Source: Arenicella chitinivorans (GTDB lineage: Bacteria; Pseudomonadota; Gammaproteobacteria; Arenicellales; Arenicellaceae). From it: a stretch of DNA of 64,000 nucleotides. This document shows, one piece after another, positions 1 through 64,000 of the stretch. Location: contig NZ_BMXA01000001.1 in assembly GCF_014651515.1 (NCBI RefSeq), positions 248,001 through 312,000 on the forward strand. Direction: 5' to 3'. The position numbers and the translations under genes are program-made. Under the pieces are notes generated by a model. It did no database searches. It worked only from the letters and a program-made list of their open reading frames with translations, and was not told the DNA's origin. Numbering within the stretch: position 1 is the first letter of the stretch; every line of letters starts with the position of its first letter.

Positions 1-15
1 CCAGAGGAGAAAAAA

Positions 16-2712
16 ATGCGATATCGCCTTAATTCCATTTCGCGTGCGATTGCACTTATGGCAGGAAGTGGTCTGCTGTTGGGGAGTGCACCCGTTTTGG
101 CCCAAGAATCATCGAGTCCCGAGGTCGAAACACTTGAAGAAGTGGTCGTTACCGGTTTCCGAGCAAGTATGCAACGCGCTACTGAACTGAAGCGGAATGC
201 GGTTAATGCACGCGAGAGCATCGTGAGCGAAGACATCGGCAAAATGCCTGACTTAAACTTGGCTGAAGCGATTCAGCGTATACCCGGCGTGGCGATTGTC
301 CGTCAGGGCGGCGAAGGGCGTCAGGTTTCACTGCGTGGTTTGGGTGCCGGTTTCACCCATGTTACGCTCAATGGGATGGAAGTGCCGGCATCAACCGGTG
401 GTTTGGATAGCTCCGGCGGCGTAAACCGTGGCCGCGGGTTCGATTTTAATGTGTTTTCAGCTGAACTTTTTAACCGTATTGACGTAAACAAAGCAGCACG
501 TGCTTCGTTAGAAGAAGGTGGTATTGCCGGTAGCGTCGACCTGTACACACTGAAGCCGCTTGATCGAGCTGGCTTTAATTCATCGGTTTCTGCGCAACTG
601 GGCTACAACGATCTGTCAGAAGAGGCTGATCCGCGTTTGACGGCCACAATCAGTAATACCAATGAAGACCAGACTTTCGGTTATATGGTGTCAGCGTCCT
701 ATACTGAACGCACCACGTTTCAAGATGGTTTTGGTACCGTTCGCTGGGCGCAGCCGGACCGTGACTTTGCCGCAAATAATGAGCTTAATGGCGTTGATCT
801 GCGTGAGGTCTGGTTTCCACGATTACCGCGTCAAGATAGTTTTCGTCACAGCCAGGACCGTTTGGGTCTAAGTGCCGGTCTTCAGTTCCGTCCAAACGAT
901 GACCTCGATATCGGGATCAACTGGGTTCACTCAGAGTTTGACTCAACGACGAATAGTTATAACTCGTTTGCGCAGTTCCGACGCAGTGGTGATTACGGTT
1001 ACCCCGCGATTACACCTAACTCAGTGGTGTTGGATTCAACCGGTCAAATTGCATTGGCAGGTAATTTCGACGGAGTCGGCCTGCGAACAGAGAGTCGTCA
1101 GTCCTTGGACGTAACTGATTTTGATCAGTACACCATCGATTTTGATTATCAGTTGAACGACAACATGTCCTTGTCGGGTATGGTGGGAACGGCGTCTTCT
1201 GATTATCAGAACGACATTTTTCGCGTTAATATCCAGACGCCGACGGGCACCAACTTTAGCTACGACTTCACCGGTAACCCAGACGTCGCGGCCATGGATT
1301 ACGATATTGATGTCACCAGCATCGATAACTTCGAAATCATTGATGGCGAGCAGTTGCGCCGTTTCAACGTTGACCGCCAGAATGATACAGCACGCTTGGA
1401 TTTGGATTGGCAGTTGAGTGATTCGAGTTCGGTAAAAATCGGTGCAATCTACAATGATCGTGAAGTATCCAGTGTGCAAGGTGATCGCCCATCTAACGAT
1501 CCCCGCAACTTGGCTGATTTGAGTACTGTGTTCTCTTTCACCGATTTAGGTGCGCACGGAAATGCGACGGAACTGGATTTCCTTGTTCTCGATTTTGATA
1601 AAGCGATTCCTGCGTTTGGTTTAGCGCCGTACGGTGTTTCGCGCGGTCCGGGCTCACAAACCTGGGTGGTGCAGGAAGAAACAACCGGCTTTTATGTCGA
1701 TTATGATCTGGATACTGAGCTGGCTGGCCGCGGTCTGCGGTTCAATATTGGTGGTCGTTATGTCACCACGGATGTGACGGCGCAAGGTTTCCTCGCGTCG
1801 GGTGAGCGGAACGTTGAAACCAATGACTACAGTGAATTTCTGCCGTCTTTGAACCTTGCGTATGACTTGACTGATAACTTGTTGCTACGGTTAGGTTTGG
1901 CCAGAACCATGACGCGCCCTGGCTTATCCAGCCTTGCACCATCTAAGGATATTACTGACGTGAATTTCACGGTAGCCGGTGGTAACTCGCAGTTGGACCC
2001 ATTGTTGTCTGACGACATCAACTTGGCGGCTGAATGGTATTTCGACGACGATGCCGTATTGGCGTTTAGTTACTTTCGTAAAGATATCGACAGCTTCATC
2101 TCATCACCAACTACCTTTGAGCCACTGCGTGCAGAAGATCGTGCCATCGTTGCCAATATCTACGCATCGCAACCTGAGCTACTGGATCCAAGTCTGATCT
2201 GGCGTTATAGCTCATCGGCAAACACGGAAGGCACAGAGTTAGATGGTTTTGAAATTGCCTACCAACAGTCGTTTAGCTCACTGCCTGGTTTGTTGTCGAA
2301 TCTCGGCATAATCGCTAATTACTCGCATGTTGAAGCGGAGACCGTGGTGGTACGTGATGGTGTTAATACGATTGCGCCACTGACGGGCTTGTCCGAAGAC
2401 TCATACAACTTCACAATTTTTTACGAGGTTGACCGTTGGGGTGCGCGGATTTCTCTCAATAATCGTGATGACTACGTAACGCGTAACATCGGCAGTAACG
2501 GTAACTTTTCCGAGAATACGACGGGCCCAACACACGCGGACTTAAGTGCGTTCTACAATCTAAATGACAATATTACCTTTACCTTAGAGGTGATTAATCT
2601 AACCGATGAAGAGGAGCGTTTGTTTACTACGGGTAATGGTTCACAAAACTTGGTGCGCGAGATCAATAGCACCGGACGCCAGTACTTTGTGGGCGTACGC
2701 GCAAACTTTTAA
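16..2712 (+). CDS. TonB-dependent receptor (TonB-Xanth-Caul type), pectin locus
   Basis: Outer-membrane active transporter of 898 residues. A signal peptide covers about residues 1-29 (cleavage after PVLA), a TonB box-like EEVVVTGF follows at about 41-48, then a plug with the IGKMPDLNLAEAIQRIPGV signature and a 22-strand-type barrel ending in the terminal Phe expected of outer-membrane proteins. The plug signature is typical of the TonB-Xanth-Caul subfamily that imports oligosaccharides. A good ribosome site (AGAGGAG) sits at the very start of the window, so the promoter is not visible. A strong terminator follows. Its place beside GH28, GH105 and kdu genes suggests oligogalacturonides as ligand; this is inference from context. 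Confidence 0.93.
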   Translation: MRYRLNSISRAIALMAGSGLLLGSAPVLAQESSSPEVETLEEVVVTGFRASMQRATELKRNAVNARESIVSEDIGKMPDLNLAEAIQRIPGVAIVRQGGEGRQVSLRGLGAGFTHVTLNGMEVPASTGGLDSSGGVNRGRGFDFNVFSAELFNRIDVNKAARASLEEGGIAGSVDLYTLKPLDRAGFNSSVSAQLGYNDLSEEADPRLTATISNTNEDQTFGYMVSASYTERTTFQDGFGTVRWAQPDRDFAANNELNGVDLREVWFPRLPRQDSFRHSQDRLGLSAGLQFRPNDDLDIGINWVHSEFDSTTNSYNSFAQFRRSGDYGYPAITPNSVVLDSTGQIALAGNFDGVGLRTESRQSLDVTDFDQYTIDFDYQLNDNMSLSGMVGTASSDYQNDIFRVNIQTPTGTNFSYDFTGNPDVAAMDYDIDVTSIDNFEIIDGEQLRRFNVDRQNDTARLDLDWQLSDSSSVKIGAIYNDREVSSVQGDRPSNDPRNLADLSTVFSFTDLGAHGNATELDFLVLDFDKAIPAFGLAPYGVSRGPGSQTWVVQEETTGFYVDYDLDTELAGRGLRFNIGGRYVTTDVTAQGFLASGERNVETNDYSEFLPSLNLAYDLTDNLLLRLGLARTMTRPGLSSLAPSKDITDVNFTVAGGNSQLDPLLSDDINLAAEWYFDDDAVLAFSYFRKDIDSFISSPTTFEPLRAEDRAIVANIYASQPELLDPSLIWRYSSSANTEGTELDGFEIAYQQSFSSLPGLLSNLGIIANYSHVEAETVVVRDGVNTIAPLTGLSEDSYNFTIFYEVDRWGARISLNNRDDYVTRNIGSNGNFSENTTGPTHADLSAFYNLNDNITFTLEVINLTDEEERLFTTGNGSQNLVREINSTGRQYFVGVRANF

Positions 2713-2743
2713 ATAAGCACTCTCAAAAGCTTGGTGTTTGATG

Positions 2744-2775
2744 CCGACCGGCGAGTTTCGCCGGTCGGTTTTTTT
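2744..2775 (+). terminator. Rho-independent terminator after the TonB receptor
   Basis: A perfect 10-bp stem (CCGACCGGCG paired with CGCCGGTCGG) with a 5-nt loop AGTTT is followed by seven T residues. It ends the receptor transcript. Its T tract overlaps the stop codon of the convergent polygalacturonase gene; on the minus strand no U tract follows, so it should act mainly on the plus strand. Confidence 0.9.
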
Positions 2776-4258
2776 ATTTGAGCTTTAGAGGCGTGCCATT
2801 GATGTTCGTATCGGTGGCAATTGCGTTCGGTGCCCAAAGTACAATGTTTGGCTTTTGTGCGGAGTTGACTTGTATTGAGTTGAGTGACAGTGCCTTAACA
2901 GGGGTCTTCTGGGTGCCTACTATATTGAGTGCCCGTTGGGTTTTCTTGCACTGCAGTTTGTGGATGTGGATTCCGCGAATGCTTGGAAAATGCTTTTGTT
3001 TAGCAGCAAGTTCTAGCGGATCGTCTTTCAGTGGCTCACCGAAATTAGCCTGCACTTCGATCAGGTTTTCTAGTGCGTGGTGAACTTTGATACTGTGTAA
3101 ATGGATATTGTGCGTATAGCCGCCGCGTTGATCGTTAGTTTTAATACGGAATAGGCGAAAGACCTTGTCGGCGACAACGTTGCTGACGTACACGTTCTCG
3201 ATTCCCCCTGAGCTTTCACTACCGCAAGAGATTGCAGATCGTTCTGATTCGAAGTGACAATCGCTGATAATAATATTTCGGCTTGGTGTGTTAATGCGAC
3301 GGCCGTCATGATTGCGGCCAGATTTAATCGAAATACAATCATCACCATTATTGAAGTAACAGTTGTCTATCCACACGTCTTCGCAGCATTCAGGGTCAAT
3401 GCCGTCCGCATTGGCGCCAACTGGATTGTGTATGGTCACACTTTTGGCGATCACGTTGCGGCACAGCACTGGGTGGACCGACCAAAATGGCGCATCTTTG
3501 ATCGTGACGCCCTCAATTAACACATTGCTGCACCGGTTAAACTCCACCATGGAAGAGCGTAGGTAGTGTCCGTCGCCAAACCGGCGTTGGTTGACCGGCA
3601 CGTCATCAGCGGCCATTTGCATCAGTTGATTACGGGCTGTTTTTTGATAGGGCATGCCGGGTTGCCAACCGGTTGACGTGCCCGAAATCGCACCTTTCCA
3701 ACTGCGCGGGCCGCGCCACGACCACCATCCATCAAAGGTGGCGCCACCATTAAGAAGTCCTTGCCCGGTGATGGCGATGTTACGCGCGTTGAGTGCGAAG
3801 ATATGTGGTTGATAATTCATCAGTTCCACGCCTTCGAACCAGGTTTGGACCATGGGTAGGTAGTCTTCGGTGGCTTGTGAAAAGCGCAGCTCTGAACCGG
3901 GTTTAAGGTGTAGTTCTACGTTGCTCAATAGGCGGATCGCGCCAGTTCGATATATGCCAGCAGGGATCATGACGCGCCCGCCACCGGCTTCGTGACAGGC
4001 GGCTATAGCGTTGTTAATTGCGTCTGTGCAGAGTTTGGTTGCATCACCAACGGCGCCAAACTGGGTAATAGTATAATGTTGATCTGGGAAGCTAGGTGGT
4101 AATAAGCGGGTTTTGATTTCCTCCACGGCGTCGTCGAAGTTGCATTGGGTATCGCGGTCGCTTGCGTGTAGCCGCCGGGCGGGCAGGCTGCTGCCGATCG
4201 CGACCGCGCACGCGCCTTTGAGTAGTTGGCGGCGGTGAATATCTGCATTGTTTGGCAT
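2774..4258 (-). CDS. Glycoside hydrolase family 28 (polygalacturonase-like), Tat-exported
   Basis: Predicted pectin-cleaving hydrolase of 494 residues. The N-terminus has a twin-arginine signal (R9-R10 followed by QLLKG, then a hydrophobic stretch ending in SSLPARRLHA), so it should be exported folded. The body is a right-handed beta-helix. GH28 catalytic motifs are visible: NADGID, NNGDDCISIK (paired Asp) and RIK in the FRIKTND segment. The third classical motif, G-H-G, is replaced by a CGSESSGG segment, so the usual His is absent. That could mean an exo-acting or rhamnogalacturonan-specific enzyme, or altered catalysis. It is transcribed divergently from the TRAP transporter operon, with a 172-bp shared upstream region. 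Confidence 0.9.
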   Translation of the reverse strand: MPNNADIHRRQLLKGACAVAIGSSLPARRLHASDRDTQCNFDDAVEEIKTRLLPPSFPDQHYTITQFGAVGDATKLCTDAINNAIAACHEAGGGRVMIPAGIYRTGAIRLLSNVELHLKPGSELRFSQATEDYLPMVQTWFEGVELMNYQPHIFALNARNIAITGQGLLNGGATFDGWWSWRGPRSWKGAISGTSTGWQPGMPYQKTARNQLMQMAADDVPVNQRRFGDGHYLRSSMVEFNRCSNVLIEGVTIKDAPFWSVHPVLCRNVIAKSVTIHNPVGANADGIDPECCEDVWIDNCYFNNGDDCISIKSGRNHDGRRINTPSRNIIISDCHFESERSAISCGSESSGGIENVYVSNVVADKVFRLFRIKTNDQRGGYTHNIHLHSIKVHHALENLIEVQANFGEPLKDDPLELAAKQKHFPSIRGIHIHKLQCKKTQRALNIVGTQKTPVKALSLNSIQVNSAQKPNIVLWAPNAIATDTNINGTPLKLK

Positions 4259-4331
4259 CGATGTTTTACCTTTTATAGTGGTGTCTAATTGTCGTTTTTA
4301 TGACAGAGCGGGCTCCTAAAGTAGCATCAAA

Positions 4332-4364
4332 TTGCTACCGGTGGCACAAATTTTACTATATACT
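4332..4364 (+). promoter_or_regulatory. Putative promoter and operator between GH28 and dctP
   Basis: The divergent intergenic region contains a -35-like TTGCTA (4332-4337) and, 16 bp on, a -10-like TACTAT (4354-4359). The -35 overlaps a 14-bp inverted repeat, TGCTACC/GGTGGCA (4333-4346, one mismatched pair), which could be an operator for a pectin-responsive repressor. No KdgR-like consensus is recognisable, and a regulator gene is not present in this cluster. Assignment rests on the sequence pattern only. Confidence 0.3.
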
Positions 4365-4430
4365 AGACGGATAAAACTGGCCCATGTGGCAAAGACTAAA
4401 AAGCCAGGCAAACTGGCATGGAGAGGAGGA

Positions 4431-5414
4431 ATGCATAATCCGACAATTCGGAATTGGCGCTATTTGCCGATTCTGTTATCCGCCTTGCTGGCATCGTGTG
4501 CAGGGCAGAGTGATGTGACCGTTTTGAAACTAGGTCATGCACTCGATACCGGTCATACCGTCCATAAGGGAATGGTGCATATGGCTGAGCGACTTGATCT
4601 GTATTCAGGTGGCAAAATGAAGATCGAAATATACCCCAGCGGTCAGTTAGGGTCGGAGCGTCAGCTGGTTGAATTACTGCAAATTGGCAGCTTAGCGATG
4701 ACAAAAGTATCCTCCAGCCCGCTGGAAAGTTTCGTGCCGGAGATGAAGGTATTCAGTTTGCCTTACGTTTTTAGAGATCACGCACATTTTCGTAAAGCAC
4801 TGGACTCAAAGGTGGGTCAATCGTTGCTTCTCGCGCCGGAGAAGGTGAGATTGCGAGGTTTAGGGTATTACGACGCGGGTAGCCGAAGTTTCTACACGAC
4901 CGATAAGCCAGTGACTACGCCAGCTGACCTAAAAGGGTTAAAAATTCGCGTCCAAAAGAGCCAAACTTCAGTCGATATGATTGCAGCAATGGGAGGCGCT
5001 GCGACACCGATTTCTTGGGGCGAGTTGTATACAGCTCTGCAACAAGGGGTCGTTGATGGCGCAGAAAATAACCCGCCTAGCCTGTTTCTCTCAAGGCAGT
5101 ATGAGGTCAGTCGTTATTACAGTTTGGACGAGCATACGTTTGTGCCAGATATCTTGCTGATGAGCTTGCATATTTGGAACAGCTTGTCTGAACAAGAGCA
5201 GGTTTGGTTGCAACAAGCCGTGAAGGACAGTGTGGTGTTTCAGGGTGAGCTATGGCAGCAAGCCAGCGATGACGCTCTGGCCGCGATTGAAGCCAGTGGC
5301 GTAGAAATTATCCGTCCTGATAAACAACCATTCATGGACGCAGTGGTTGAAATGAAAGCGGCGTACGAAGGCACGCCAGTTGGCGACATGCTGAATGCCA
5401 TCAACGCGTTATAG
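4431..5414 (+). CDS. dctP: TRAP transporter substrate-binding subunit, predicted lipoprotein
   Basis: Solute receptor of a tripartite ATP-independent periplasmic transporter, 327 residues. The ATG at 4431 is chosen over an in-frame start at 4332 because it has an excellent ribosome site (GAGAGGAGGA) and begins a clean lipoprotein signal ending in the lipobox LASC. The +2 residue is Ala, so outer-membrane-type sorting is possible. The mature part shows the DctP fold signatures: KIEIYPSGQLGSERQ, the ALQQGVVDGAENNP segment, and an Arg that should bind the substrate carboxylate in LKIRVQKS. Eight bases separate it from dctQ. Context points to galacturonate or its (unsaturated) oligomers as ligand. 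Confidence 0.93.
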   Translation: MHNPTIRNWRYLPILLSALLASCAGQSDVTVLKLGHALDTGHTVHKGMVHMAERLDLYSGGKMKIEIYPSGQLGSERQLVELLQIGSLAMTKVSSSPLESFVPEMKVFSLPYVFRDHAHFRKALDSKVGQSLLLAPEKVRLRGLGYYDAGSRSFYTTDKPVTTPADLKGLKIRVQKSQTSVDMIAAMGGAATPISWGELYTALQQGVVDGAENNPPSLFLSRQYEVSRYYSLDEHTFVPDILLMSLHIWNSLSEQEQVWLQQAVKDSVVFQGELWQQASDDALAAIEASGVEIIRPDKQPFMDAVVEMKAAYEGTPVGDMLNAINAL

Positions 5415-5422
5415 GAGCGGAT

Positions 5423-5893
5423 ATGACAGCAATTTTAGATAAATTCGTGCAGACATTGGTGGCCGTGTGTATGGCGCTAATGGTAGCCGTTGTGAGTTGG
5501 CAAGTGGTGTCGCGGTATGTGCTGGGCGATCCAAGTCCGTGGACAGAAGAAGTGGCCTTGACGTTGCTAATTTGGGTCGGTTTGTTGGGTGGCGTTTACG
5601 CCTATCGTGAACGAGCCCATCTTGGTCTTGACCTGTTTCACCACAAAGTCGGAGACCTTGGCAAGCGTCGTTTGTATGCCATCAGTGATATTTGTTGTGG
5701 TCTATTTGCGCTGGCGGTGTTGGTCATTGGTGGCGGGATGCTGGTGCAGTTGACCTACGAACTCAAACAAACCACGGCAACACTTGGCATTCCAATGGCA
5801 TGGGTCTACGCGGTACTGCCGTTAAGCGGACTTATGATCGTGTATTACAGCGTGTACTTTCTGGTGACGCTTGAACAAGAGGTAGTGGTATGA
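5423..5893 (+). CDS. dctQ: TRAP transporter small permease subunit (DctQ)
   Basis: Four-helix inner-membrane subunit of 156 residues that couples the receptor to the large permease. The family signature WTEEVALTLLIWVGLLGG lies at about residues 39-56, with further helices at about 78-104 and 124-148. The gene follows dctP after 8 bp and its stop overlaps the dctM start (ATGA), so the three are translationally coupled. Confidence 0.93.
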   Translation: MTAILDKFVQTLVAVCMALMVAVVSWQVVSRYVLGDPSPWTEEVALTLLIWVGLLGGVYAYRERAHLGLDLFHHKVGDLGKRRLYAISDICCGLFALAVLVIGGGMLVQLTYELKQTTATLGIPMAWVYAVLPLSGLMIVYYSVYFLVTLEQEVVV

Positions 5894-7185
5894 GTATCTT
5901 GGTTTTGTTTGTGGTCTTTGCCATCCTGTTGCTGGCAGGCGTGCCGATTGCTTTTTCGATTGGAATCGCCACCGTCGCCACGATGCTCATTTCCATAGAC
6001 TTGTTTCCCGCCTTAACTACAGTCGCACAACGTATGGCCGGCGGGCTGGATAGTTTTTCATTGCTGGCGATTCCGTTCTTTATTCTCTCTGGGCAGTTGA
6101 TGGGGCAGGGTGGGATTGCGCGGCGGTTGATCGACTTTGCTCGGTCATTAGTGGGGATGTTGCCAGGTGGTCTCGCGTTTGTGAACGTGATCTCATGTAC
6201 TTTGTTTGGTGCCATTTCAGGCTCCGCGGTGGCAGCTACTTCAGCGATTGGCAGCTTTATGATGCCGGTGATGGAGAAAGATGGTTATCCACGTGAGTTT
6301 AACGCCGCGCTGACGGCCGCGTCATCGACTACGGGTTTATTGATTCCGCCGAGTAACATTCTTATTGTGTTTGCAGTCGCCAGTGGTGGGGTTTCCATCT
6401 CCGCGTTGTTTGTCGGCGGTTATCTTCCCGGAATACTGGTGGCACTCGGGCTGATGTTGGTGAGTGCCGCGTATGCTAAAAAGTTTAACTTCCCGGCGGG
6501 CGAACGCGTGCGATTTGCCACGGTGATACGAACCACATCGGCTGCGTTGCCAAGCTTATTCCTAATCGTGCTCATCATCGGCGGTATTTTAGGCGGAATC
6601 TTTACGGCTACCGAAGCTGGCGCGATTGCGGTTTTGTATGCGCTCGTGTTGTCAGTATTCGTGTATCGTGAAGTAGCGGTTAAAGACTTGTTCGCTGTGT
6701 TGTTAAATTCTGCCAAAACAACCGCCATCGTGATGTTGCTGATCGCGACTTCAACGGCCATGTCTTGGATTTTGGCGTACGAGAACATCCCGACCATTGC
6801 CGCAGAAACACTGCTGATGCTGAGCGATAATCCGATCATTATTCTGTTGATCATTAACCTGATCTTATTATTGGTTGGCGCTTTTTTGGATATGACACCA
6901 GCAGTGCTGATCTTCACACCCATTCTGTTACCGGTTGCAGTCGCACTGGGCATGTCGCCGTTGCATTTCGGTATTATGATGGTGTTAAACCTCTCTATTG
7001 GCTTGTGCACACCGCCGGTTGGTGGTGTTCTTTTCGTGGCTTGTGCGGTCGGTAAGACCCGTGTCGCATCTATTGTAAAACCCTTAATGCCAATGTATCT
7101 CGCGATGTTTGTCGCGTTATTGGCTGTTACGTATTTTCCAGGTCTGAGCGAGTGGTTGCCACGTGCGTTCGGCTTGATTGACTAA
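5890..7185 (+). CDS. dctM: TRAP transporter large permease subunit (DctM)
   Basis: Ion-coupled permease of 431 residues with about 12 hydrophobic segments and conserved loops such as FGAISGSAVAATSAIG, the LLIPPSNILIVFAVASGG re-entrant segment, and its second-half counterpart GLCTPPVGGVLFVACAVG. It forms the sodium-driven channel with DctQ. It overlaps dctQ by 4 bp and is 21 bp upstream of the GH105 fusion gene, so the operon probably continues into pectin catabolism. Confidence 0.95.
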   Translation: MSILVLFVVFAILLLAGVPIAFSIGIATVATMLISIDLFPALTTVAQRMAGGLDSFSLLAIPFFILSGQLMGQGGIARRLIDFARSLVGMLPGGLAFVNVISCTLFGAISGSAVAATSAIGSFMMPVMEKDGYPREFNAALTAASSTTGLLIPPSNILIVFAVASGGVSISALFVGGYLPGILVALGLMLVSAAYAKKFNFPAGERVRFATVIRTTSAALPSLFLIVLIIGGILGGIFTATEAGAIAVLYALVLSVFVYREVAVKDLFAVLLNSAKTTAIVMLLIATSTAMSWILAYENIPTIAAETLLMLSDNPIIILLIINLILLLVGAFLDMTPAVLIFTPILLPVAVALGMSPLHFGIMMVLNLSIGLCTPPVGGVLFVACAVGKTRVASIVKPLMPMYLAMFVALLAVTYFPGLSEWLPRAFGLID

Positions 7186-7206
7186 CCGTCTGTGAGGAAA
7201 ACAAAC

Positions 7207-9633
7207 ATGAAATTGCTCCCAATTGTCACCGTGCTGGCCGCACTAACGGCTTGCACGAGCACAACGCTCGAGACTAATTCGGCGGCGCCGGAACTGTCAC
7301 ACAGTAAGGCTGAACCATTGGCTAGTTTAAATGTCAGTAACCCATCCTTGTTCGCTCGTGACGATGTGTTTGTGCATCTTAGTCTGAATCAACTTGGTGT
7401 ACCAGAAGGCCAATCCGTTCAGGTTTGGGCCGGGTCCCAAGCGGTGCCAACGCAGATGATCGATAACGATGGCGATGGTAATTACGATGATCTGGCGTTT
7501 TTGACCCGACTGGCAGCGTCGGAGACCAAGTCATTTACTATTGACACACGTTTGCACCCTTCAGCCCCGCTTAAACGCACACAAGCGGAGGTGTCAATCA
7601 AGCAAGATGGCGAATGGCAGGACAAAAAATACCTCGGCGGCACCTTCAAAAATGTGAATCAAGTAACTCCGCCCGCTCAATACACTGACCACAGTGAATA
7701 TATCCGCTACGAAGGACCTGGTATTGAGAGTGATAAAATTGGTTACCGAGTGTACTTAGACTGGCGTAACGGGTTCGATATTTTCGGCAAGAAAACCGAC
7801 AAAATGGTGTTGCAGGATGTTGGTCAGGACGGCTATCAAAGCTACCACGAAATGGCAGACTGGGGTGCGGATATCTTGAAAGTCGGCTCGAGTCTGGGTG
7901 CTGGCGGTTACGGGTACTGGAATGGCAGTGAGGTGGTACTGGTGTCGGAAACTGGGCCTCGATCGGTCGCCATTGATGTCAATGGCCCTTTATATTCTGC
8001 GATGACCATCGATTATTCACAATGGAATACCGGTGATCAGATTGTCGATATGTCTGCGGGCTTATCGATGCGCGCAGGCAGTCCAATCGTCGATGTAAAC
8101 CTGAGCACCTCCGAACCGCTAGACAATATCGCGGTAGGACTGGTTGCGCATCCTGATACCGAGTTGATCACTGGCGATTTAGATATCACCGGCGAGGCCT
8201 GGAGCTATGTCGCCAGTATCGGAAAGCAATCGTTATTTGACGACACACTCGGCATGTTCTTACTGTTTAAGAAACGAGATTTCTTAGAACAAACACGCGA
8301 TAAGAGTAGTTATGTGGTGGTGTTGAAACCCCGAGGTAACACTTTACAGTACGCATTCGGAGCACTATGGGAAGGGGGGCATCAGCGCATTCAAAATAGG
8401 GCAGACTTGTTGGCGTTCCTAAACCAAGAAGTCGAGCGACGTACACTGGCGCCGCGCATTCAAATTGTCACAGAGAAATCAAAGCAAGCACTGGCAATGT
8501 CGCCGACAACAATTGCGGTGAATTTGGCTGATTCTGAAATCACTCGGCGCGGAGACAGCCTGATCTACGGCAAGTTCGACGACGTGCGTGAGCGACGAAC
8601 TCAATGGACGTACACCACTGGCCTGTTAATGGAGTCACTGGATGACGTATCGCAACTCACAGGTGAACCACGTTTCAGCACCTACGCAAAATCTATTATG
8701 GACAGCTACCTTGGTGACGATGAGCCGATCAAGGGGTATCGGCCTGAGAACTATAATATCGACGACATCAACTCGGGCAAGATGATACAAAGGTTGTACG
8801 CTCGCACCAGCGATGCTAAGTATCGCGCCGCGATTGATGCCTTGGCGACCACGCTTGAAACACATCCTCGAACTTCAGACGGCGCATACTGGCACAAAAA
8901 GAGGTATCCGCATCAGCTTTGGTTGGACGGCGTGTACATGGGAATGCCATTTTTAGCTGGCGTTGGTAACATGCAATCGAATCCACATAAAGTGGAAGCC
9001 GCCGCGCATGAGTTTATTATTGCACGCGAACGCCTGCGCGACCCGCAGTCCGGGTTGTATTATCACGCTTGGGATGAAGTCAAACAGCAAGTCTGGGCTG
9101 ATTCAGAAACTGGGCGCTCGAAATACTTCTGGTCTCGCGGTTTAGGCTGGTACGCCATGGCATTGGTGGATATCTTGGATGTGATTCCTGCTGAACGTGC
9201 TGAGCTGCGGGAACCCTTGCTGGCGATGATTCCCGAGTTGGCCGACAGTCTTCTTAAATACCAAGATGAGTCCGGTGCATGGTATCAAATCACTGACATG
9301 CCAGATGCCACAGGTAATTATCTCGAGGCCTCAGGCACGGCGATGTTTACCTACTTTCTTGCTAAAGCCGTTAATCAAGGGTATTTGCCATCCTCTTACC
9401 AATCGGCTGCGGAGAAAGCTTATAACGGCCTAGTAACGGAGTTTATTTCGATTGACGCAAATGGGCATTGGCACCTAGACAATATTTGCGAGGTGGCGGG
9501 GCTTGGATTCGGGCGTGATGGCAGTTATCACTATTATATGAGTGAACGTTTGGTGTCAGACGATCCAAAAGGGTATGGCCCTGCGATTATGGCGGTCGTA
9601 CAAATAGCTAAATTATTGAATTCAAAAGAGTAA
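7207..9633 (+). CDS. DUF4861-GH105 fusion lipoprotein (unsaturated uronyl hydrolase)
   Basis: Two-domain enzyme of 808 residues. The ATG at 7207 is preferred to a GTG at 7192 because of the upstream GAGGAA. A lipoprotein signal ends in LAALTAC. Residues about 45-400 match the DUF4861 type (beta-sandwich seen next to polysaccharide lyases), with the EYIRYEGPGIESDKIGYR segment. Residues about 440-805 form an (alpha/alpha)6 GH105 domain with the two catalytic-region Asp motifs YNIDDINSG and WLDGVYMG. GH105 enzymes hydrate the delta-4,5 uronate at the end of lyase products, releasing the ketouronate used by KduI. kduI begins 3 bp downstream. The fusion itself is uncommon. Confidence 0.88.
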   Translation: MKLLPIVTVLAALTACTSTTLETNSAAPELSHSKAEPLASLNVSNPSLFARDDVFVHLSLNQLGVPEGQSVQVWAGSQAVPTQMIDNDGDGNYDDLAFLTRLAASETKSFTIDTRLHPSAPLKRTQAEVSIKQDGEWQDKKYLGGTFKNVNQVTPPAQYTDHSEYIRYEGPGIESDKIGYRVYLDWRNGFDIFGKKTDKMVLQDVGQDGYQSYHEMADWGADILKVGSSLGAGGYGYWNGSEVVLVSETGPRSVAIDVNGPLYSAMTIDYSQWNTGDQIVDMSAGLSMRAGSPIVDVNLSTSEPLDNIAVGLVAHPDTELITGDLDITGEAWSYVASIGKQSLFDDTLGMFLLFKKRDFLEQTRDKSSYVVVLKPRGNTLQYAFGALWEGGHQRIQNRADLLAFLNQEVERRTLAPRIQIVTEKSKQALAMSPTTIAVNLADSEITRRGDSLIYGKFDDVRERRTQWTYTTGLLMESLDDVSQLTGEPRFSTYAKSIMDSYLGDDEPIKGYRPENYNIDDINSGKMIQRLYARTSDAKYRAAIDALATTLETHPRTSDGAYWHKKRYPHQLWLDGVYMGMPFLAGVGNMQSNPHKVEAAAHEFIIARERLRDPQSGLYYHAWDEVKQQVWADSETGRSKYFWSRGLGWYAMALVDILDVIPAERAELREPLLAMIPELADSLLKYQDESGAWYQITDMPDATGNYLEASGTAMFTYFLAKAVNQGYLPSSYQSAAEKAYNGLVTEFISIDANGHWHLDNICEVAGLGFGRDGSYHYYMSERLVSDDPKGYGPAIMAVVQIAKLLNSKE

Positions 9634-9636
9634 GTT

Positions 9637-10488
9637 ATGAGCACAAACTATCAAGAGCGGTACGCTGTCCACCCGGACGATTACCCCAATTACACCATGG
9701 CCCGATTGCGGGAGAACTTCCACGTGGGCGGCCTATTTATTGCAGATCAAATCAACCTGGTTTATACCCAAATTGACCGTTTTATCGTTGGTGGCGCCTG
9801 TCCGGTGTCAAAAGCGTTAGATTTGGATACGGTTAATCCGCTCAAGGCAGAACATTTTCTAGACCGTCGTGAATTGGGTGCCATCAATGTGGGTGGTGCG
9901 GGTCGCATCACGGTAGACGGCACGGTGTATGATCTGGCCTACAAAGAAGCGCTGTATATCGGTGCACAGACCAAAGAGGTCACTTTCGAGAGTGTCGATG
10001 GCGCAAACCCGGCCAAATTTTACCTGAACTCAGCCACTGCACATCACGCGTATCCAACCAAGAAAGTGGGTTTGGACGACGCTGAGAAGCTAGAACTTGG
10101 CGCGCTGGAAACATCGAACCACCGAGTGATCAACAAACTGCTGGTGACGGGCGTGGTCGAAACCTGTCAATTGCAAATGGGTATGACCGAACTCAAACCT
10201 GGCAGTGTTTGGAATACCATGCCGGCGCACACGCATGGGCGTCGTATGGAGACCTACTTTTATTTTGAGCTGCCGGAAGATCAGGCCGTGTGCCACTTCA
10301 TGGGACCAAAACACGAAACGCGCCATATTTGGGTTGCCAATGAAGAGGCGGTGATTTCGCCCACCTGGTCGATCCACTCAGGCGCGGGAACCTGTAATTA
10401 CACCTTTATTTGGGGTATGGCAGGTGAGAACCTAGACTACGACGATATGGACAAACTGAGTCCATCCGACTTTGCTTCAGGGGAATAA
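9637..10488 (+). CDS. kduI: 5-dehydro-4-deoxy-D-glucuronate isomerase
   Basis: Cytoplasmic zinc isomerase of 283 residues, the full family length. It converts 5-keto-4-deoxyuronate (DKI) to 2,5-diketo-3-deoxygluconate. The metal-ligand pattern HTHGRRMET (two His and Glu) and the distal His in SIHSGAG are present, as is the start motif NYQERYAVHPDDYPNY. It is flanked without gaps by the GH105 gene and kduD, giving substrate flow in gene order. Confidence 0.97.
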   Translation: MSTNYQERYAVHPDDYPNYTMARLRENFHVGGLFIADQINLVYTQIDRFIVGGACPVSKALDLDTVNPLKAEHFLDRRELGAINVGGAGRITVDGTVYDLAYKEALYIGAQTKEVTFESVDGANPAKFYLNSATAHHAYPTKKVGLDDAEKLELGALETSNHRVINKLLVTGVVETCQLQMGMTELKPGSVWNTMPAHTHGRRMETYFYFELPEDQAVCHFMGPKHETRHIWVANEEAVISPTWSIHSGAGTCNYTFIWGMAGENLDYDDMDKLSPSDFASGE

Positions 10489-10490
10489 TT

Positions 10491-11282
10491 GTGGCGCAGG
10501 ACTTATTTGACCTACACGGTAAAGTAGCACTGGTAACCGGTGCGACGCACGGGCTTGGTATGGCAATGGCGATGGGTCTGGGCGAGGCCGGTGCTACGCT
10601 GGTTATTAATGGTCATTCAAGCGACGAAAAAATCAAAGCGGCCGTCGCCGAGTATGAAAAAGCCGGTATCAAGGCACATGGTTACCGTTTTAATGTCACG
10701 GATGAGCAAGAAGTCGGCAGCGCAGTAAAGCGCATCGAAGCCGAGGTTGGGCCTATCGACATTCTGGTGAACAACGCTGGCATCATCAAGCGTGTGCCTT
10801 TGCTCGAGATGGCGGTCGACGAGTTTGAAGACGTGATTCGCACTGACCTGACCGGTGTGTTTATCATGACCAAGCCAGTGGTGGCATCGATGATCAAACG
10901 CGGCGGGGGCAAGGTGATTAATATTTGCTCCATGATGTCTGAACTAGGTCGCAACTCGGTGGGTGCGTATGCGGCGGCCAAAGGTGGTTTGAAGATGCTG
11001 ACACGAAACATGGCAACAGAATGGGCCGCCAGTAATGTGCAGGTAAATGGTATTGGGCCGGGTTACTTTGCCACCAGTCAGACCGCACCGATCCGTGTCG
11101 ATGGACATCCATTTAATGACTTTATCGTGCAGCGAACACCAGCGGGTAAGTGGGGCGATCCCGACGATCTTAAGGGTGCAGCCGTCTTTTTGAGCTCGGC
11201 CGCCAGTAACTTTGTTACCGGCCAAGTGCTGTATGTGGATGGTGGCATTCTGGCCACGATCGGTAAACCGGCAAACGAGTAG
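10491..11282 (+). CDS. kduD: 2-dehydro-3-deoxy-D-gluconate 5-dehydrogenase
   Basis: Short-chain dehydrogenase of 263 residues that reduces 2,5-diketo-3-deoxygluconate to KDG with NAD(P)H. It starts with GTG two bases after kduI stops. The Rossmann motif TGATHGLG, the NNAG motif, the catalytic Ser region (NICSMMSELG) and the YAAAK catalytic pair are all present, and the C-terminus VTGQVLYVDGG is typical. The pairing with kduI makes the KduD assignment firmer than for a lone SDR. Confidence 0.95.
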   Translation: MAQDLFDLHGKVALVTGATHGLGMAMAMGLGEAGATLVINGHSSDEKIKAAVAEYEKAGIKAHGYRFNVTDEQEVGSAVKRIEAEVGPIDILVNNAGIIKRVPLLEMAVDEFEDVIRTDLTGVFIMTKPVVASMIKRGGGKVINICSMMSELGRNSVGAYAAAKGGLKMLTRNMATEWAASNVQVNGIGPGYFATSQTAPIRVDGHPFNDFIVQRTPAGKWGDPDDLKGAAVFLSSAASNFVTGQVLYVDGGILATIGKPANE

Positions 11283-11290
11283 GCTCCACC

Positions 11291-12205
11291 ATGAGTGATC
11301 GCATTGCCGTGATTGGCGAATGTATGCTGGAACTGCGCACGGCAGATCGAGCCAGTCTTACCAATACCAAGCCGCTGGACATGGGGTTCGGCGGCGACAC
11401 CCTGAATACCTCGATTTATATGGCGCGTGCGGGTATGGCACCGTCGTACATTACGGCTCTCGGTGATGACGCCTTGAGCACCTGGTTACTTGAAAGCTGG
11501 GAACAGGAAGGCATAGCATGTGATCAAGTTGTGCGGATGCCAAACTCGGTTCCTGGCATGTACATGATCAATGTCGACGCACAGGGTGAGCGTTCATTTC
11601 TGTATTGGCGCAAACACTCACCAGCCAGTCGTTTATTCGACGACCTTAAGCGCGCCAGTGATGTGTTTTCAATGCTGCGAAGCTTCCCAACGATTTATCT
11701 CTCCGGCATCAGTCTTGCGATTCTGCCGGAGGCCTCACGAGAGCGACTTATTGATTTTCTGGTTGACTACAGTCGCAATAGAGGTGCCGTATTGTTTGAT
11801 GGTAATTATCGGCCGGCGTTGTGGCAAAGCCCGAATGCGGCGCAGTCGGTGTTCCAACGCTTGTACGGCTTGAGTCAAATTGCCTTGCCCACGTATGAAG
11901 ATGAAAGTGATCTGTTTGGTTATCAATCCCCCGCGCAAGCGATTGATGCCATAACCGAATTTGGTGCACGTGAGATTGTTCTCAAGATGGGTGCTGAAGG
12001 GTGTCTGGCACGCTCTGAAGCAGGCACCGAAATCGTCCCGTCGATCAAGACGGAGGCGGTTGATACCACCGCTGCGGGCGACTCGTTTAATGCCGGTTTT
12101 CTGGCCGCAAGATTGCGCGGTGCCGATATCGTTTCCGCCTGCCAACGTGGTCATGAACTGGCATCCCGCGTGATCCAGCACCGTGGTGCCATTATTCCTG
12201 CGTAG
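11291..12205 (+). CDS. kdgK: 2-dehydro-3-deoxygluconokinase (PfkB family)
   Basis: Sugar kinase of 304 residues that phosphorylates KDG to KDPG for Entner-Doudoroff cleavage. The N-terminus IGECMLELR with GGDTLNTSIYMAR and the C-terminal DTTAAGDSFNAGF anion-hole and catalytic Asp motif are diagnostic for PfkB KDG kinases. It follows kduD after 8 bp and completes the pathway from unsaturated uronate to KDPG. KDPG aldolase (kdgA) is not in the window. Confidence 0.94.
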   Translation: MSDRIAVIGECMLELRTADRASLTNTKPLDMGFGGDTLNTSIYMARAGMAPSYITALGDDALSTWLLESWEQEGIACDQVVRMPNSVPGMYMINVDAQGERSFLYWRKHSPASRLFDDLKRASDVFSMLRSFPTIYLSGISLAILPEASRERLIDFLVDYSRNRGAVLFDGNYRPALWQSPNAAQSVFQRLYGLSQIALPTYEDESDLFGYQSPAQAIDAITEFGAREIVLKMGAEGCLARSEAGTEIVPSIKTEAVDTTAAGDSFNAGFLAARLRGADIVSACQRGHELASRVIQHRGAIIPA

Positions 12206-12247
12206 CCTTCGTGGTGCGCGCTTGTTTCTTCACTCGGAGTCTTTCTG

Positions 12248-15103
12248 ATGCTGTTGACTGGCCGTTGTAACGTGATTCGTTCGGTAAACCTGTTGTTGCT
12301 GCCGCTGATGTTTCTCGCCAGTGTGGTGAGTGCCAAGACCGTGCATATTGCCGGTGACAGCACCGCCAGCAACTATGGCGTTGAGGTGTTCCCACGAATG
12401 GGGTGGGGGCAGGCACTCGCCGATTTTTACACCGGCAAACACCGAGTGAACAACCTGGCCCAGGGTGGGCGTAGCTCGCGAAGTTTTATCGACGAAGGTT
12501 TTTTTGCTGAACTGGAGTCTGCGGTGGTTGAAGGCGACTTGGTGTTGATTCAATTTGGTCACAACGATGCCAAGGACCACAGCCCGGAGCGTTACACCTC
12601 CCCCGATGGCGAATATCAGGAATTTTTGATGCGCTATGTGGCGATGGCTAGAGCAAAGAAAGCCACACCTGTGCTATTAACGTCAATCGTCCGTCGCAAA
12701 TTCGAAGATGGCAAATTAGTGCCAACGCACGGAGACTACCCAGCGGCAATGAGAGCCTTAGCCGCCGCTGAAGGCATTGCACTGATCGACCTCAACCAGC
12801 TCAGTCGTCAATGGGTGAGCAGCCTGGGTGAGGAAGCCAGCAAGCAGGTTTATCTGCACCTGCCAGGTGAAGACGGCCTGATTGAAGATAACTCACATTT
12901 TTCGCAATTCGGCGCATACCGCCTCGCGGCCATGGTGGCGCAGTCTCTGAACCAACAAGGCTTGCTGCAGCTCGATCTGCCGACTCCCCGATTTTTGCGC
13001 GTTGAACAAGACGGTTCCGGCGACACCACACGCATTCAAGACGCACTCGATAAACTGGCCGGTTCTGACGGCCCCGCGGTAATTTTAGTTGGCGAAGGCG
13101 TATTCGACGAACAGCTGTTCATGACGCGAGACAATGTGGCGATTGTTGGCAAAGGTCGAGACAAGACAACCATCAAGACCAGCTTGTTACGCGCAAACTG
13201 GCGCCAGGACCACTCGGACGACTGGGGCGCTTCCACCATCAATATTAAGGCCAGCGACCTCAGCTTTTTGCAACTGCGTGTGGTAAATGATTATGGCATT
13301 GTGCGCGGCGATCACTCGCACCAGTTTGCCCTGCGTTTGCTCTCCGGTACTCGAATCTTAAGTGAAGACAGTGTCTTCATCACCGGCGGTGCGGACACGG
13401 TCAGTCTGTGGAATAAAGACGCCGGGATGTATTATCACCGCCGGGCTTATTTCGAGGGTTATACCGATTTCGTTTGCCCTCGCGGTTGGAGTTACATTAC
13501 CGACTCGACATTCTTTAGTCGCGGTGGTGCCGCGGCCATTTGGCATGATGGTGAACGCGCCGAAGATCAAAAATTGGTGATAAAAAACTCATCCTTCGAC
13601 GGTGTGGAGAATTTTATTCTCGGACGTCGTCACTACGACGCGCAGTTCTATCTCATTAATAATCGTTACTCGGACAATCTTGCCGATTTACCGATTTTTC
13701 GCGTTACCTACGACGATCCGGCGAAAAACCGTGCCAATCTCTGGGGCGATCGTGCATACTATTTCGGCTCTCAGAAAGCGGGACGACCCTATGCTTGGCT
13801 GAACAACAATATCACTGCTGAGCAGGCGAAAATCAGCGCGCGCGACACCTTTGGTGCACGTTGGGATCCAGAAGCTAAACTGGCGCAGATTAAAGCACAA
13901 GTGGGCTTGTTTGAGTCGCCGTTGCGGAATGCAGCACTGAATCAGCCAACTACCGATGCCCCGGTCGCGCTGCGTATGGCGAGTCAGCATATCGAGCGAT
14001 TCCCAAAACCATGGCTGATGCGCAAGTCAGACGGTGCCTACGTTTGGAGTTATACTCACGGATTAGTGTTGATGGGGATGCAACGGTTGGCGACACATGC
14101 CCCTGAGGCCGACGCGGAGCAGTTTCGTCGCTACGCCAAAGCATACGCAGATCACTTTATCGATGAGTCAGGCAGAATCGAGTCATTGGATCTCACCGAA
14201 TTCAATATCGATTCGATTAATGCCGGCAACATCTTGTTTGAGTTGTACGCCGACACCGGCGATGCGCGCTATAAATCGGCAATGGACCAGCTGCGCACAC
14301 AGCTCAGGTGGCAACCGCGTACAGACAGCGGTGGTTTCTGGCACAAACGCAAATACCCGTGGCAAATCTGGCTTGATGGGCTGTATATGGCACAGCCGTT
14401 CTATGTGCGTTACGCTTCTGAATTTGAGTCGGTCCCTGCCGTGTATGAGGACAGCGTGCAGCAGTTTGTGCGCATCGAGATGGAGACACGTGACCCGGAG
14501 ACAGGCCTGCTTTACCACGCCTGGGACGAAAGTAAACTCCAGCCTTGGGCTGACCCGAAGACTGGTCGAGCACCTGGGTTCTGGTCACGCGCCATGGGCT
14601 GGTATGCCATGGCGTTGGTTGATACCTATGAACATTTACCCGCAGATCATCCAGGTCGTGAATCGTTGGCCGCTATTCTCAAGAGGCTGGTAGCGGCATT
14701 AGCGCCGTATCAGCATCAAACAGGTCTTTGGTATCAGGTGCCTGATCAGGGTCATCGCGCCGACAACTGGCTGGAGGCATCTGGCTCGGCGATGTTTGTG
14801 TATGCCATCGCCAAAGGCGTTCGTTTATCGATGTTGGACTCGGTTTATTTACCGATCGCCGAGCGTGGGTATCAAGGTTTGCTGGACGAGTTGATTTCGG
14901 TGGAGGATGGTGTTGTGCACCTAAACAACGTCTGTCGCTCCGCTGGATTGGGTGGTGAACCTTATCGCAGTGGTAGCTACGAGTATTATGTGACAACGGA
15001 CCGCGTGCGCGATGATGCGCATGGAATCGGTGCCTTTTTGCTGGCCGCGAGTGAAATGCTCATTATTGAACAGAGCGGGGATTCTTCGCTTCGCTCAGAA
15101 TGA
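12248..15103 (+). CDS. Secreted three-domain pectin enzyme: CE12 acetylesterase, CE8 pectinesterase, GH105 hydrolase
   Basis: A 951-residue exported protein (signal peptide about 1-29, ending VVSA) that combines three pectin activities. Residues about 30-235 are an SGNH/CE12 rhamnogalacturonan acetylesterase with GDSTAS, GHND and the DNSHFS Asp-His block. Residues about 245-560 are a CE8-type beta-helix; it retains the Asp of GYTDFV but not the canonical QAV or DFIFG motifs, so it is divergent. Residues about 575-945 are a GH105 domain with FNIDSINAG and WLDGLYMA. The last nine residues (SGDSSLRSE) are encoded by a dispersed repeat unit. The 3' part of the gene is duplicated at about 51.9-52.4 kb. 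A Shine-Dalgarno CGGAG precedes the ATG. Confidence 0.9.
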   Translation: MLLTGRCNVIRSVNLLLLPLMFLASVVSAKTVHIAGDSTASNYGVEVFPRMGWGQALADFYTGKHRVNNLAQGGRSSRSFIDEGFFAELESAVVEGDLVLIQFGHNDAKDHSPERYTSPDGEYQEFLMRYVAMARAKKATPVLLTSIVRRKFEDGKLVPTHGDYPAAMRALAAAEGIALIDLNQLSRQWVSSLGEEASKQVYLHLPGEDGLIEDNSHFSQFGAYRLAAMVAQSLNQQGLLQLDLPTPRFLRVEQDGSGDTTRIQDALDKLAGSDGPAVILVGEGVFDEQLFMTRDNVAIVGKGRDKTTIKTSLLRANWRQDHSDDWGASTINIKASDLSFLQLRVVNDYGIVRGDHSHQFALRLLSGTRILSEDSVFITGGADTVSLWNKDAGMYYHRRAYFEGYTDFVCPRGWSYITDSTFFSRGGAAAIWHDGERAEDQKLVIKNSSFDGVENFILGRRHYDAQFYLINNRYSDNLADLPIFRVTYDDPAKNRANLWGDRAYYFGSQKAGRPYAWLNNNITAEQAKISARDTFGARWDPEAKLAQIKAQVGLFESPLRNAALNQPTTDAPVALRMASQHIERFPKPWLMRKSDGAYVWSYTHGLVLMGMQRLATHAPEADAEQFRRYAKAYADHFIDESGRIESLDLTEFNIDSINAGNILFELYADTGDARYKSAMDQLRTQLRWQPRTDSGGFWHKRKYPWQIWLDGLYMAQPFYVRYASEFESVPAVYEDSVQQFVRIEMETRDPETGLLYHAWDESKLQPWADPKTGRAPGFWSRAMGWYAMALVDTYEHLPADHPGRESLAAILKRLVAALAPYQHQTGLWYQVPDQGHRADNWLEASGSAMFVYAIAKGVRLSMLDSVYLPIAERGYQGLLDELISVEDGVVHLNNVCRSAGLGGEPYRSGSYEYYVTTDRVRDDAHGIGAFLLAASEMLIIEQSGDSSLRSE

Positions 15104-15260
15104 CCTCGGTGTATTTGTAACCCAACTCAAACACTGTCTTTACGAGCGCAGCGTGGCCGTCTGGTGAGTGGAGATTCTTCGCTATGCTCAGAATGGACGT
15201 TGGTGATTTTATGATCGAAATCAAACACCGTCATTGAGAATGAAGCGTGGTAATCTCCGT
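15080..15260. repeat. Cluster of dispersed REP-like units
   Basis: Three related units occur here: ATTCTTCGCTTCGCTCAGAA at 15081-15100, a variant ATTCTTCGCTATGCTCAGAA at about 15174-15193, and the complementary-type unit CGTCATTGAGAATGAAGCG near 15231. An intermediate ACGAGCGCAGCGTGG piece lies between. This kind of sequence is widely scattered in bacterial genomes as intergenic palindromic repeats. The first unit runs into the coding end of the upstream gene. The same cluster recurs at about 52367-52550. Confidence 0.7.
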
Positions 15261-15471
15261 CAGAGGTGTGCATCAAAATGCGAGTAGTGAGAGGCACGTT
15301 GAAAAACAAAAAATCCCCAATTCAAGAAAATCCACGGAAACACTAAAAACGTGCAAAGCAGGCTTGACTAGCCGACGGCGCAAGTGTACTTGTTCACCTC
15401 TCAATTCAAGTCGGCAACGGATACTATTGTCGGTTAACGATACCTTTCGTTCCCGCCAATAAGGAAAAATT

Positions 15472-15515
15472 GGCTATGTAGCTCAGCTGGTTAGAGCACA
15501 GCATTCATAATGCTG
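15472..15515 (+). pseudogene. Truncated tRNA-Met (5' 44 bases)
   Basis: Identical to the first 44 bases of the intact tRNA-Met at 52759: acceptor 5' strand, D arm and complete anticodon arm with CAT. Sequence identity stops exactly after the 3' side of the anticodon stem (TGCTG), where the variable loop should begin. The T arm, acceptor 3' strand and CCA are missing, so it cannot make a tRNA. The upstream promoter copy has also drifted (TACTTG in place of TATTTT). Confidence 0.92.
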
Positions 15516-15995
15516 AAACGCGTTGCCAGCAGTCGATGTAAGCGGTCAGGCACCTTGGCAAACACTGCCTTTGGCGGATGACGTTGGCCCACTAAACGGC
15601 ACGAGCGTGCGGGGCGATGTTGAGTTATTTGCGCTCGTTTACGCAATCACCGTCGGTGCCGTGCTGGCCTCAATGCTGGCATACATACTTGCCCAATACG
15701 TTGACGTATTTCTATTTCATTGGATCAAACGAAAAACCCGTGGCGAACATCACTGGCTGCGTAAGAATGGCGGCACAATTGTCAGCCAAGGTGTCGATTC
15801 AGTTACCGTGAGTTTAGTTACGTTCGGCGCGGCCATTGTGGCTGGCGATATGGCGCGCGTGCTTGGTTTGATGCTGAGTAATTATCTTTTTAGCTATGTT
15901 CAGCCATAGCCGATACACCCATTATCTATGGATTAGTGGCCACACTTAGACCTTATTTAGGTTTAAATAAATTGCCCTCTGGAGAAACATCATGA
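15516..15995 (+). pseudogene. VUT-family (queuosine precursor) transporter fragment
   Basis: The reading frame from about 15523 to 15909 encodes the C-terminal half of a VUT/QueT-type membrane transporter: AQYVDVFLFHWIKRKTRGEH, WLRKNGGTIVSQGVDS and a following membrane helix are family hallmarks. The N-terminal half is missing because the frame begins directly at the broken end of the tRNA fragment. Near 15905 the frame shifts, and the expected C-terminus (ADTPIIYGLVATLRPYLGL) continues in another frame to a stop at 15993-15995. A TTG start at 15523 is possible but the product would be half a protein, so I treat it as a remnant. Confidence 0.75.
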
Positions 15996-16695
15996 ATCAG
16001 GTATTAGTTATAAGCGGTGCGAGCAAAGGAATCGGTTGAGCGACCGCCAAGCGATATCTGCAAGCGGGTTTTCGTGTTATTAACTTATCTCGATCGCCCT
16101 GTGAGTTGCGGCAGGTTGAGAATATGGCGATAGATTTATTGGAGCCAAACTGGAACAGCAACACAGGGTTCAGCTGCTAAATTTAATTGGCGAGCCTGAA
16201 AAATTGGTGTTAGTGAACAACGCGGCGATGATGACTAAAGAAACGGTTCAAACCTTAGAGAGTGAAATCTTGCGGCGCGTGATGGAGCTAAACGTGGTGG
16301 CGCCCGCAGCTTTGAATCGTCGGTTAATACCGCGTATGAAACCCGGTTCATCGATAATTTACATTAGCTCTACCTTAGGGCGTAAAGCGGTCGCTAACAC
16401 GCATGCCTGTGTTGTATCGAAGCACGCGGCCATTGGGCAAATGTGTGCAAGTTTTCAGGACCTTGCTGCAATCCTGATTCACACGGCTGCCGTATGTCCG
16501 GGCTTCACCGAAATCTAAATGCTGAAATAACATTTAGAGGCATATCCAGAGGTGTATCAACAGATCACCGCCGGAATCGCGCATAAACGGTTGGCACAGC
16601 CTGAAGAGATCGCAGACACGATCTGGTTTGCGAGCCAGAACCCCGTCATAAACGGCGCCAATATTGATGCTAACCTCGGGCAAATCGAAGCGTGA
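15992..16695 (+). pseudogene. Decayed short-chain dehydrogenase/reductase
   Basis: Starts with ATG overlapping the end of the VUT remnant and reads MNQVLVISGASKGIG, the Rossmann nucleotide-binding start, then hits an in-frame TGA at 16037. The sequence continues in shifting frames: NNAAMMTKETVQ, the SSTLGRKAV catalytic-Ser region, and near the end RLAQPEEIADTIWFASQ with NGANIDANLGQ. The YxxxK catalytic Tyr is replaced by Cys (CVVSK), and another in-frame stop and frameshift lie near 16516. At least three inactivating lesions make this a pseudogene. The decay of both neighbours suggests an unselected island edge. Confidence 0.85.
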
Positions 16696-16771
16696 GGGAG
16701 TGGGATCCTGCGCTCGCGGTTTGGTGTGCAAAAGGCCGTCTGTTTTCCATCAAGCCGTTAGCCTTGAGCGG

Positions 16772-18124
16772 CTATGCCCAAATCTCCGCATCTGATGGCA
16801 CTGATTTATCGCTCATGGTGAAGCCAATGCGTTGCACATTGAGCATGTGTTGGTAATTTAAATTTTCCGATGTCGAGTTATTACCCCAGAACCCACAGCC
16901 CAGCGTGCCGGTTGGCACAAAGCCGTTTTGCAAGGTGCCGCCCACCGACAAAGAGCCAGCCTCATTGATAGCGATACGGCTGACCGGTAATGCGGCGCCG
17001 ATTTTTTCGATATGCTCTAACGTGTTGGAATGGATAACACAGGTGTGGCCTTTTCCTCTTACCTCTAGGTTAGTTTTGGCGATGGAGATTGCTTGGTGGA
17101 GATCTTTGTAGGCGAACGCCGACAGTACGGGGCACATTTTCTCGCTGCGTAATACGTCGTCGTCTCGGCCATTTGATTTTACGACAATTAACTTTGCAGC
17201 TTTGGGTACATCAAGTCCGGCGTGTTGAGCAATCACTTGGACATTCTGGCCGATTAAATCTGGGTTGGTGTAACCGTCTTTGAACAATGCGTCACGCAGT
17301 TTGTCAGCCTCGCGTTGGTCTTCAATGTAGTAGGCTCCTTGCGAGGTAAAAGCGTCGATAACCTGCTGGTAATGCGTCTGAGGAATGATAATACTTTGAT
17401 CGCCTGAACAGATTATGCCGTTGTCAAAACACCGCCCTGCAATGACTTTTTGTGCGGCCACTTGGTAGTCCACGTCGACATCGAAAATGGTCTGTACGTT
17501 ACCGGCTCCGACTCCAAATGATGGTTTGCCGCTGGAATAGGCTGACTTGACCATCGCTGGCCCGCCGGTTGCGACAAGCACATCAACCGATGCCATGAGT
17601 TCGCTGGTCAATTGCATCGAGGGTTGCTCAATACACTGAACCAATTTTTTTGGTGCCTCAAGTTTGTCGAGTTCAGCGTTAATAATCGAGACTGTTTTAG
17701 CGCTCACTTTTTTGGCACGCGGGTGCGGCGCAATCACAATGGCATTACCACCTTTGAGTGCGCACATCACATTGCACATAATCGTCATGCTTGGGCTGGT
17801 GGTCGGCGTAACGGCCCCAACCACACCAGCTGGATGAGCAATGGTGATCATGCTATTGGTTTCGTCCCGTTCAATGATTCCGGTCGATTTTTTGCCTTTT
17901 AGGTAGTGCCAAACATTACGTGATTTACTTTGGTTTTTAAGCGTTTTATCTGCAACGTTGCCCATGCCGGTTTCGTTTACCGCATCTTCGGCCAGTTCCT
18001 GTGCGTTGTCGTAAAGTGCTTTGCCAGCGGCGCGCGCGCACGCGTCGAGTTGCTCTTGAGAGTAGTGTGCAAAAACGGCTTGTGCCGCACGGGCGTCATT
18101 CAAAATTGTAGTGAGAGTTAACAT
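16772..18124 (-). CDS. CoA-acylating aldehyde dehydrogenase
   Basis: NAD(P)-dependent aldehyde dehydrogenase of 450 residues from the acylating (EutE/AdhE-N/SauS-like) group, which turns an aldehyde plus CoA into an acyl-CoA. The catalytic Cys lies in DNGIICSGDQS, and the AGVVGAVTPTTSPS and GGPAMVKSAYSSGKPSFGVGAGN segments are characteristic. The ATG at 18124 is preferred to a TTG at 18139 because of the upstream GGAA. It follows the glutaryl-CoA dehydrogenase gene after about 75 bp on the same strand, so the two are probably co-transcribed. Sulfoacetaldehyde, acetaldehyde, propionaldehyde or a semialdehyde are all possible substrates; sequence reading alone cannot choose. Confidence 0.85.
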   Translation of the reverse strand: MLTLTTILNDARAAQAVFAHYSQEQLDACARAAGKALYDNAQELAEDAVNETGMGNVADKTLKNQSKSRNVWHYLKGKKSTGIIERDETNSMITIAHPAGVVGAVTPTTSPSMTIMCNVMCALKGGNAIVIAPHPRAKKVSAKTVSIINAELDKLEAPKKLVQCIEQPSMQLTSELMASVDVLVATGGPAMVKSAYSSGKPSFGVGAGNVQTIFDVDVDYQVAAQKVIAGRCFDNGIICSGDQSIIIPQTHYQQVIDAFTSQGAYYIEDQREADKLRDALFKDGYTNPDLIGQNVQVIAQHAGLDVPKAAKLIVVKSNGRDDDVLRSEKMCPVLSAFAYKDLHQAISIAKTNLEVRGKGHTCVIHSNTLEHIEKIGAALPVSRIAINEAGSLSVGGTLQNGFVPTGTLGCGFWGNNSTSENLNYQHMLNVQRIGFTMSDKSVPSDAEIWA

Positions 18125-18198
18125 GGCATTGATTTCCAAAGTAATCCGCTAATGCTTAATTGGTATAATTAAAGGGGTATGTTTTACTGCTATTTTGT

Positions 18199-19389
18199 TT
18201 ACCGACCAGTAAATGACTGAATGCCGGTTTGCGCTCGACCTAGGATAAGTGCGTGGATATCGTGGGTCCCTTCGTAGGTGTTGACTGTTTCTAAATTCAC
18301 CATATGTCGAAATACCGGGAACTCGTCAGAGATACCGTTACCACCTAGCATGTCTCGCGCGGCACGTGCTATATCGAGCGATTTGCCACATGAATTGCGC
18401 TTGATAAGCGAGATTAGTTCTGGCGCCAGTTGGTCTTGTTCTTTTAGCCGCCCAGCTTGCAAACAGCCCAGTAAACCCAGTCCAATCTCTGTTTGCATGT
18501 CCGCCAGCTTCTTTTGAATGAGCTGGTTTGCCGCCAAGGGTCGACCAAATTGGTTTCGATCTAATACGTATTGTCTGGCAGATTCCCAGCATGCTTGGGC
18601 AGCACCTAATGCGCCCCAGGCGATGCCAAAGCGCGCATTGTTCAGGCAGCTCATTGGCCCTTTCAGGCCTTGCACATTGGGTAGCTTATTTTCTTCTGGA
18701 ACGAACACGTCTTGCATCACGATCTCGCCAGTAATAGATGCACGTAATGACAATTTTCCCTCAATCTTTGGAGCGCTTAGGCCGCCGTAACCTTTTTCTA
18801 GAATAAACCCTTGTATGGTGCCATCGTCGGTTTTGGCCCACACCACAAAAACATCGGCGATTGGGGAATTTGAAATCCACATTTTAGCGCCGTTTAAACG
18901 GTAGCCACCTGGAGCGCTTTTAGCGCGGGTTATCATACTACCCGGGTCGGATCCGTGGTCTGGTTCGGTCAGTCCGAAACACCCGATTGACTCGCCGCTA
19001 GCCAGTTTTGGTAAGTACTTTTGTCTCTGCTCTTCACTGCCGAAGGCGTAAATTGGGTACATTACTAAACTTGACTGAACGCTCATCATTGACCGATAGC
19101 CAGAGTCGACGCTTTCAATTTCACGCGCAATTAAGCCGTAACTTACGTAACCTACACCTGAGCATCCATAACCCTCAATGGTCGGGCCGAGCAACCCAAG
19201 TGAACCTAGCTCTCGAAAAATAGCTGGGTCAGTGCTCTCATCTCGGTACGCTTGAATAATGCGTGGCTGTAACTCTTCTTGCGCGTACTTGCGCGCCGTA
19301 TCACGAATTAACTGCTCCTCTTCTGTGAGCAGATGTTCAAGTTGGAATGGGTCTTGCCAGTCGAAGTTAGGTCTTTTAGGCGTGCTCAT
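18199..19389 (-). CDS. gcdH: Glutaryl-CoA dehydrogenase
   Basis: FAD-dependent, decarboxylating acyl-CoA dehydrogenase of 396 residues that converts glutaryl-CoA to crotonyl-CoA. The family start [17 protein letters not shown], the [15 protein letters not shown] flavin-site motif and the catalytic Glu in [17 protein letters not shown] are clear. The EPDHGSDP block with Arg in [10 protein letters not shown] is typical of GcdH rather than short-chain dehydrogenases. It is the first gene of a probable operon with the acylating aldehyde dehydrogenase. The class III CoA-transferase that usually partners GcdH is 30 kb away at 48769. Confidence 0.93.
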
Positions 19390-19697
19390 GGTCGATTCTC
19401 CGCTGAAATCTTAAGCTGGGTAGTTTTATTGCTCGGCAGCACACACAAGGGATCCTCTTGGGGCGTATACCTGGCCGCAACGTAATTCACAGTTGGCAGA
19501 GTAAACTGGAATGTGATTTGTTAATAGTTGCTAAACATGAGTGTTCTGGTGAGCTGCTAGCACCAGCCAAGTCACTATTCGCATCTCCAAAGATTGGCCG
19601 CTTCGCCGTATGATGAACTCAATAAAAAATAACTAATCTGGCTTAACTTCGACTAGCGTGAGCCGGGTTCAAAAAAACGCAATGAAAGGTGATGGTA
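19390..19697. other. Intergenic region between gcdH and the beta-helix gene
   Basis: This divergent region of 308 bp must hold the promoters of gcdH and of the beta-helix gene. AT-rich stretches occur near 19620-19640, but I see no clear operator, RNA gene or additional coding region. Confidence 0.5.
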
Positions 19698-20639
19698 ATG
19701 CAAAATATCAAAATGGTGTGGCTGGCTTGTGTCGCAATAGCGGTGTTAACAAGCACCTCGGCAGAGGCTTCAGAGTCAGTCAGCACAAGCGCCAACGTGT
19801 TGACTGCTTGTGTGGATGCCTCGCAATTTGCGCACTGTGATTTTTCTGGCGGCGATGCCATTCAACAGGCAGTGGATGCGGCAGAATCTGGTGCAGTGTT
19901 GCGCATTAAGCCGGGCATCTACCAGCCTAAAACCTATCGCGATACGCCCCTGAATGAACTGCAGATCCGTGCTTACACACTTATTGAAGATAAACAGCTG
20001 ACGATTATTGGTGAAGGCGAGGTTGTGATCGATGGCTCGCTCAGTGCGGCCAATGGCTTCGTGACAAAAAACAGTCAAGTTAGCTTCAAAAACCTAAACT
20101 TGCAGAACTTTAAGTGGGGCATTCAAGAAGACGATATCTACGACGGCCATGGTATTTTTATTATCAATGGGGAGTCCAAGATCGCTGATGTGTCGATACA
20201 GAAGGTGCAAAAAATGGCGCTCAGTGTGCATGGAAATGCCAAGGTCGATGTTACCAATTTAACCATTACTGATAGCCATCTTGGGGTTTGGACCAATGAT
20301 GACTCTAACGTCAGTATTAGCAACTCAGAAATTTCCGGTAGTGAGTCGGCCGGTTTGGCGGCGTACCAAAGGTCGCAGGTCGTGATATGGCAATCGGTGT
20401 TCCAAGCGAACCAAGACGACGGGCTTTTTGCCAGTGATGACGCGCGAGTGTCAGTAACCCAGTCAGTTGTATTAAATAACAAGCCGTATGGACTGAACGC
20501 TGATGAAAACGGCGCGATTGAAATCGATAAAAGCTATGTGTCGGGCAATGACACAAACTTTGTCGTTGATAAGGTCAAGCGTATCAACGTTGGGGCCACG
20601 ATGCTAAATGCTGACCCTCGACCTTTTACTGCTCTGTAA
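19698..20639 (+). CDS. Secreted right-handed parallel beta-helix protein
   Basis: Exported protein of about 313 residues. The ATG at 19698 is chosen for the upstream AGGTG; ATG 19692 and GTG 19689 are in frame. A signal peptide (about 1-24, ending AEA) precedes a region with DAIQQAVDAAESGAVLRIKPGIY, the usual start of pectate-lyase-like beta-helix proteins, then successive 20-25 residue turns (VSFKNLNLQNF, VDVTNLTITDS, VSISNSEISGS, VTQSVVLNN). There is no recognisable lyase or hydrolase active site, so it may be a carbohydrate-binding or non-catalytic helix. Its GGxAIQxAVDAA start resembles the DUF1565/Beta_helix families. Confidence 0.8.
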   Translation: MQNIKMVWLACVAIAVLTSTSAEASESVSTSANVLTACVDASQFAHCDFSGGDAIQQAVDAAESGAVLRIKPGIYQPKTYRDTPLNELQIRAYTLIEDKQLTIIGEGEVVIDGSLSAANGFVTKNSQVSFKNLNLQNFKWGIQEDDIYDGHGIFIINGESKIADVSIQKVQKMALSVHGNAKVDVTNLTITDSHLGVWTNDDSNVSISNSEISGSESAGLAAYQRSQVVIWQSVFQANQDDGLFASDDARVSVTQSVVLNNKPYGLNADENGAIEIDKSYVSGNDTNFVVDKVKRINVGATMLNADPRPFTAL

Positions 20640-20828
20640 CAATTGGGCAAGCACTGGAGTGGAGCTTGCTTGAGTTTCATCATTGATGTGGTTTGCTCGT
20701 TCGATCGCATCAGTTGCCAAGTGCAGAAGAGTGCAGCAGAGCGCAGAAGAGCAGCGACGGTTTAGTGTGGAAGTGGAATCGCTAGTCGGTATGACCAGCA
20801 AATAATTACTATTTTTGGAGGCGACGAC

Positions 20829-23800
20829 ATGTCGTGTTTTTTGAAAAAATTGTCAACAGTCAAACGGCTTGGGTTAGTTGCGCTGACGGCTTGTTACTTA
20901 GCTTGCGCAAATTTATTAGCGCAGGCCGAAGACTGGGACATAAGTGATACCGGCCAGCCGTATATTGATGTCGAATTTACACTGAACGAAGGAACGTGGA
21001 TGAGTTTGGACGTCAGTCCAGACGGTCAAACTATCGTCTTTGATTTGCTCGGTGACCTGTATAGTCTGCCGGCGACAGGTGGTGAAGCGCGTTTAGTGAG
21101 TGGCGGCGCGGCGATTGATCGAATACCGAGTTTTAGTCCCGATGGCAGTAAGCTGGTTTACATTAGTGATCTAAGTGGTGACGACCGCGTTTGGGTGGCA
21201 AATGCAGACGGAAGTAATGCGCGAATGGTCACCGTGGTCGCCGACAGTATGTTGACCAATCCGGCGTGGAGTGCCGACGGTGAATACGTGGTCGCCACCA
21301 GTGTTGACCTTGGGTTTAATGATCAGAAAACGTCTTCCTTGCGCATATTCCATCTGGACGGTGGGTTAGGTCGTACCCTAGTCGATGCGCCGGAAAACAA
21401 ACGTGATATTCAAGAACCCAATTTATCGCCCGACGGCAAATACGTGTACTACACCCAGCGGCTCGTCGACCATCATATTTACGTGGATGCGAATCATGTC
21501 AACTATGGCATTATGCGACGCGACCTTGAAACGGGTGAAACCGTTGCGTTGATAAAAGGCTTTGGCGGTGCGCTGTCACCTCAGGTGTCGCCGGACAGCC
21601 AGAAGCTTGCTTTCGTCCGTCGTGTAAAAGACAAAACCATACTGTTTGTGTATGACCTTCAGACCGGTGAGCAGCGGCCAGTGTATGCTGAACTTGATCG
21701 CGACCAACAAGCAGACTTTTATCAGCAAGGCGTCTACTTTCCGCAATTCGACTGGTTTCCAGACAACACGCATGTGGCGATTTGGGGTAAAGGAAAGCTG
21801 TTCAAAGTAAACATGGATTCCGGTGTTGCCAAAGAGATTCCCTTTGTTGCTCACACTAAGCACAGGATTATACGGTCGCCTAAGTTTGCTGATACCTTAA
21901 CGCCTGACGGTGTTCAGGTAAGAGCGATTCGGCAGCTTGCCGTGGCAAACGATAATGACGAGCTGATCTTTAATGCATTGGGTCGTCTATGGAAAAAAGC
22001 ACTCCCAGATGGTACGCCTAAACGCATCACGCAATCGCCTTCGTTTGAGTTTGATCCAGCCTATTCGCCGAATAATCGCCGTCTTGCTTATGTTGAATGG
22101 GATGACGAAAAGGGCAGTGCGCTACAGTTGATATCGCCGAGCGGGGGCAGTAAAAAAACGCTGGTCAAAAGCCGCGGTGTTATACGCCAACCGGCATTTT
22201 CTCCAGACGGCAAGACGATTGTCTATAGTATCGAAGAGGGCGGCAACGGCTTAGGCGGTTATCGCTCCACGCCAGGTTTGTATACTGTTGCAGTTTCTGG
22301 CGGAGAGGCCCAACAAATCGGTGACGCCGCCAGTAAGCCGAGCTTTTCAGCTGACGGAGAGCGAATTTACTTCACTAGCACGGTGTCTAAAAATACCTCA
22401 ATTTCGAGTGTGACAGTGGATGGCTATGAGCGCCGAGATCACGCGCAAGCATTGGGCGCGGACCGCAGCGAGTTGTCGCGCAGCCCAGATGGCAAATGGA
22501 TCGCTTTTAAGGAAAACCAGCAATATTATGTGATGCCCTACAAGGAAACTGGAGGCTTAACTCCGGTATCTGCCACGGCTGGCGCGGTACCGACGTTTCG
22601 CTTGACCGAAGGCAGCGGCTACAACCTGACGTGGTCATCCGACTCGCGAACCTTGAATTGGAATTTAGGTGACGATTTATACCGTGTTGACGTAACCGAG
22701 TTGACGACCAACGATAAGCCACTGCCGCAGCCATTTGCGACCGTGGGTTTGAATGTGCCGCTGGATCGCCCGAGTGGTGTGGTGGCGTTTCGTGGTGGTC
22801 GGCTTATCACAATGGATGGCGATCAGATTATCGAGCAAGGAACGGTGGTGGTTGAAGGCAACCGCATCGTGAGTGTTGGGCGAGCTGACGATGTGGTGAT
22901 TCCAGAAAATGCGCACGTGGTTGATACCACCGGTAAAACGGTGATGCCCGGTTTGATTGATATGCACGGGCATATCGACTGCTGTTATTACGGTGGCATC
23001 ATGCCGCAGAAACACGCCAGCCATTATGCTGCCGCTGCGTACGGCGTCACCACCAACTATGACCCGTACACCTCGGAGCTGGCAGCCTACGCAACCACCG
23101 AAATGCTGCAGGCTGGTGAGCTGGTCGGGCCGCGATTTATTTCCACTGGCAAGGTTGTTTACGGCCGCCCAGGAAAAGGTGATCGCACTTATGTGCCGCT
23201 CTATACGTACGCCGATGCGGAAAATACCATGCGTCGTAAACGAGCGCTAAATGGTCGAATCATTAAGAGCTATAAACAACCATCGCGCCGTGCGCGCCAG
23301 CAACTGGTTAAAGCCGGGCGCGAGGCTGGTGTAATGGTCGATGCAGAAGGTGAGAGCCACTTCTATTTTGACATCAGCATGATTCTTGATGGCCACATGG
23401 CGTTGGAACATAACATTCCGGTTGCGAACCATTACGATGATCTTGTGCAGTTAATGGCACACAGCGACATCGCGAATACCCCAACTTTGAACGTCACCTT
23501 TGGGGAGATCATGGGAGAGAATTATCTGTATCAGACCACTCAAGCTTGGGATGAGCCTAAAATTAAGTCTTATGTTCAAGAGACAACATCGAGTTACAGC
23601 CCGGTTGGCACGCCCTACGGCGCGCCTTTGCACGTGCGCAGTATGACCGGCTTGCATGCCGCTGAAGAAATTTGGGACATCGGGTTTCGTGCGGTCAGCC
23701 GCTCAATTAAAAAACTGGATGATGCTGGTGTAACCATCAACGCGGGTTCACACGGGCAAGTCTTTGGGTTGGCGTTGCACTGGGAGCTGCAGTCGATGGC

Positions 23801-24110
23801 GCAAGGTGGTATGAGCAACCATCGAATCCTGCGAACAGCAACGGTTAACGGCGCTGAGACCCTGGGGCTCGATACTCAAATCGGTTCTCTGCAAGTGGGT
23901 ATGCTGGCCGATATTATCGTGCTCGATGCCAATCCGCTCGACGATATAAGTAATACCAATAGCGTGCGTTACACCATGCTCAATGGCCGCCTGTTTGATA
24001 GCCTAAACATGAACGAGATTGGTAACTACGATCGTGCGCGAAGCAAGTTCTATTGGGAGCTGCCCGATTACAAGGGTATTGATTGGAACGAAGCCTGGTC
24101 AGGTCAGTAA
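20829..24110 (+). CDS. Exported TolB-like propeller + amidohydrolase protein, copy 1
   Basis: A 1093-residue two-part protein with a signal peptide ending in LLAQA. Residues about 35-620 contain repeated TolB/WD40-like blades (FSPDGSKLVYISD, LSPDGKYVYYT, FSPDGKTIVYS, FSADGERIYFTS). Residues about 650-1075 form an amidohydrolase of the imidazolonepropionase-like group: GLIDMHGHID metal-binding HxH, IIKSYKQP (probable carbamylated Lys), the EGESH His, GSHGQ, and the closing LADIIVLDANPLDDI. These enzymes hydrolyse amide or ester bonds in the periplasm, often on peptides or cyclic compounds. The ribosome site TTTTTGGAGGCGACGAC precedes the ATG. A close paralogue follows immediately. Confidence 0.88.
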   Translation: MSCFLKKLSTVKRLGLVALTACYLACANLLAQAEDWDISDTGQPYIDVEFTLNEGTWMSLDVSPDGQTIVFDLLGDLYSLPATGGEARLVSGGAAIDRIPSFSPDGSKLVYISDLSGDDRVWVANADGSNARMVTVVADSMLTNPAWSADGEYVVATSVDLGFNDQKTSSLRIFHLDGGLGRTLVDAPENKRDIQEPNLSPDGKYVYYTQRLVDHHIYVDANHVNYGIMRRDLETGETVALIKGFGGALSPQVSPDSQKLAFVRRVKDKTILFVYDLQTGEQRPVYAELDRDQQADFYQQGVYFPQFDWFPDNTHVAIWGKGKLFKVNMDSGVAKEIPFVAHTKHRIIRSPKFADTLTPDGVQVRAIRQLAVANDNDELIFNALGRLWKKALPDGTPKRITQSPSFEFDPAYSPNNRRLAYVEWDDEKGSALQLISPSGGSKKTLVKSRGVIRQPAFSPDGKTIVYSIEEGGNGLGGYRSTPGLYTVAVSGGEAQQIGDAASKPSFSADGERIYFTSTVSKNTSISSVTVDGYERRDHAQALGADRSELSRSPDGKWIAFKENQQYYVMPYKETGGLTPVSATAGAVPTFRLTEGSGYNLTWSSDSRTLNWNLGDDLYRVDVTELTTNDKPLPQPFATVGLNVPLDRPSGVVAFRGGRLITMDGDQIIEQGTVVVEGNRIVSVGRADDVVIPENAHVVDTTGKTVMPGLIDMHGHIDCCYYGGIMPQKHASHYAAAAYGVTTNYDPYTSELAAYATTEMLQAGELVGPRFISTGKVVYGRPGKGDRTYVPLYTYADAENTMRRKRALNGRIIKSYKQPSRRARQQLVKAGREAGVMVDAEGESHFYFDISMILDGHMALEHNIPVANHYDDLVQLMAHSDIANTPTLNVTFGEIMGENYLYQTTQAWDEPKIKSYVQETTSSYSPVGTPYGAPLHVRSMTGLHAAEEIWDIGFRAVSRSIKKLDDAGVTINAGSHGQVFGLALHWELQSMAQGGMSNHRILRTATVNGAETLGLDTQIGSLQVGMLADIIVLDANPLDDISNTNSVRYTMLNGRLFDSLNMNEIGNYDRARSKFYWELPDYKGIDWNEAWSGQ

Positions 24111-24160
24111 TTGTTGAGTCAGAATTTCGTTATTAGTAGTTGTAACCAAAAGTGATCCCG

Positions 24161-27100
24161 ATGCGTATTAACCGAATTGCCAATAGATTTTCCTGTGTAG
24201 TCTTAGCGTTGTTAAGTTGGCCCTCATTTGTATTGGGCTGGGACGTTAGCGATACCGGTCAACCGTATACTGACGCCGCGTTTCGCCTTGAAGAAGGAAC
24301 CTGGATGAGTGTTGATGTGCATCCAGACGGTGACTTATTGGTCTTCGACTTGCTAGGCGATATTTATACCTTACCAACAACTGGTGGGCTAGCAACGTTA
24401 GTTCATGGCGGCCCAGCGATGGTGCGGATGCCGCGCTTTAGTCCAGATGGCAACTTGCTTCTGTATGTGAGTGATGAGAGTGGCAGCGATAATGCATGGG
24501 TGTCGAGGTTAGATGGGTCGCAAGCGCGCCAAGTTACGCGTGAAACCAAAGACGTGTTAACCAACGTCGTTTGGAGCCCAGAAGGTCAGTACATCGCTGC
24601 CACCAAGTTGTCGTCAGCGTATTCTGATCTTTTTACTTCAGAGCTGCGAGGGTATCACCTTGGAGGCGGTGCTGGATGGCCGATAGTTGAATCACCTAGC
24701 GCATTTCAAAATATTACTGAAGCCCAGTTTTCCCCTGATGGTCGATACCTGTATAACACGCACAAGGTCGGCGGCCCTGAAGGTACAGGGGTCTATATCG
24801 ATGCCAACCATACTGTGCATGCGGTTATGCAGCGCGACCTTAAAACAGGTAAGACTAAGGAACTGTTGAAGGGCTTTGGTGGCGCTACCACGGCGCAAGT
24901 TTCACCAGACGGCAAGACAATTGCGTTTGTGCGACGCGTCAAAGCGAAGACCATATTGTTTGTGTACGACCTAGAAACTGGAGAGCAACGCCCAGTGTAC
25001 GATCAATTGGATCGTGATCTTCAAGGTGAATGGATAGCTCAAGGCACTTATTATCCGCAGTACAGTTGGTTTCCTGACGGGCGCTTTATCGCTATTTGGG
25101 GTAAGGGAAAGTTATACAAAGTGGATACCCACACGGCGAGCGCCAATGTGATTCCCTTCACCGTCGATGCCAAGCATCGAATTACTCAGGCAACTCGATT
25201 TGATGCCAGTGCGGCAATACAAACAGACACCGTAGCGGTTAAAGCCATCCGGCACTTAGCTGTGTCACCGGACCAACAAACAATTGTGTTCAATGCATTG
25301 GGTCGCTTATGGCATAAATCACTACCAAACGGCAAACCAGAGCGGCTGACTAAATCCCGGGCATTTGAGTTTGAACCAGCCTATTCGAGTGACGGTAAAC
25401 AGATTGCGTATGTTGAATGGGATGACGAAAAAGGCAGCGTTATACGCGTGATGTCAGCAGCTGGTGGTAACGCGCGGGCTGTGATTAAGAGTCGAGGTGT
25501 GATCCGAGAGCCAGTATTCTCTCACGACGGCCAAACACTTGCCTATCGGGTTCAAGATGACAGTAAATGCATGGGTGGCTTCGGTAATGACAGCGGCGTG
25601 TTCTTGCTCGACATACGCACTAAAACATCACCTGTACTGGTTGCTAAGTCCGGCGTTAAATTACAATTTTCGCCCGATGATCGGCGACTATTTTTGCAAC
25701 ATAGCAGCTATCAAAATGGCGCTGTGGTGACTGAGCTGCAGAGCGTCAATTTACGCGGCTATGAAAAAAGAACGCATGCCGTGTTGTCGGGTGCCGATCG
25801 AACCGAGTTGAGCGTCAGCCCAAATCTAAAGTGGATTGGGTTTAAGCAACAACAGAGCTACTATGCCATGCCACTGAATGACGCCGGTGGTGCCATGAAT
25901 GTGTCTGCCAACGCGCCCGCCACACCGCTGGTTCGTCTCTCGGATGAAGGGGGCTATAACCTAGCTTGGGCGAGTGATTCTGAACGGCTTTATTGGTTGT
26001 TAGGTGACACGCTTAACAGTTTTTCGGTTGACGATTTAGCGTATTCTGCGCCGGTATCAATTGACCTGACGGTCGAGCGTGATGTGCCAAAAGGAATGCT
26101 GGCCTTCACCGGCGCGCGTATTATTACCATGTCCGACCGTGATGTAATCGAGAACGGAACCGTGCTTGTCGATGGTGATCGTATTGCTGCTGTTGGGCCG
26201 GTCGATCAGGTTGAGATTCCTAAGTCTGCCAAGGTCATTCCCAGTCATGGAAAAACAATTATGCCTGGGCTAATCAACATGCATGGTCATGTGGAAAGCT
26301 GCTATTACGAATCAACCGGAGGTATTCCGCAAAAGCAGGCGGCGCTTTACGCATCGTTGGCATTTGGTGTCACCACAAACTTTGACCCGTATTCGTCTGA
26401 GTTATCCAGTTACTCATCTGGCGAGATGCAACGCGCTGGGGTCATTGTGAGTCCGCGCACGGTAAGCGTCGGCAGTGTGGTTTATGGACGGCCTGGCAAA
26501 GTTGATTCAGTCTACACGCCGATTTCAAACTTAGCCGATGCTGAAAAAGTCATGACTCGCAAGCGTGCGCTGGGCGGCAGCACAATCAAGAGTTACCGCC
26601 AACCATTACGTAGTCAACGCCAGCAGTTAGTCAAAGCGGCCCGGGCGGCAGGCATAATGGTGTCGGTCGAAGGCGAGAGTCATTTTTATAACAACATTAG
26701 CTCGATACTCGATGGTCACAATACCGTCGAGCACAATTTACCAGTCGCGAATTACTATGATGACGTAGTGCAATTATTTGCCCACAGTGAAACCGCCAGC
26801 ACGCCGACGTTAGTCGCATTGTTCGGTGAAATATTGGGCGAGAATTATATTTACCAAACCACTCGAACGTGGGAAGACCCTCGCATTGATAGTTTTGTGC
26901 CCGAAGTCACCAGCGGATATAGCCCGCTGGGTATTCAGTATGCCGCCCCTTTGTACGCACGCGGAATGACCAGTTTGCACGCAGATGATGAGCGCTGGGA
27001 TATTGGTTTCAGGTCGGTCGCTCGATCCACTAAAAAACTCGATGACGCGGGCGTATTGGTGAATGTGGGATCTCACTCTCAAGTGCAAGGCATGGCCATG

Positions 27101-27433
27101 CATTGGGAAATGCAGTTGCTGAATGAAGGCGGTATGAGTAATGAGCGCGTGCTCAGAGCCGCCACGCTAAATGGTGCTACAACCCTTGGCCTCAATCAGG
27201 TGCTGGGCAGCCTTGAGGTTGGCAAGTTGGCCGACTTGATAGTATTAGATAAAAACCCGCTTGATAACATTCTGAATACAAAGTCGGTGCGTCAGACGAT
27301 GGTTGGTGGCCGACTCTATGACAGTTACAGCATGGATGAAATTGGTAACTACAACCGCCCTCGAAGTAAGTTCTATTGGGAGCAGCCAGATCACACTCAC
27401 TCAGGTTGGAATCGGGCAGCTTCCGGCCAATAG
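24161..27433 (+). CDS. Exported TolB-like propeller + amidohydrolase protein, copy 2
   Basis: Tandem paralogue of the preceding gene with the same length (1090 residues from the ATG at 24161; a GTG at 24152 gives 1093) and the same order of domains. Shared blocks include WDVSDTGQPY after the signal peptide, FVYDLETGEQRPVY, NALGRLWHKSLP, YVEWDDEKGS and IGNYNRPRSKFYWE. The metal motif reads GLINMHGHVES, so the Asp before the first His is Asn while both His residues remain. The two copies differ throughout, so the duplication is old and both look intact. The gap to copy 1 is 50 bp, suggesting one operon. Confidence 0.88.
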   Translation: MRINRIANRFSCVVLALLSWPSFVLGWDVSDTGQPYTDAAFRLEEGTWMSVDVHPDGDLLVFDLLGDIYTLPTTGGLATLVHGGPAMVRMPRFSPDGNLLLYVSDESGSDNAWVSRLDGSQARQVTRETKDVLTNVVWSPEGQYIAATKLSSAYSDLFTSELRGYHLGGGAGWPIVESPSAFQNITEAQFSPDGRYLYNTHKVGGPEGTGVYIDANHTVHAVMQRDLKTGKTKELLKGFGGATTAQVSPDGKTIAFVRRVKAKTILFVYDLETGEQRPVYDQLDRDLQGEWIAQGTYYPQYSWFPDGRFIAIWGKGKLYKVDTHTASANVIPFTVDAKHRITQATRFDASAAIQTDTVAVKAIRHLAVSPDQQTIVFNALGRLWHKSLPNGKPERLTKSRAFEFEPAYSSDGKQIAYVEWDDEKGSVIRVMSAAGGNARAVIKSRGVIREPVFSHDGQTLAYRVQDDSKCMGGFGNDSGVFLLDIRTKTSPVLVAKSGVKLQFSPDDRRLFLQHSSYQNGAVVTELQSVNLRGYEKRTHAVLSGADRTELSVSPNLKWIGFKQQQSYYAMPLNDAGGAMNVSANAPATPLVRLSDEGGYNLAWASDSERLYWLLGDTLNSFSVDDLAYSAPVSIDLTVERDVPKGMLAFTGARIITMSDRDVIENGTVLVDGDRIAAVGPVDQVEIPKSAKVIPSHGKTIMPGLINMHGHVESCYYESTGGIPQKQAALYASLAFGVTTNFDPYSSELSSYSSGEMQRAGVIVSPRTVSVGSVVYGRPGKVDSVYTPISNLADAEKVMTRKRALGGSTIKSYRQPLRSQRQQLVKAARAAGIMVSVEGESHFYNNISSILDGHNTVEHNLPVANYYDDVVQLFAHSETASTPTLVALFGEILGENYIYQTTRTWEDPRIDSFVPEVTSGYSPLGIQYAAPLYARGMTSLHADDERWDIGFRSVARSTKKLDDAGVLVNVGSHSQVQGMAMHWEMQLLNEGGMSNERVLRAATLNGATTLGLNQVLGSLEVGKLADLIVLDKNPLDNILNTKSVRQTMVGGRLYDSYSMDEIGNYNRPRSKFYWEQPDHTHSGWNRAASGQ

Positions 27434-27546
27434 CTGATTCATGGTGATGTTTATGCACCGCTGCGGTGTTGTTTGGCAACTTCCTAACTATACAAAAGTA
27501 ACGCTACTATGACGGTTCAGTGAAAAACCCACTTGGGATAACAATT

Positions 27547-29655
27547 ATGAAGAGAACTAAAATAGACAGGGCAATAGTCATGGCAGTCGCGGCGTTCGGA
27601 ACGACTCTAGCGGTGGAAGCCAGTGCCGAGCAGGTAGTATTAGAAGAAATTATTGTTACAGCGAGTAAACGCGAACAGAGCTTAGTTGATGTGCCAATGG
27701 CCATTTCAGCTATAACTGGTGATGAGTTAGAAACGCGAGGTATCGACACCATTCAAGACTTGTCATTCGCCGTGCCAGGGTTAACCATGCGTGAAGACGG
27801 CCCAGGTAGCTACCAGATTTTTCTACGTGGAATCGCCAATGCTCACGGCGGTGGTGCGCTTACCAGCATCTACCAAGATGAAATTCCCATGGCCCTAACA
27901 GGCTATGAGGTATTACCGACCCGAGTACTAGATCTAGAGCGAGTTGAAGTGCTCAAAGGTCCGCAGGGTACTCTTTATGGTCAAGGCGCTGTTGGTGGTG
28001 CAATTCGTTACATTACCAAGCGGCCGAACACTCACGAGTTTTCTGGCAGTTTGCAAGGTGATGCATACTCTGTTGCCGACGGCGATACTGGTTTAGGAGT
28101 GACAGCAATCCTGAACATGCCAGTAGTTGAGGATAAGTTCGCGGTTCGCGTGGTGGCTGATGTTAAAGATGGTGGTGGTTGGCAAGATCAGCCAGAGGCC
28201 GGAATCGAAGACGGTAATGGCGAAGACCTCTCAACCGTGCGTGTCAAAGCACTGTGGACACCAACAGATAGTTTAGATGTACTAGCAACGGTGGTTAAAT
28301 ACAACGCCGAGTATGAGCTTGGCCAAGGCTATGAGCAGCCTGATCGAACCGTCTATGTTCCAACTGACCCAGGCCTTACGTTGAAGCCAAAAGTTTGGGA
28401 CTATGATTTATATAACCTGGAAGTAACTTATGATCTTGGTTTTGCAGAACTGTTGAGTTCAACCTCCTATGCGGAGATGGATCTGGACTACCCATTTTCA
28501 TATTTTGGTGGGCCAGAAACTATTTATGGCGGAACACTCGCTGGCTACAGCAATCGAAATAACGTCGGAAGTCAGTTTGCTCAGGAGTTGCGCTTAGTTT
28601 CAAATGCTGACAGTCGCTTACAATGGACCGCTGGCATATTTTACCGCGACATGGAGGTGGACCTAAATATTCCTGAAGTAGTGACTGAGTTTGGGCCGGA
28701 TATTTTTGTCTCTTCTTACTACACACACGACACCTCCGAATCTTTGTCGGTATTTGCGGATATGTCATATCAGTTAACCGACAGACTGAATGTTGGCGTT
28801 GGTGCGCGTTACTTTGAAGATGATCAGACTCAGCTTATTGAAGGTTCCACAGGTGTTCAAGCAGGCTCATTTGATTCAGTCGATCCTCGAGTTTACCTCT
28901 CTTACAACTTAAGTGACGGTAAGAATATTTATGCCAGCGCAGCTAAGGGCTTTCGTAGTGGTGGCTTTAATGGCTTCGACTTCAATGGTGTTGAATTACC
29001 CGACTTCGACCCTGAGTCGCTTTGGAGTTATGAGCTAGGTTACAAAGCAAACTTGTTTGAAAACAAACTGTATTTTGATGCGGCGGTTTACTATACCGAG
29101 TACGACGAAATGCTGCGTCGGGGTCTAGTGTTTATTGAAGGTCGCGGTTTTGAAAGCTTTGTCAGTAATATCGGTAAGGTTGAAGTCGCAGGCTTTGAAG
29201 CGTCGATGAAGTGGCATGTAACAGATGCATTCTCATTTGATGCATCACTGGCGGTGATCGACGCCGAAGTCAAAGAAATTGGCGGCACCGACACAGCCAA
29301 CATCGTCGGTGACCCGATCGATTACGTGCCTGACTACAGTTATACCTTAGGTGCGATGTATAACTTTAATTGGTCCGCCGACAAACCGGGCTTCTTCCGC
29401 TTGGGTTATAGCTATCGCGACGAAATGCCATATGTGGATCGAACCAGTTTCTCTGTGGAGAACATCGGTCAGTTTTCTGATGCCATTGGTCTTTTAGACG
29501 CACGCTTAGGCATGACCATCGATGGGATTCGTCTTGAGTTATATGGTCAGAATCTCACCGATGTGAATAAGTACATTGACCCATATCATGCTTGGAACAA
29601 TGCTAATCGTACTCGTCCTCGTACGATTGGCCTAAGAGTCAGCTTCGATTTCTAA
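27547..29655 (+). CDS. TonB-dependent receptor (siderophore/small-molecule type)
   Basis: Outer-membrane receptor of 702 residues from the ATG at 27547 (a GTG at 27520 is also in frame). After a signal peptide ending EASA comes a TonB box EEIIVTASKREQ, a plug with VPMAISAITGDEL, LERVEVLKGPQGTLYGQGAVGG and a 22-stranded barrel ending in SFDF. This architecture is the shorter iron-complex or generic type, unlike the receptor at the window start. It lies 113 bp after the amidohydrolase pair and may import their substrate or product. Alternatively it may serve iron uptake with the PepSY proteins downstream. Confidence 0.9.
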   Translation: MKRTKIDRAIVMAVAAFGTTLAVEASAEQVVLEEIIVTASKREQSLVDVPMAISAITGDELETRGIDTIQDLSFAVPGLTMREDGPGSYQIFLRGIANAHGGGALTSIYQDEIPMALTGYEVLPTRVLDLERVEVLKGPQGTLYGQGAVGGAIRYITKRPNTHEFSGSLQGDAYSVADGDTGLGVTAILNMPVVEDKFAVRVVADVKDGGGWQDQPEAGIEDGNGEDLSTVRVKALWTPTDSLDVLATVVKYNAEYELGQGYEQPDRTVYVPTDPGLTLKPKVWDYDLYNLEVTYDLGFAELLSSTSYAEMDLDYPFSYFGGPETIYGGTLAGYSNRNNVGSQFAQELRLVSNADSRLQWTAGIFYRDMEVDLNIPEVVTEFGPDIFVSSYYTHDTSESLSVFADMSYQLTDRLNVGVGARYFEDDQTQLIEGSTGVQAGSFDSVDPRVYLSYNLSDGKNIYASAAKGFRSGGFNGFDFNGVELPDFDPESLWSYELGYKANLFENKLYFDAAVYYTEYDEMLRRGLVFIEGRGFESFVSNIGKVEVAGFEASMKWHVTDAFSFDASLAVIDAEVKEIGGTDTANIVGDPIDYVPDYSYTLGAMYNFNWSADKPGFFRLGYSYRDEMPYVDRTSFSVENIGQFSDAIGLLDARLGMTIDGIRLELYGQNLTDVNKYIDPYHAWNNANRTRPRTIGLRVSFDF

Positions 29656-30210
29656 CGTCCCCCCAAGGACTTCTCAAGTCGGCTAGCCATTGTAGTATGG
29701 ATAGTCGGCTTGAGAATGTTGACCTGTTCAATCAACAGCTATTTCCTCATCTTAAGTTAGCGGCGTATTCCGCATCTGCTAGGCAAGGATCGCCGAGAGT
29801 CGAGTTGCCTTCTTTGGTAGTCCGTCAGTAACGCTGTTATTAGTGGCCTGCGCTGAATACAAACTCAACCGAGCATTGTGCTGAACCTCGGTAGAGTAAT
29901 GCTCATATGTATGTTCTTTCTGTTCGCGTCGTCGGAGTCCGTGCTGAGCGGCTAGATTGTCAAGGTGAATAAAAGACTAAATCCTTAGCGTTGCTCTGGA
30001 TGCCATTATTCGGAACACGGAACACGGAACACGTCGATAGATTGTGTTTGAATGATCGATCTAGCGAGCGCCTATCCTGCTAGCAATTGAACCTTATGTG
30101 CGGCATAGACTGGGTGTTTATTGCTTCGGCCTCGACGGCTTAGTGTCCCGACGTGTACGAACCGTCGTGATATATCGGCCTGGCACGGCTCTATCGTTAC
30201 CGATTATTAG
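29656..30210. other. Non-coding region with hairpin and short tandem repeat
   Basis: No credible gene is visible in these 555 bp. At about 29671-29716 an inverted repeat of 15 bp (TTCTCAAGTCGGCTA versus TAGTCGGCTTGAGAA, two G-U type pairs) forms a hairpin just after the TonB receptor; it lacks a T tract but may terminate transcription. At 30011-30031 the unit CGGAACA is repeated three times. The region lies between convergent genes, so no promoter is required. Confidence 0.5.
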
Positions 30211-31335
30211 CTACGAATTCTGTTGGTATGCGCGGCCTTTTAAGCCTCGCGCCAATGCGTAAAAGAACACTCTAAGTGATAGTGCTGTGGTGAGTAAACC
30301 AACCAAAAACACCCAGAACTGGCTGGCTGCCCCGAGTATTCGCCCGCTATGCAGCGGTAATTGGGTGAAGTAAAACAGGTCGCCAGCAGTTCCCTGAGCA
30401 GGTGTTTTACTTGCGACAATGCGGCCGTCGACACCGCTCAGGTACAGCCAATTGTTGCCCATTCCGCTGGGGTCTCGATTGCCAAAAGCCATTCCATAGA
30501 AGTTATATGCTCGGCTGTAAAACAGCTCGCCAATAGGCTGCGACCAGTCGCGTTGTGCGCCTACGACTGTGGCGACGTTAAAGGCATCGGTATAACTGAG
30601 ATTGCGGTCGCCAAAATCTTGTTCAGCTTTGCTGCCATATTCTTCATACACACTGGGTTTAACCGGTGAGAAAACAGAGGTGATGGGTTTGAAGATCTCA
30701 GCTGAAAAATTCATTGCGATGCTACTGATGGACAATGGCAGCATGATCAATGCGACGATTATCGTTGCAGGCGCTGACAGTGATAGCCAAGGCACTCCTT
30801 TTTTCACAATCAAGGCGCGCACCAGCAGACTCAAACAGGCGAGTAACCATAAACAGGCAACCACGCCGACTAATTGAAACCCGCGTGCCCCGGGTATGGT
30901 TAAGGAGTGGTGAAGCTCATACAGGTAGTTGACCAAATTTTCTGGTTCAAAACAGCATTTACCCCATGACCGAGCGCCAATGATTTCAGCATTGCTGGGG
31001 TCGACATAGTAATAGTTGTATTCAAGCTTACGTTCTACTTGGTCGCTTGAGGACGCACGTTGAGAAACCGCTAACATACTACTTCGCCCCGGTTCCTCAG
31101 CGACTTGTTGGTACCAAACTTCGGCACTTGGAACCTGTGCCTCGAAAAGGGCGATGACGTCCGCCGGCGGCATCATCGGCGCTTCGTTATTGGTTTGATA
31201 AAAGTTGGGGTTTAGCCACTCATCGATCTCATAGTAATAGGCCTGTACGCTACCGGTTACGGCGGCAATAACAAGTAAAAATGCGGTTGTGGCGCAGGCT
31301 AGCCAGTAGGTACGAGTGAGTATTAATTTGACCAT
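30211..31335 (-). CDS. PepSY-associated membrane protein, copy 1
   Basis: Inner-membrane protein of 374 residues with an N-terminal helix (about 8-32), a periplasmic PepSY-like region, a WGKCCFEP segment, a helix pair at about 155-178 and 188-210, and a C-terminal helix at about 338-362. PepSY-TM proteins often accompany TonB receptors and reduce ferric siderophores at the inner membrane. LHH in YELHHSLTIPGARG is a plausible haem or metal site, and LPLHSGRILG is a family hallmark. It is transcribed toward the TonB receptor at 27547. A second member of the family is at 36425. Confidence 0.82.
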   Translation of the reverse strand: MVKLILTRTYWLACATTAFLLVIAAVTGSVQAYYYEIDEWLNPNFYQTNNEAPMMPPADVIALFEAQVPSAEVWYQQVAEEPGRSSMLAVSQRASSSDQVERKLEYNYYYVDPSNAEIIGARSWGKCCFEPENLVNYLYELHHSLTIPGARGFQLVGVVACLWLLACLSLLVRALIVKKGVPWLSLSAPATIIVALIMLPLSISSIAMNFSAEIFKPITSVFSPVKPSVYEEYGSKAEQDFGDRNLSYTDAFNVATVVGAQRDWSQPIGELFYSRAYNFYGMAFGNRDPSGMGNNWLYLSGVDGRIVASKTPAQGTAGDLFYFTQLPLHSGRILGAASQFWVFLVGLLTTALSLRVFFYALARGLKGRAYQQNS

Positions 31336-31585
31336 GCTTGTTCTCCAGTTTACCGACAGTCAGTGTGGCTGTTGTAGGCTTTAGTATGCCTGGTTTGACG
31401 AATTTCTCAGGTGTGAATTTGTCACCAATGGTGTGCGATTAAGCAACTACCTGATACAGCTCATCTCTCTATACTGACAACTTATAACTTCCCAGCCGGT
31501 AAGCTAAAACACACCGAAACATTTGGTGAATGTGAGTTGCGCGGCTGAACGCTTAGATGGGTTTGATCGAGAGAGGAGACTGTCT

Positions 31586-32155
31586 GTGTTTGTCTACCAA
31601 AAAAGTGTGCCTGAATTAGGGCAGTTTTCACTTCGTCCGTATTGCAATACCGCGGATGCAACGTTAATTCATGCTTGGGTGAATGCCGCGCACGCTAAAT
31701 TTTGGATGTTGCAGAACACCAGTGTGGAGCAGGTGGCAATGGAGTACGAAAAAATATTGGCTACCCAAAACACTCAGGTCTTCATTGGCTGCTTTGACCA
31801 AGTTCCAGTGTTCTTATTTGAGTTTTATAATGCTGAGCTCGATGATGTCGCCGAGTACTATGAAGCTCAGCAAGGCGATTACGGCATGCATATTCTTGTT
31901 GCACCGACACAAACCCCGTTGCCTAAGTTCACTTGGCATGTGTTCAAATTTATCCTTGAGTTTATTTTTTCTCACGCGCAAGTGCAGCGAGTCGTGGTTG
32001 AGCCGGATGCGGATAATTCAAAAATCCACGCCTTGAACCTAAAAGCAGGTTTTTGCTACCAAGGCGTAGTCGAGATGCCGACAAAGCGCGCGCAGTTGGC
32101 ATTTTGTAGTCGCGACGACTTCCGCTCGGCTGTCGCCGAAGAGGCTAAATCATGA
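31586..32155 (+). CDS. IucB-like GNAT acyltransferase (siderophore type)
   Basis: Acyl-CoA N/O-acyltransferase of about 189 residues. The GTG at 31586 has an excellent ribosome site (GAGAGGAG, 7-bp spacing); a TTG at 31523 would add 21 residues. The RPYCNTADATLIHAWVN start, the FEFYNAELDDVAEYY segment and the PDADNSKIHALNLKAGF motif match the acyltransferases that acetylate N-hydroxylysine or related amines in hydroxamate siderophores. No siderophore synthetase or hydroxylase is in the window, so its role is open. It lies 46 bp upstream of the amidase gene and may be co-transcribed. Confidence 0.8.
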   Translation: MFVYQKSVPELGQFSLRPYCNTADATLIHAWVNAAHAKFWMLQNTSVEQVAMEYEKILATQNTQVFIGCFDQVPVFLFEFYNAELDDVAEYYEAQQGDYGMHILVAPTQTPLPKFTWHVFKFILEFIFSHAQVQRVVVEPDADNSKIHALNLKAGFCYQGVVEMPTKRAQLAFCSRDDFRSAVAEEAKS

Positions 32156-32201
32156 CTAAATTCTTCTACCGAACTGTTTTGTCAAATTCGGTGCACAAGC
32201 A

Positions 32202-33641
32202 ATGAATTTTAGTCAGTATGCTGATTGTGACGGGCTTACGTTAGCGCAGTCTGTAAAGGCCGGCGAGATCGATCCACAGCAATTGCTCGAGCTTGCGTAC
32301 CAACTTGTTGCTCAGCTCAATGAACCATTAAACGCCTTCGTGTCGGTGCAAACCGAATCAGCATCAGAGCAAAGTCGCAACCTAAATTATGCCGCTGAGT
32401 TTGCTGGCGTTCCATTGGCGATGAAGGATTGCGTGGGCTATGTCAACGGTGTGGCGCGCGACTTCGGCAGTCGCTTGGCTCGCGGTACCGTGATCGACTT
32501 CGATGCTGAGGTCGTCAAGCGCTACAAGGCGGCGGGCCTTATTCCCATGGGTACTACCAATGTGCCGGAGTTTTCATCATCGCTGACCACAGAGTCGCAA
32601 CTGCATGGGCCATGCCGTAATCCATGGGACGCAAGCCGTTCTAGCGGTGGCTCAGGTGGCGGCGGTGGGGCAGCAGTCGCAGCAGGCATCATTCCAATTG
32701 CGTATGGCAACGATGGCGCCGGTTCAATTCGTGTACCTGCGTCATGCAATGGGGTATTTGGCTTAAAGCCGAGTCGAGGGCGGGTTCCAACTGGTCCAAC
32801 GGACGGCGAGTTTTGGTATGGATTGATGACACATCATGCCATTACTCGTAGCGTGCGAGACAGCGCTCTCATGTTAGATATTAGTGGTGGCGTCGATACC
32901 GGCGCGCCGTATACTGCGCCGCCTAAGAAGCGTCCTTACTTACAAGAGGTGAGTGCAGCTCCGCAGCGCCTCAGAGTTGCGGTGTGCGATGGTCGCGCCC
33001 AAGGGATTAACGTGCACCCAGATTGCCTAGCCGCGCTGGATGAGACCACAACATTGCTGAGTGATCTTGGCCATGACGTGGTAAACGCCTCTGTTGATTA
33101 CAGCGCACAAGAGTTACATCACAACGTGACCACGATGTTAGCGGTCTCGATGGCGGCAGAGGTCCAGCAGACAGCCATCGACAGGTGCCGAGAAATTGAT
33201 CACACAACGGTCGAGCGTTGTAACCTCGCGCTTTACCATCGAGGCTTGGCGACAAGTGGCGTTGATTTATCTAAGGCGCTGCAATTTCGCACTGATTTAG
33301 GTCGGCGTTTGGGCGCTTTTATGCAGGACTGGGATGTCATGCTGACACCAACCTTAGCGCAACCGCCAATCAAGTTGGGGGTACTGGATGCGAACTCAGG
33401 CGATCTTGACGCGTATCTTGAGCAAATGTGGCGCTACTGTCCCTTCACGCCGTTGGCGAATGTGACAGGCGTACCCGCAATGAGCGTGCCACTGTGTTGG
33501 AACCCACGCAATTTACCGATCGGCATGATGTTTACCGCTGCGTATGGTGGTGAGGATACATTGTTCCGTTTAGCTGGCGAACTCGAGGCCGCCCGCCCGT
33601 GGCGTGATAAACATCCGCCGTTAAGCGCCTGGTCGGTGTAG
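32202..33641 (+). CDS. Amidase-signature hydrolase, NylA-like
   Basis: Cytoplasmic amidase of 479 residues; the characterised 6-aminohexanoate-cyclic-dimer hydrolase NylA has about 490. The Ser-cisSer-Lys triad is readable: K75 (AMKDC), S151 (SSGGSGGGGG) and S175 (GNDGAGSIRVP), with the usual 24-residue spacing between the two serines. Blocks such as TTNVPEF, CRNPWDASRSSGGS and VFGLKPSRGRVPTGP follow the NylA pattern closely. The region PIGMMFTAAYGGEDTLFRLAGELEAARPW closes the fold. Cyclic or linear amides are plausible substrates. It could also be a generic amidase; the neighbours at 40-50 kb make the NylA idea worth testing. Confidence 0.87.
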   Translation: MNFSQYADCDGLTLAQSVKAGEIDPQQLLELAYQLVAQLNEPLNAFVSVQTESASEQSRNLNYAAEFAGVPLAMKDCVGYVNGVARDFGSRLARGTVIDFDAEVVKRYKAAGLIPMGTTNVPEFSSSLTTESQLHGPCRNPWDASRSSGGSGGGGGAAVAAGIIPIAYGNDGAGSIRVPASCNGVFGLKPSRGRVPTGPTDGEFWYGLMTHHAITRSVRDSALMLDISGGVDTGAPYTAPPKKRPYLQEVSAAPQRLRVAVCDGRAQGINVHPDCLAALDETTTLLSDLGHDVVNASVDYSAQELHHNVTTMLAVSMAAEVQQTAIDRCREIDHTTVERCNLALYHRGLATSGVDLSKALQFRTDLGRRLGAFMQDWDVMLTPTLAQPPIKLGVLDANSGDLDAYLEQMWRYCPFTPLANVTGVPAMSVPLCWNPRNLPIGMMFTAAYGGEDTLFRLAGELEAARPWRDKHPPLSAWSV

Positions 33642-33752
33642 CAGTATGTGTGTAATGCCAATCCGATATCGGACCACCATATGCCTGCGCACCTGTGTCG
33701 TCGCGCGGAAAGTAATCGTTCGGTTTTCAACACTCCTTCAATTAGGTAAGAC

Positions 33753-34205
33753 ATGAATATCTTTAAAACTGTACTGAGTTATAAGCCTCGCTTGCACCAC
33801 GACCGTAGTCGAGGTTTCGTGTTTTCTGCGCTGCTGGTCGGCAGCCTTTTCTCCTCTATTAACGTCGCTAGCGTTGAGCCGAGTGAGTTACAAACGGCGT
33901 GGAGCGGTGCATGGACCGATGGGGAAGGCGGAGATATCTCGGTGCGGGTAGATGGCCAGTTTCTGACTGTTTCTGGTCGTGATGTCTACTCTGTATACCA
34001 GACTACGTGTTTGTTGTCAGCAGATCGTAAGCAGGCTAATTGCCAAGGTGATGGGGTTCAAATGCGCTCTGGGAACCGGTTTTTATACCGCAGTGAATGG
34101 ACATTGACGCCAGCGGGGATCAATGAAAAGTGGGTCGCCGATTTAGCCAGGGAGCAACTCCAAGGTGAGCTTACCTTTACGCGTGACTCTGAGGTATCGC
34201 GTTAA
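33753..34205 (+). CDS. Small exported protein of unknown function
   Basis: Protein of 150 residues with an N-terminal hydrophobic segment (about 24-41, FVFSALLVGSLFSSINVASV) preceded by basic residues, so it is probably exported or membrane-anchored. The mature part is a short beta-rich domain (AWSGAWTDGEGGDISVRVDG, with two Cys that could form a disulphide). I do not recognise a family. It starts a plausible operon with the porin, the small outer-membrane protein and the second PepSY protein, all on the plus strand. Confidence 0.65.
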   Translation: MNIFKTVLSYKPRLHHDRSRGFVFSALLVGSLFSSINVASVEPSELQTAWSGAWTDGEGGDISVRVDGQFLTVSGRDVYSVYQTTCLLSADRKQANCQGDGVQMRSGNRFLYRSEWTLTPAGINEKWVADLAREQLQGELTFTRDSEVSR

Positions 34206-34264
34206 GTGGTTGGGATTTGCAATCACTAATGATGATCAAGAACAATTTTTAACAGGTTTTCGCT

Positions 34265-35647
34265 ATGTACAGAAACATATCCACACACGTCATTTTAGTG
34301 CTTTCTTTAATTTCAGGATGTCCAGTTGTGGCCGTGGCAGAAGACAGCCTGGCGGATATTCGGGCTCTGGTGAATGCGCAGGAACGTCAGTTAAACGAAC
34401 TCAAGGCTAGGCTAGCCCGGCTTGAGGCCGTCGCTGCTACAGGATTAAAAGTGGGATCTAAAGAGGACTCTAAAGTCGGAGCTGTCACAGGGGCAACCAA
34501 ACCCGTGGTTAGCCCAGCAAGTGGCGCTATGGCTTGGGCTGGGGCATCGCCTCAGTTTAGTCAGCCAGAAAGTGAATCGCAATTTAAGTTTCGTGGTAAA
34601 TTTCAAACCGAAATTATGGCGACCCGCAGTGATATTGAGACAACTGACTATGGCCGAGCCAGCGAGATTCGGCGAGTTAGATTAGGCGCTCAAGGTGCAT
34701 TTTCCCCATCGCTAGACTATGTGGCTGAGTTGGATTTTGGTGGTGACAAAATAGGCTACGAGGATATTTTTGTTCGATATCGAATGAGTGATCACACGGC
34801 GATTCGCTTAGGGCACCATGAAGCTTCGGTTTCACTCGATGACGAAACCAGCGACTCAAATCACAGCTTCTTGGAGCGCTCGCTGCATAACTCACTAAGC
34901 TTAGGGCGTTCGGTAGGGCTAGGGTTTGAAACCCAGGGCCAACGTTGGTCGCTCAACGCAGGTTTGTTCGGTCAGTCTCAGCTCGACACGGAAGTGGGTG
35001 AGAGTGAAGGCTGGAAGGCGGCCACACGGCTTATGTGGACGCCGCTGCACAACTCGAATCATACTTGGCATCTTGGTGCAGCGAGCTATTACGTGTCACT
35101 TGGTGAGGAAGATTATCGGGTCTCGGCACGCCCGGAGAGTCATCAGTTAGCTGCGCTATTTGATACTGGCGAACATGCCGCTAATGACGTGAAATACGTT
35201 GGTTTGGAAGCGGCGTTTCAGCATCATAGCCTGCTGTTCCAAGCTGAATTTGGCGAGCAAACAGTGGATTACACGCAGTTGGATGAGTCACGTTTTGTGA
35301 CCGGCTATGCGCAAGCGGCTTGGTTAATCAGTGGCGAGCAACGCAACTATGACCGCAGTCGCGGAAAATTCGGCGGTGTTGTACCAGCGACTAGCTGGGG
35401 CGAGGGCGGTAAGGGTGCGCTCGAGCTAGCATTGCGCAGCAGCCACATGGATCTCGTCAGTGGAGATATTAGCGGTGGTAAGGGGTCGACACTTTCTGTG
35501 GGATTGAATTGGTACCCAAAATCATTTCTAAGATTGTCGGCTAATTGGGTTCACTTTGAGATTGATAACAGTCTCGAAGTGTTACCCCAAGGGTATGCCA
35601 CACACAAAGGCAATGCCTTTGCCGTACGCAGTCAGGTTACGTGGTAA
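34265..35647 (+). CDS. OprO/OprP-type porin (phosphate-selective porin family)
   Basis: Outer-membrane channel of 460 residues. A signal peptide (ending VAVAED) is followed by a coiled-coil stretch LADIRALVNAQERQLNELKA, as in many marine porins of this family, then a 16-strand-type barrel: FRGKFQTEIMATRSD, DYVAELDFGGDKIGYEDIFVRY, and the C-terminal strand FAVRSQVTW ending in an aromatic residue. Members are anion-selective (phosphate, polyphosphate) or general. Gaps to its neighbours are short (59 bp and 6 bp), supporting an operon with the following barrel protein and PepSY gene. Confidence 0.88.
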   Translation: MYRNISTHVILVLSLISGCPVVAVAEDSLADIRALVNAQERQLNELKARLARLEAVAATGLKVGSKEDSKVGAVTGATKPVVSPASGAMAWAGASPQFSQPESESQFKFRGKFQTEIMATRSDIETTDYGRASEIRRVRLGAQGAFSPSLDYVAELDFGGDKIGYEDIFVRYRMSDHTAIRLGHHEASVSLDDETSDSNHSFLERSLHNSLSLGRSVGLGFETQGQRWSLNAGLFGQSQLDTEVGESEGWKAATRLMWTPLHNSNHTWHLGAASYYVSLGEEDYRVSARPESHQLAALFDTGEHAANDVKYVGLEAAFQHHSLLFQAEFGEQTVDYTQLDESRFVTGYAQAAWLISGEQRNYDRSRGKFGGVVPATSWGEGGKGALELALRSSHMDLVSGDISGGKGSTLSVGLNWYPKSFLRLSANWVHFEIDNSLEVLPQGYATHKGNAFAVRSQVTW

Positions 35648-35653
35648 AGATAA

Positions 35654-36370
35654 TTGATTGACTGCACAAGTCAACAAAGGTTTGGCCCCGCCTTGCTCCG
35701 CTATGTGTTGTTTTGCGCTGTTCTGCATTGGAATGATGTTTTAGCTGATGTGGAGACCAAACCAGCGTTCGAATTTGGTATTGAAAAGCATAGCAAGTAT
35801 GTCTCTCAAGCCAGAGACAACCTCGATAGCGGAGGTTTGATCTCAGTTCAAGCTGCGATGAATTGGCAACCGCTTAGCACTAGCATTTGGTTTGGCGATA
35901 GCGATAGCGGATCGTACCAAGAACTCAACTTCGGTATAACTCACGATTTTGAATTGGGTGTGGCGAACGTGTCTCTTGGGTATACACGCTTGATATTCCT
36001 GGACACAGGCGAAGCCGACAATGAGTTTAGCCTCAGCGTCAGCGCTGACCGTGATTTTTGGATTGTTCCCCGCGTCGACTACACCTATTCAACGCAAGCC
36101 GCAGCCGGCGTGGTCGAGCTGTTTCTAAGTTCTGAGTTTGATCTCGGCTCAGAGTCAATTAGTGTCGAGCCATATCTCATGCAGGGCTTCGATTTTGGCT
36201 TTGCAGGGCAGGAAAACTACTCACAGGCAGGGGTAAACGCGAACTGGACACTTTCTGAGGTCGCTAGTGTGTTCGCCAGCGCTAACCGCAGTTGGTTGGC
36301 TAACCCAAAGGGGCATGCACTACCAACCGGTCAAACTTGGATTACGGTAGGTTTGTCGGCGGAATTTTAG
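35654..36370 (+). CDS. Small outer-membrane beta-barrel protein, unknown
   Basis: Protein of 238 residues from a TTG start six bases after the porin stop; a GTG about 15 codons in is an alternative. A hydrophobic leader ends near DVLADVETKP. The body alternates polar and aromatic residues in amphipathic strands (FEFGIEKHSKYVSQ, LISVQAAMNWQPLSTSIWFG) and the C-terminus ends in SAEF, the outer-membrane insertion pattern. It resembles TorF-type putative porins but I cannot assign a family firmly. Confidence 0.7.
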   Translation: MIDCTSQQRFGPALLRYVLFCAVLHWNDVLADVETKPAFEFGIEKHSKYVSQARDNLDSGGLISVQAAMNWQPLSTSIWFGDSDSGSYQELNFGITHDFELGVANVSLGYTRLIFLDTGEADNEFSLSVSADRDFWIVPRVDYTYSTQAAAGVVELFLSSEFDLGSESISVEPYLMQGFDFGFAGQENYSQAGVNANWTLSEVASVFASANRSWLANPKGHALPTGQTWITVGLSAEF

Positions 36371-36424
36371 CGGCGTACTGCGGCAGCGAAAGTAATAAAT
36401 TGAATTTAGGTGATGAGGTTATCC

Positions 36425-37564
36425 ATGCGTACTAGCTTAGTTAAGTTACACAGATATCTTGGGTTGGGGATGGCGTTGTTTTTGCTGTGCGCAGGCCTGA
36501 CCGGAAGTGTGATTGCCTTCCAGGATCGCTTTGAAATTTGGCTCAATCCCGAGCTTTTTGTGATTGACGAAGTCGGTGAACCTAGCCTTTCGGCAACGCA
36601 ACTGGTAGCGCATATTGAAGCCAGCGATCCCCGCATAAGGGTCAACTACCAGCCTATCGTCAGTGCCGCAAGCTACGCTCTGGTGTCATACGTTGAGCCA
36701 AGACATAACCCAGTAACAGGTGAGCCGTACGATATTGATTATGATGAAGTCTTCATTAATCCTGTTACTGGAGAGATCAAAGGTAAGCGCATGTGGGGAG
36801 AGTGCTGCTTACAGAGAAAAAACCTGATCCCGTTTATCTATAAACTGCACAACCGGCTGTTGTTGCCAAAGCCCTTGGGTAGTCGCATCATGGGCATCAT
36901 TGCGTTGCTGTGGGTGCTGATGTCGTTGATCGGTTTGTACCTGACAATGCCGCGAGGTAAGCAATTTTTAAAGAAATGGAAACGTGCTTGGACCGTGCAG
37001 TGGCGCTACCCTTGGAAGGTTAAGTTTTTGCAACTGCATAAAAGCATCGGCTTATGGTGTTGGCTGTTGATGCTGAGTAGCGCATTAACAGGATTGTCGA
37101 TGAATTTGGAAGACGAGCTATTTAATCCGCTTGTCGAAACCGTATCCTCCTACAGCAAAACTGATGTGGCTGATGAAGCATCGTTGCCGGCGAATGCGGT
37201 GGACTTTTCTAGCGCGCTCGAGATAGCCGTCGAGTATGCTGAACGCAACCAACTTGCTGTTTTACCTAGAGTTGTAAAGTACTCTGCGTCCACAAATCAA
37301 TACCGAGTCAATTTGGCTCAGCCAGGCACACTCGGTTTAGGACCTATCACGGTGTATGTTGGAGCGGGTAGTGGTGAGGTACTGGCGGTCGCCGACCCGG
37401 CTGGTGACACTGCAGGTGACTTTGTGGCCGCACTCCGCTTGCCGTTGCATAGTGGTAGAGTCGCTGGAACCGCGGGCTCGGTGTTGGTCGCATTGACTGG
37501 TTTGATGACCGCGCTGATGGTTATTTTCGGCGTGAGTATGTGGTTTAGGAGGCGCTTCCGATAG
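36425..37564 (+). CDS. PepSY-associated membrane protein, copy 2
   Basis: Inner-membrane protein of about 379 residues; the ATG at 36425 has GAGG upstream at the right distance, with GTG 36410 and ATG 36413 also in frame. It shares the layout of the protein at 30211: N-terminal helix (HRYLGLGMALFLLCAGLTGS), PepSY region, WGECCLQRKN segment, KLHNRLLLPKPLG, a central pair of helices, LPLHSGRVAGTAG and a last helix ending in basic residues. Family members take part in ferric-siderophore or copper reduction. It ends the porin operon. Confidence 0.85.
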   Translation: MRTSLVKLHRYLGLGMALFLLCAGLTGSVIAFQDRFEIWLNPELFVIDEVGEPSLSATQLVAHIEASDPRIRVNYQPIVSAASYALVSYVEPRHNPVTGEPYDIDYDEVFINPVTGEIKGKRMWGECCLQRKNLIPFIYKLHNRLLLPKPLGSRIMGIIALLWVLMSLIGLYLTMPRGKQFLKKWKRAWTVQWRYPWKVKFLQLHKSIGLWCWLLMLSSALTGLSMNLEDELFNPLVETVSSYSKTDVADEASLPANAVDFSSALEIAVEYAERNQLAVLPRVVKYSASTNQYRVNLAQPGTLGLGPITVYVGAGSGEVLAVADPAGDTAGDFVAALRLPLHSGRVAGTAGSVLVALTGLMTALMVIFGVSMWFRRRFR

Positions 37565-37672
37565 AGTGTTATGGCGGCCGACAGAGTGTGTAAACCGACA
37601 CTGTGCAAAGCGTGAACTAAATCAGAGAGGTTGCTTGGTTACACAGTGTCGATGCGGCCGCTGTTTGGCGTG

Positions 37673-38536
37673 TTATTTGTCTAGATTCCAAGTGTTCATC
37701 ATTTTGATTGTCTTGTGATCAGTCCAGTCGAGCTGAATCGGTGTGACCGCGATTTGTCCTTCCTCATACACTGTCATATCGCTGTATGGTAGATTCGCCT
37801 TCGGGTACGAGAAGATTGGCGTGAATTTGTCGTCCGCTTTGGTGAAGCCATCGACTTTAACGTTATCGTGATCCATGGGGGCAATGCGTATGCCGCCTTT
37901 TGTGTTTTCCGGCACGTTAACGTTTAGAACCACTCCCTTGGGAAGGCCATTCTCTCGGATTGCTTCCACTAGTGTTAAGACAGCTTGCGTGGCAGCGTCA
38001 AACTTATTCTCCTTGGCCGCTTTGCTTTCAATCGACACAGCAATAGCCGCAATGCCGTAGTAGGCGCCTTCCATGGCTGAGCCAATGGTGCCAGAGAGAT
38101 GTGACAACGAGCCAAGATTTTCGCCGTGATTAATGCCTGAGATGAGCAGATCGACGGCTTGCTTTTTCTGGCGTTGCTGGATGATACCAAATCGCGCTGC
38201 ATCGGCAGGTAAACCCTGAACCGAATAGGCTGGCACGTGGTAAGCGGGCGTGTCGGGGTTGGTATTTGTTAATGTGAATTCGCTAACTTCCATTGGCCCT
38301 TCCCATAGCAATGTGCCGTGGCTTCTTCCGCCCCACTTTTTTGTTGGAGCGGAGACCACCACGTCATAGTGTGGTGAAAGCGCTTTGACCAGTGCTTGTA
38401 AGCCTTGCGCGTTGATGCCATCGTCGTTAGTCAGCAATATGCGAAAGCCTTTAGCACCGGCGCCGAATGCCGATGAGGTGCTGACTAAAGCGATTGAAAA
38501 ACACAGTAAGTGGGTAAAGAGCGAACGTCGGCACAT
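37673..38536 (-). CDS. surE: Exported 5'/3'-nucleotidase SurE-like protein
   Basis: Metal-dependent phosphatase of 287 residues with the SurE start motif LLTNDDGINAQGLQ (metal-binding Asp pair), the SGINHGENL motif and the C-terminal VTPIQLDWTDH. Unlike the cytoplasmic SurE of enteric bacteria it has an N-terminal signal peptide (about 1-26, ending AFGAG), so it should act in the periplasm on nucleotides or other phosphate esters. It stands alone on the minus strand. The chromosomal housekeeping surE usually sits beside pcm and rpoS, so this is probably an extra paralogue. Confidence 0.9.
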   Translation of the reverse strand: MCRRSLFTHLLCFSIALVSTSSAFGAGAKGFRILLTNDDGINAQGLQALVKALSPHYDVVVSAPTKKWGGRSHGTLLWEGPMEVSEFTLTNTNPDTPAYHVPAYSVQGLPADAARFGIIQQRQKKQAVDLLISGINHGENLGSLSHLSGTIGSAMEGAYYGIAAIAVSIESKAAKENKFDAATQAVLTLVEAIRENGLPKGVVLNVNVPENTKGGIRIAPMDHDNVKVDGFTKADDKFTPIFSYPKANLPYSDMTVYEEGQIAVTPIQLDWTDHKTIKMMNTWNLDK

Positions 38537-38601
38537 AGCGGTCTCCTTTAAGGCGGTAGTATATGTGAGAGGAATTAGGGTTGGCGAGTTGTTCCCGGTG
38601 C

Positions 38602-38637
38602 GCCCCGTGAATCAGGCTGTAGTCTGATGCACGGGGC
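38602..38637. other. Strong hairpin between POT transporter and surE
   Basis: Inverted repeat with 14-bp arms, GCCCCGTGAATCAG and CTGATGCACGGGGC, one mismatch, and an 8-nt loop. It lies downstream of the minus-strand transporter and upstream of surE. No T tract follows on either strand, so it could be a factor-dependent terminator, an mRNA-stabilising hairpin or a REP-type element. Confidence 0.5.
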
Positions 38638-38727
38638 CTTGGGGATTCAAGAGCTTGACGGGGCAATAGCACCTACTTGCGGCGCTATCAATATTATTAG
38701 TCGATGCTATTGAACAGTCAGTTCAAA

Positions 38728-40107
38728 TTATTTTTTCACTAATGCAGTCAATAAGGGGCCACGCAAAAACAGAATCAGTATGCCGCCGGAAGCGACAATT
38801 GCACCGTGCATTAACCAGAAAGCAGACGGGGCCATGACCTCATAAAACCGCCCTAGCCAGCCACTAAGTATTCCGCCAAAGAAGATGGCCAAGTAGTAAC
38901 AGCCAACCAGTGCCGAATTGACCGATTGTGGTGCAGAGCGAGAGACCAATGACAATATCGTGGGGCTGGCATATAAAAAGCCGACCGAGCAAATTAGATG
39001 GAAAATAACTGGGTAGATCAAGCTGATTTTCTCACTGCTGCCAGATAGTTCAGAGTAAGCAAGCGACAGACACGCGCTGCCGAACACAAGAAAACCAATT
39101 GATATTTTGTTTAAGTCACTGGGCTCGGTGTTGCGGTTTGACTGGCGTTTCCACAACCACAACACAACTGGCGCCAGTATTAACACCGCCAAGGTGTCGA
39201 TTGATTGAAACCAGCTGACGGGAATAGTTAGGTCAAATATTTCGCGGTCCACTCGGCCTTTTACCCAAATTGGGTACGTGTTCCAAACCTGAGTTTGGGC
39301 GGTCCAGAACAGTGCGGTGATGGCAAGCAGTAAGAGAATCAGGGCGATTCGTTTGCCGTCTCCGGGTTGCAGTGTGAGCGCTTGTTTGCCGGCGGATTTT
39401 GACTGAGAATCTTGCGGCAAATGGCGTCGACCTGAGATGTAGATGATCATACCAATCACCATTCCGATTCCGGCAACACCGAAGCCGTAATGCCAACCGT
39501 AGACTTCCCCCAGTGTGCCGCAAATCAGTGGCGCTGCGAAGGCACCAACAATAATAGCGATGGTGTAAATTGAATAGGCCGAGTCGCGGCGTTGATCGCC
39601 ATCTTTATATAACTGACCGACTTGAGCGGTGAGGTTGCCCTTAAGAAACCCAGAACCCAAAATCAGAAACAACAAGGCAAACAAAAATGCAGCTTCGATA
39701 GCCATCAGAAAATGGCCTATAGCCATTAGGATTGCACCGATAATAACGGCCTTGGTTCGGCCGATATAACGATCGCCAATAAACCCGCCTAAGACCGGAG
39801 TAAAGTACACTAAGCCGATGTATAGCCCCACGAGTTGTGTGGCGAGCGCTTGGGTCGATAGCGGACCAAATACGCTTTCTAGTGCGGCGCGAAAGCCGGA
39901 GAACGCAAAAACATTTTCAATCGTGCCCGGAAGTAACAGATAACTGGAAAGATAGAGTATTAATAGCGCTTGCATGCCATAGAACGAGAATCGTTCCCAC
40001 GCCTCAGCAAAAACAATGTAGCCCAAGCCCTTCGGGTGGCCTAAAAATGCAGAATCAGTGTCGCTTAGCTGATCGGCTGACATGGTCGTAGAGGCATCTA
40101 TACTCAT
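38728..40107 (-). CDS. POT/PTR-family proton-coupled peptide transporter
   Basis: Major-facilitator permease of about 459 residues (ATG at 40107; a GTG at 40164 would overlap the next gene). Signature blocks are visible: AEAWERFSFYGMQALLILYL (ExxERFxYYG motif), GGFIGDRYIGRTKAVIIGAI and FLKGNLTAQVGQLY. POT proteins import di- and tripeptides and peptide-like drugs with protons. It sits 25 bp after the NylB-like hydrolase on the same strand. Import of short linear amides that the hydrolase then splits is an attractive inference. Confidence 0.93.
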   Translation of the reverse strand: MSIDASTTMSADQLSDTDSAFLGHPKGLGYIVFAEAWERFSFYGMQALLILYLSSYLLLPGTIENVFAFSGFRAALESVFGPLSTQALATQLVGLYIGLVYFTPVLGGFIGDRYIGRTKAVIIGAILMAIGHFLMAIEAAFLFALLFLILGSGFLKGNLTAQVGQLYKDGDQRRDSAYSIYTIAIIVGAFAAPLICGTLGEVYGWHYGFGVAGIGMVIGMIIYISGRRHLPQDSQSKSAGKQALTLQPGDGKRIALILLLLAITALFWTAQTQVWNTYPIWVKGRVDREIFDLTIPVSWFQSIDTLAVLILAPVVLWLWKRQSNRNTEPSDLNKISIGFLVFGSACLSLAYSELSGSSEKISLIYPVIFHLICSVGFLYASPTILSLVSRSAPQSVNSALVGCYYLAIFFGGILSGWLGRFYEVMAPSAFWLMHGAIVASGGILILFLRGPLLTALVKK

Positions 40108-40132
40108 AATTATTCCGGGTTGTTGCGCTCGA

Positions 40133-41332
40133 TTATCGCTGGCAGTAAAAGTCGGTAGCGGCACTAAAGAATTCGTTGTCGATTATTTGTTCTGTGTTCA
40201 TCGGTTTAGGTCGCGCGCTCCACACTACGATAACAATATTCTTCTTTGGGTTAATATAAATACGTTGTCCAAAAATTCCGCGCGCACTGAATGCACCGTC
40301 GTTGAATGAGCCTTGCTGATCAGCGATCGCCCACCACATGTAACCGTAAGGAATTACTGTGTCACCGATTTTGAACGGGGTTGTTGCTTGTTTTACCCAA
40401 CCTTCAGGCAGCAACCTTTCGCCATTGACGATGCCATCGTTCATCATAAAAAGTCCGAAGCGGCCGTAGTCCCGCAGCGTAGCAGTGATTCCGCTCCCAG
40501 CTATTTCGAGGCCGTCTGGCGACTCTAGCCACCAATGGCTATCCGACTCCATACCGAGCTTTGACCACAGGGTTTCACTCAGGTAGTCAGCTAGGTATTT
40601 GCCGGTGGCTGCTTTGAGGAGTGCGCCAACCACGTGAGTTTCTCCGGTGCTGTAATTCCATACGCAGCCAGGTTTCGCTACTTGCGGTAAGGTCGCCATG
40701 TAGCGAAGGATGGCGCCAGGCTGCTGTGCAATTTGCAGCTCGAGTACTTCTCTTCTTTCAGAAAGCGGGTTGGTGTGGTCTTCATTCCAACGCGCACCAG
40801 ATGTCATTTGCAGTAGCTGCTCAATGGTGACTTTATCGTAAGTGCTGTTCACCAGCTCAGGTAAGTAATCGGTAAGTGGATCATTAACACTCTTAATGTA
40901 GCCTTGTTTTATGGCGACGCCGACTAAGGTAGTGCTAATCGATTTTGCCATAGACATGGACATCCAGCGACTCTTCTCGTTGATGCCGTGCTGATAGCGT
41001 TCAAGAATGATTTGGCTGTCTTTCAAAATTAATAGGCCGGTTACTCGATTACAAGCAATGTATTCGTCGATGGTGTAGTCACGATTATGTGAGCTAAACT
41101 GAGCGTTTTCGGAGTGATCTTTGTGCTCTACTAGAGGAGCAATTTTTGGCCCCTTAGCGATGCAGCGGGTTGGAAACAAATGCTCTGTACTGCCGAACGT
41201 TTTGACCTGAATCTCTGCAGGAAGTTCCCCAGCATAAGCTAGGCGAACAAACTCATCGTTGTCTATCTTCTGGCCGCGGCTTTGGGATAAAAATAAGTTA
41301 TCAGCCGGCCGGGTGTTTTTCTGCATAGTCAT
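40133..41332 (-). CDS. Serine hydrolase of the class C beta-lactamase fold, NylB-like
   Basis: Penicillin-recognising serine hydrolase of 399 residues; 6-aminohexanoate-dimer hydrolase NylB has 392. No signal peptide is visible, as in NylB, so it should act in the cytoplasm. The catalytic SxxK is S127-MA-K130 within the SMSMAKSIS segment and the general-base Tyr is Y227 in NYSTGETH; the third region is GIFGQRIYINP. Other shared features are LTDYLPELVNSTYD and the MTSGARWNED segment. The class also includes esterases and D-aminopeptidases, so amide specificity is inferred from neighbours: a POT transporter 25 bp downstream and the aminotransferase and NylC-like genes nearby. Confidence 0.85.
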   Translation of the reverse strand: MTMQKNTRPADNLFLSQSRGQKIDNDEFVRLAYAGELPAEIQVKTFGSTEHLFPTRCIAKGPKIAPLVEHKDHSENAQFSSHNRDYTIDEYIACNRVTGLLILKDSQIILERYQHGINEKSRWMSMSMAKSISTTLVGVAIKQGYIKSVNDPLTDYLPELVNSTYDKVTIEQLLQMTSGARWNEDHTNPLSERREVLELQIAQQPGAILRYMATLPQVAKPGCVWNYSTGETHVVGALLKAATGKYLADYLSETLWSKLGMESDSHWWLESPDGLEIAGSGITATLRDYGRFGLFMMNDGIVNGERLLPEGWVKQATTPFKIGDTVIPYGYMWWAIADQQGSFNDGAFSARGIFGQRIYINPKKNIVIVVWSARPKPMNTEQIIDNEFFSAATDFYCQR

Positions 41333-41617
41333 GTTTGGGCTGGGTAGCTTGGTTCGTTGTTAGTCAGCAGGCCTTTTGGTTGCTGCATAAATGATTAAAT
41401 TCAGTATATGAATCAAGTGATTGGTAAGGAAGTTGCCAACAGAGTCGACGTCGGTGCGCCAATCACACCACTGATGCGAGTGGTGATATGCAAACCTTAA
41501 TGGCGTGTTGCGCGCGGGACACCAGCGCAGTCGGCATTGGCATCTTCATGGCATTTTGGCGCCACGGTATACTGAACCAACTAACGAATACTAATACTTA
41601 AGTCAGAGGATTCCACA

Positions 41618-42913
41618 ATGAAACTTGATGCTCATTGGATGCCATTTACGGCGAATAAAACGTTTAAACAGGATCCAATATTAATGGAGTCCTCGAGTGG
41701 CATGCATGTGACGACCGAAGCCGGTCAGACTATGATCGATATGACGGCTGGGCTATGGTGCACTAACTTAGGCCACAGTCGCGAGCGCGTTGCCAAGGCA
41801 ATGTATGAATCGGCAAAAACGCTAGGTTACGTGTCTTCGTTTAACCTTGGGCACCGCGCATCATTTGAGCTTGCCGAGCGTTTGACTGATTTGTCTCCAG
41901 GAAACCTTGACCATGTGTTTTTTAGTAATTCCGGTTCAGAAGCGATTGATACGGCACTCAAAATAGCGATGGCTTATCACGCGGCCAAGGGGCAGTCTGG
42001 ACGCAAAATGTTTATTGCTCGAGAACGTGCTTACCATGGCGTGAATCTTGGCGGAACGGCGGTTGGTGGCTTAGTCAACAATACGCGTAATTTTGGTCGA
42101 TGGGGGTCGGTTGCTCATTTACCTCACACACTCGATCATGCTAACAACGCGTTTTCTCGTGGCTTGCCGAAAACAGGTGTCGAGAAAGCGCAAGCCCTAA
42201 ACGACTTGATCGCCTTACATGGTGCAGAGAACATAGCGGCTGTGATGGTAGAGCCAATCGCCGGTGCTGGTGGTGTGCTGCCGCCGCCGGTAGGGTACTT
42301 AAAACAGCTGCGAAAAATTTGTGACGAGCATGATATCTTGCTGATCTTTGATGAAGTGGTGACCGGCTTTGGGCGCACAGGATCGTTCACTGCCTCTATA
42401 GAGTTTGATGTTATACCCGACATTTACACTTCCGCTAAAGGCTTGACCAGTGGCGCGGTTCCAATGGGCGCCACCTTTTGTAAAGACTTTATCTACGACG
42501 CAGTTGTGAATTCGGCTGAGGGCATCGAATTTTGGCATGGCTACACTTACTCTGCGCATCCAATTGCCTGCGCGGCGGCGAGCGCTTGCTTGGATATTTA
42601 TCAGGAAGAATCCTTGTTTACGCGAGTTAATGAAGGCATTGGTGCTTATTTTGAGGAAGCACTACACAGCTTGAATGACTTGCCGCATGTGATCGATATT
42701 CGTAACTACGGTTTATTGGGTGCAATCGAATTCCAGCCGCAATCAGATGGTTTACCAATGGGATCGCGAGTGTATAAAAAGGCCATGCAAAAGGGCGTGA
42801 TGGTGCGCGGTGCAGGCGACAGCATTATTTTATCCCCACCGCTTATTATCGAGCGCAGTCATATTGATGAGTTTGTTGAGAAAACTCGATTAGCAGCGGC
42901 GGAAATTGCATAG
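41618..42913 (+). CDS. Omega-amino acid:pyruvate aminotransferase (class III, BauA/NylD-like)
   Basis: PLP-dependent class III aminotransferase of 431 residues. The start LDAHWMPFTANKTFKQDP matches beta-alanine:pyruvate and omega-amino acid aminotransferases. The cofactor site is clear: SGSEAIDTALKIA, LIFDEVVTG (D245) and the Schiff-base Lys K274 in TSAKGLTSG. These enzymes move the terminal amino group of omega-amino acids to pyruvate, giving a semialdehyde; the nylon-oligomer enzyme NylD does this on 6-aminohexanoate. Beta-alanine, GABA, 5-aminovalerate or 6-aminohexanoate are all possible. A Shine-Dalgarno CAGAGGA precedes the ATG. Confidence 0.93.
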   Translation: MKLDAHWMPFTANKTFKQDPILMESSSGMHVTTEAGQTMIDMTAGLWCTNLGHSRERVAKAMYESAKTLGYVSSFNLGHRASFELAERLTDLSPGNLDHVFFSNSGSEAIDTALKIAMAYHAAKGQSGRKMFIARERAYHGVNLGGTAVGGLVNNTRNFGRWGSVAHLPHTLDHANNAFSRGLPKTGVEKAQALNDLIALHGAENIAAVMVEPIAGAGGVLPPPVGYLKQLRKICDEHDILLIFDEVVTGFGRTGSFTASIEFDVIPDIYTSAKGLTSGAVPMGATFCKDFIYDAVVNSAEGIEFWHGYTYSAHPIACAAASACLDIYQEESLFTRVNEGIGAYFEEALHSLNDLPHVIDIRNYGLLGAIEFQPQSDGLPMGSRVYKKAMQKGVMVRGAGDSIILSPPLIIERSHIDEFVEKTRLAAAEIA

Positions 42914-42991
42914 CCAGTGTGTGCCTTCTTGGCTACTTAACTAGGCCCAGTTAGCGATTAATGCTGTATGAGCATCGTGTCTGAAGAAGAG

Positions 42992-43018
42992 GGTTTAACC
43001 ATGATGATTGGTTAAACC
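42992..43018 (+). terminator. Possible terminator after the aminotransferase
   Basis: A perfect 9-bp inverted repeat, GGTTTAACC and GGTTAAACC, with a 9-nt loop lies 78 bp after the stop, between convergent genes. The tract after the stem is TTCAATT, only weakly T-rich, so termination strength is uncertain. Confidence 0.35.
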
Positions 43019-43103
43019 TTCAATTACCCCCCCAGCAATTGGTGATTCAACTAAGGGAGTTGGAGCGCCAGTGCGTAGACAGTGTTCGCTATGTGACTCG
43101 GTA

Positions 43104-43829
43104 TTAGCTTGCGCGGTCAATCTTATCTTGCATCATCTTAGCAATCGTTTGCGCGTTTGGCTCTTGGGTTTTGTTTAAGCCCTTAATGACTCCTTCCAAG
43201 TCGGTCAGGTCACGGCTTTGCCCTAGTCGTTCAATGCCTTCCATTTCTGACACCGTGAATCGAAACGCCAAGACACCTTGGCTGAACTGTTCGAGTAAGC
43301 TCGGGTCAGTTTTGTCTATATGCCATGGGTTATCATTATCGCGCTCCATGTGATCGATTGTCTTGGCCAATACCTCAAGTGTTTGCTGGTGGTCAGTTAT
43401 GGCGCTGAACTGCCCCCTAAGTTGAACCGCAACATAACTCCATGTTGGTATTTTAGGTTCCATTGTGTACCAACGCGGCGACACATAGGCGTCGGGCCCC
43501 TGCAACAACGCAATGGCGTGCGCGCCAGCGTGAATAGCCTCGCAGTGTGGGTTGCGTTTAGCGATATGACCGATAAATTCGTATTGAGTCTTGCTTCGAG
43601 TTGTGGCCCCACCTTGCTCTTGTTGACCTATGTAAATCAACGGCGTGGCAGTCACCTGCAGTAAGTCGTTGAAGCTTGAGAACAGGTGCGCGAAAGGGTG
43701 GGCTTGTACGTAGCTAATAATTTCCTTGTGTTCGGAAAAATCAAAATGCTCAGGTATGAACATATGGGTGCCCGCGTCATCAAGCGAGCGCGCTAGTATT
43801 TTTCCAGATATTTTGTTTGAGTCTGCCAC
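43104..43829 (-). CDS. PaiB-family FMN-binding regulator/flavoprotein
   Basis: Protein of about 241 residues from a GTG at 43829 with a good ribosome site (TAGGAGAAA); an in-frame start at 43931 has none. Typical PaiB segments are FIPEHFDFSEHKEIISYVQAHPFA, the GHIAKRNPH stretch, PDAYVSPRWYTMEPKIPTWSY and LEQFSQGVLAFRFTVSEMEGIERLGQ. The family binds FMN in a split-barrel fold; Bacillus PaiB represses sporulation and protease genes, while others may be enzymes. It is divergent from the LysR regulator gene. Confidence 0.88.
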   Translation of the reverse strand: MADSNKISGKILARSLDDAGTHMFIPEHFDFSEHKEIISYVQAHPFAHLFSSFNDLLQVTATPLIYIGQQEQGGATTRSKTQYEFIGHIAKRNPHCEAIHAGAHAIALLQGPDAYVSPRWYTMEPKIPTWSYVAVQLRGQFSAITDHQQTLEVLAKTIDHMERDNDNPWHIDKTDPSLLEQFSQGVLAFRFTVSEMEGIERLGQSRDLTDLEGVIKGLNKTQEPNAQTIAKMMQDKIDRAS

Positions 43830-44536
43830 TGAGTTTCTCCTATGTACCATGAGATAGTGCCATGAAGCCGAGCGATGCACACAATGTAGTGGTGTGCTGT
43901 TGAGGTGAACTATAGCTGAGTCGGTCGGCATCGACTGTTGTTAAAAATAGGGTTGCTGGTGATGTTTTATCACCTATCGCACTGAACTCTTAACCTGATT
44001 GGGAGAGCCAACTGTTCTAGTATTTCCGCCGTACTTCGCCGAGTATGGTGGTATCTAAGCTAATCGCCATTGCCAGCACTCCACATGACTGTTGCAAGAC
44101 GTAACTACGTGGCGAGCCTCTTCAATCCAGCCCGTTCGTGGTTGTGGGCAGTTGAGAATGGGCTGTTCTGAAAATCATTTGGTTTTAGTCTGCGGGACAA
44201 CCTAGCAAGATTTAATTCACTTAAATTGACTATGAACTTAAATTGACTATGAATAGGAACACGTATCTTTTCAAACAAGTTTCTGATTTGCTCAGGAATT
44301 TCGGCTATTCGACAACTCAATGAGGGCACGTATACTCAGTTTGGGTCAATCTAGTGATTTATGCTTGAGGCAGTAGTGGGCTAGCACTCGGTACTCAAAC
44401 CTATCGTTGAACACGCGTTATGATTACTGTAACCTAATTAAAAACAGGAACACAAAGCGTACCCTCAAGCTGGGTCGGTTGTTTCTTACCCAGCTTCACT
44501 TTATGCCAGCGAGTTACACATTTTCAAGAGAATTAC
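43830..44536. other. Long divergent intergenic region with a 17-bp tandem repeat
   Basis: Seven hundred bases between the PaiB-like gene and the LysR-type gene hold no convincing coding region. A 17-bp unit, ACTTAAATTGACTATGA, is repeated exactly twice in tandem at 44219-44252. A 74-codon open frame on the minus strand at 44105-44329 covers it but has no ribosome site or recognisable domain. Promoters for both flanking genes must lie here. Confidence 0.5.
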
Positions 44537-45508
44537 ATGAGCTCAGATGCTAAGTATTACGAACTATCGAAACGGATTCCTTCGCGAAAATCGATTCCGC
44601 CTTTTGAATCGTTGCGTGCATTTGATGCGGTAGCTCGCTTAGGTGGAATTCGCAAGGCTGCACATGCTTTGTTACGTAACCATGCGGTGGTTAGTCGGCA
44701 TTTGAAAGCGGTTGAAGAATGGACCGGCTGTGCGCTGATTGACCGAACACCTGGCGGTGTCGTATTGACTGAAGAGGGTCAAATTTATCACCTTCAAATA
44801 ACTCAGGCACTGGATCTGATTTCTGAATCGACTATCGCGTTAATGAAGCGCTGTTCTGACGACTCACTACAAGTTTGGTGCATGTCTGGGTTTGCACTGC
44901 ATTGGATGGCGCGTCACCTCAGGGCATTTGAAAATGCCAATCCAGGTGTGCATTTAGAGCTACGATCAACCGGCGAAGAACCTGATTTTAGTCGTCACGA
45001 AGCGGATGTGAATATTCGACTTTATCGGGCTAATGAGAAGTCATCAAGCCTGCCGCCAGGCATGAAAAGTCAGCGAATTGCCAAGCCGCACATTATTCCG
45101 GTTGCAAGCCCTGAGTTTCTTGCTGATTGTGGCGATATTCGAGTGCCTGAAGATTTGCTTAAACATCAATTGCTGCGCGAAGATAGTTTTGGCAACTGGC
45201 AGCATTGGTTTCAAGAAAATGACGTCGATGACGTGGATGAACTAGATGGCGTTAAATTATGGGATGGCCATATGACGCTTGCTGCAGCGCGACATGGCCG
45301 AGGTATTGCGTTAACCAATAATTTGATCGCGGTGAATGATATCGCCAGTGGACGGTTGGTCGAAATTGGCGCAGACAATGACCTGTTCAAACCGGTATCA
45401 CTCGGCTCATATCATTTTATTGCCCGTGCTGACCGATGGGATGTGCCGTCGATATCGCGTTTTCGGAATTGGTTAGTATCTACTTTACAAAGCGAGTTTA
45501 AAGACTAA
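44537..45508 (+). CDS. LysR-family regulator (GcvA-like)
   Basis: Transcription factor of 323 residues. The winged HTH lies at about residues 22-82 (PPFESLRAFDAVARLGGIRKAAHALLRNHAVVSRHLKAVEEWTG region), and the LysR effector domain follows from about 110, with PGVHLELRST and HEADVNIRLYR. The GcvA-type subgroup commonly controls amino-acid or glutarate catabolism (for example GcdR). It is placed between the aminotransferase and the NylC-like gene and is the best candidate regulator for this cluster. Confidence 0.9.
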   Translation: MSSDAKYYELSKRIPSRKSIPPFESLRAFDAVARLGGIRKAAHALLRNHAVVSRHLKAVEEWTGCALIDRTPGGVVLTEEGQIYHLQITQALDLISESTIALMKRCSDDSLQVWCMSGFALHWMARHLRAFENANPGVHLELRSTGEEPDFSRHEADVNIRLYRANEKSSSLPPGMKSQRIAKPHIIPVASPEFLADCGDIRVPEDLLKHQLLREDSFGNWQHWFQENDVDDVDELDGVKLWDGHMTLAAARHGRGIALTNNLIAVNDIASGRLVEIGADNDLFKPVSLGSYHFIARADRWDVPSISRFRNWLVSTLQSEFKD

Positions 45509-45694
45509 ATAGTTGGTTGCCTGGCGTGTGCAAGCGATCAGCTTGCGTGCTGGCAAGTCTCGTCTTTTTGGCGCGCGGCCACCGCTTGGGTGGTGATGTT
45601 CGCGCACCACGGACCACTCAATTGGCTTCTCAAGTGCAGTCGTGACTGCTGCTACACTGTCTACACCATTCTAAGATCACTGCCATTTATATCT

Positions 45695-47095
45695 ATGCGC
45701 GCCATCACTTTGAGTTTGACCAAGAACGCCTTATTCGCATCGTCACTAGTGTCGTTTGTATTCGCTTCGACGAATCTACAGGCGGCTAGTCAAGACAGCT
45801 TAGTGCCGACCGTCAACATGGATAGCGGCGCATCCTTGGAGTTCGATTGGCCGGGTATTCGAGTCGGAACCGCTAGCTATGAAGAAGGCCCAACTGGCGT
45901 CACTGTCTTCCATTTTGACAAAAAGGCCAAGGTGGCCATGGATGTTCGAGGAGGCGGGCCAGGCACGGTTAACGCGCCTTATGTTGAGCTCGGGTATGAC
46001 GTTGCTGAGCTAGATTCAATCGTTGTGGCTGGCGGCTCGTGGTACGGTTTGGAAGCTACTACAGCGGTTGCCACGGCGATGATGGACGACGGACTGCGAG
46101 ACGGAGATGCATTTTCATTAACGCCATCTGTGGCGATGTCTTTAGGGTCTATTATTTTTGATTTCGGCAGTCGACGCTTGAACGAAATTTATCCCGACAA
46201 AAAGCTTGCTCAAGCCGCCTATCGAGCGGCTGTCCCCGGTCAATTTCCATTGGGTGCAACCGGAGCTGGACGGCATGCCATGACCGGTGGATTCTTTGGC
46301 TGCGCAGTGCACTCCGGGCAGGGTGGCGCGTTTAAGCAGATTGGTGATCTAAAGATAGCCGCGTTTTCGGTGGTCAACGCCTTCGGTGCTGTTACCGATC
46401 GTGATGGCAAGGTAGACGCATGTTATACCGATAAAGGCCTTGAGAGAGATCTGCAAATCAAAGATATGTTTGCAAAGTTTGAATCTAAGTTTAGTGAACA
46501 AACTCTCGAACGAGCTGACAACAGCAATAAGAACACCACGATCAGCGTTCTGGTGGTGAATCAGAAACTAGAGCCAGCCTTACTAAAACGCTTGGCAGTG
46601 CAAGTTCACACGTCGATGTCACGCAGCTTACAACCTTACGCAACTCTGTTTGATGGTGACGTATTCTACGCAGTGTCGACCGAAGAAATTGACGACAAAG
46701 AGTTGAGCCCGGTGGATTTAGGTGTGATTGCGTCTGAAGTAATGTGGGATGCGTTATTAGCGGCGGCACCGGCGCAACAACCTAAGCACGTGCAAGCAAA
46801 CCCAAACGTAGCGTTGTCATCGGCAGACATGAATGCGATTGCGGGCGAGTACCAATTTAGCGACAAGGTGAAACTCAAGGTGTTTGTGCGTAAAGGTAAA
46901 TTGTTTGCACGCGCGACGGGCTCAAAAAAAGTGTTTGCAATTGCCACTGACCAAGACAAAGAACTACTGCCGGTAGCAAAAAACCAATTTGTGGTTCCAT
47001 CTCGGGTGCCGCTCACATTGGATTTTAGTAATGCAGAAAAAGTCATTTTGAACCCAGGTCATTGGCAGCAAACAGGCGTTTTAATCAGCAACTAA
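45695..47095 (+). CDS. Exported NylC-type N-terminal-threonine hydrolase with extra C-terminal domain
   Basis: P1-family (DmpA/NylC) hydrolase of 466 residues; the ATG at 45695 gives a proper signal peptide (about 1-31, ending LQAA) whereas the frame open from 45590 does not. NylC hallmarks are FDWPGIRVGTASYEEGPTG, IIFDFGSRRLNEIYPDKK, the self-cleavage pair N280/T281 in KNTTISVLVVN, N228, D320 and D322 (FDGD), and LGVIASEVMWDALLAA. I could not place the Lys reported for NylC catalysis. NylC opens internal amide bonds of nylon-6 oligomers. Residues about 372-466 form an added domain (IAGEYQFSDKVKLKVFVRKG), resembling DUF3471, which NylC lacks. Confidence 0.88.
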   Translation: MRAITLSLTKNALFASSLVSFVFASTNLQAASQDSLVPTVNMDSGASLEFDWPGIRVGTASYEEGPTGVTVFHFDKKAKVAMDVRGGGPGTVNAPYVELGYDVAELDSIVVAGGSWYGLEATTAVATAMMDDGLRDGDAFSLTPSVAMSLGSIIFDFGSRRLNEIYPDKKLAQAAYRAAVPGQFPLGATGAGRHAMTGGFFGCAVHSGQGGAFKQIGDLKIAAFSVVNAFGAVTDRDGKVDACYTDKGLERDLQIKDMFAKFESKFSEQTLERADNSNKNTTISVLVVNQKLEPALLKRLAVQVHTSMSRSLQPYATLFDGDVFYAVSTEEIDDKELSPVDLGVIASEVMWDALLAAAPAQQPKHVQANPNVALSSADMNAIAGEYQFSDKVKLKVFVRKGKLFARATGSKKVFAIATDQDKELLPVAKNQFVVPSRVPLTLDFSNAEKVILNPGHWQQTGVLISN

Positions 47096-47207
47096 TGGCT
47101 CTTGTGTGGCTACCGGTTTGCTACCGCGACACTAATTTGCTGATTTCAATTTACCAAAATTGTCAGCCAGCCGGCAACAAAAATAGGCTTTGTGCCTAGA
47201 GGACATC

Positions 47208-48632
47208 ATGAAGCAGTTACCCTCTTTAGATAAACATTATATAAACGGTCAATGGGTGTCGAGTCAGTCTACGGCGACCTTTGACGTGGTCAGCCCGGTG
47301 ACTGCACAGGTGGTTGATCAACTCTCACTGGGTGGCAGCGCGGATGTTGACTCAGCTGTCGATGCGGCTAAGAATGCATTTCCGCTATTCGCCGCCACCA
47401 CTCAAGCGCAGCGAGTCGCGATGTTTGATCGTTTGATTGACGCTTACGAAGACTCGCTTGAGGATATGGCGCACGCCATTACCACTGAAATGGGCGCGCC
47501 AATTACGGTATCGCAACAGAAGCAGACTATGGTTGGTTTGGGCTTGCTAAAGAGCATGCGCCAAACCCTGATGGACTTTTCAACAACCGAGAAAATTGGT
47601 GATGTGCTAGTACAAAAACTGCCGATTGGTGTGGCCGGCATGATCACACCGTGGAACTGGCCGATGAATCAGGTGGTGTGTAAAGTATCTGCCGCTTTAG
47701 CGGCCGGTTGCAGCATGGTGTTAAAACCGAGCGAATACGCGCCTTACAGTGCGGCACTATTTGCCGACATAGTGGACCGTGCAGAGTTACCACCAGGAGT
47801 ATTTAATCTAGTTCACGGTGGTGCGCAAGCAGGTGAAGCATTGGCTTCACACCGTGATGTGGATGTTATATCAATTACTGGTTCGGTTCGAGCTGGCGTA
47901 GCCGTTGCCCAAGCGGCAGCACCAACCGTTAAACGAGTTACGCAAGAATTGGGCGGTAAATCGCCTTTTATTGTTTTGCCTGATGCCGATCTTTCTGCAG
48001 CGGCAAACTCGTGCGTCGCCCGACTTATGTTGAATACGGGGCAATCCTGCAATGCACCAACCAGGCTAATTGTGCCAGAGCAACACAAGGCAGAGACTCT
48101 GGCAGCAATTAAAACCGCTATCAGTAACTATCAGGTCGGTGATCCATTTGAGCAGTCCACCGATATTGGTCCGGTGGTGAACAAACTGCAATTTGATCGC
48201 GTTAATGCCTATATCCAAACCGGAATCGATGAGGGAGCCGAGGTGCTGTGTGGTGGTGTGTCCGATCACGATGCAAACGACGGATTCTTTGTCAAACCGA
48301 CGTGCTTTTATGATGTTGACGAGAGCATGACGGTGGCGCAGGAAGAAATTTTCGGCCCGGTGTTAGTCGTCTTGTCTTATTCCGATATTGAGCACGCGAT
48401 ACAAATCGCCAATGCGTCCCATTTTGGCTTGTCGGCCTATGTGTATGGTCACAACAATGATGACACCATGCACGTGGCAACCAAACTGGAAGCAGGTATG
48501 GTGCACGTTAATGATGCGATTGCCACCATGGATGCGCCATTCGGTGGTTTTAAGCAGTCAGGTAATGGTCGAGAGCGCGGTGTGTTTGGCTTAGAAGAAT
48601 ATTTAGAGGTCAAGTCTATTTATGTTGGCTAA
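47208..48632 (+). CDS. NAD(P)-dependent aldehyde dehydrogenase (NylE/semialdehyde type)
   Basis: Non-acylating aldehyde dehydrogenase of 474 residues; the ATG at 47208 follows AGAGGA. Motifs: ITPWNWPMNQVVCKVSAALAAG, TGSVRAGVAVAQ (cofactor), the Glu in QELGGKSPF and the catalytic Cys in NTGQSCNAPTR, ending EEYLEVKSIYVG. In order after the aminotransferase and before the CoA-transferase it would oxidise an omega-semialdehyde (for example malonate-, succinate-, glutarate- or adipate-semialdehyde) to a dicarboxylate. In the nylon pathway NylE does this with adipate semialdehyde. Substrate is inferred from context. Confidence 0.9.
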   Translation: MKQLPSLDKHYINGQWVSSQSTATFDVVSPVTAQVVDQLSLGGSADVDSAVDAAKNAFPLFAATTQAQRVAMFDRLIDAYEDSLEDMAHAITTEMGAPITVSQQKQTMVGLGLLKSMRQTLMDFSTTEKIGDVLVQKLPIGVAGMITPWNWPMNQVVCKVSAALAAGCSMVLKPSEYAPYSAALFADIVDRAELPPGVFNLVHGGAQAGEALASHRDVDVISITGSVRAGVAVAQAAAPTVKRVTQELGGKSPFIVLPDADLSAAANSCVARLMLNTGQSCNAPTRLIVPEQHKAETLAAIKTAISNYQVGDPFEQSTDIGPVVNKLQFDRVNAYIQTGIDEGAEVLCGGVSDHDANDGFFVKPTCFYDVDESMTVAQEEIFGPVLVVLSYSDIEHAIQIANASHFGLSAYVYGHNNDDTMHVATKLEAGMVHVNDAIATMDAPFGGFKQSGNGRERGVFGLEEYLEVKSIYVG

Positions 48633-48768
48633 AATGGTGCTCAATACAGCGCTAGTGCAACCCTAGAGTTTCGATCTGATTCCAAGTTTGCTTAAAACGG
48701 GTCCGGTTTATACAGAGTCTCTAAAAGGCTCTTTTGAGCACCTAGTTCCTTAGCAGCGGAGAGATGGC

Positions 48769-49944
48769 ATGATTAAGCATGGCGCGTTGTCGCACCTTAA
48801 GGTTTTAGACTTGTCGAGAGTATTAGCTGGGCCGTGGGCTGGGCAAGTGCTGGCTGATTTTGGTGCCGACGTGATTAAGGTTGAGCAGCCAGAAAAAGGA
48901 GACGACACTCGGCATTGGGCGCCGCCGTATATGCCTGATTCAAGTGGTGCCGATACGGCAGAGAGCGCGTACTACCTATGTGCAAATCGAGGCAAGAGAT
49001 CGATTTGTGTGGATATTCGTAGTGCCGAAGGCCAAGCGGTGTTGCATGCGCTGGTGCAGGACAGCGATGTCGTGATCGAAAACTTTAAGGCCGGTCATTT
49101 GGCAAATTATCACCTCGACTACGACACCTTATCTAATATAAATCCGGCTCTGATTTATTGCTCGATCACTGGATTTGGTCAAACCGGACCGTATAGTGAA
49201 CGACCCGGCTACGACTTTTTAATTCAAGCCATGAGCGGGCTTATGAGTGTGACTGGAGAGCCTGATGGTCCACCACAGAAAGTCGGCGTTGCGGTAACAG
49301 ATGTACTAACCGGGTTGTATGCGGTAATCGGGGTATTGGCGGCTTTGTCCGAGCGTTCGATCTCCGGATTGGGGCAACATATCGATTTGTCCTTATTCGA
49401 TGTAGCCGTCGCATCCATGGCAAACCAAGCGAGCAATTACCTCGTTGGCGGAATGACTCCGCAAGCGATGGGCAATGCGCATCCAAATATCGTGCCGTAT
49501 CAGAGCTTTGAAACGCAACAAGGACACTGTGTGGTAGCTGTCGGCAATGACTCGCAGTTCGCGCGGTTTTGTGTGGTTGTTGGGCGCCCAGAGTGGTGCG
49601 ACGATGAGCGCTTTAAATCGAATAGTCAGCGGGTCAAGAATCGAAAAGTGTTAGTTGTTCTAATTGCCGAAGAGATGCGGCGTGACACGCGAGATAACTG
49701 GTTGGCAAAATTTCAAAAAGCAGATGTACCAGCCGCGCCGATAAATAACCTACAAGATGTTTTCAACGACCCTCAAATTCTTGCTCGGCAAATGAAGATC
49801 AACGTGCCGCATCCGAGCAATCCAGACCTCGAGTTAGTCGGCAATCCACTTAAGTTTTCTCGCACGCCGGTTAGCTATCATCGACCGCCTCCCGAGCTGG
49901 GGGAGCATACTGAGGAAATATTCAATAAACTCAAAGGCACCTAG
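48769..49944 (+). CDS. Class III CoA-transferase (CaiB/BaiF family)
   Basis: CoA-transferase of 391 residues. Family blocks: LDLSRVLAGPWAGQVLADFGADVIKVE, the catalytic Asp in PGYDFLIQAMSGLMSVTGEPDG, and HPNIVPYQSFETQQG. Among CaiB-like proteins the pattern resembles succinyl-CoA:glutarate CoA-transferase, which pairs with glutaryl-CoA dehydrogenase (found here at 18199). It would activate the dicarboxylate made by the preceding aldehyde dehydrogenase (136 bp upstream), opening it to beta-oxidation or to GcdH. Glutarate, adipate or another diacid fit. Confidence 0.9.
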   Translation: MIKHGALSHLKVLDLSRVLAGPWAGQVLADFGADVIKVEQPEKGDDTRHWAPPYMPDSSGADTAESAYYLCANRGKRSICVDIRSAEGQAVLHALVQDSDVVIENFKAGHLANYHLDYDTLSNINPALIYCSITGFGQTGPYSERPGYDFLIQAMSGLMSVTGEPDGPPQKVGVAVTDVLTGLYAVIGVLAALSERSISGLGQHIDLSLFDVAVASMANQASNYLVGGMTPQAMGNAHPNIVPYQSFETQQGHCVVAVGNDSQFARFCVVVGRPEWCDDERFKSNSQRVKNRKVLVVLIAEEMRRDTRDNWLAKFQKADVPAAPINNLQDVFNDPQILARQMKINVPHPSNPDLELVGNPLKFSRTPVSYHRPPPELGEHTEEIFNKLKGT

Positions 49945-50026
49945 TGCCTTAACTGTTAATGACCTAACTGGAAAAGTCTTAATCTAGAACAGGCTCAGCG
50001 GCAAGTACCTTCACTAGCGGTCGCTT

Positions 50027-51091
50027 CTAGCGCATAGACAGCACAGCTGGTGCAGCGTGACTTTCTGGTTGTTTAACCACTGAGTGCTGCGCGTACAGGT
50101 CGAGCATTTCATCAATGAGTAGGGGTTCGTTTTGGCTATCGATAAAATGCCCCATGCCTTCCAACGCCACAAATTTAGAGTCGGTAATCAGCTCAGCCGT
50201 GTGTTGTCCGGCTTGCAGTGGAATGAGATTGTCTGCGGTGCCGTGTACTACCAACGTTGGTAGCTTGATTTGCTTGAGAAGATCAACACGATCACCGGAA
50301 TCAGCAATTGCCCAAAGTTGCCGAGCAGTGCCATCAGGATAATGCGCTCGGTCGTAGCTTCGGGTCATGCGCTGTTGCCATGCTTGTGTCGATAGCTCGG
50401 CAACATCACCGTCTATTTGCTGTGCAAACTGTGCCCGTGACACGATTACCTCTGTTCGGCTCATGCCGTCGAGATTCTCGAGTGATGGCTGCAGTGTGCC
50501 ACTGGGTAAGTCAGGATCACTTGAGGTGGACATGATTGAGGTGAGTGTCGTAACCCTTTCTGGGTGGTGTGCTGCCATTAACTGCGCAATCATTCCGCCC
50601 ATTGAAATACCGGCAATATGCGCTTGTTCAATGCCTAAGTGATCCAACAGCGCAATCGCGTCGTCTGCCATATCATCTAAGCGATAAGGCGCGCCCAATG
50701 GTAAACCGAGTTTATATTTGAGTAGCGTAAACGCGCCAGGTGCGCCTTGTTGGTGAAATTTGCTCGACCAGCCTGAATCGCGATTATCAAATCGAATCAC
50801 TCGGTAGCCTTGTTCCACTAACGAAAAAACAAAACTGTCTTCCCAGTGTATGAGTTGTCCGCCGAGCCCCATGACCAACAGCACCGCATCATCCTGTGGT
50901 TTACCAAACTCTTGGTAGGCGATGCGAACACCATTTACGTGCGCGTAATAAGTTGGGTATTCGGTGTGTCGAACCAATTCCAAGGTTTCAGCGGGCAGAG
51001 CTACAGACGGCGAACTCGATGAGTGTCCCCACTGAACTGAAAAATAAGCGGCCACGGTGAGACCAATAACTGCGAATACTACGCGTTTCAT
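50027..51091 (-). CDS. Exported or membrane-anchored alpha/beta hydrolase
   Basis: Serine hydrolase of 354 residues with an N-terminal hydrophobic segment (KRVVFAVIGLTVAAYFSVQW) that acts as a signal or anchor. The alpha/beta fold is shown by LLVMGLGGQLIHWEDSF, RVIRFDNRDSGWSS, the nucleophile elbow GISMGG, and PTLVVHGTADNLIP with the His in EGMGHFIDSQ. The group includes esterases and haloperoxidase-like enzymes. It is convergent with the CoA-transferase and could supply esters or amides, but no substrate can be named. Confidence 0.87.
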   Translation of the reverse strand: MKRVVFAVIGLTVAAYFSVQWGHSSSSPSVALPAETLELVRHTEYPTYYAHVNGVRIAYQEFGKPQDDAVLLVMGLGGQLIHWEDSFVFSLVEQGYRVIRFDNRDSGWSSKFHQQGAPGAFTLLKYKLGLPLGAPYRLDDMADDAIALLDHLGIEQAHIAGISMGGMIAQLMAAHHPERVTTLTSIMSTSSDPDLPSGTLQPSLENLDGMSRTEVIVSRAQFAQQIDGDVAELSTQAWQQRMTRSYDRAHYPDGTARQLWAIADSGDRVDLLKQIKLPTLVVHGTADNLIPLQAGQHTAELITDSKFVALEGMGHFIDSQNEPLLIDEMLDLYAQHSVVKQPESHAAPAVLSMR

Positions 51092-51286
51092 AACCCTGGA
51101 GACGATAAGAATTGAGTTGTCATCATATTGTCACACAAATATGATCCATGGTCGATGCTCTCGCGTAAATAGCGAGGATTATCAAAGGTTTATTTTTGCA
51201 TAGCGGCGGTAGGAATATTTTCACTTGGTTTAAACGCCTTATGCCGATTTTGCAATATCGATCTGCTGACTCAATGTCTGCTTTGT

Positions 51287-52390
51287 TTGACATGGTTAGC
51301 TGACAATATCTGGGAAATAGCCGTGAGTATTGATGCGCGGCAAACATTCGAAGGCCGCTGGGATCCAGAACAAAAGATTATGGACCTGGTAGTCGCAATG
51401 GCCTTATTAGACATCGATGCATTGCTATCACATGCGCAAACACAGTCGGCACCGGAGACCGGGGACACACTCGAGTCGCCCGCTATTGCCATAGCAAATC
51501 AACTTATTGAGCGATTCCCTAAGCCGTGGTTAATGCGTAATTCCGACGGCGAATACGTATGGAGTTACACGCATGGTTTAGTATTGCTAGGTATGCAACG
51601 CTTAGCCGAGCAAACTGGCAACACCCAATACTACGACTACATCAAGGCTTATGCAGATCACTTTATTGACCAGCATGGAGCGATCACCAGTCTTAAGCTG
51701 AGCGAGTTCAATATTGATTCAGTCAATGCCGGCAAGATTTTGTTTGGGCTCTCTCTACCAAACAAGCGGCGATGAGCGTTACAAGCGAGCAATGGATCAT
51801 TTAATGTTGCAGTTAACATGGCAACCTAGAACGCACAGTGGTGGCTTCTAGCATAAACGTAAATACCCGTGGCAAATCTGGCTTGATGGGCTGTATATGG
51901 CGCAGCACGTTCTACGTGCGTTACACCTCCGAATTTGAGTCGGCCTCTGCCGTGTATGAGGACAGCGTGCAGCAGTTTGTGCGCATCGAGATGGAGACGC
52001 GTGACCCGGAGACAGGTCTGCTTTACCACGCCTGGGACGAAAGCAAACTCCAGCCTTGGGCTGACCCGAAGACTGGTCGAGCACCTGGGTTTTGGTCACG
52101 CGCCATGGGCTGGATCGATGTTGGACTCGGTTTATTTGCCGATCGCCGAGCGTGGGTATCAAGGTTTGCTGGACGAGTTGATTTCGGTGGAGGATGGTGT
52201 TGTGCACCTAAACAACGTCTGTCGCTCCGCTGGATTGGGTGGTGAACCTTATCGCAGTGGTAGCTACGAGTATTATGTGACAACGGACCGCGTGCGCGAT
52301 GATGCGCATGGAATCGGTGCCTTTTTGCTGGCCGCGAGTGAAATGCTCAATACTGAGCAGAGTAGAGACTCTTCGCTTCGCTCAGAATGA
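51287..52390 (+). pseudogene. Broken CE8/GH105 gene remnant
   Basis: Remnant of a paralogue of the three-domain pectin gene at 12248. It begins in the end of the CE8 domain (SIDARQTFEGRWDPEQKI matches the left copy's SARDTFGARWDPEAKL), continues through the GH105 start IERFPKPWLMRNSDGEYVW, then has a one-base frameshift near 51745, an in-frame TAG at 51848-51850 (Trp in the left copy), a one-base insertion near 51906 and a 224-bp deletion at 52113/52114. From 51861 on it is nearly identical to the left copy, while upstream it is clearly diverged, so it is a mosaic. No functional product is possible. Confidence 0.9.
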
Positions 52391-52802
52391 GCTTGGTGTA
52401 TTTGTAACCCAACTCAAACACTGTCTTTACGAGCGCAGCGTGGCAGTCTGGTGAATGGAGATTCTTCGCTATGCTCAGAATGGACGTTGGTGGTTTTATG
52501 ATCCAAATCAAACACCGTCATCGCGAGTGACGCGTGGCAATCTCCGTCAGAGGTGTGCATCAAAATGCGAGTAGTGAGAGGCACGTTGAAAAGCAAAAAA
52601 TCCCCAATTCAAGAAAATCCGCGGAAATACTAAAAAAGTGCAAAGCAGGCTTGACTACATGACGGCGCAAGTGTATTTTCTCGCCTCTCAATTCAAGTCC
52701 GCAACGGACACTATTGTCGGTTAACGATACCTTTCGTTTCCGCCAATAAGGAAAAATTGGCTATGTAGCTCAGCTGGTTAGAGCACAGCATTCATAATGC
52801 TG
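51861..52802 (+). repeat. Right copy of the long direct repeat
   Basis: Partner of 14351-15515, same orientation, with one inserted base and a 224-bp deletion inside the GH105 part. From 52114 to 52802 it aligns base for base with 14827-15515. It contains the same dispersed repeat cluster (about 52367-52550) and runs into the intact tRNA-Met. Identity ends at 52802, inside the tRNA, because the left tRNA copy is truncated there. Confidence 0.93.
52651..52679 (+). promoter_or_regulatory. Promoter of tRNA-Met
   Basis: A -35 box TTGACT (52651-52656) and a -10 box TATTTT (52674-52679) are separated by exactly 17 bp, with a GC-rich CTCGCC after the -10 as in stable-RNA promoters. The start point would give a leader of roughly 70 nt before the mature tRNA. 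The left repeat copy keeps TTGACT but has TACTTG at the -10. Confidence 0.65.
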
Positions 52803-52835
52803 GGGTCGGTGGTTCAAGTCCACCCATAGCCACCA
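52759..52835 (+). tRNA. tRNA-Met (CAT), elongator type
   Basis: Full cloverleaf of 77 bases including an encoded CCA: acceptor GGCTATG/CATAGCC, D stem GCTC/GAGC, anticodon stem CAGCA/TGCTG with loop TTCATAA (anticodon CAT), variable loop GGGTC, T stem GGTGG/CCACC with TTCAAGT, then ACCA. The sequence closely follows the E. coli elongator tRNA-Met (GGCTACGTAGCTCAG start). It is not an initiator, because the first base pair G-C is intact. An Ile(CAT) identity is less likely given this similarity. Confidence 0.97.
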
Positions 52836-52959
52836 TTTCTCATATCGGTTTTTGCTGATTTTCTCTTCCTAATTAATACCGGTTTTCGCGCCCGAATTCC
52901 CTCGACAGTAATCAAGCTCTATACTCAGGGCATACCTAGGTGAGTGCCGGAGGCTTCGA

Positions 52960-54588
52960 GTGACATTGCTGTTATTTGTGTTTGGTTTAGCGATCTTTCT
53001 ATTCGCCATGCGGAATTTGGAGCGCGGTATTCGCTTGTCGGGTGGCGAGGGTTTGAAGCGCTGGATTGTGAATCGGACGAACACGGCCTTGAGTGCTGCT
53101 GGCGTTGGGGTTGCCGTTACCGCGATTATGCAAAGTAGCTCGATGGTGTCGCTGGTCGTGTTGGCTTTTGTGAGTGCTGAAATTCTACCCTTGTTCAACG
53201 GTATTGGTGTGGTGTTGGGCGCAAATGTCGGCACCACGGTCACGGGCTGGGTGGTGACGATTGTGGGTTTCAAAATGGACTTGCAAGCCATGGTGGTGCC
53301 CATGTTGGGTATCGGCGCTGCGTTAAGCCTTGATTATTTTAAAAATGACAAAGTGAAAGGTTTGGGCACCGCTTTGTTCGCTTTTGGATTGTTGATATTT
53401 GGACTCGATATCATGAAGAACAGTGTTGCTGGTGTGTCTGAGATGTTCGACATTGCCGAATGGCGAGACCTGCCCGCATGGGTGTATCTGTTGATCGGTG
53501 TACTCCTAGCTGCTGTGATGCAGTCCAGTTCTGCGGTGATGATAATCGCTTTGTCGATGCTGAATTCCGACATTGTGCAACTTACCGACGCTGCGGCTGT
53601 GATCATTGGAGCGGATCTAGGCACCACGAGCACCACCATCCTCGGTAGCCTGGGGCAGTCCGTTGTTAAGAAACAGTTAGCGCTTGCCCACGTGTTTTTT
53701 AATTTGATAGTCAACTCGCTGGCGTTCATCTTTCTGTTGCCCGCATTGCCAGAGTTGTTGCGTTTCTTGAGTGTTACCGACCCAATGTTTGGTCTGGTTA
53801 CGTTTCACAGCACATTTAATGTTCTAGGCTTGCTGGTGTTTCTGCCGATACTTAAATTTTATGCACGCTGGATTCAGCGTGTGTTGCCGACCGAAAAAGA
53901 TTTGCGTGCACAGTTTTTCAGTGTGCCAATCGAAGTGCCAGACGCGGCGATCGACAGTCTGGAGTCCGCACTGACTCAGCTTAAGAGCGACGCAATCCGC
54001 TTAAATCTGAAGACGCTCGATCTGCCGCTTAAAGGTTTGGATGAGCGGCATCAGCTAAAGCCGAGCAGTCTGGTTGGTTCGTTTGACGAGTGCTATGAAA
54101 GCCTCAAGCTATTTGAAGGTGATCTGATTCGCTACGCACGCAAGGTGCAACAAGCGAAACTGAGTAGCGAGCAAGGTGATAAAGCGGTCGCGATTTCAGA
54201 AACAGCACGCGCGCTGGTGTATGCCTCTAAAACACTCAAAGACGTTCGTCATGATTTTGCGCAATTAAATACGTTGGCAGAAACCCCGCTCGGCGAGGCT
54301 TTGGGCACAGCGCACCGGCAGTACTTGAGAGATTTTTACGTTGACTTGATCCCACTATTATTTTCAGCGCATGATGCGCCGTATGTGACGGAGTCGATGG
54401 GTCGCTTGGCGGAACAAAACGCTCGCCATCAGCAGGTGGCGGACGACATTGTGGCGCAGCAACTGCAAGACGAAGGTCGAGAGAGTATGCCGCTTTCGAC
54501 CCTGTTTAATTTGAATCACGAGCTTCACCACTATGCTCGCTATATGTTGAGCTCGATTGGCACCTACGCCGGCACAACGAGCAAATGA
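52960..54588 (+). CDS. Na+/phosphate cotransporter with PhoU-like tail
   Basis: Membrane protein of 542 residues from a GTG preceded by GGAGG. It has the two inverted Na_Pi_cotrans repeats, each with a QSSS motif (IMQSSSMVSLVVL and VMQSSSAVMIIAL) followed by GANVGTT or GADLGTT, then from about residue 330 a helical PhoU-like cytoplasmic domain. NptA/YjbB-type proteins move phosphate with sodium, often outward. It begins 124 bp after tRNA-Met and stands outside the repeated segment. Confidence 0.92.
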   Translation: MTLLLFVFGLAIFLFAMRNLERGIRLSGGEGLKRWIVNRTNTALSAAGVGVAVTAIMQSSSMVSLVVLAFVSAEILPLFNGIGVVLGANVGTTVTGWVVTIVGFKMDLQAMVVPMLGIGAALSLDYFKNDKVKGLGTALFAFGLLIFGLDIMKNSVAGVSEMFDIAEWRDLPAWVYLLIGVLLAAVMQSSSAVMIIALSMLNSDIVQLTDAAAVIIGADLGTTSTTILGSLGQSVVKKQLALAHVFFNLIVNSLAFIFLLPALPELLRFLSVTDPMFGLVTFHSTFNVLGLLVFLPILKFYARWIQRVLPTEKDLRAQFFSVPIEVPDAAIDSLESALTQLKSDAIRLNLKTLDLPLKGLDERHQLKPSSLVGSFDECYESLKLFEGDLIRYARKVQQAKLSSEQGDKAVAISETARALVYASKTLKDVRHDFAQLNTLAETPLGEALGTAHRQYLRDFYVDLIPLLFSAHDAPYVTESMGRLAEQNARHQQVADDIVAQQLQDEGRESMPLSTLFNLNHELHHYARYMLSSIGTYAGTTSK

Positions 54589-54670
54589 CAAGGCGTATGT
54601 TGATCTGGATCACGGTCTACGACGTGTCGCTATGTTCTAATGTATTAATTGAATCCGACCTGCGAACGGC

Positions 54671-55507
54671 ATGAAGGTAAAAACTGTCCTGATCATCGAA
54701 GCGCTGACCGACATCGTCTTAATGATGATTAAGTTGACGGTGGGCATGATTACCAATTCGAGTGCCATTATTAGCGACGCACTACACTCTCTGACTGACT
54801 TGGCAAACAACGGCATTGCATTGATTGCTATTCGTTTATCTGAACAGCCCAGTGACGCCGACCATCATTATGGTCACCGTAAATTTGAGCATTTGGCGGT
54901 ATTCAGTTTGGCGGTATTGCTCAGTGTGGTGGCTTTAGAGTTGGTGTCGAATGCAATTCGGAATTATGGCGAACATGTCGCGCAGAGTGGGATTGGTATG
55001 GTGGTCCTGTTAGTTGCGTTAGGGTGTAACGTCGCATTAACTGCCTGGGAACATTATTGGGCGAGTCGGTTGGATTCTGATCTGCTTCAGGCCGATGCCA
55101 AACACACGTTGAGTGACGTGCTTACAACGGTTGCTGTGATCGGAGGCTGGCAATTTGCAGCACTTGGTTACTATTGGGTGGATACCCTGATGGCCATCGT
55201 CGTGGCGGTCGTTATTTTAGTTCTCGCTTTTCGCTTATTGCTGCGCGCCGTTCCAATTCTGGTTGATGCTTCACAGCATCCTCCAGCTGAGTTGGCGGCG
55301 GAGATCGAAAAAGTCGGTCAGGTCGAACGCGTGCGTCAAGTGCGCGCCAGAAATACGAAAGATGGTAATTATGCCGACGTGATTATCACGGTCGACCCAA
55401 CTATGCCGACCGTGAATGCGCATCACGTTACCGAACAAATCGAAGCGTTATTGAAGCGTCAATTCGATATTCATGACGTTGTTGTCCACGTCGAGCCAAG
55501 CGAGTAA
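54671..55507 (+). CDS. Cation diffusion facilitator (CDF) family exporter
   Basis: Metal/proton antiporter of 278 residues with six predicted helices. The paired metal-site motifs are SDALHSLTDLANN in helix 2 and QADAKHTLSDVLTT in helix 5, and HHYGHRKFEHLAVF is the usual cytoplasmic loop. The C-terminal cytoplasmic domain (residues about 205-278) has RARNTKDGNYADVIITVDP and ends with the metal-binding HDVVVHVEP. Zn, Fe, Mn or Co are possible. It is 82 bp from the phosphate transporter gene on the same strand. Confidence 0.93.
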   Translation: MKVKTVLIIEALTDIVLMMIKLTVGMITNSSAIISDALHSLTDLANNGIALIAIRLSEQPSDADHHYGHRKFEHLAVFSLAVLLSVVALELVSNAIRNYGEHVAQSGIGMVVLLVALGCNVALTAWEHYWASRLDSDLLQADAKHTLSDVLTTVAVIGGWQFAALGYYWVDTLMAIVVAVVILVLAFRLLLRAVPILVDASQHPPAELAAEIEKVGQVERVRQVRARNTKDGNYADVIITVDPTMPTVNAHHVTEQIEALLKRQFDIHDVVVHVEPSE

Positions 55508-55516
55508 GCGCCCCCT

Positions 55517-56224
55517 TCATTTATTCAGGGTATTAACTCCTCGAACTCCTAGCACTAGACCAAGGGCCACGACAGCCACCAAATTGCAGGCCATAAATGC
55601 CCCCGTGACGGTAGCGTGACCTAATACTGGCAGAAAATCTCGGCCGATCAATGCCAGCACCACAAACAAAGATGCAAAGACGCCCCACGCTGCGAGCAGC
55701 TTTGGTATCAGTCTTGAACGCAAAAATAGCCAGAACACACCGGCTTTCGAAATGCTACCAAGAACCAGACCCAAGTGGAAAGAGGTGTAGTCTGAGGTCA
55801 CTTGCAGGCTGATCAGAAGTGACCGTTGATTGCCGCTAGCGATCGAATCAAACGCAGAATTACCGGCAATCAGCGCTGAATTTAATGCGTAAACTGCCCC
55901 CAGCAGGGCAATCACTCCGGTAATGATGGCGAGAACTAAACTCCATGATGCAAGCACTAGGCCGTGATCACGCAAGAGTAGAAAAAAACCGATTGCGATA
56001 AACATCTCCAGCAGAATTTGTAGCACGGAGAGATAGGCTGCAGCGTGTAGCCTAAGTTCTGCCGTTAGCATGTTTTCGGCCGTCCCAGCAATATCAGCGC
56101 TGAGGTTTACATCTATACCTGGCGTGATAAAGAGTGCGCTTGCTATTCCTAATACGATCAACAATATCAGCGACCATCCTATCTGGTGGCTGAGTTGCTG
56201 TGAGTTGAAAGCTTGATGTGTCAT
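55517..56224 (-). CDS. DUF4386-family membrane protein
   Basis: Integral membrane protein of 235 residues with about six helices. The order IGWSLILLIVLGIASALFITPG, a short periplasmic loop, LQILLEMFIAIGFFLLL, and YTSFHLGLVLGSISKAGVFWLFL followed by SRLIPKLLAAWGVFA is the DUF4386 pattern. Function is unknown for the family. It is convergent with the CDF gene and separated by only 9 bp. Confidence 0.85.
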   Translation of the reverse strand: MTHQAFNSQQLSHQIGWSLILLIVLGIASALFITPGIDVNLSADIAGTAENMLTAELRLHAAAYLSVLQILLEMFIAIGFFLLLRDHGLVLASWSLVLAIITGVIALLGAVYALNSALIAGNSAFDSIASGNQRSLLISLQVTSDYTSFHLGLVLGSISKAGVFWLFLRSRLIPKLLAAWGVFASLFVVLALIGRDFLPVLGHATVTGAFMACNLVAVVALGLVLGVRGVNTLNK

Positions 56225-56572
56225 TCAAAATCTCCTGATTTTTAATCATCAGTGCTAAGTGGAACACCTGAATAACTATCAAAATCAGGTGACTTGACCG
56301 TCAAGATGAGCGAATCATCTTGATATTGGATGCAATACTGATGCGTTTGGATTCAACTTTTTTGTTGTTTAGTAATCAATAATACGATTCCGAACGAGTT
56401 GGCGCCAAATCAATGCGACTTGCCGTTGTTGATCTGCTTGACGCGAGTATGAGCGGTCAACCTCCCAGGGGATACTCGCAGCACGAGGTCTTGCCGGTTC
56501 GCATGCTATCCAAACCCACTGACAAAATTTCAATCGTTGCCGAATCCGACTCGCACCACTCCGAAGCATAAA
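56225..56572. other. Intergenic region before the PiuC-like gene
   Basis: These 348 bp separate two minus-strand genes. They contain a 66-codon minus-strand frame (56369-56569) starting four bases after the PiuC-like stop. It is Arg- and Trp-rich and matches no family I know, so I leave it uncalled. The promoter of the DUF4386 gene should lie at 56225-56330. No RNA gene or strong hairpin is apparent. Confidence 0.45.
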
Positions 56573-57235
56573 TCAGTCGCACCAGAGCCGTTCCAAATTG
56601 CTTTTAACTTTTAGTATGTTCAGACGAGCGGCGGTATTCTGCTCGTTTCTTGGAAGCAATTCCAGCGCCTGACTAAGATCAAACAAGGTCTGACGGTGGG
56701 CGGCAAGTCGGATTTTGCTTTGAATCCATCCAATCGCGGCGAATCGCTCTCCGGCCGTGACGGGGGTTACGCGGTGAATAGTGTCTGCGGAATACACATA
56801 AGCACTCCCCGCTGGTAGTTTGATTTGCTCGATGCCGTCCGATTTGTGAATTTCGAGTTCGCCTCCGGAATAGGTATCGGGGTCAGATAAAAACAAAGTA
56901 AATGCGATGTCGGTGCGCGTATTGTCTATACAGGCCTCATCAATATGAGCACCGTATTCCATGCCCGGTTGGTACCGACTGATAATGATCTTGGCGAATC
57001 GCTGGGGGTAGACAGCGCGTTTTAGCAAGGGGTGCGACGCCAGTGCAGTTTCAATTTTCTGTTTCACACCTAGAATGGCAGCCGCTTCGGGGTCGGCTTG
57101 CAGGTTCTGTTTAACCTGGCGAGCGGACTTACCCGCTGTGAGCTTGCCATCTTGGTATAGGCTTGAGTCAGCCACAGCGTCTTGAATTGCTAGAAGAGAA
57201 TGATTATCAATTGCGTTTTCAATTAAAAAGGCCAT
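56573..57235 (-). CDS. PKHD-type Fe(II)/2-oxoglutarate hydroxylase (PiuC/YbiX)
   Basis: Dioxygenase of 220 residues (ATG at 57235; an in-frame TTG at 57268 is less likely). The double-stranded beta-helix shows the Fe ligands H and D in YGAHIDEA, the distal His in ADTIHRVTPV and the 2-oxoglutarate Arg in GERFAAIGWIQS; RTDIAFTLFLSDPDTYSGGELEI is the family signature. PiuC/YbiX genes usually follow TonB iron-uptake receptors and are iron-repressed. Here a good Fur-box-like sequence overlaps codons 8-14. The gene is divergent from a lipoprotein gene. Confidence 0.92.
   Translation of the reverse strand: MAFLIENAIDNHSLLAIQDAVADSSLYQDGKLTAGKSARQVKQNLQADPEAAAILGVKQKIETALASHPLLKRAVYPQRFAKIIISRYQPGMEYGAHIDEACIDNTRTDIAFTLFLSDPDTYSGGELEIHKSDGIEQIKLPAGSAYVYSADTIHRVTPVTAGERFAAIGWIQSKIRLAAHRQTLFDLSQALELLPRNEQNTAARLNILKVKSNLERLWCD
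57196..57214 (-). promoter_or_regulatory. Fur-box-like sequence inside the piuC start
   Basis: Reading the minus strand, GCAATTGATAATCATTCTC matches the 19-bp Fur consensus GATAATGATAATCATTATC at 15 positions, including the whole central TGATAATCATT. It lies within the first codons of the PiuC-like gene and about 110 bp upstream of the divergent lipoprotein gene, so it could regulate either or both. As it also codes for IDNHS it may be partly fortuitous. Confidence 0.45.
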
Positions 57236-57321
57236 ACTAAGCGGGGTTCTGATTGTGATTAAAAACAATAGACACCAATCTTAGCAATAATCCAATTCCC
57301 CCACGAGGTTGTACTGAAACT

Positions 57322-58161
57322 ATGATTAAACGAACTAAACTCTGGATGAGTATCAACAAGATTACGCTGGTGAGTGTCGCGAGTGTTGGGATCGCGGGCT
57401 GTGACTCAAACAGTGATACGGCTACTGACATAGAGCAGCAAGCCAAGGTGGCCTTGGAGCAAACAGCTTCCGTGGTGGAAGGTGAGGGCGAAGGCGAAGG
57501 TGAGGGAGCTGGGTCCGTTGATCTGGCGACCAACGATCTTGCTTATCTAACTCAGTTGGCATTGATGCGCGGCCATCTGTTTGTTGGCAACGCGCTTTAC
57601 CAAGCAGGTCATTTTGAGCACGCTAAAATGCATATGAAGCACCCAGAGAGTGAACTGTATGCCGCCGTGGAACCCGCCTTTAAAGCGCGGGGTGTTAGAG
57701 GCTTTGCTGCGCAGTTAACCACCTTATCGACGGCGGTGGAACAGGAGCAAGGCGATGCCGTGGTGTCTGCAGCCTACGCGGCTGTGGTTGAAGCAATTAC
57801 TGCGAATGAAAAGGCGGTCAATGTGGCGAGTATCTCAGTGGCACAACAATTGAAACTGGTGGCAGAAATCATGCGTGTCGCGGGTGAGGAGTATGCCATT
57901 GCAGTGGTCGACGGGAAGATGGAAAACGCACATGAGTATCAGGATGCTCTCGGTTTCACCACTGTCAGCAAGCGGATAGTGAGTGATATTTCTGTCGCCA
58001 ATGGCGGCGAGCGTGACGCCAAAGAAGCCGCGCTGGCGCACCTGGACGCACTGGAAGCGCATTGGCCATCAATGATTCCGCCCGACTCCTTGGCAACCGA
58101 GGCAAGTGCGCTGTACGTCGCGGCAGCCAAGATCGAACTCTTAGCCTTTGGTGTGAAGTAA
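57322..58161 (+). CDS. Predicted lipoprotein with Glu-Gly repeat linker
   Basis: Protein of 279 residues with a lipoprotein signal (SVASVGIAGC, Cys at about 27), a short linker and a run of five EG units (EGEGEGEGEGAG, about 53-63), then a mainly helical Ala-rich domain (LAYLTQLALMRGHLFVGNALYQAGHFEHAKMH region). The helical part, with conserved-looking His residues GHLFVG, HFEHAKMHMKHPE, recalls iron or haem binding proteins, but no family can be named. It is divergent from the PiuC-like hydroxylase and shares its Fur-like region, so an iron link is an inference. Confidence 0.8.
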   Translation: MIKRTKLWMSINKITLVSVASVGIAGCDSNSDTATDIEQQAKVALEQTASVVEGEGEGEGEGAGSVDLATNDLAYLTQLALMRGHLFVGNALYQAGHFEHAKMHMKHPESELYAAVEPAFKARGVRGFAAQLTTLSTAVEQEQGDAVVSAAYAAVVEAITANEKAVNVASISVAQQLKLVAEIMRVAGEEYAIAVVDGKMENAHEYQDALGFTTVSKRIVSDISVANGGERDAKEAALAHLDALEAHWPSMIPPDSLATEASALYVAAAKIELLAFGVK

Positions 58162-58167
58162 GCGTCT

Positions 58168-58200
58168 CAGGCTATGCTGAACCGGGGTGAGCGTAGCCTG
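58168..58200. terminator. Hairpin between convergent genes
   Basis: Inverted repeat with 11-bp arms CAGGCTATGCT and AGCGTAGCCTG (one G-U type mismatch) and an 11-nt loop, between the lipoprotein gene and the AraC-type gene. It has no T tract on either side, so it is only a candidate bidirectional terminator. Confidence 0.35.
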
Positions 58201-58220
58201 AATCGAGCCTGTGTTCGGTA

Positions 58221-59378
58221 CTAACTATCCAGGCTCTGCTTACGATATTGACTCGGGGTAACGCCGACGAGTTTTTTGAAAAATGTGTTAAAGGTGGCTT
58301 TGCTGTTAAAACCACTTTTTGACATTACCTCGATCATCGTCAATTGGGCAAGATCTGGGTCTTGCAGCAGGCGCTTCGACTCTTCGATCCGGTAGCGATT
58401 GATGAATTCGAAGAAGTTTTGTTTAAAGTGACGGTTGATGATATTCGATAAAGTTCGCGTTGGGAGCTCCAGTTGTCGGGCGAGCTGCTCCAGAGTCAGG
58501 ATATGTTGGAGGAATGGCTTTTGGTTCGCCATGTGGGCTTCAATGCGTGCAACTTCGTCGCACTCAAACTCCACGTGTTCGGAGTTGCTTTCCTCCACCG
58601 TAATCACGCCTTCAAACAAGCGTGAACGGCTGAGACTAAAAAAGATCAATGCCGTAACCAGCCCCAGGGTGGCGTAGTTGCCTGTTAAGCCCATTAAACT
58701 GAAGTCGATGGGAATGCCGCCGTGGACATTTAGAATAATTGCGGCGGCTACAAACACGGCCCAGCAACGAATGATGGTGAACCCAATCACCAACAGGTTT
58801 AACCAGCCCAGATCGATATTTTCCAGGCTGGAATAACGATGCCGAATTTGTTTTCGAAACTGGTGGATTTCGATCAGACACAAAATGCTGAAAAATACAC
58901 GCAGGCACTCTCGGATAAACCCTTCGGCATGGCGCAGAAAGTTGGCTTGTTCTGTGTGGTAGTTGCGTAAAAACTCAACTTTTATCTGGAATGGCAGCGT
59001 GTAAAACTCAAACCAGATCCAGATTAAATAGACTGCCGCTGGCAGTAAAAACAACAGATCGATGCGTGTGAGTTGGTAATTTTTGTATACCAGCGCACGT
59101 GTATACCAAAGCAATAATGGCCCCTCGAGCCAGTACGCAATTTCAAACACGCGGTAGAGATCAGGCGAGATATTCAGCGCGATATAGCGGAATTCGGTGC
59201 CGTAATTCACCAAAATGTGCAGTGGGATGGCTGCCTGAGTCAGTAAAAAACCGACCAGGAAATAGTCCGCCATTCGTCGCTGGTGTCGCACCACAAACAA
59301 CAGCATAGCGAATAACGCGCACTGATAAATCGTAACGAGCAGCACAATATCGTGCGTGTTAAAAATTAACCGTTCCAA
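58221..59378 (-). CDS. Membrane-bound AraC-family regulator
   Basis: Protein of 385 residues with about seven N-terminal transmembrane helices (residues about 8-250) and a C-terminal AraC DNA-binding domain (about 280-380). The HTH pair is visible as LEQLARQLELPTRTLSNIINR and TMIEVMSKSGFNSKATFNTFFKKLVGVTPSQYRK. This arrangement is known in marine and Bacteroidetes regulators that sense sugars through the membrane. It follows the phosphorylase operon on the same strand after 89 bp and is its likely regulator. Confidence 0.9.
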   Translation of the reverse strand: MERLIFNTHDIVLLVTIYQCALFAMLLFVVRHQRRMADYFLVGFLLTQAAIPLHILVNYGTEFRYIALNISPDLYRVFEIAYWLEGPLLLWYTRALVYKNYQLTRIDLLFLLPAAVYLIWIWFEFYTLPFQIKVEFLRNYHTEQANFLRHAEGFIRECLRVFFSILCLIEIHQFRKQIRHRYSSLENIDLGWLNLLVIGFTIIRCWAVFVAAAIILNVHGGIPIDFSLMGLTGNYATLGLVTALIFFSLSRSRLFEGVITVEESNSEHVEFECDEVARIEAHMANQKPFLQHILTLEQLARQLELPTRTLSNIINRHFKQNFFEFINRYRIEESKRLLQDPDLAQLTMIEVMSKSGFNSKATFNTFFKKLVGVTPSQYRKQSLDS

Positions 59379-59467
59379 TCCAACCGCCCTCTTTTCTTCT
59401 TTTTACGGCAGTATAGCCAATCCAAGCGTGTAGTAGTAATCGTATTCTTGCAAATAGTCGCTCTGAA

Positions 59468-59977
59468 TTAAGCGTGCTGTAATGCTTTTTGTACTAAGGT
59501 GACCAATGTTGAGGTGGGGCGTTGGGCGTCAAGTGTTAGCACGTCTGGTTCGTCGGCTGAGATATCCAAAGTTGCAAGTTGACTGGTTAGCAAAGAGGTG
59601 GGCATAAAATGATTTTGTCGTTCGGCCAATCGACTTTCCAAGACTTCGGGAGACGCCGATAGGTGCACAAACTGAATCTGAAAGTGTAGAGCACGAAAAC
59701 GATCGCGGTGCGCCCGAACCAACCCGGAATAGGCGAGTACGCAGTTTTGTTGTGCAGCACACCGTAACTCGAGCTCAGTTAATAACGCCTTGATCCAAGG
59801 CTCGCGCATAGTATTGGTTAAGGGTTTGCCACTGGCCATCCACGCTTTATTCTCCGCGCAATGGAAATCATCAGCTTCGATAAACAGCCAGCGCAACTGT
59901 GACGCCAATGCGCGCCCCAAGGTGGATTTTCCAGTCCCGCTCACACCCATGCAAATGACTAAATTCGGCTTGTCCAT
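59468..59977 (-). CDS. gntK: Gluconokinase
   Basis: Kinase of 169 residues with a P-loop at GVSGTGKSTLGRALA, the EADDFHCAENKAWMASGKPL substrate motif and the closing LDISADEPDVLTLDAQRPT; all are characteristic of GntK/IdnK. It phosphorylates D-gluconate to 6-phosphogluconate. Its start codon overlaps the stop of the upstream GH94 gene (TAATG), showing translational coupling. This partnership indicates that the phosphorylase releases gluconate. Confidence 0.95.
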   Translation of the reverse strand: MDKPNLVICMGVSGTGKSTLGRALASQLRWLFIEADDFHCAENKAWMASGKPLTNTMREPWIKALLTELELRCAAQQNCVLAYSGLVRAHRDRFRALHFQIQFVHLSASPEVLESRLAERQNHFMPTSLLTSQLATLDISADEPDVLTLDAQRPTSTLVTLVQKALQHA

Positions 59978-62328
59978 TAGGGCTGAGTAGTCGCTGGCAA
60001 TTGGATCTGTACAGAATACTGCTTACCAACAGTTAACTGTGACAGCTCGTTCTGTGGTAACCGTACACCGTCCACATAGGTCTGCTGACATGTTGCCGAC
60101 GATGTTCGTTCAATGGTGATGTCCAATTGTACCCCGGCAATGTGTTTACATGCCTGCATGTGACGTAAGGTGCTGGGTGGCTGTGGCGCGAACCGTACTC
60201 CGTTAGCGGTAACGAGTATCCCTAGCAAGCCCTCAACCAAACTCCGGTAGAGCCAATGCACGGTTCCGGTGTTAAACAGTAAGCTCGAGCGGCCAGCGGT
60301 GCGCGGAAACTGCCGACTCGCCCCTCGGTAGTAATTCGGGATGAAATTCGGTAGCTGTCCGCGTTGAGTGAGGTCCGGTTCGTCCAAACTGGGTATCATT
60401 TTACGTATGAGGCGATACGCGTGATCGGCTTCGCCAATGGTATACAGGGCATAAATATAAAACGCCGCTGCGTGGTTATAAACCGAGCCATTCTCGGCTG
60501 TTCCAGGAAACTTTTGCGTCACGCGACCGATGTCTTCATGCATCTGAGTGAACGCCGGGGTAACCAGTTCAACACCATAGGGCGTTTCTAAATGATGTGT
60601 CACGGCGGCCAACATGCTCGTTTGCTGTTCTTCATTCACACACTGGCTTAACAAGGCCCAAGTTTGCGGGTTAAGAAAAATAGCGCCTTCCTCGTCACCA
60701 TCAATCCCAAATAGTCGCCCCGCATCTGTGATGCCTCGCCCGAACCAGTCACCGTGCCAAAAATGGGTATTCGCGGCGGTGGTCATGTCATCAATCGCTT
60801 GTTGCCAGAATGCTCGTTGATTTGTGCGTCCCAGCCGGGCACAAATTTGTAACCAGGTTTGTAGCGCGTAAATTGTTGCGAAAGTGAGCCAAGCAGAGAC
60901 CCCCTTACCTTGATAGCCGACCATGTTCATCGGATCACACCAATCCCCTTGGCCAATTAAACTTAACTGTCGATGATCGCGCGCTGCCAACAAATGACTC
61001 AGCGCGCGCTCACAATGGGTAAATACGCTGGCGGTTTCTGAACTGTCCGCGAACGGTAAGTTTAGATCGAAGACGTCGGTGTCATTGCTGCATTGTAAGT
61101 AAGCCTGCAGGGCGATGGGCAGCCAGACCGCATGGTCAGTATGCGGCACTTGGTTAATGTATTTAAGTGATGCATTGGCGTGCAGCAAAACGCCATCCGG
61201 CAGAGCCCCGTCCGCGTATTGTTGTCCCAGAGTGGTGAGCAGCATCTGGCGCGCTTTAGCGGGAGCCAGGTAACAAAGCCCCATCGCGTCTTGAAGGTAG
61301 TTTCGCGTTTGGGGATCGGTCGTCAGGCGGTTCAAGTCGCCGTGGTAGGCAATTTGTCGTGGTAACCAGAAATTCACAAATGCATCTAATTGCGGGTCGT
61401 TCGACTGCATTTGTAGAGTCTGGTCAGCGTACCAGTTCGGTTTCGCCAATTTTGGTGTTTGCCTAAAAACCGTTGCACGAATCGCTTCGATTTCGGCGCG
61501 ATTGTTGGCGGGCCCAAACGCGAAGCGAAATGTTTTCTCGCCTCCGGGAGTCAAGCTAAGCTGGTAGTGTAGTGCGGCAGTCGGAAGTTCGTAATGAGCA
61601 CTGCTTTGTGACAGTTGCGGTTGCATCACGCCCTGGGGGGCACGTAAACCGCCGTTGCCTTCAAATGCCTGTTGTCTTGCGTCCCAACTGATTGGCGGTT
61701 GATCAGCTAGCAAAAAACTGAGGTCTTTAAACTCTTTTTGTTTGAAATAATCAGCGGTCTTTTGGTACGGCGTCACGCTACGGCAGATAATACCGTTCAG
61801 GTCGGAATCAAAATCCGCAGATTGATTCATCCAGGATCGATAACCAAATGGAAAGTACGGGTAGATATCGATCTGCTTTGCAGTGTCCAAGGCGCTGATG
61901 GTGAGGGTCCAGACCTCTACTGCTAACTCGGCGTGCAAAGATACCTGCCAAGATAACCGCAACCCTCGATGCGTGATATGCCAATAGATTGCATCATTGG
62001 CGCACTGAAATTCAAAGTGTTCAAAGGTCTGTTTGCTCGGCGCAAACGGCAGCGAGAAGAGCCCACCGTCCCGAGCGTCTTTCACGTACACGAAGCGACC
62101 AGGGCTGTGCTCGAAAATCGGCTGCTCTGGTTGCATAAATGTGGTGGCTTCAAGGCTCGGACCACTGGCGTATTTAGCCGGTTCGGGTTGTAAGAACTGC
62201 GCATTGGCGTAGCCTTGGCAATTCACTTGCAGCAAAGTATGGGCGTTCCATAGGTAACTGCCAGCGGTGGGGACAGCCTGTGGGTCGAACAAGCTGACGG
62301 TCTTGTCTTTCTGGTGAGCTAAGCGCAT
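59977..62328 (-). CDS. GH94 phosphorylase, probably cellobionic acid phosphorylase
   Basis: Cytoplasmic glycoside phosphorylase of 783 residues: an N-terminal beta-sandwich (about 1-280) then an (alpha/alpha)6 barrel (about 300-700) and a C-terminal beta layer. The catalytic Asp motif is GDWCDPMNMVGYQGKG, the variant that characterises cellobionic acid phosphorylases, whereas cellobiose phosphorylases have GDWND. EIEAIR, DAMGLCYLAPAKARQMLL and GTAENGSVYNHAAAFY are further conserved blocks. It should split 4-O-beta-glucosyl-gluconate with phosphate to glucose-1-phosphate and gluconate. It is 2 bp from the transporter gene and overlaps gntK by one base. Substrate is inferred from motif and operon. 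Confidence 0.85.
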   Translation of the reverse strand: MRLAHQKDKTVSLFDPQAVPTAGSYLWNAHTLLQVNCQGYANAQFLQPEPAKYASGPSLEATTFMQPEQPIFEHSPGRFVYVKDARDGGLFSLPFAPSKQTFEHFEFQCANDAIYWHITHRGLRLSWQVSLHAELAVEVWTLTISALDTAKQIDIYPYFPFGYRSWMNQSADFDSDLNGIICRSVTPYQKTADYFKQKEFKDLSFLLADQPPISWDARQQAFEGNGGLRAPQGVMQPQLSQSSAHYELPTAALHYQLSLTPGGEKTFRFAFGPANNRAEIEAIRATVFRQTPKLAKPNWYADQTLQMQSNDPQLDAFVNFWLPRQIAYHGDLNRLTTDPQTRNYLQDAMGLCYLAPAKARQMLLTTLGQQYADGALPDGVLLHANASLKYINQVPHTDHAVWLPIALQAYLQCSNDTDVFDLNLPFADSSETASVFTHCERALSHLLAARDHRQLSLIGQGDWCDPMNMVGYQGKGVSAWLTFATIYALQTWLQICARLGRTNQRAFWQQAIDDMTTAANTHFWHGDWFGRGITDAGRLFGIDGDEEGAIFLNPQTWALLSQCVNEEQQTSMLAAVTHHLETPYGVELVTPAFTQMHEDIGRVTQKFPGTAENGSVYNHAAAFYIYALYTIGEADHAYRLIRKMIPSLDEPDLTQRGQLPNFIPNYYRGASRQFPRTAGRSSLLFNTGTVHWLYRSLVEGLLGILVTANGVRFAPQPPSTLRHMQACKHIAGVQLDITIERTSSATCQQTYVDGVRLPQNELSQLTVGKQYSVQIQLPATTQP

Positions 62329-62330
62329 GG

Positions 62331-63707
62331 TTAACGTGTCTCGAGATCAAGCTGTATTTGCCGCAAACGCTTACCGGTCAGTGTGTAACGTGTGACCAGC
62401 ACTGCCGCTATAAGGGCAAATACGCCGGGGATGACGGTTTGTAATAGATTGATGCCCACCAGTGACGACCCGGCTTGCGCTTGGTTCGCCTGATATCCGA
62501 GTAGTGCAAGCAGCCATAGCATGATCGCAGATCCGAACGCGCCACCCAGTTTTTGTGAAAATGTGGCGGCGGCAAACGTCATGGCTGTCGCACGGCGTCC
62601 CGTTTTCCATTCCGTATAATCGGCGGTGTCGGCGTACATCGACCAAGTCAGTGGCGATTTGGGTCCTAAACACAAACTGATCAGGCAATTGAGAGTAAAA
62701 ATAAGCGGAATGCCATCTTTGGGTACAAAGTACAGACAAATAGAGAACGTGGCAGTCAAAGCCATCAGTAACATGAGCAGCTTGGCTTTGTCGATAAAGC
62801 GCGTCATCAACGGTGTGCATGCTGCGCCAACGGCGTAGAAAATCATCTGCCAGAAAAGGTACGACGACAAGAGCTCTGGCTTTACGAGATAGTAGTTAAA
62901 ATAGTAATACGAAGAGCCCGCACGCATGGTAATGGTCAGCATGATAATCAGTGCCAACGCGAACAGAATCAACCAAGGTTTGTTGTCGAGCAGGTCTTTT
63001 AAATCCCCGACGGCATGGCTTTGTTGTGTTATCGGTGGCGCGATGCGTTCTCTCGTGCTGAGAAAGGTCAGAAGAAAGACCAGCGTCGCCAGTATGCCGT
63101 AGAGGCCAATCGTCAACTGCCAGCCACGAGCGGGGTCACCCTGACCGAACTGTTCAACTAACGGTAAGGTATAGCGATTAACGAGCGCACCGCAACCAAA
63201 GGCAAAAATAAAGCGGATGCTGATTAGCGAGGTGCGATCCTGGCTACGTGATGTCATGACGCCCGACAGCGCAGAATAAGGTGTGGAGACAATCGTGTAA
63301 CAGATCATCATCACCGAATAGGTCACGTAAGCCCAGACCAGTCGGCCCAGAGCACCGAGTTCGGGCGTGGTAAACGTCATTAACGCGGCCAGTGCCAGTG
63401 GCGCGCCGCCCCATATCAGGAAAGGGCGAAACTTACCCCAACGCGTGCGGGTACGATCTGCTACGGCACCCATGACCGGGTCCGTGAAAGCGTCAAAGAT
63501 CTTGGTCACCAATAACATGGTCCCGGCAGCCGCAGCGCTGATGCCGAAGACGTCAGTGTAAAACGCTGCGATAAACGACGCAATGGTGGTCCAGTATAGA
63601 TTAAATCCAGCGTCGCCTAGCCCGTAGCCGAGCTTCTCCTTGGTGCTCAAAGGTGTGCTTCGAGTCGTAGTGGTGGTTGTATTCACGAGACTGAGTCCCT
63701 GTATCAT
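62331..63707 (-). CDS. GPH-family MFS sugar:cation symporter
   Basis: Permease of 458 residues with about 12 helices. The start STKEKLGYGLGDAGFNLYWTTI and GAVADRTRTRWGKFRPFLIWG loop belong to the glycoside-pentoside-hexuronide family (MelB/YicJ). Further family elements are SALSGVMTSRSQDRTSLISIRF and YADTADYTEWKTGRRATAM. It is the first gene of the operon with GH94 and gntK and most likely imports aldobionic acid or cellobiose-like disaccharide. Upstream lie two palindromic sites. Confidence 0.93.
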   Translation of the reverse strand: MIQGLSLVNTTTTTTRSTPLSTKEKLGYGLGDAGFNLYWTTIASFIAAFYTDVFGISAAAAGTMLLVTKIFDAFTDPVMGAVADRTRTRWGKFRPFLIWGGAPLALAALMTFTTPELGALGRLVWAYVTYSVMMICYTIVSTPYSALSGVMTSRSQDRTSLISIRFIFAFGCGALVNRYTLPLVEQFGQGDPARGWQLTIGLYGILATLVFLLTFLSTRERIAPPITQQSHAVGDLKDLLDNKPWLILFALALIIMLTITMRAGSSYYYFNYYLVKPELLSSYLFWQMIFYAVGAACTPLMTRFIDKAKLLMLLMALTATFSICLYFVPKDGIPLIFTLNCLISLCLGPKSPLTWSMYADTADYTEWKTGRRATAMTFAAATFSQKLGGAFGSAIMLWLLALLGYQANQAQAGSSLVGINLLQTVIPGVFALIAAVLVTRYTLTGKRLRQIQLDLETR

Positions 63708-63963
63708 TATTATGTTGCGGGGATTATGGTCGAAGCCGCACTGGTGATAAGTTCAACTTTCGGAGTAGGCCGGAATTTGAACGCAATGCTAGACAAACTG
63801 AAGCGCTGAGCGGCCTGGTTGTATTGGTTCAACTTTCGGTTTACCGAAAGTTGAACGTTCAATTTCAGGTCCGAACCGAATGTTTGTCGACCGCCTAAAG
63901 TGAAATACACTAACGTAGACCTGCTTGGATACCAAGCCAATCCATTAATGGGAGGAGATAATA
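63708..63963. promoter_or_regulatory. Divergent control region with two palindromic operators
   Basis: A perfect 30-bp palindrome occurs at 63827-63856: arms GTTCAACTTTCGGT and ACCGAAAGTTGAAC with TT between. A second, imperfect site at 63751-63782 has arms GTTCAACTTTCGG and CCGGAATTTGAAC separated by 6 bp. A third half-like piece, GTTCAATTTCAGG, is at 63857-63869. The region lies between the GPH transporter and a gene starting at 63964 on the plus strand, so the sites probably govern both. A LacI- or GntR-type repressor fits palindromes better than an AraC protein. Confidence 0.75.
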
Positions 63964-64000
63964 ATGAAAAATACAACAACGAGGCCACTGGCCAGGGGCG
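63964..64000 (+). CDS. Start of a plus-strand gene, cut by the window end
   Basis: Only the first 12 codons (MKNTTTRPLARG) are present. The ribosome site GGGAGGAG lies 8-9 bp before the ATG, so the start is credible. The basic N-terminus could open a signal peptide. By position across the shared control region it may encode an outer-membrane receptor for the imported disaccharide, but nothing in the sequence here proves this. Confidence 0.6.
   Translation, partial: MKNTTTRPLARG

What the first reader, a model, noticed from the sequence alone, without database searches (positions are those of the whole stretch)
32202..49944. A full set of nylon-oligomer-type genes (NylA, B, C, D, E-like plus CoA-transferase) in one region
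The segment contains an amidase with the NylA triad spacing (32202), a NylB-like SxxK serine hydrolase with no export signal (40133), an omega-amino acid:pyruvate aminotransferase (41618), a clear NylC-family self-cleaving hydrolase (45695), an aldehyde dehydrogenase (47208) and a CoA-transferase (48769), with a POT transporter beside the NylB-like gene. In the known Arthrobacter pathway, NylA/B/C hydrolyse cyclic, linear and internal amides, NylD transaminates 6-aminohexanoate, NylE oxidises the semialdehyde, and a CoA ligase or transferase feeds beta-oxidation. Finding all roles in one chromosomal neighbourhood of a gammaproteobacterium suggests a natural route for omega-amino acid oligoamides. 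What is seen are the genes and motifs; joint function is inferred. The amidase lies about 8 kb from the rest.
Basis: partly seen in the sequence, partly recalled or inferred. Interest (0 to 1): 0.9.

Follow-up and report, generated by a model that had tools for sequence, protein, structure and literature searches.

The report
Nylonase-like genes sharing one regulatory switch
A 33 kb stretch of a bacterial chromosome carries relatives of nylon-degrading enzymes together with uptake and catabolic genes under what looks like one shared DNA switch; the downstream genes point to five-carbon amine building blocks, as in some natural iron-binding molecules, rather than to nylon itself.

Summary
The NylC-like protein belongs to a sister clade of NylC: 25 of 25 rows keep the autocleavage pair, 0 of 25 keep presumed catalytic Lys189; 23 of 24 have signal-like N-termini. 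The 'NylB' is closer to PIB-1 (47%) than to NylB (30%) and lacks NylB's residues 170, 181 and 266. An inverted repeat, GGTG-N9-CACC, has six sites in the window's 33 kb block, all intergenic and all kept in the sister species; in 15 held-out loci 27 of 28 sites are intergenic. The putative regulon spans 16.8-49.9 kb and includes a TonB receptor, exported amidohydrolases, POT transporter, NylA-like amidase, omega-aminotransferase, CoA-transferase and a second glutaryl-CoA dehydrogenase; gcdH lies in 6 of 15 held-out loci, directly beside nylC in 5. This predicts a C5 product (cadaverine or 5-aminovalerate to glutarate), not adipate. Best guess at substrate: a natural oligoamide, perhaps desferrioxamine-type siderophores. 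Regulon and C5 route are well supported by sequence; the substrate is inferred and nothing was assayed.

The parts
16772..18139 (-). CoA-acylating-type aldehyde dehydrogenase, downstream of gcdH
   Evidence: PF00171; best NCBIfam matches PRK13805/SauS, below cut-off
18199..19389 (-). gcdH, extra glutaryl-CoA dehydrogenase
   Evidence: six best PDB matches are glutaryl-CoA dehydrogenase; second copy in own genome at 79%
19548..19564 (.). operator GGTG-N9-CACC between gcdH and the beta-helix gene
19689..20639 (+). right-handed beta-helix (NosD-like) protein
   Evidence: PF13229; relatives in 6 of 15 held-out loci
20829..24110 (+). amidohydrolase with WD40-like propeller 1, signal-like N-terminus
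   Evidence: PF07676+PF01979; hydropathy; 49-54% relatives in 11 of 15 held-out loci
24152..27433 (+). amidohydrolase with WD40-like propeller 2, signal-like N-terminus
   Evidence: PF07676+PF01979; hydropathy; about 55% to the G017 copy of amidohydrolase 1
27443..27459 (.). operator upstream of the TonB receptor (69 bp)
27520..29655 (+). TonB-dependent receptor of the module
   Evidence: PF00593; 46-62% in 6 of 6 named relatives; at least 44% in 12 of 15 held-out loci
30211..31335 (-). PepSY_TM protein (pepsy1), related to 7abw; operator upstream; no orthologue seen in other module loci except G017
   Evidence: PF03929; only PDB match 7abw, 261 bits; held-out PepSY_TM proteins are not its orthologues
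31410..31426 (.). operator between pepsy1 and gnat-amidase
31523..32155 (+). GNAT acetyltransferase, upstream of amidase
   Evidence: PF13523
32202..33641 (+). NylA-like amidase, no clear export signal
   Evidence: 35.7% to NylA over 462 aa; Lys72/Ser150/Ser174 kept, position 316 is Leu; hydropathy 1.25
38728..40164 (-). POT-family proton-coupled peptide transporter
   Evidence: PF00854, TIGR00924 over cut-off; conserved
40133..41332 (-). NylB/PIB-1-like serine hydrolase, no export signal seen
   Evidence: 47% to PIB-1, 30% to NylB; Ser-Lys-Tyr kept; hydropathy
41453..41469 (.). operator between nylB-POT and aptA
41618..42913 (+). aptA, omega-amino acid aminotransferase
   Evidence: NF052567 over cut-off
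43104..43931 (-). FMN_bind_2 protein (PaiB family by recall)
   Evidence: PF04299
43958..43974 (.). operator upstream of the FMN_bind_2 gene, in the intergenic region shared with lysR
44537..45508 (+). LysR regulator (GcvA-like), presumed to bind the operator
   Evidence: PF00126+PF03466; best NCBIfam GcvA 218 bits, below cut-off; 48-51% in five relatives
45592..45608 (.). operator 95 bp upstream of the nylC ATG
45695..47095 (+). nylC-like P1/S58 self-cleaving hydrolase with signal-like N-terminus and C-terminal extension
   Evidence: 43% to NylC in the MAFFT alignment; residue map; tree; N-terminus
47190..48632 (+). aldehyde dehydrogenase, downstream of nylC
   Evidence: PF00171; none of the 25 NCBIfam models shown (of 44) is over its cut-off
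48769..49944 (+). CoA-transferase, succinate-glutarate-like
   Evidence: best NCBIfam NF052585 513 bits, below cut-off 750; PDB SUGCT 346 bits, third after two less telling names

Best explanation
The block 16.8-49.9 kb is a catabolic regulon for a natural oligoamide built from a five-carbon diamine or amino acid. Proposed order: the TonB receptor brings the substrate into the periplasm; the exported self-cleaving NylC-like hydrolase and two exported amidohydrolases cut its amide bonds (if the substrate is a siderophore, the PepSY protein first removes the iron); the POT symporter imports the small pieces; the cytosolic NylB/PIB-1-like hydrolase and the NylA-like amidase finish hydrolysis; the omega-aminotransferase and aldehyde dehydrogenase turn the released amine into a dicarboxylate; the CoA-transferase and glutaryl-CoA dehydrogenase feed crotonyl-CoA into central metabolism. 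The LysR protein binds GGTG-N9-CACC and switches the set on. Shown: gene families, co-occurrence, operator, residue conservation, extra gcdH. Inferred: compartments (signal-like N-termini only), LysR as the binder, order of steps, C5 monomer. Most speculative: that the substrate is an N-hydroxy-N-succinyl-cadaverine siderophore (desferrioxamine, bisucaberin) used as carbon and nitrogen source; I give that about 0.3.
For: Operator: 14 of 25 promoter regions chosen beforehand, at most 3 for any such dyad in 30 shuffles; 7 in the window, 0 of 100 shuffles reach 7; 6 in the block, all intergenic, all kept in G017. Held-out: 27 of 28 sites intergenic in 15 loci (11 kb intergenic vs 117 kb genic by my own gene calls), four control patterns 0-2 intergenic hits. 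Co-occurrence: TonB, NylB-like, POT, LysR in 6 of 6 named relatives; in 15 held-out loci TonB 12, POT 11, amidohydrolase 11, class III aminotransferase 7, gcdH 6 (5 beside nylC), NylB-like 5, LysR 4, CoA-transferase 3. C5 route: GcdH identity, extra copy, CoA-transferase, polyamine-type aminotransferases and GabT in relatives, an SSADH-like gene beside the L018 aminotransferase and SSADH-like genes in 3 of 15 held-out loci. Siderophore: pepsy1 matches 7abw, which PMC12424826 uses when modelling the FoxB-like reductase HiuB (passages); bacteria can grow on desferrioxamine B by cutting its amide bonds, apo form only (PMC10866069, PMC11800396, passages); N-hydroxy-N-succinyl cadaverine is the common monomer (PMC6270104, passages).
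Against: No activity, binding or expression data. The TonB receptor is not of the FhuA/FoxA type (37-40 bits to those models; best NCBIfam model TIGR01783 at 134 bits is below its cut-off of 223.5; FoxA and FhuA chains about 30 bits, best PDB match the pesticin receptor at 107 bits). No Fur-like site found. PepSY_TM proteins occur in 7 of 15 held-out loci, but resemble the window's second PepSY (22-28%), not pepsy1, and have no operator near their starts, so they lend the siderophore reading little. gcdH, amidohydrolases and pepsy1 had no tblastn match in the six named relatives' loci. PepSY_TM proteins have other roles too (PMC13038864, search listing). The CoA-transferase is below the NCBIfam cut-off. 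Genome-wide, the operator is not in excess of a reversed control in four of seven carrier genomes; only its placement is telling. The seventh window site (52808) lies outside the block. Several loci lack members, L035 nearly all. Loci are related to each other, about eight lineages in all.
Confidence: 0.65

Rival explanations
1. It is a nylon-6-type oligomer pathway: NylA/B/C cut 6-aminohexanoate oligomers, the monomer goes to adipate and adipyl-CoA.
For: NylA and NylC are the best PDB matches of two of the hydrolases; AptA-type aminotransferase.
Against: NylB's 170/181/266 residues absent, Lys189 absent in 25 of 25, an extra glutaryl-CoA dehydrogenase in the block, gcdH in 6 of 15 held-out loci, directly beside nylC in 5.
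Confidence: 0.07
2. Catabolism of unusual peptides (beta-, gamma- or D-amino acid peptides), comparable to microcystin degradation, where (as I recall) MlrB is a beta-lactamase-fold hydrolase and MlrD a POT-type transporter.
For: POT next to a beta-lactamase-fold hydrolase; M24 peptidase in L022; NylC relatives beside oligopeptide-type ABC transporters in actinobacteria and beside an M81 peptidase in Variovorax whose only NCBIfam match is MlrC, far below cut-off.
Against: Does not explain gcdH, CoA-transferase or omega-aminotransferase.
Confidence: 0.17
3. Catabolism of acylated polyamines (putrescine, cadaverine or spermidine conjugates) other than siderophores.
For: Polyamine-type aminotransferases and GabT in relatives.
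Against: A TonB receptor is unusual for small conjugates; several exported hydrolases suggest a larger substrate (inference).
Confidence: 0.17
4. Neighbouring but functionally unrelated genes; the repeat is a general regulator's site.
For: 93 exact sites genome-wide against 63 for the reversed control; no genome-wide excess in four of seven carrier genomes.
Against: 6 sites against 0.08 expected for the block's intergenic length; six of the 87 sites outside the block were inspected and lie inside ORFs; held-out test.
Confidence: 0.04

Closest known systems
NylC (6-aminohexanoate oligomer endohydrolase, peptidase family S58/P1)
   Same: Sequence (43% identity in the MAFFT alignment), Asn266/Thr267 autocleavage pair, Asn219, Asp306, Asp308; best fold match of a low-confidence model
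   Different: Signal-like N-terminus, about 100-residue C-terminal extension, Lys189 replaced, separate supported clade
PIB-1 (Pseudomonas metal-dependent beta-lactamase-like protein, 8RLJ) and NylB
   Same: PF00144 family, Ser-Lys-Tyr catalytic residues
   Different: 47% to PIB-1, 30% to NylB; none of NylB's 170/181/266 residues; beside POT, TonB and LysR genes
NylA (6-aminohexanoate cyclic dimer hydrolase)
   Same: Amidase family, Lys-Ser-Ser triad, 35.7% identity
   Different: Position 316 is Leu; linked here only in two species of this genus; the Sinorhizobium amidase beside a NylC-like gene is a different one (29%)
Caprolactam cluster of Pseudomonas jessenii (PMC6061476, passages)
   Same: omega-aminotransferase, semialdehyde dehydrogenase, oxalate-CoA-transferase-like gene
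   Different: ATP-dependent caprolactamase there; no NylC homologue there; adipate rather than glutarate
hiuABC / FoxB xenosiderophore systems (PMC12424826, passages)
   Same: TonB receptor with a PepSY protein
   Different: Fur-regulated iron uptake with an FhuA-related receptor there; here LysR, hydrolases and carbon catabolism

Membership tests
NylC-type hydrolase (S58/P1) | Autocleavage pair Asn266/Thr267 | tested here: met
   25 of 25 rows of the new clade; cleavage itself not assayed
NylC-type hydrolase (S58/P1) | Asn219, Asp306, Asp308 | tested here: met
   25 of 25
NylC-type hydrolase (S58/P1) | Presumed catalytic Lys189 | tested here: not met
   0 of 25; 7 of 7 in NylC, actinobacterial and Variovorax rows; alignment less certain here
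NylC-type hydrolase (S58/P1) | Groups with NylC apart from other P1 peptidases | tested here: met
   sister clade, 97/94 support for the join, 96/98 for the new clade; 5 other P1 rows only, some long branches
NylC-type hydrolase (S58/P1) | Endo-hydrolysis of 6-aminohexanoate oligomers | not testable with these tools
   needs assay
NylB 6-aminohexanoate dimer hydrolase | Ser112/Lys115/Tyr215 | tested here: met
   window and 5 relatives
NylB 6-aminohexanoate dimer hydrolase | Tyr170, Asp181, Asn266 (recalled as activity determinants) | tested here: not met
   His, gap, Gly in window and 5 relatives
NylB 6-aminohexanoate dimer hydrolase | Closest characterised relative is NylB | tested here: not met
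   PIB-1 349 bits vs NylB 109 bits
NylA cyclic dimer hydrolase | Lys72/Ser150/Ser174 triad | tested here: met
NylA cyclic dimer hydrolase | Cys316 | tested here: not met
   Leu; importance recalled only
Glutaryl-CoA dehydrogenase | Closest solved relatives are GCDH | tested here: met
   7 best PDB rows 591-635 bits, 6 of them named glutaryl-CoA dehydrogenase
Succinate-glutarate CoA-transferase | NCBIfam NF052585 cut-off | tested here: not met
   512.7 vs 750 bits; still its best match
Omega-aminotransferase AptA | NCBIfam NF052567 cut-off | tested here: met
   593.7 vs 500 bits
FoxB-type siderophore reductase | Sequence relation of pepsy1 to 7abw (FoxB by recall) | tested here: met
   261 bits, two stretches
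FoxB-type siderophore reductase | pepsy1 orthologues recur in the module | tested here: not met
   held-out PepSY_TM proteins match pepsy2 at 52-65 bits, pepsy1 at 15-30 bits
FoxB-type siderophore reductase | Heme ligation and ferric siderophore reduction | not tested
   histidines not mapped, no assay
FhuA/FoxA hydroxamate receptor | Match to FoxA/FhuA models | tested here: not met
   37 and 40 bits, far below cut-offs

The most novel reading that the evidence does not exclude
The nylon-hydrolase families exist in nature as parts of a siderophore-eating system: cyclic and linear oligomers of N-hydroxy-N-succinyl-cadaverine (bisucaberin, nocardamine, desferrioxamine B) resemble cyclic and linear nylon oligomers in architecture, and this LysR regulon imports, de-irons, hydrolyses and burns them as carbon and nitrogen through glutaryl-CoA.
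Probability: 0.3. Interest if true: 0.92.

Novelty: new variant of a known kind. Interest (0 to 1): 0.82.

Why it matters
Nylon hydrolases are studied as plastic-recycling enzymes, yet their natural job is unclear. A conserved putative regulon with transporters and a C5 catabolic arm gives them a cellular setting, adds a clade of about 25 relatives of NylC of which 23 of 24 examined look exported, and offers candidate genes for desferrioxamine-degrading activities known from growth experiments, for which the passages I read name no gene. It is directly testable with commercial desferrioxamine and environmental bacteria.

Tried and rejected
Fur regulation: no site with up to 3 mismatches to a recalled consensus in the window. 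Microcystin-type reading: kept as a rival, does not explain gcdH. Finding an empty site in sister species: not resolved (the G007 contig ends too early). NylB-like protein as a marker on plasmids: too broad, 398 plasmid records match; three NylB contexts (H2, H3, H11) and two NylC contexts (H26, H27) were opened. No POT or module TonB receptor was found by tblastn in H2, H3, H26, H27; H11 has two annotated TonB receptors but no annotated POT and was not searched by tblastn. TonB receptor on plasmids: three records at 28-34%. AlphaFold2 model of the NylC-like protein: mean pLDDT 59.8, so only the fold match to NylC is used; the C-terminal extension stays unidentified. Operator sites elsewhere in the genome: six of the 87 outside the block inspected, all inside ORFs. 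Actinobacterial NylC loci: seven of twelve scanned for the operator, one hit each in three, taken as chance. Literature: searches list no paper on this cluster; subscription papers are mostly not held, and Pierwola 2004 was not available.
Full report
OBSERVATION. The nylC start is most likely ATG 45695, which gives a signal-peptide-like N-terminus; this rests on hydropathy, not on a signal-peptide predictor.

WHAT THE THREE HYDROLASES ARE. The S58 protein matches NylC best among solved structures (190 bits; Nyl12 183, Nyl50 94, ThnT 71). Its model is poor (mean pLDDT 59.8) but finds NylC first. In a residue map on 32 rows, Asn219, Asn266, Thr267, Asp306 and Asp308 are kept in 25 of 25 rows of the new clade and 7 of 7 others; Lys189, presumed catalytic in NylC (PMC6021441, passages), is kept in 0 of 25 versus 7 of 7. 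The alignment near 189 is less certain than at the other places. All 25 carry a C-terminal extension, 101-126 residues except 52 in L021, which a contig end cuts; the six other complete rows have 2-3 residues and the NylC fragment ends there. A hydrophobic N-terminal stretch after a possible start codon is present in 23 of 24 rows examined; the Sinorhizobium row L035 lacks it. The tree puts the clade (96/98) beside NylC plus its actinobacterial and Variovorax kin (95/86), with some long branches. The NylB-like protein is 47% identical to PIB-1 over 355 positions and 30% to NylB over 273; catalytic Ser, Lys, Tyr are kept; NylB positions 170, 181, 266 read His, gap, Gly. That 8RLJ is PIB-1 comes from PMC13269358 (parts 1-3 of 5 of the text and a passage of its reference list). 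The amidase is 35.7% identical to NylA, with the triad kept and Cys316 not.

CONSERVATION OF THE SET. One scan of the genome collection (84,980 species), with two short peptide patterns, gave 19 loci: 7 close relatives at 53-59%, one of them cut by a contig end, and 12 actinobacterial NylC relatives. In the 6 with full flanks (Kordiimonas, a Kordiimonadaceae MAG, three Steroidobacter/Peristeroidobacter, Sphingomonas formosensis) the TonB receptor, NylB-like, POT and LysR genes all lie within 10 kb (6 of 6), and a class III aminotransferase in 5 of 6. The aminotransferases of L018, L020 and L022 are not AptA orthologues but of a polyamine type (NF005682 over cut-off; nearest PDB names of the L020 one include putrescine and polyamine transaminases); L022 adds GabT (TIGR00700 over cut-off). 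The gene beside the L018 aminotransferase, cut by the locus end, has SSADH as best match, below cut-off. A Sinorhizobium plasmid (L035) has a nylC-like gene (50%) next to an amidase but none of the others within 31 kb. In the window's own family only G000 and G017, of 21 genomes, have nylC at E 1e-20. Their NylB-like and TonB genes score 786-924 and 1567-1608 bits, while the best in other genomes reach 262 and 194 bits.

THE BLOCK. G000 and G017 are colinear over window 16772-49934 (83-94% nucleotide identity, with gaps; hits over 150 bp) and not beyond, as far as fetched. The block carries an extra glutaryl-CoA dehydrogenase: at E 1e-90 G000 has 2 copies, G017 3, G015 2, 13 genomes 1 and 5 none. 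It also carries a second CoA-transferase of this kind (66% to the other copy in G000).

THE OPERATOR. In 25 promoter regions of module genes, picked before any motif was known, GGTG-N9-CACC occurs in 14; 30 mononucleotide shuffles gave at most 3 for any such dyad. The window has 7 sites, expected 0.86, 0 of 100 shuffles reach 7. Six lie in the block, all intergenic, 35-167 bp from the starts of gcdH and the beta-helix gene, tonB, pepsy1 and gnat-amidase, nylB and aptA, the FMN gene, and nylC; the seventh (52808) lies outside the block. All six are kept in G017. Across the window and 7 relatives, 25 of 30 sites in module spans are intergenic (8.5 kb intergenic, 86.9 kb genic, my own gene calls). 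Genome-wide G000 has 93 sites in 4.03 Mb, against 63 for the reversed pattern, so 0.77 are expected in the block and 0.08 in its intergenic part. In seven other carrier genomes a slightly narrower pattern is above the reversed control in three (45/15, 42/22, 39/23) and below it in four (50/71, 48/59, 55/63, 61/71): the pattern is too loose to count genome-wide, and the evidence is its placement. Six of the 87 sites outside the block were inspected and lie inside ORFs.

HELD-OUT TEST. A profile of the clade was run on 397 genomes of the family of the Sphingomonas formosensis genome (the tool names no family; presumably Sphingomonadaceae); 16 matched, one being L022's own. The 15 new loci were fetched, two of them short because of contig ends (L159, L164). 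TonB (at least 44%) is present in 12 of 15, POT in 11 (two partial), the WD40-amidohydrolase in 11, class III aminotransferase in 7, PepSY_TM in 7, gcdH in 6 (directly beside nylC in 5; in L170 beyond POT and TonB), beta-helix in 6, NylB-like in 5 (two of them only 43-44%), LysR in 4, and CoA-transferase, GabT, SSADH and FMN protein in 3 each. L158 and L162 have only 26-30% TonB matches. PepSY_TM was checked by Pfam in 2 of the 7, the rest by clustering and blastp; these proteins match the window's second PepSY (22-28%), not pepsy1, and have no operator within 400 bp of their starts. Of 28 operator sites in the module spans 27 are intergenic, every locus has at least one, and four control patterns gave 0-2 intergenic hits. 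The 15 loci form about five lineages by the tree (two groups of five near relatives), so the counts are not independent. This test also shows that the window's amidohydrolases and beta-helix gene recur in the module.

READING. The shared operator and recurring partners suggest one regulon. The order TonB, exported hydrolases, POT, cytosolic hydrolases, aminotransferase, dehydrogenase, CoA-transferase, GcdH reads as import, cutting, uptake and combustion of an oligoamide whose amine part becomes glutarate: cadaverine or 5-aminovalerate, not 6-aminohexanoate.

WHICH SUBSTRATE. Natural oligoamides of cadaverine with nylon-like spacing include the N-hydroxy-N-succinyl-cadaverine siderophores (PMC6270104, passages). 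Bacteria can grow on desferrioxamine B by hydrolysing its amide bonds, only in the iron-free form (PMC10866069 and PMC11800396, passages). A periplasmic FoxB-like protein would supply that form; the window's pepsy1 has one PDB match, 7abw (261 bits), which PMC12424826 cites for heme-ligating histidines when modelling HiuB, a protein it likens to FoxB (passages). That 7abw is FoxB itself is my recollection. Against: the receptor is not FoxA/FhuA-like, no Fur-like site was found, pepsy1 orthologues do not recur in the module, and PepSY proteins have several roles. I therefore hold the siderophore reading at about 0.3.

KNOWN OR NOT. Searches list no paper describing this cluster; the library lacks most subscription journals. 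PMC10858056 (passages) and PMC6061476 (passages) discuss nylonases and caprolactam but not this arrangement in what I saw. The families are known; the regulon and the exported NylC clade appear new.

Noticed in passing
L023-L034 (actinobacterial loci), e.g. L024:3545-12091: The characterised NylC nests with a chromosomal Leucobacter protein (99/95). These genes sit in a conserved gene order: regulator that looks LacI-type by eye, five-gene ABC transporter (one binding protein scanned: oligopeptide/nickel type), nylC, often an FMN_bind_2 gene, and a C45 proenzyme hydrolase (two scanned). This may be the home of the nylon enzyme.
   Followed up: partly
L037:1726-10679: Variovorax boronicumulans plasmid: two P1 peptidases around a peptide-type ABC transporter with an M81 peptidase downstream.
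   Followed up: partly
51287-52390: Fragments of a GH88-like gene that look, by eye, like a broken partial duplicate of the gene at 12248-15103, with near-identical C-terminal residues.
   Followed up: no
16-15103: Looks like a pectin/rhamnogalacturonan utilisation locus: TonB receptor, polygalacturonase-like, TRAP-type transporter, GH88/105-like, KduI/KduD-like and sugar kinase genes, named by eye, not searched.
   Followed up: no
G000:C3:357626-358567 and G017:C1:672260-673219: Second NylB/PIB-1-like paralogue (41%) elsewhere in both genomes that carry the module.
   Followed up: no
L157:6798-9175: An APH-family gene and a distant GabT-like gene (32%) between the FMN gene and nylC, with an operator site upstream.
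   Followed up: no
L159:188-937, L163:4939-5688, L164:3369-4490: A sulfatase-modifying-factor (FGE) domain protein next to the amidohydrolase in three loci (one scanned by Pfam).
   Followed up: no
33753-38536: Genes inside the block without an operator site: small hypothetical, Porin_O_P, an outer-membrane-like protein, second PepSY_TM and SurE; conserved in G017. Elsewhere only a 25% Porin_O_P match in L018 and weak PepSY_TM relatives (22-28%) in 7 of 15 held-out loci.
   Followed up: partly
52808-52824: A seventh GGTG-N9-CACC site, intergenic, about 150 bp upstream of the Na/phosphate-symporter-like gene at 52960 (named by eye), outside the module.
   Followed up: no
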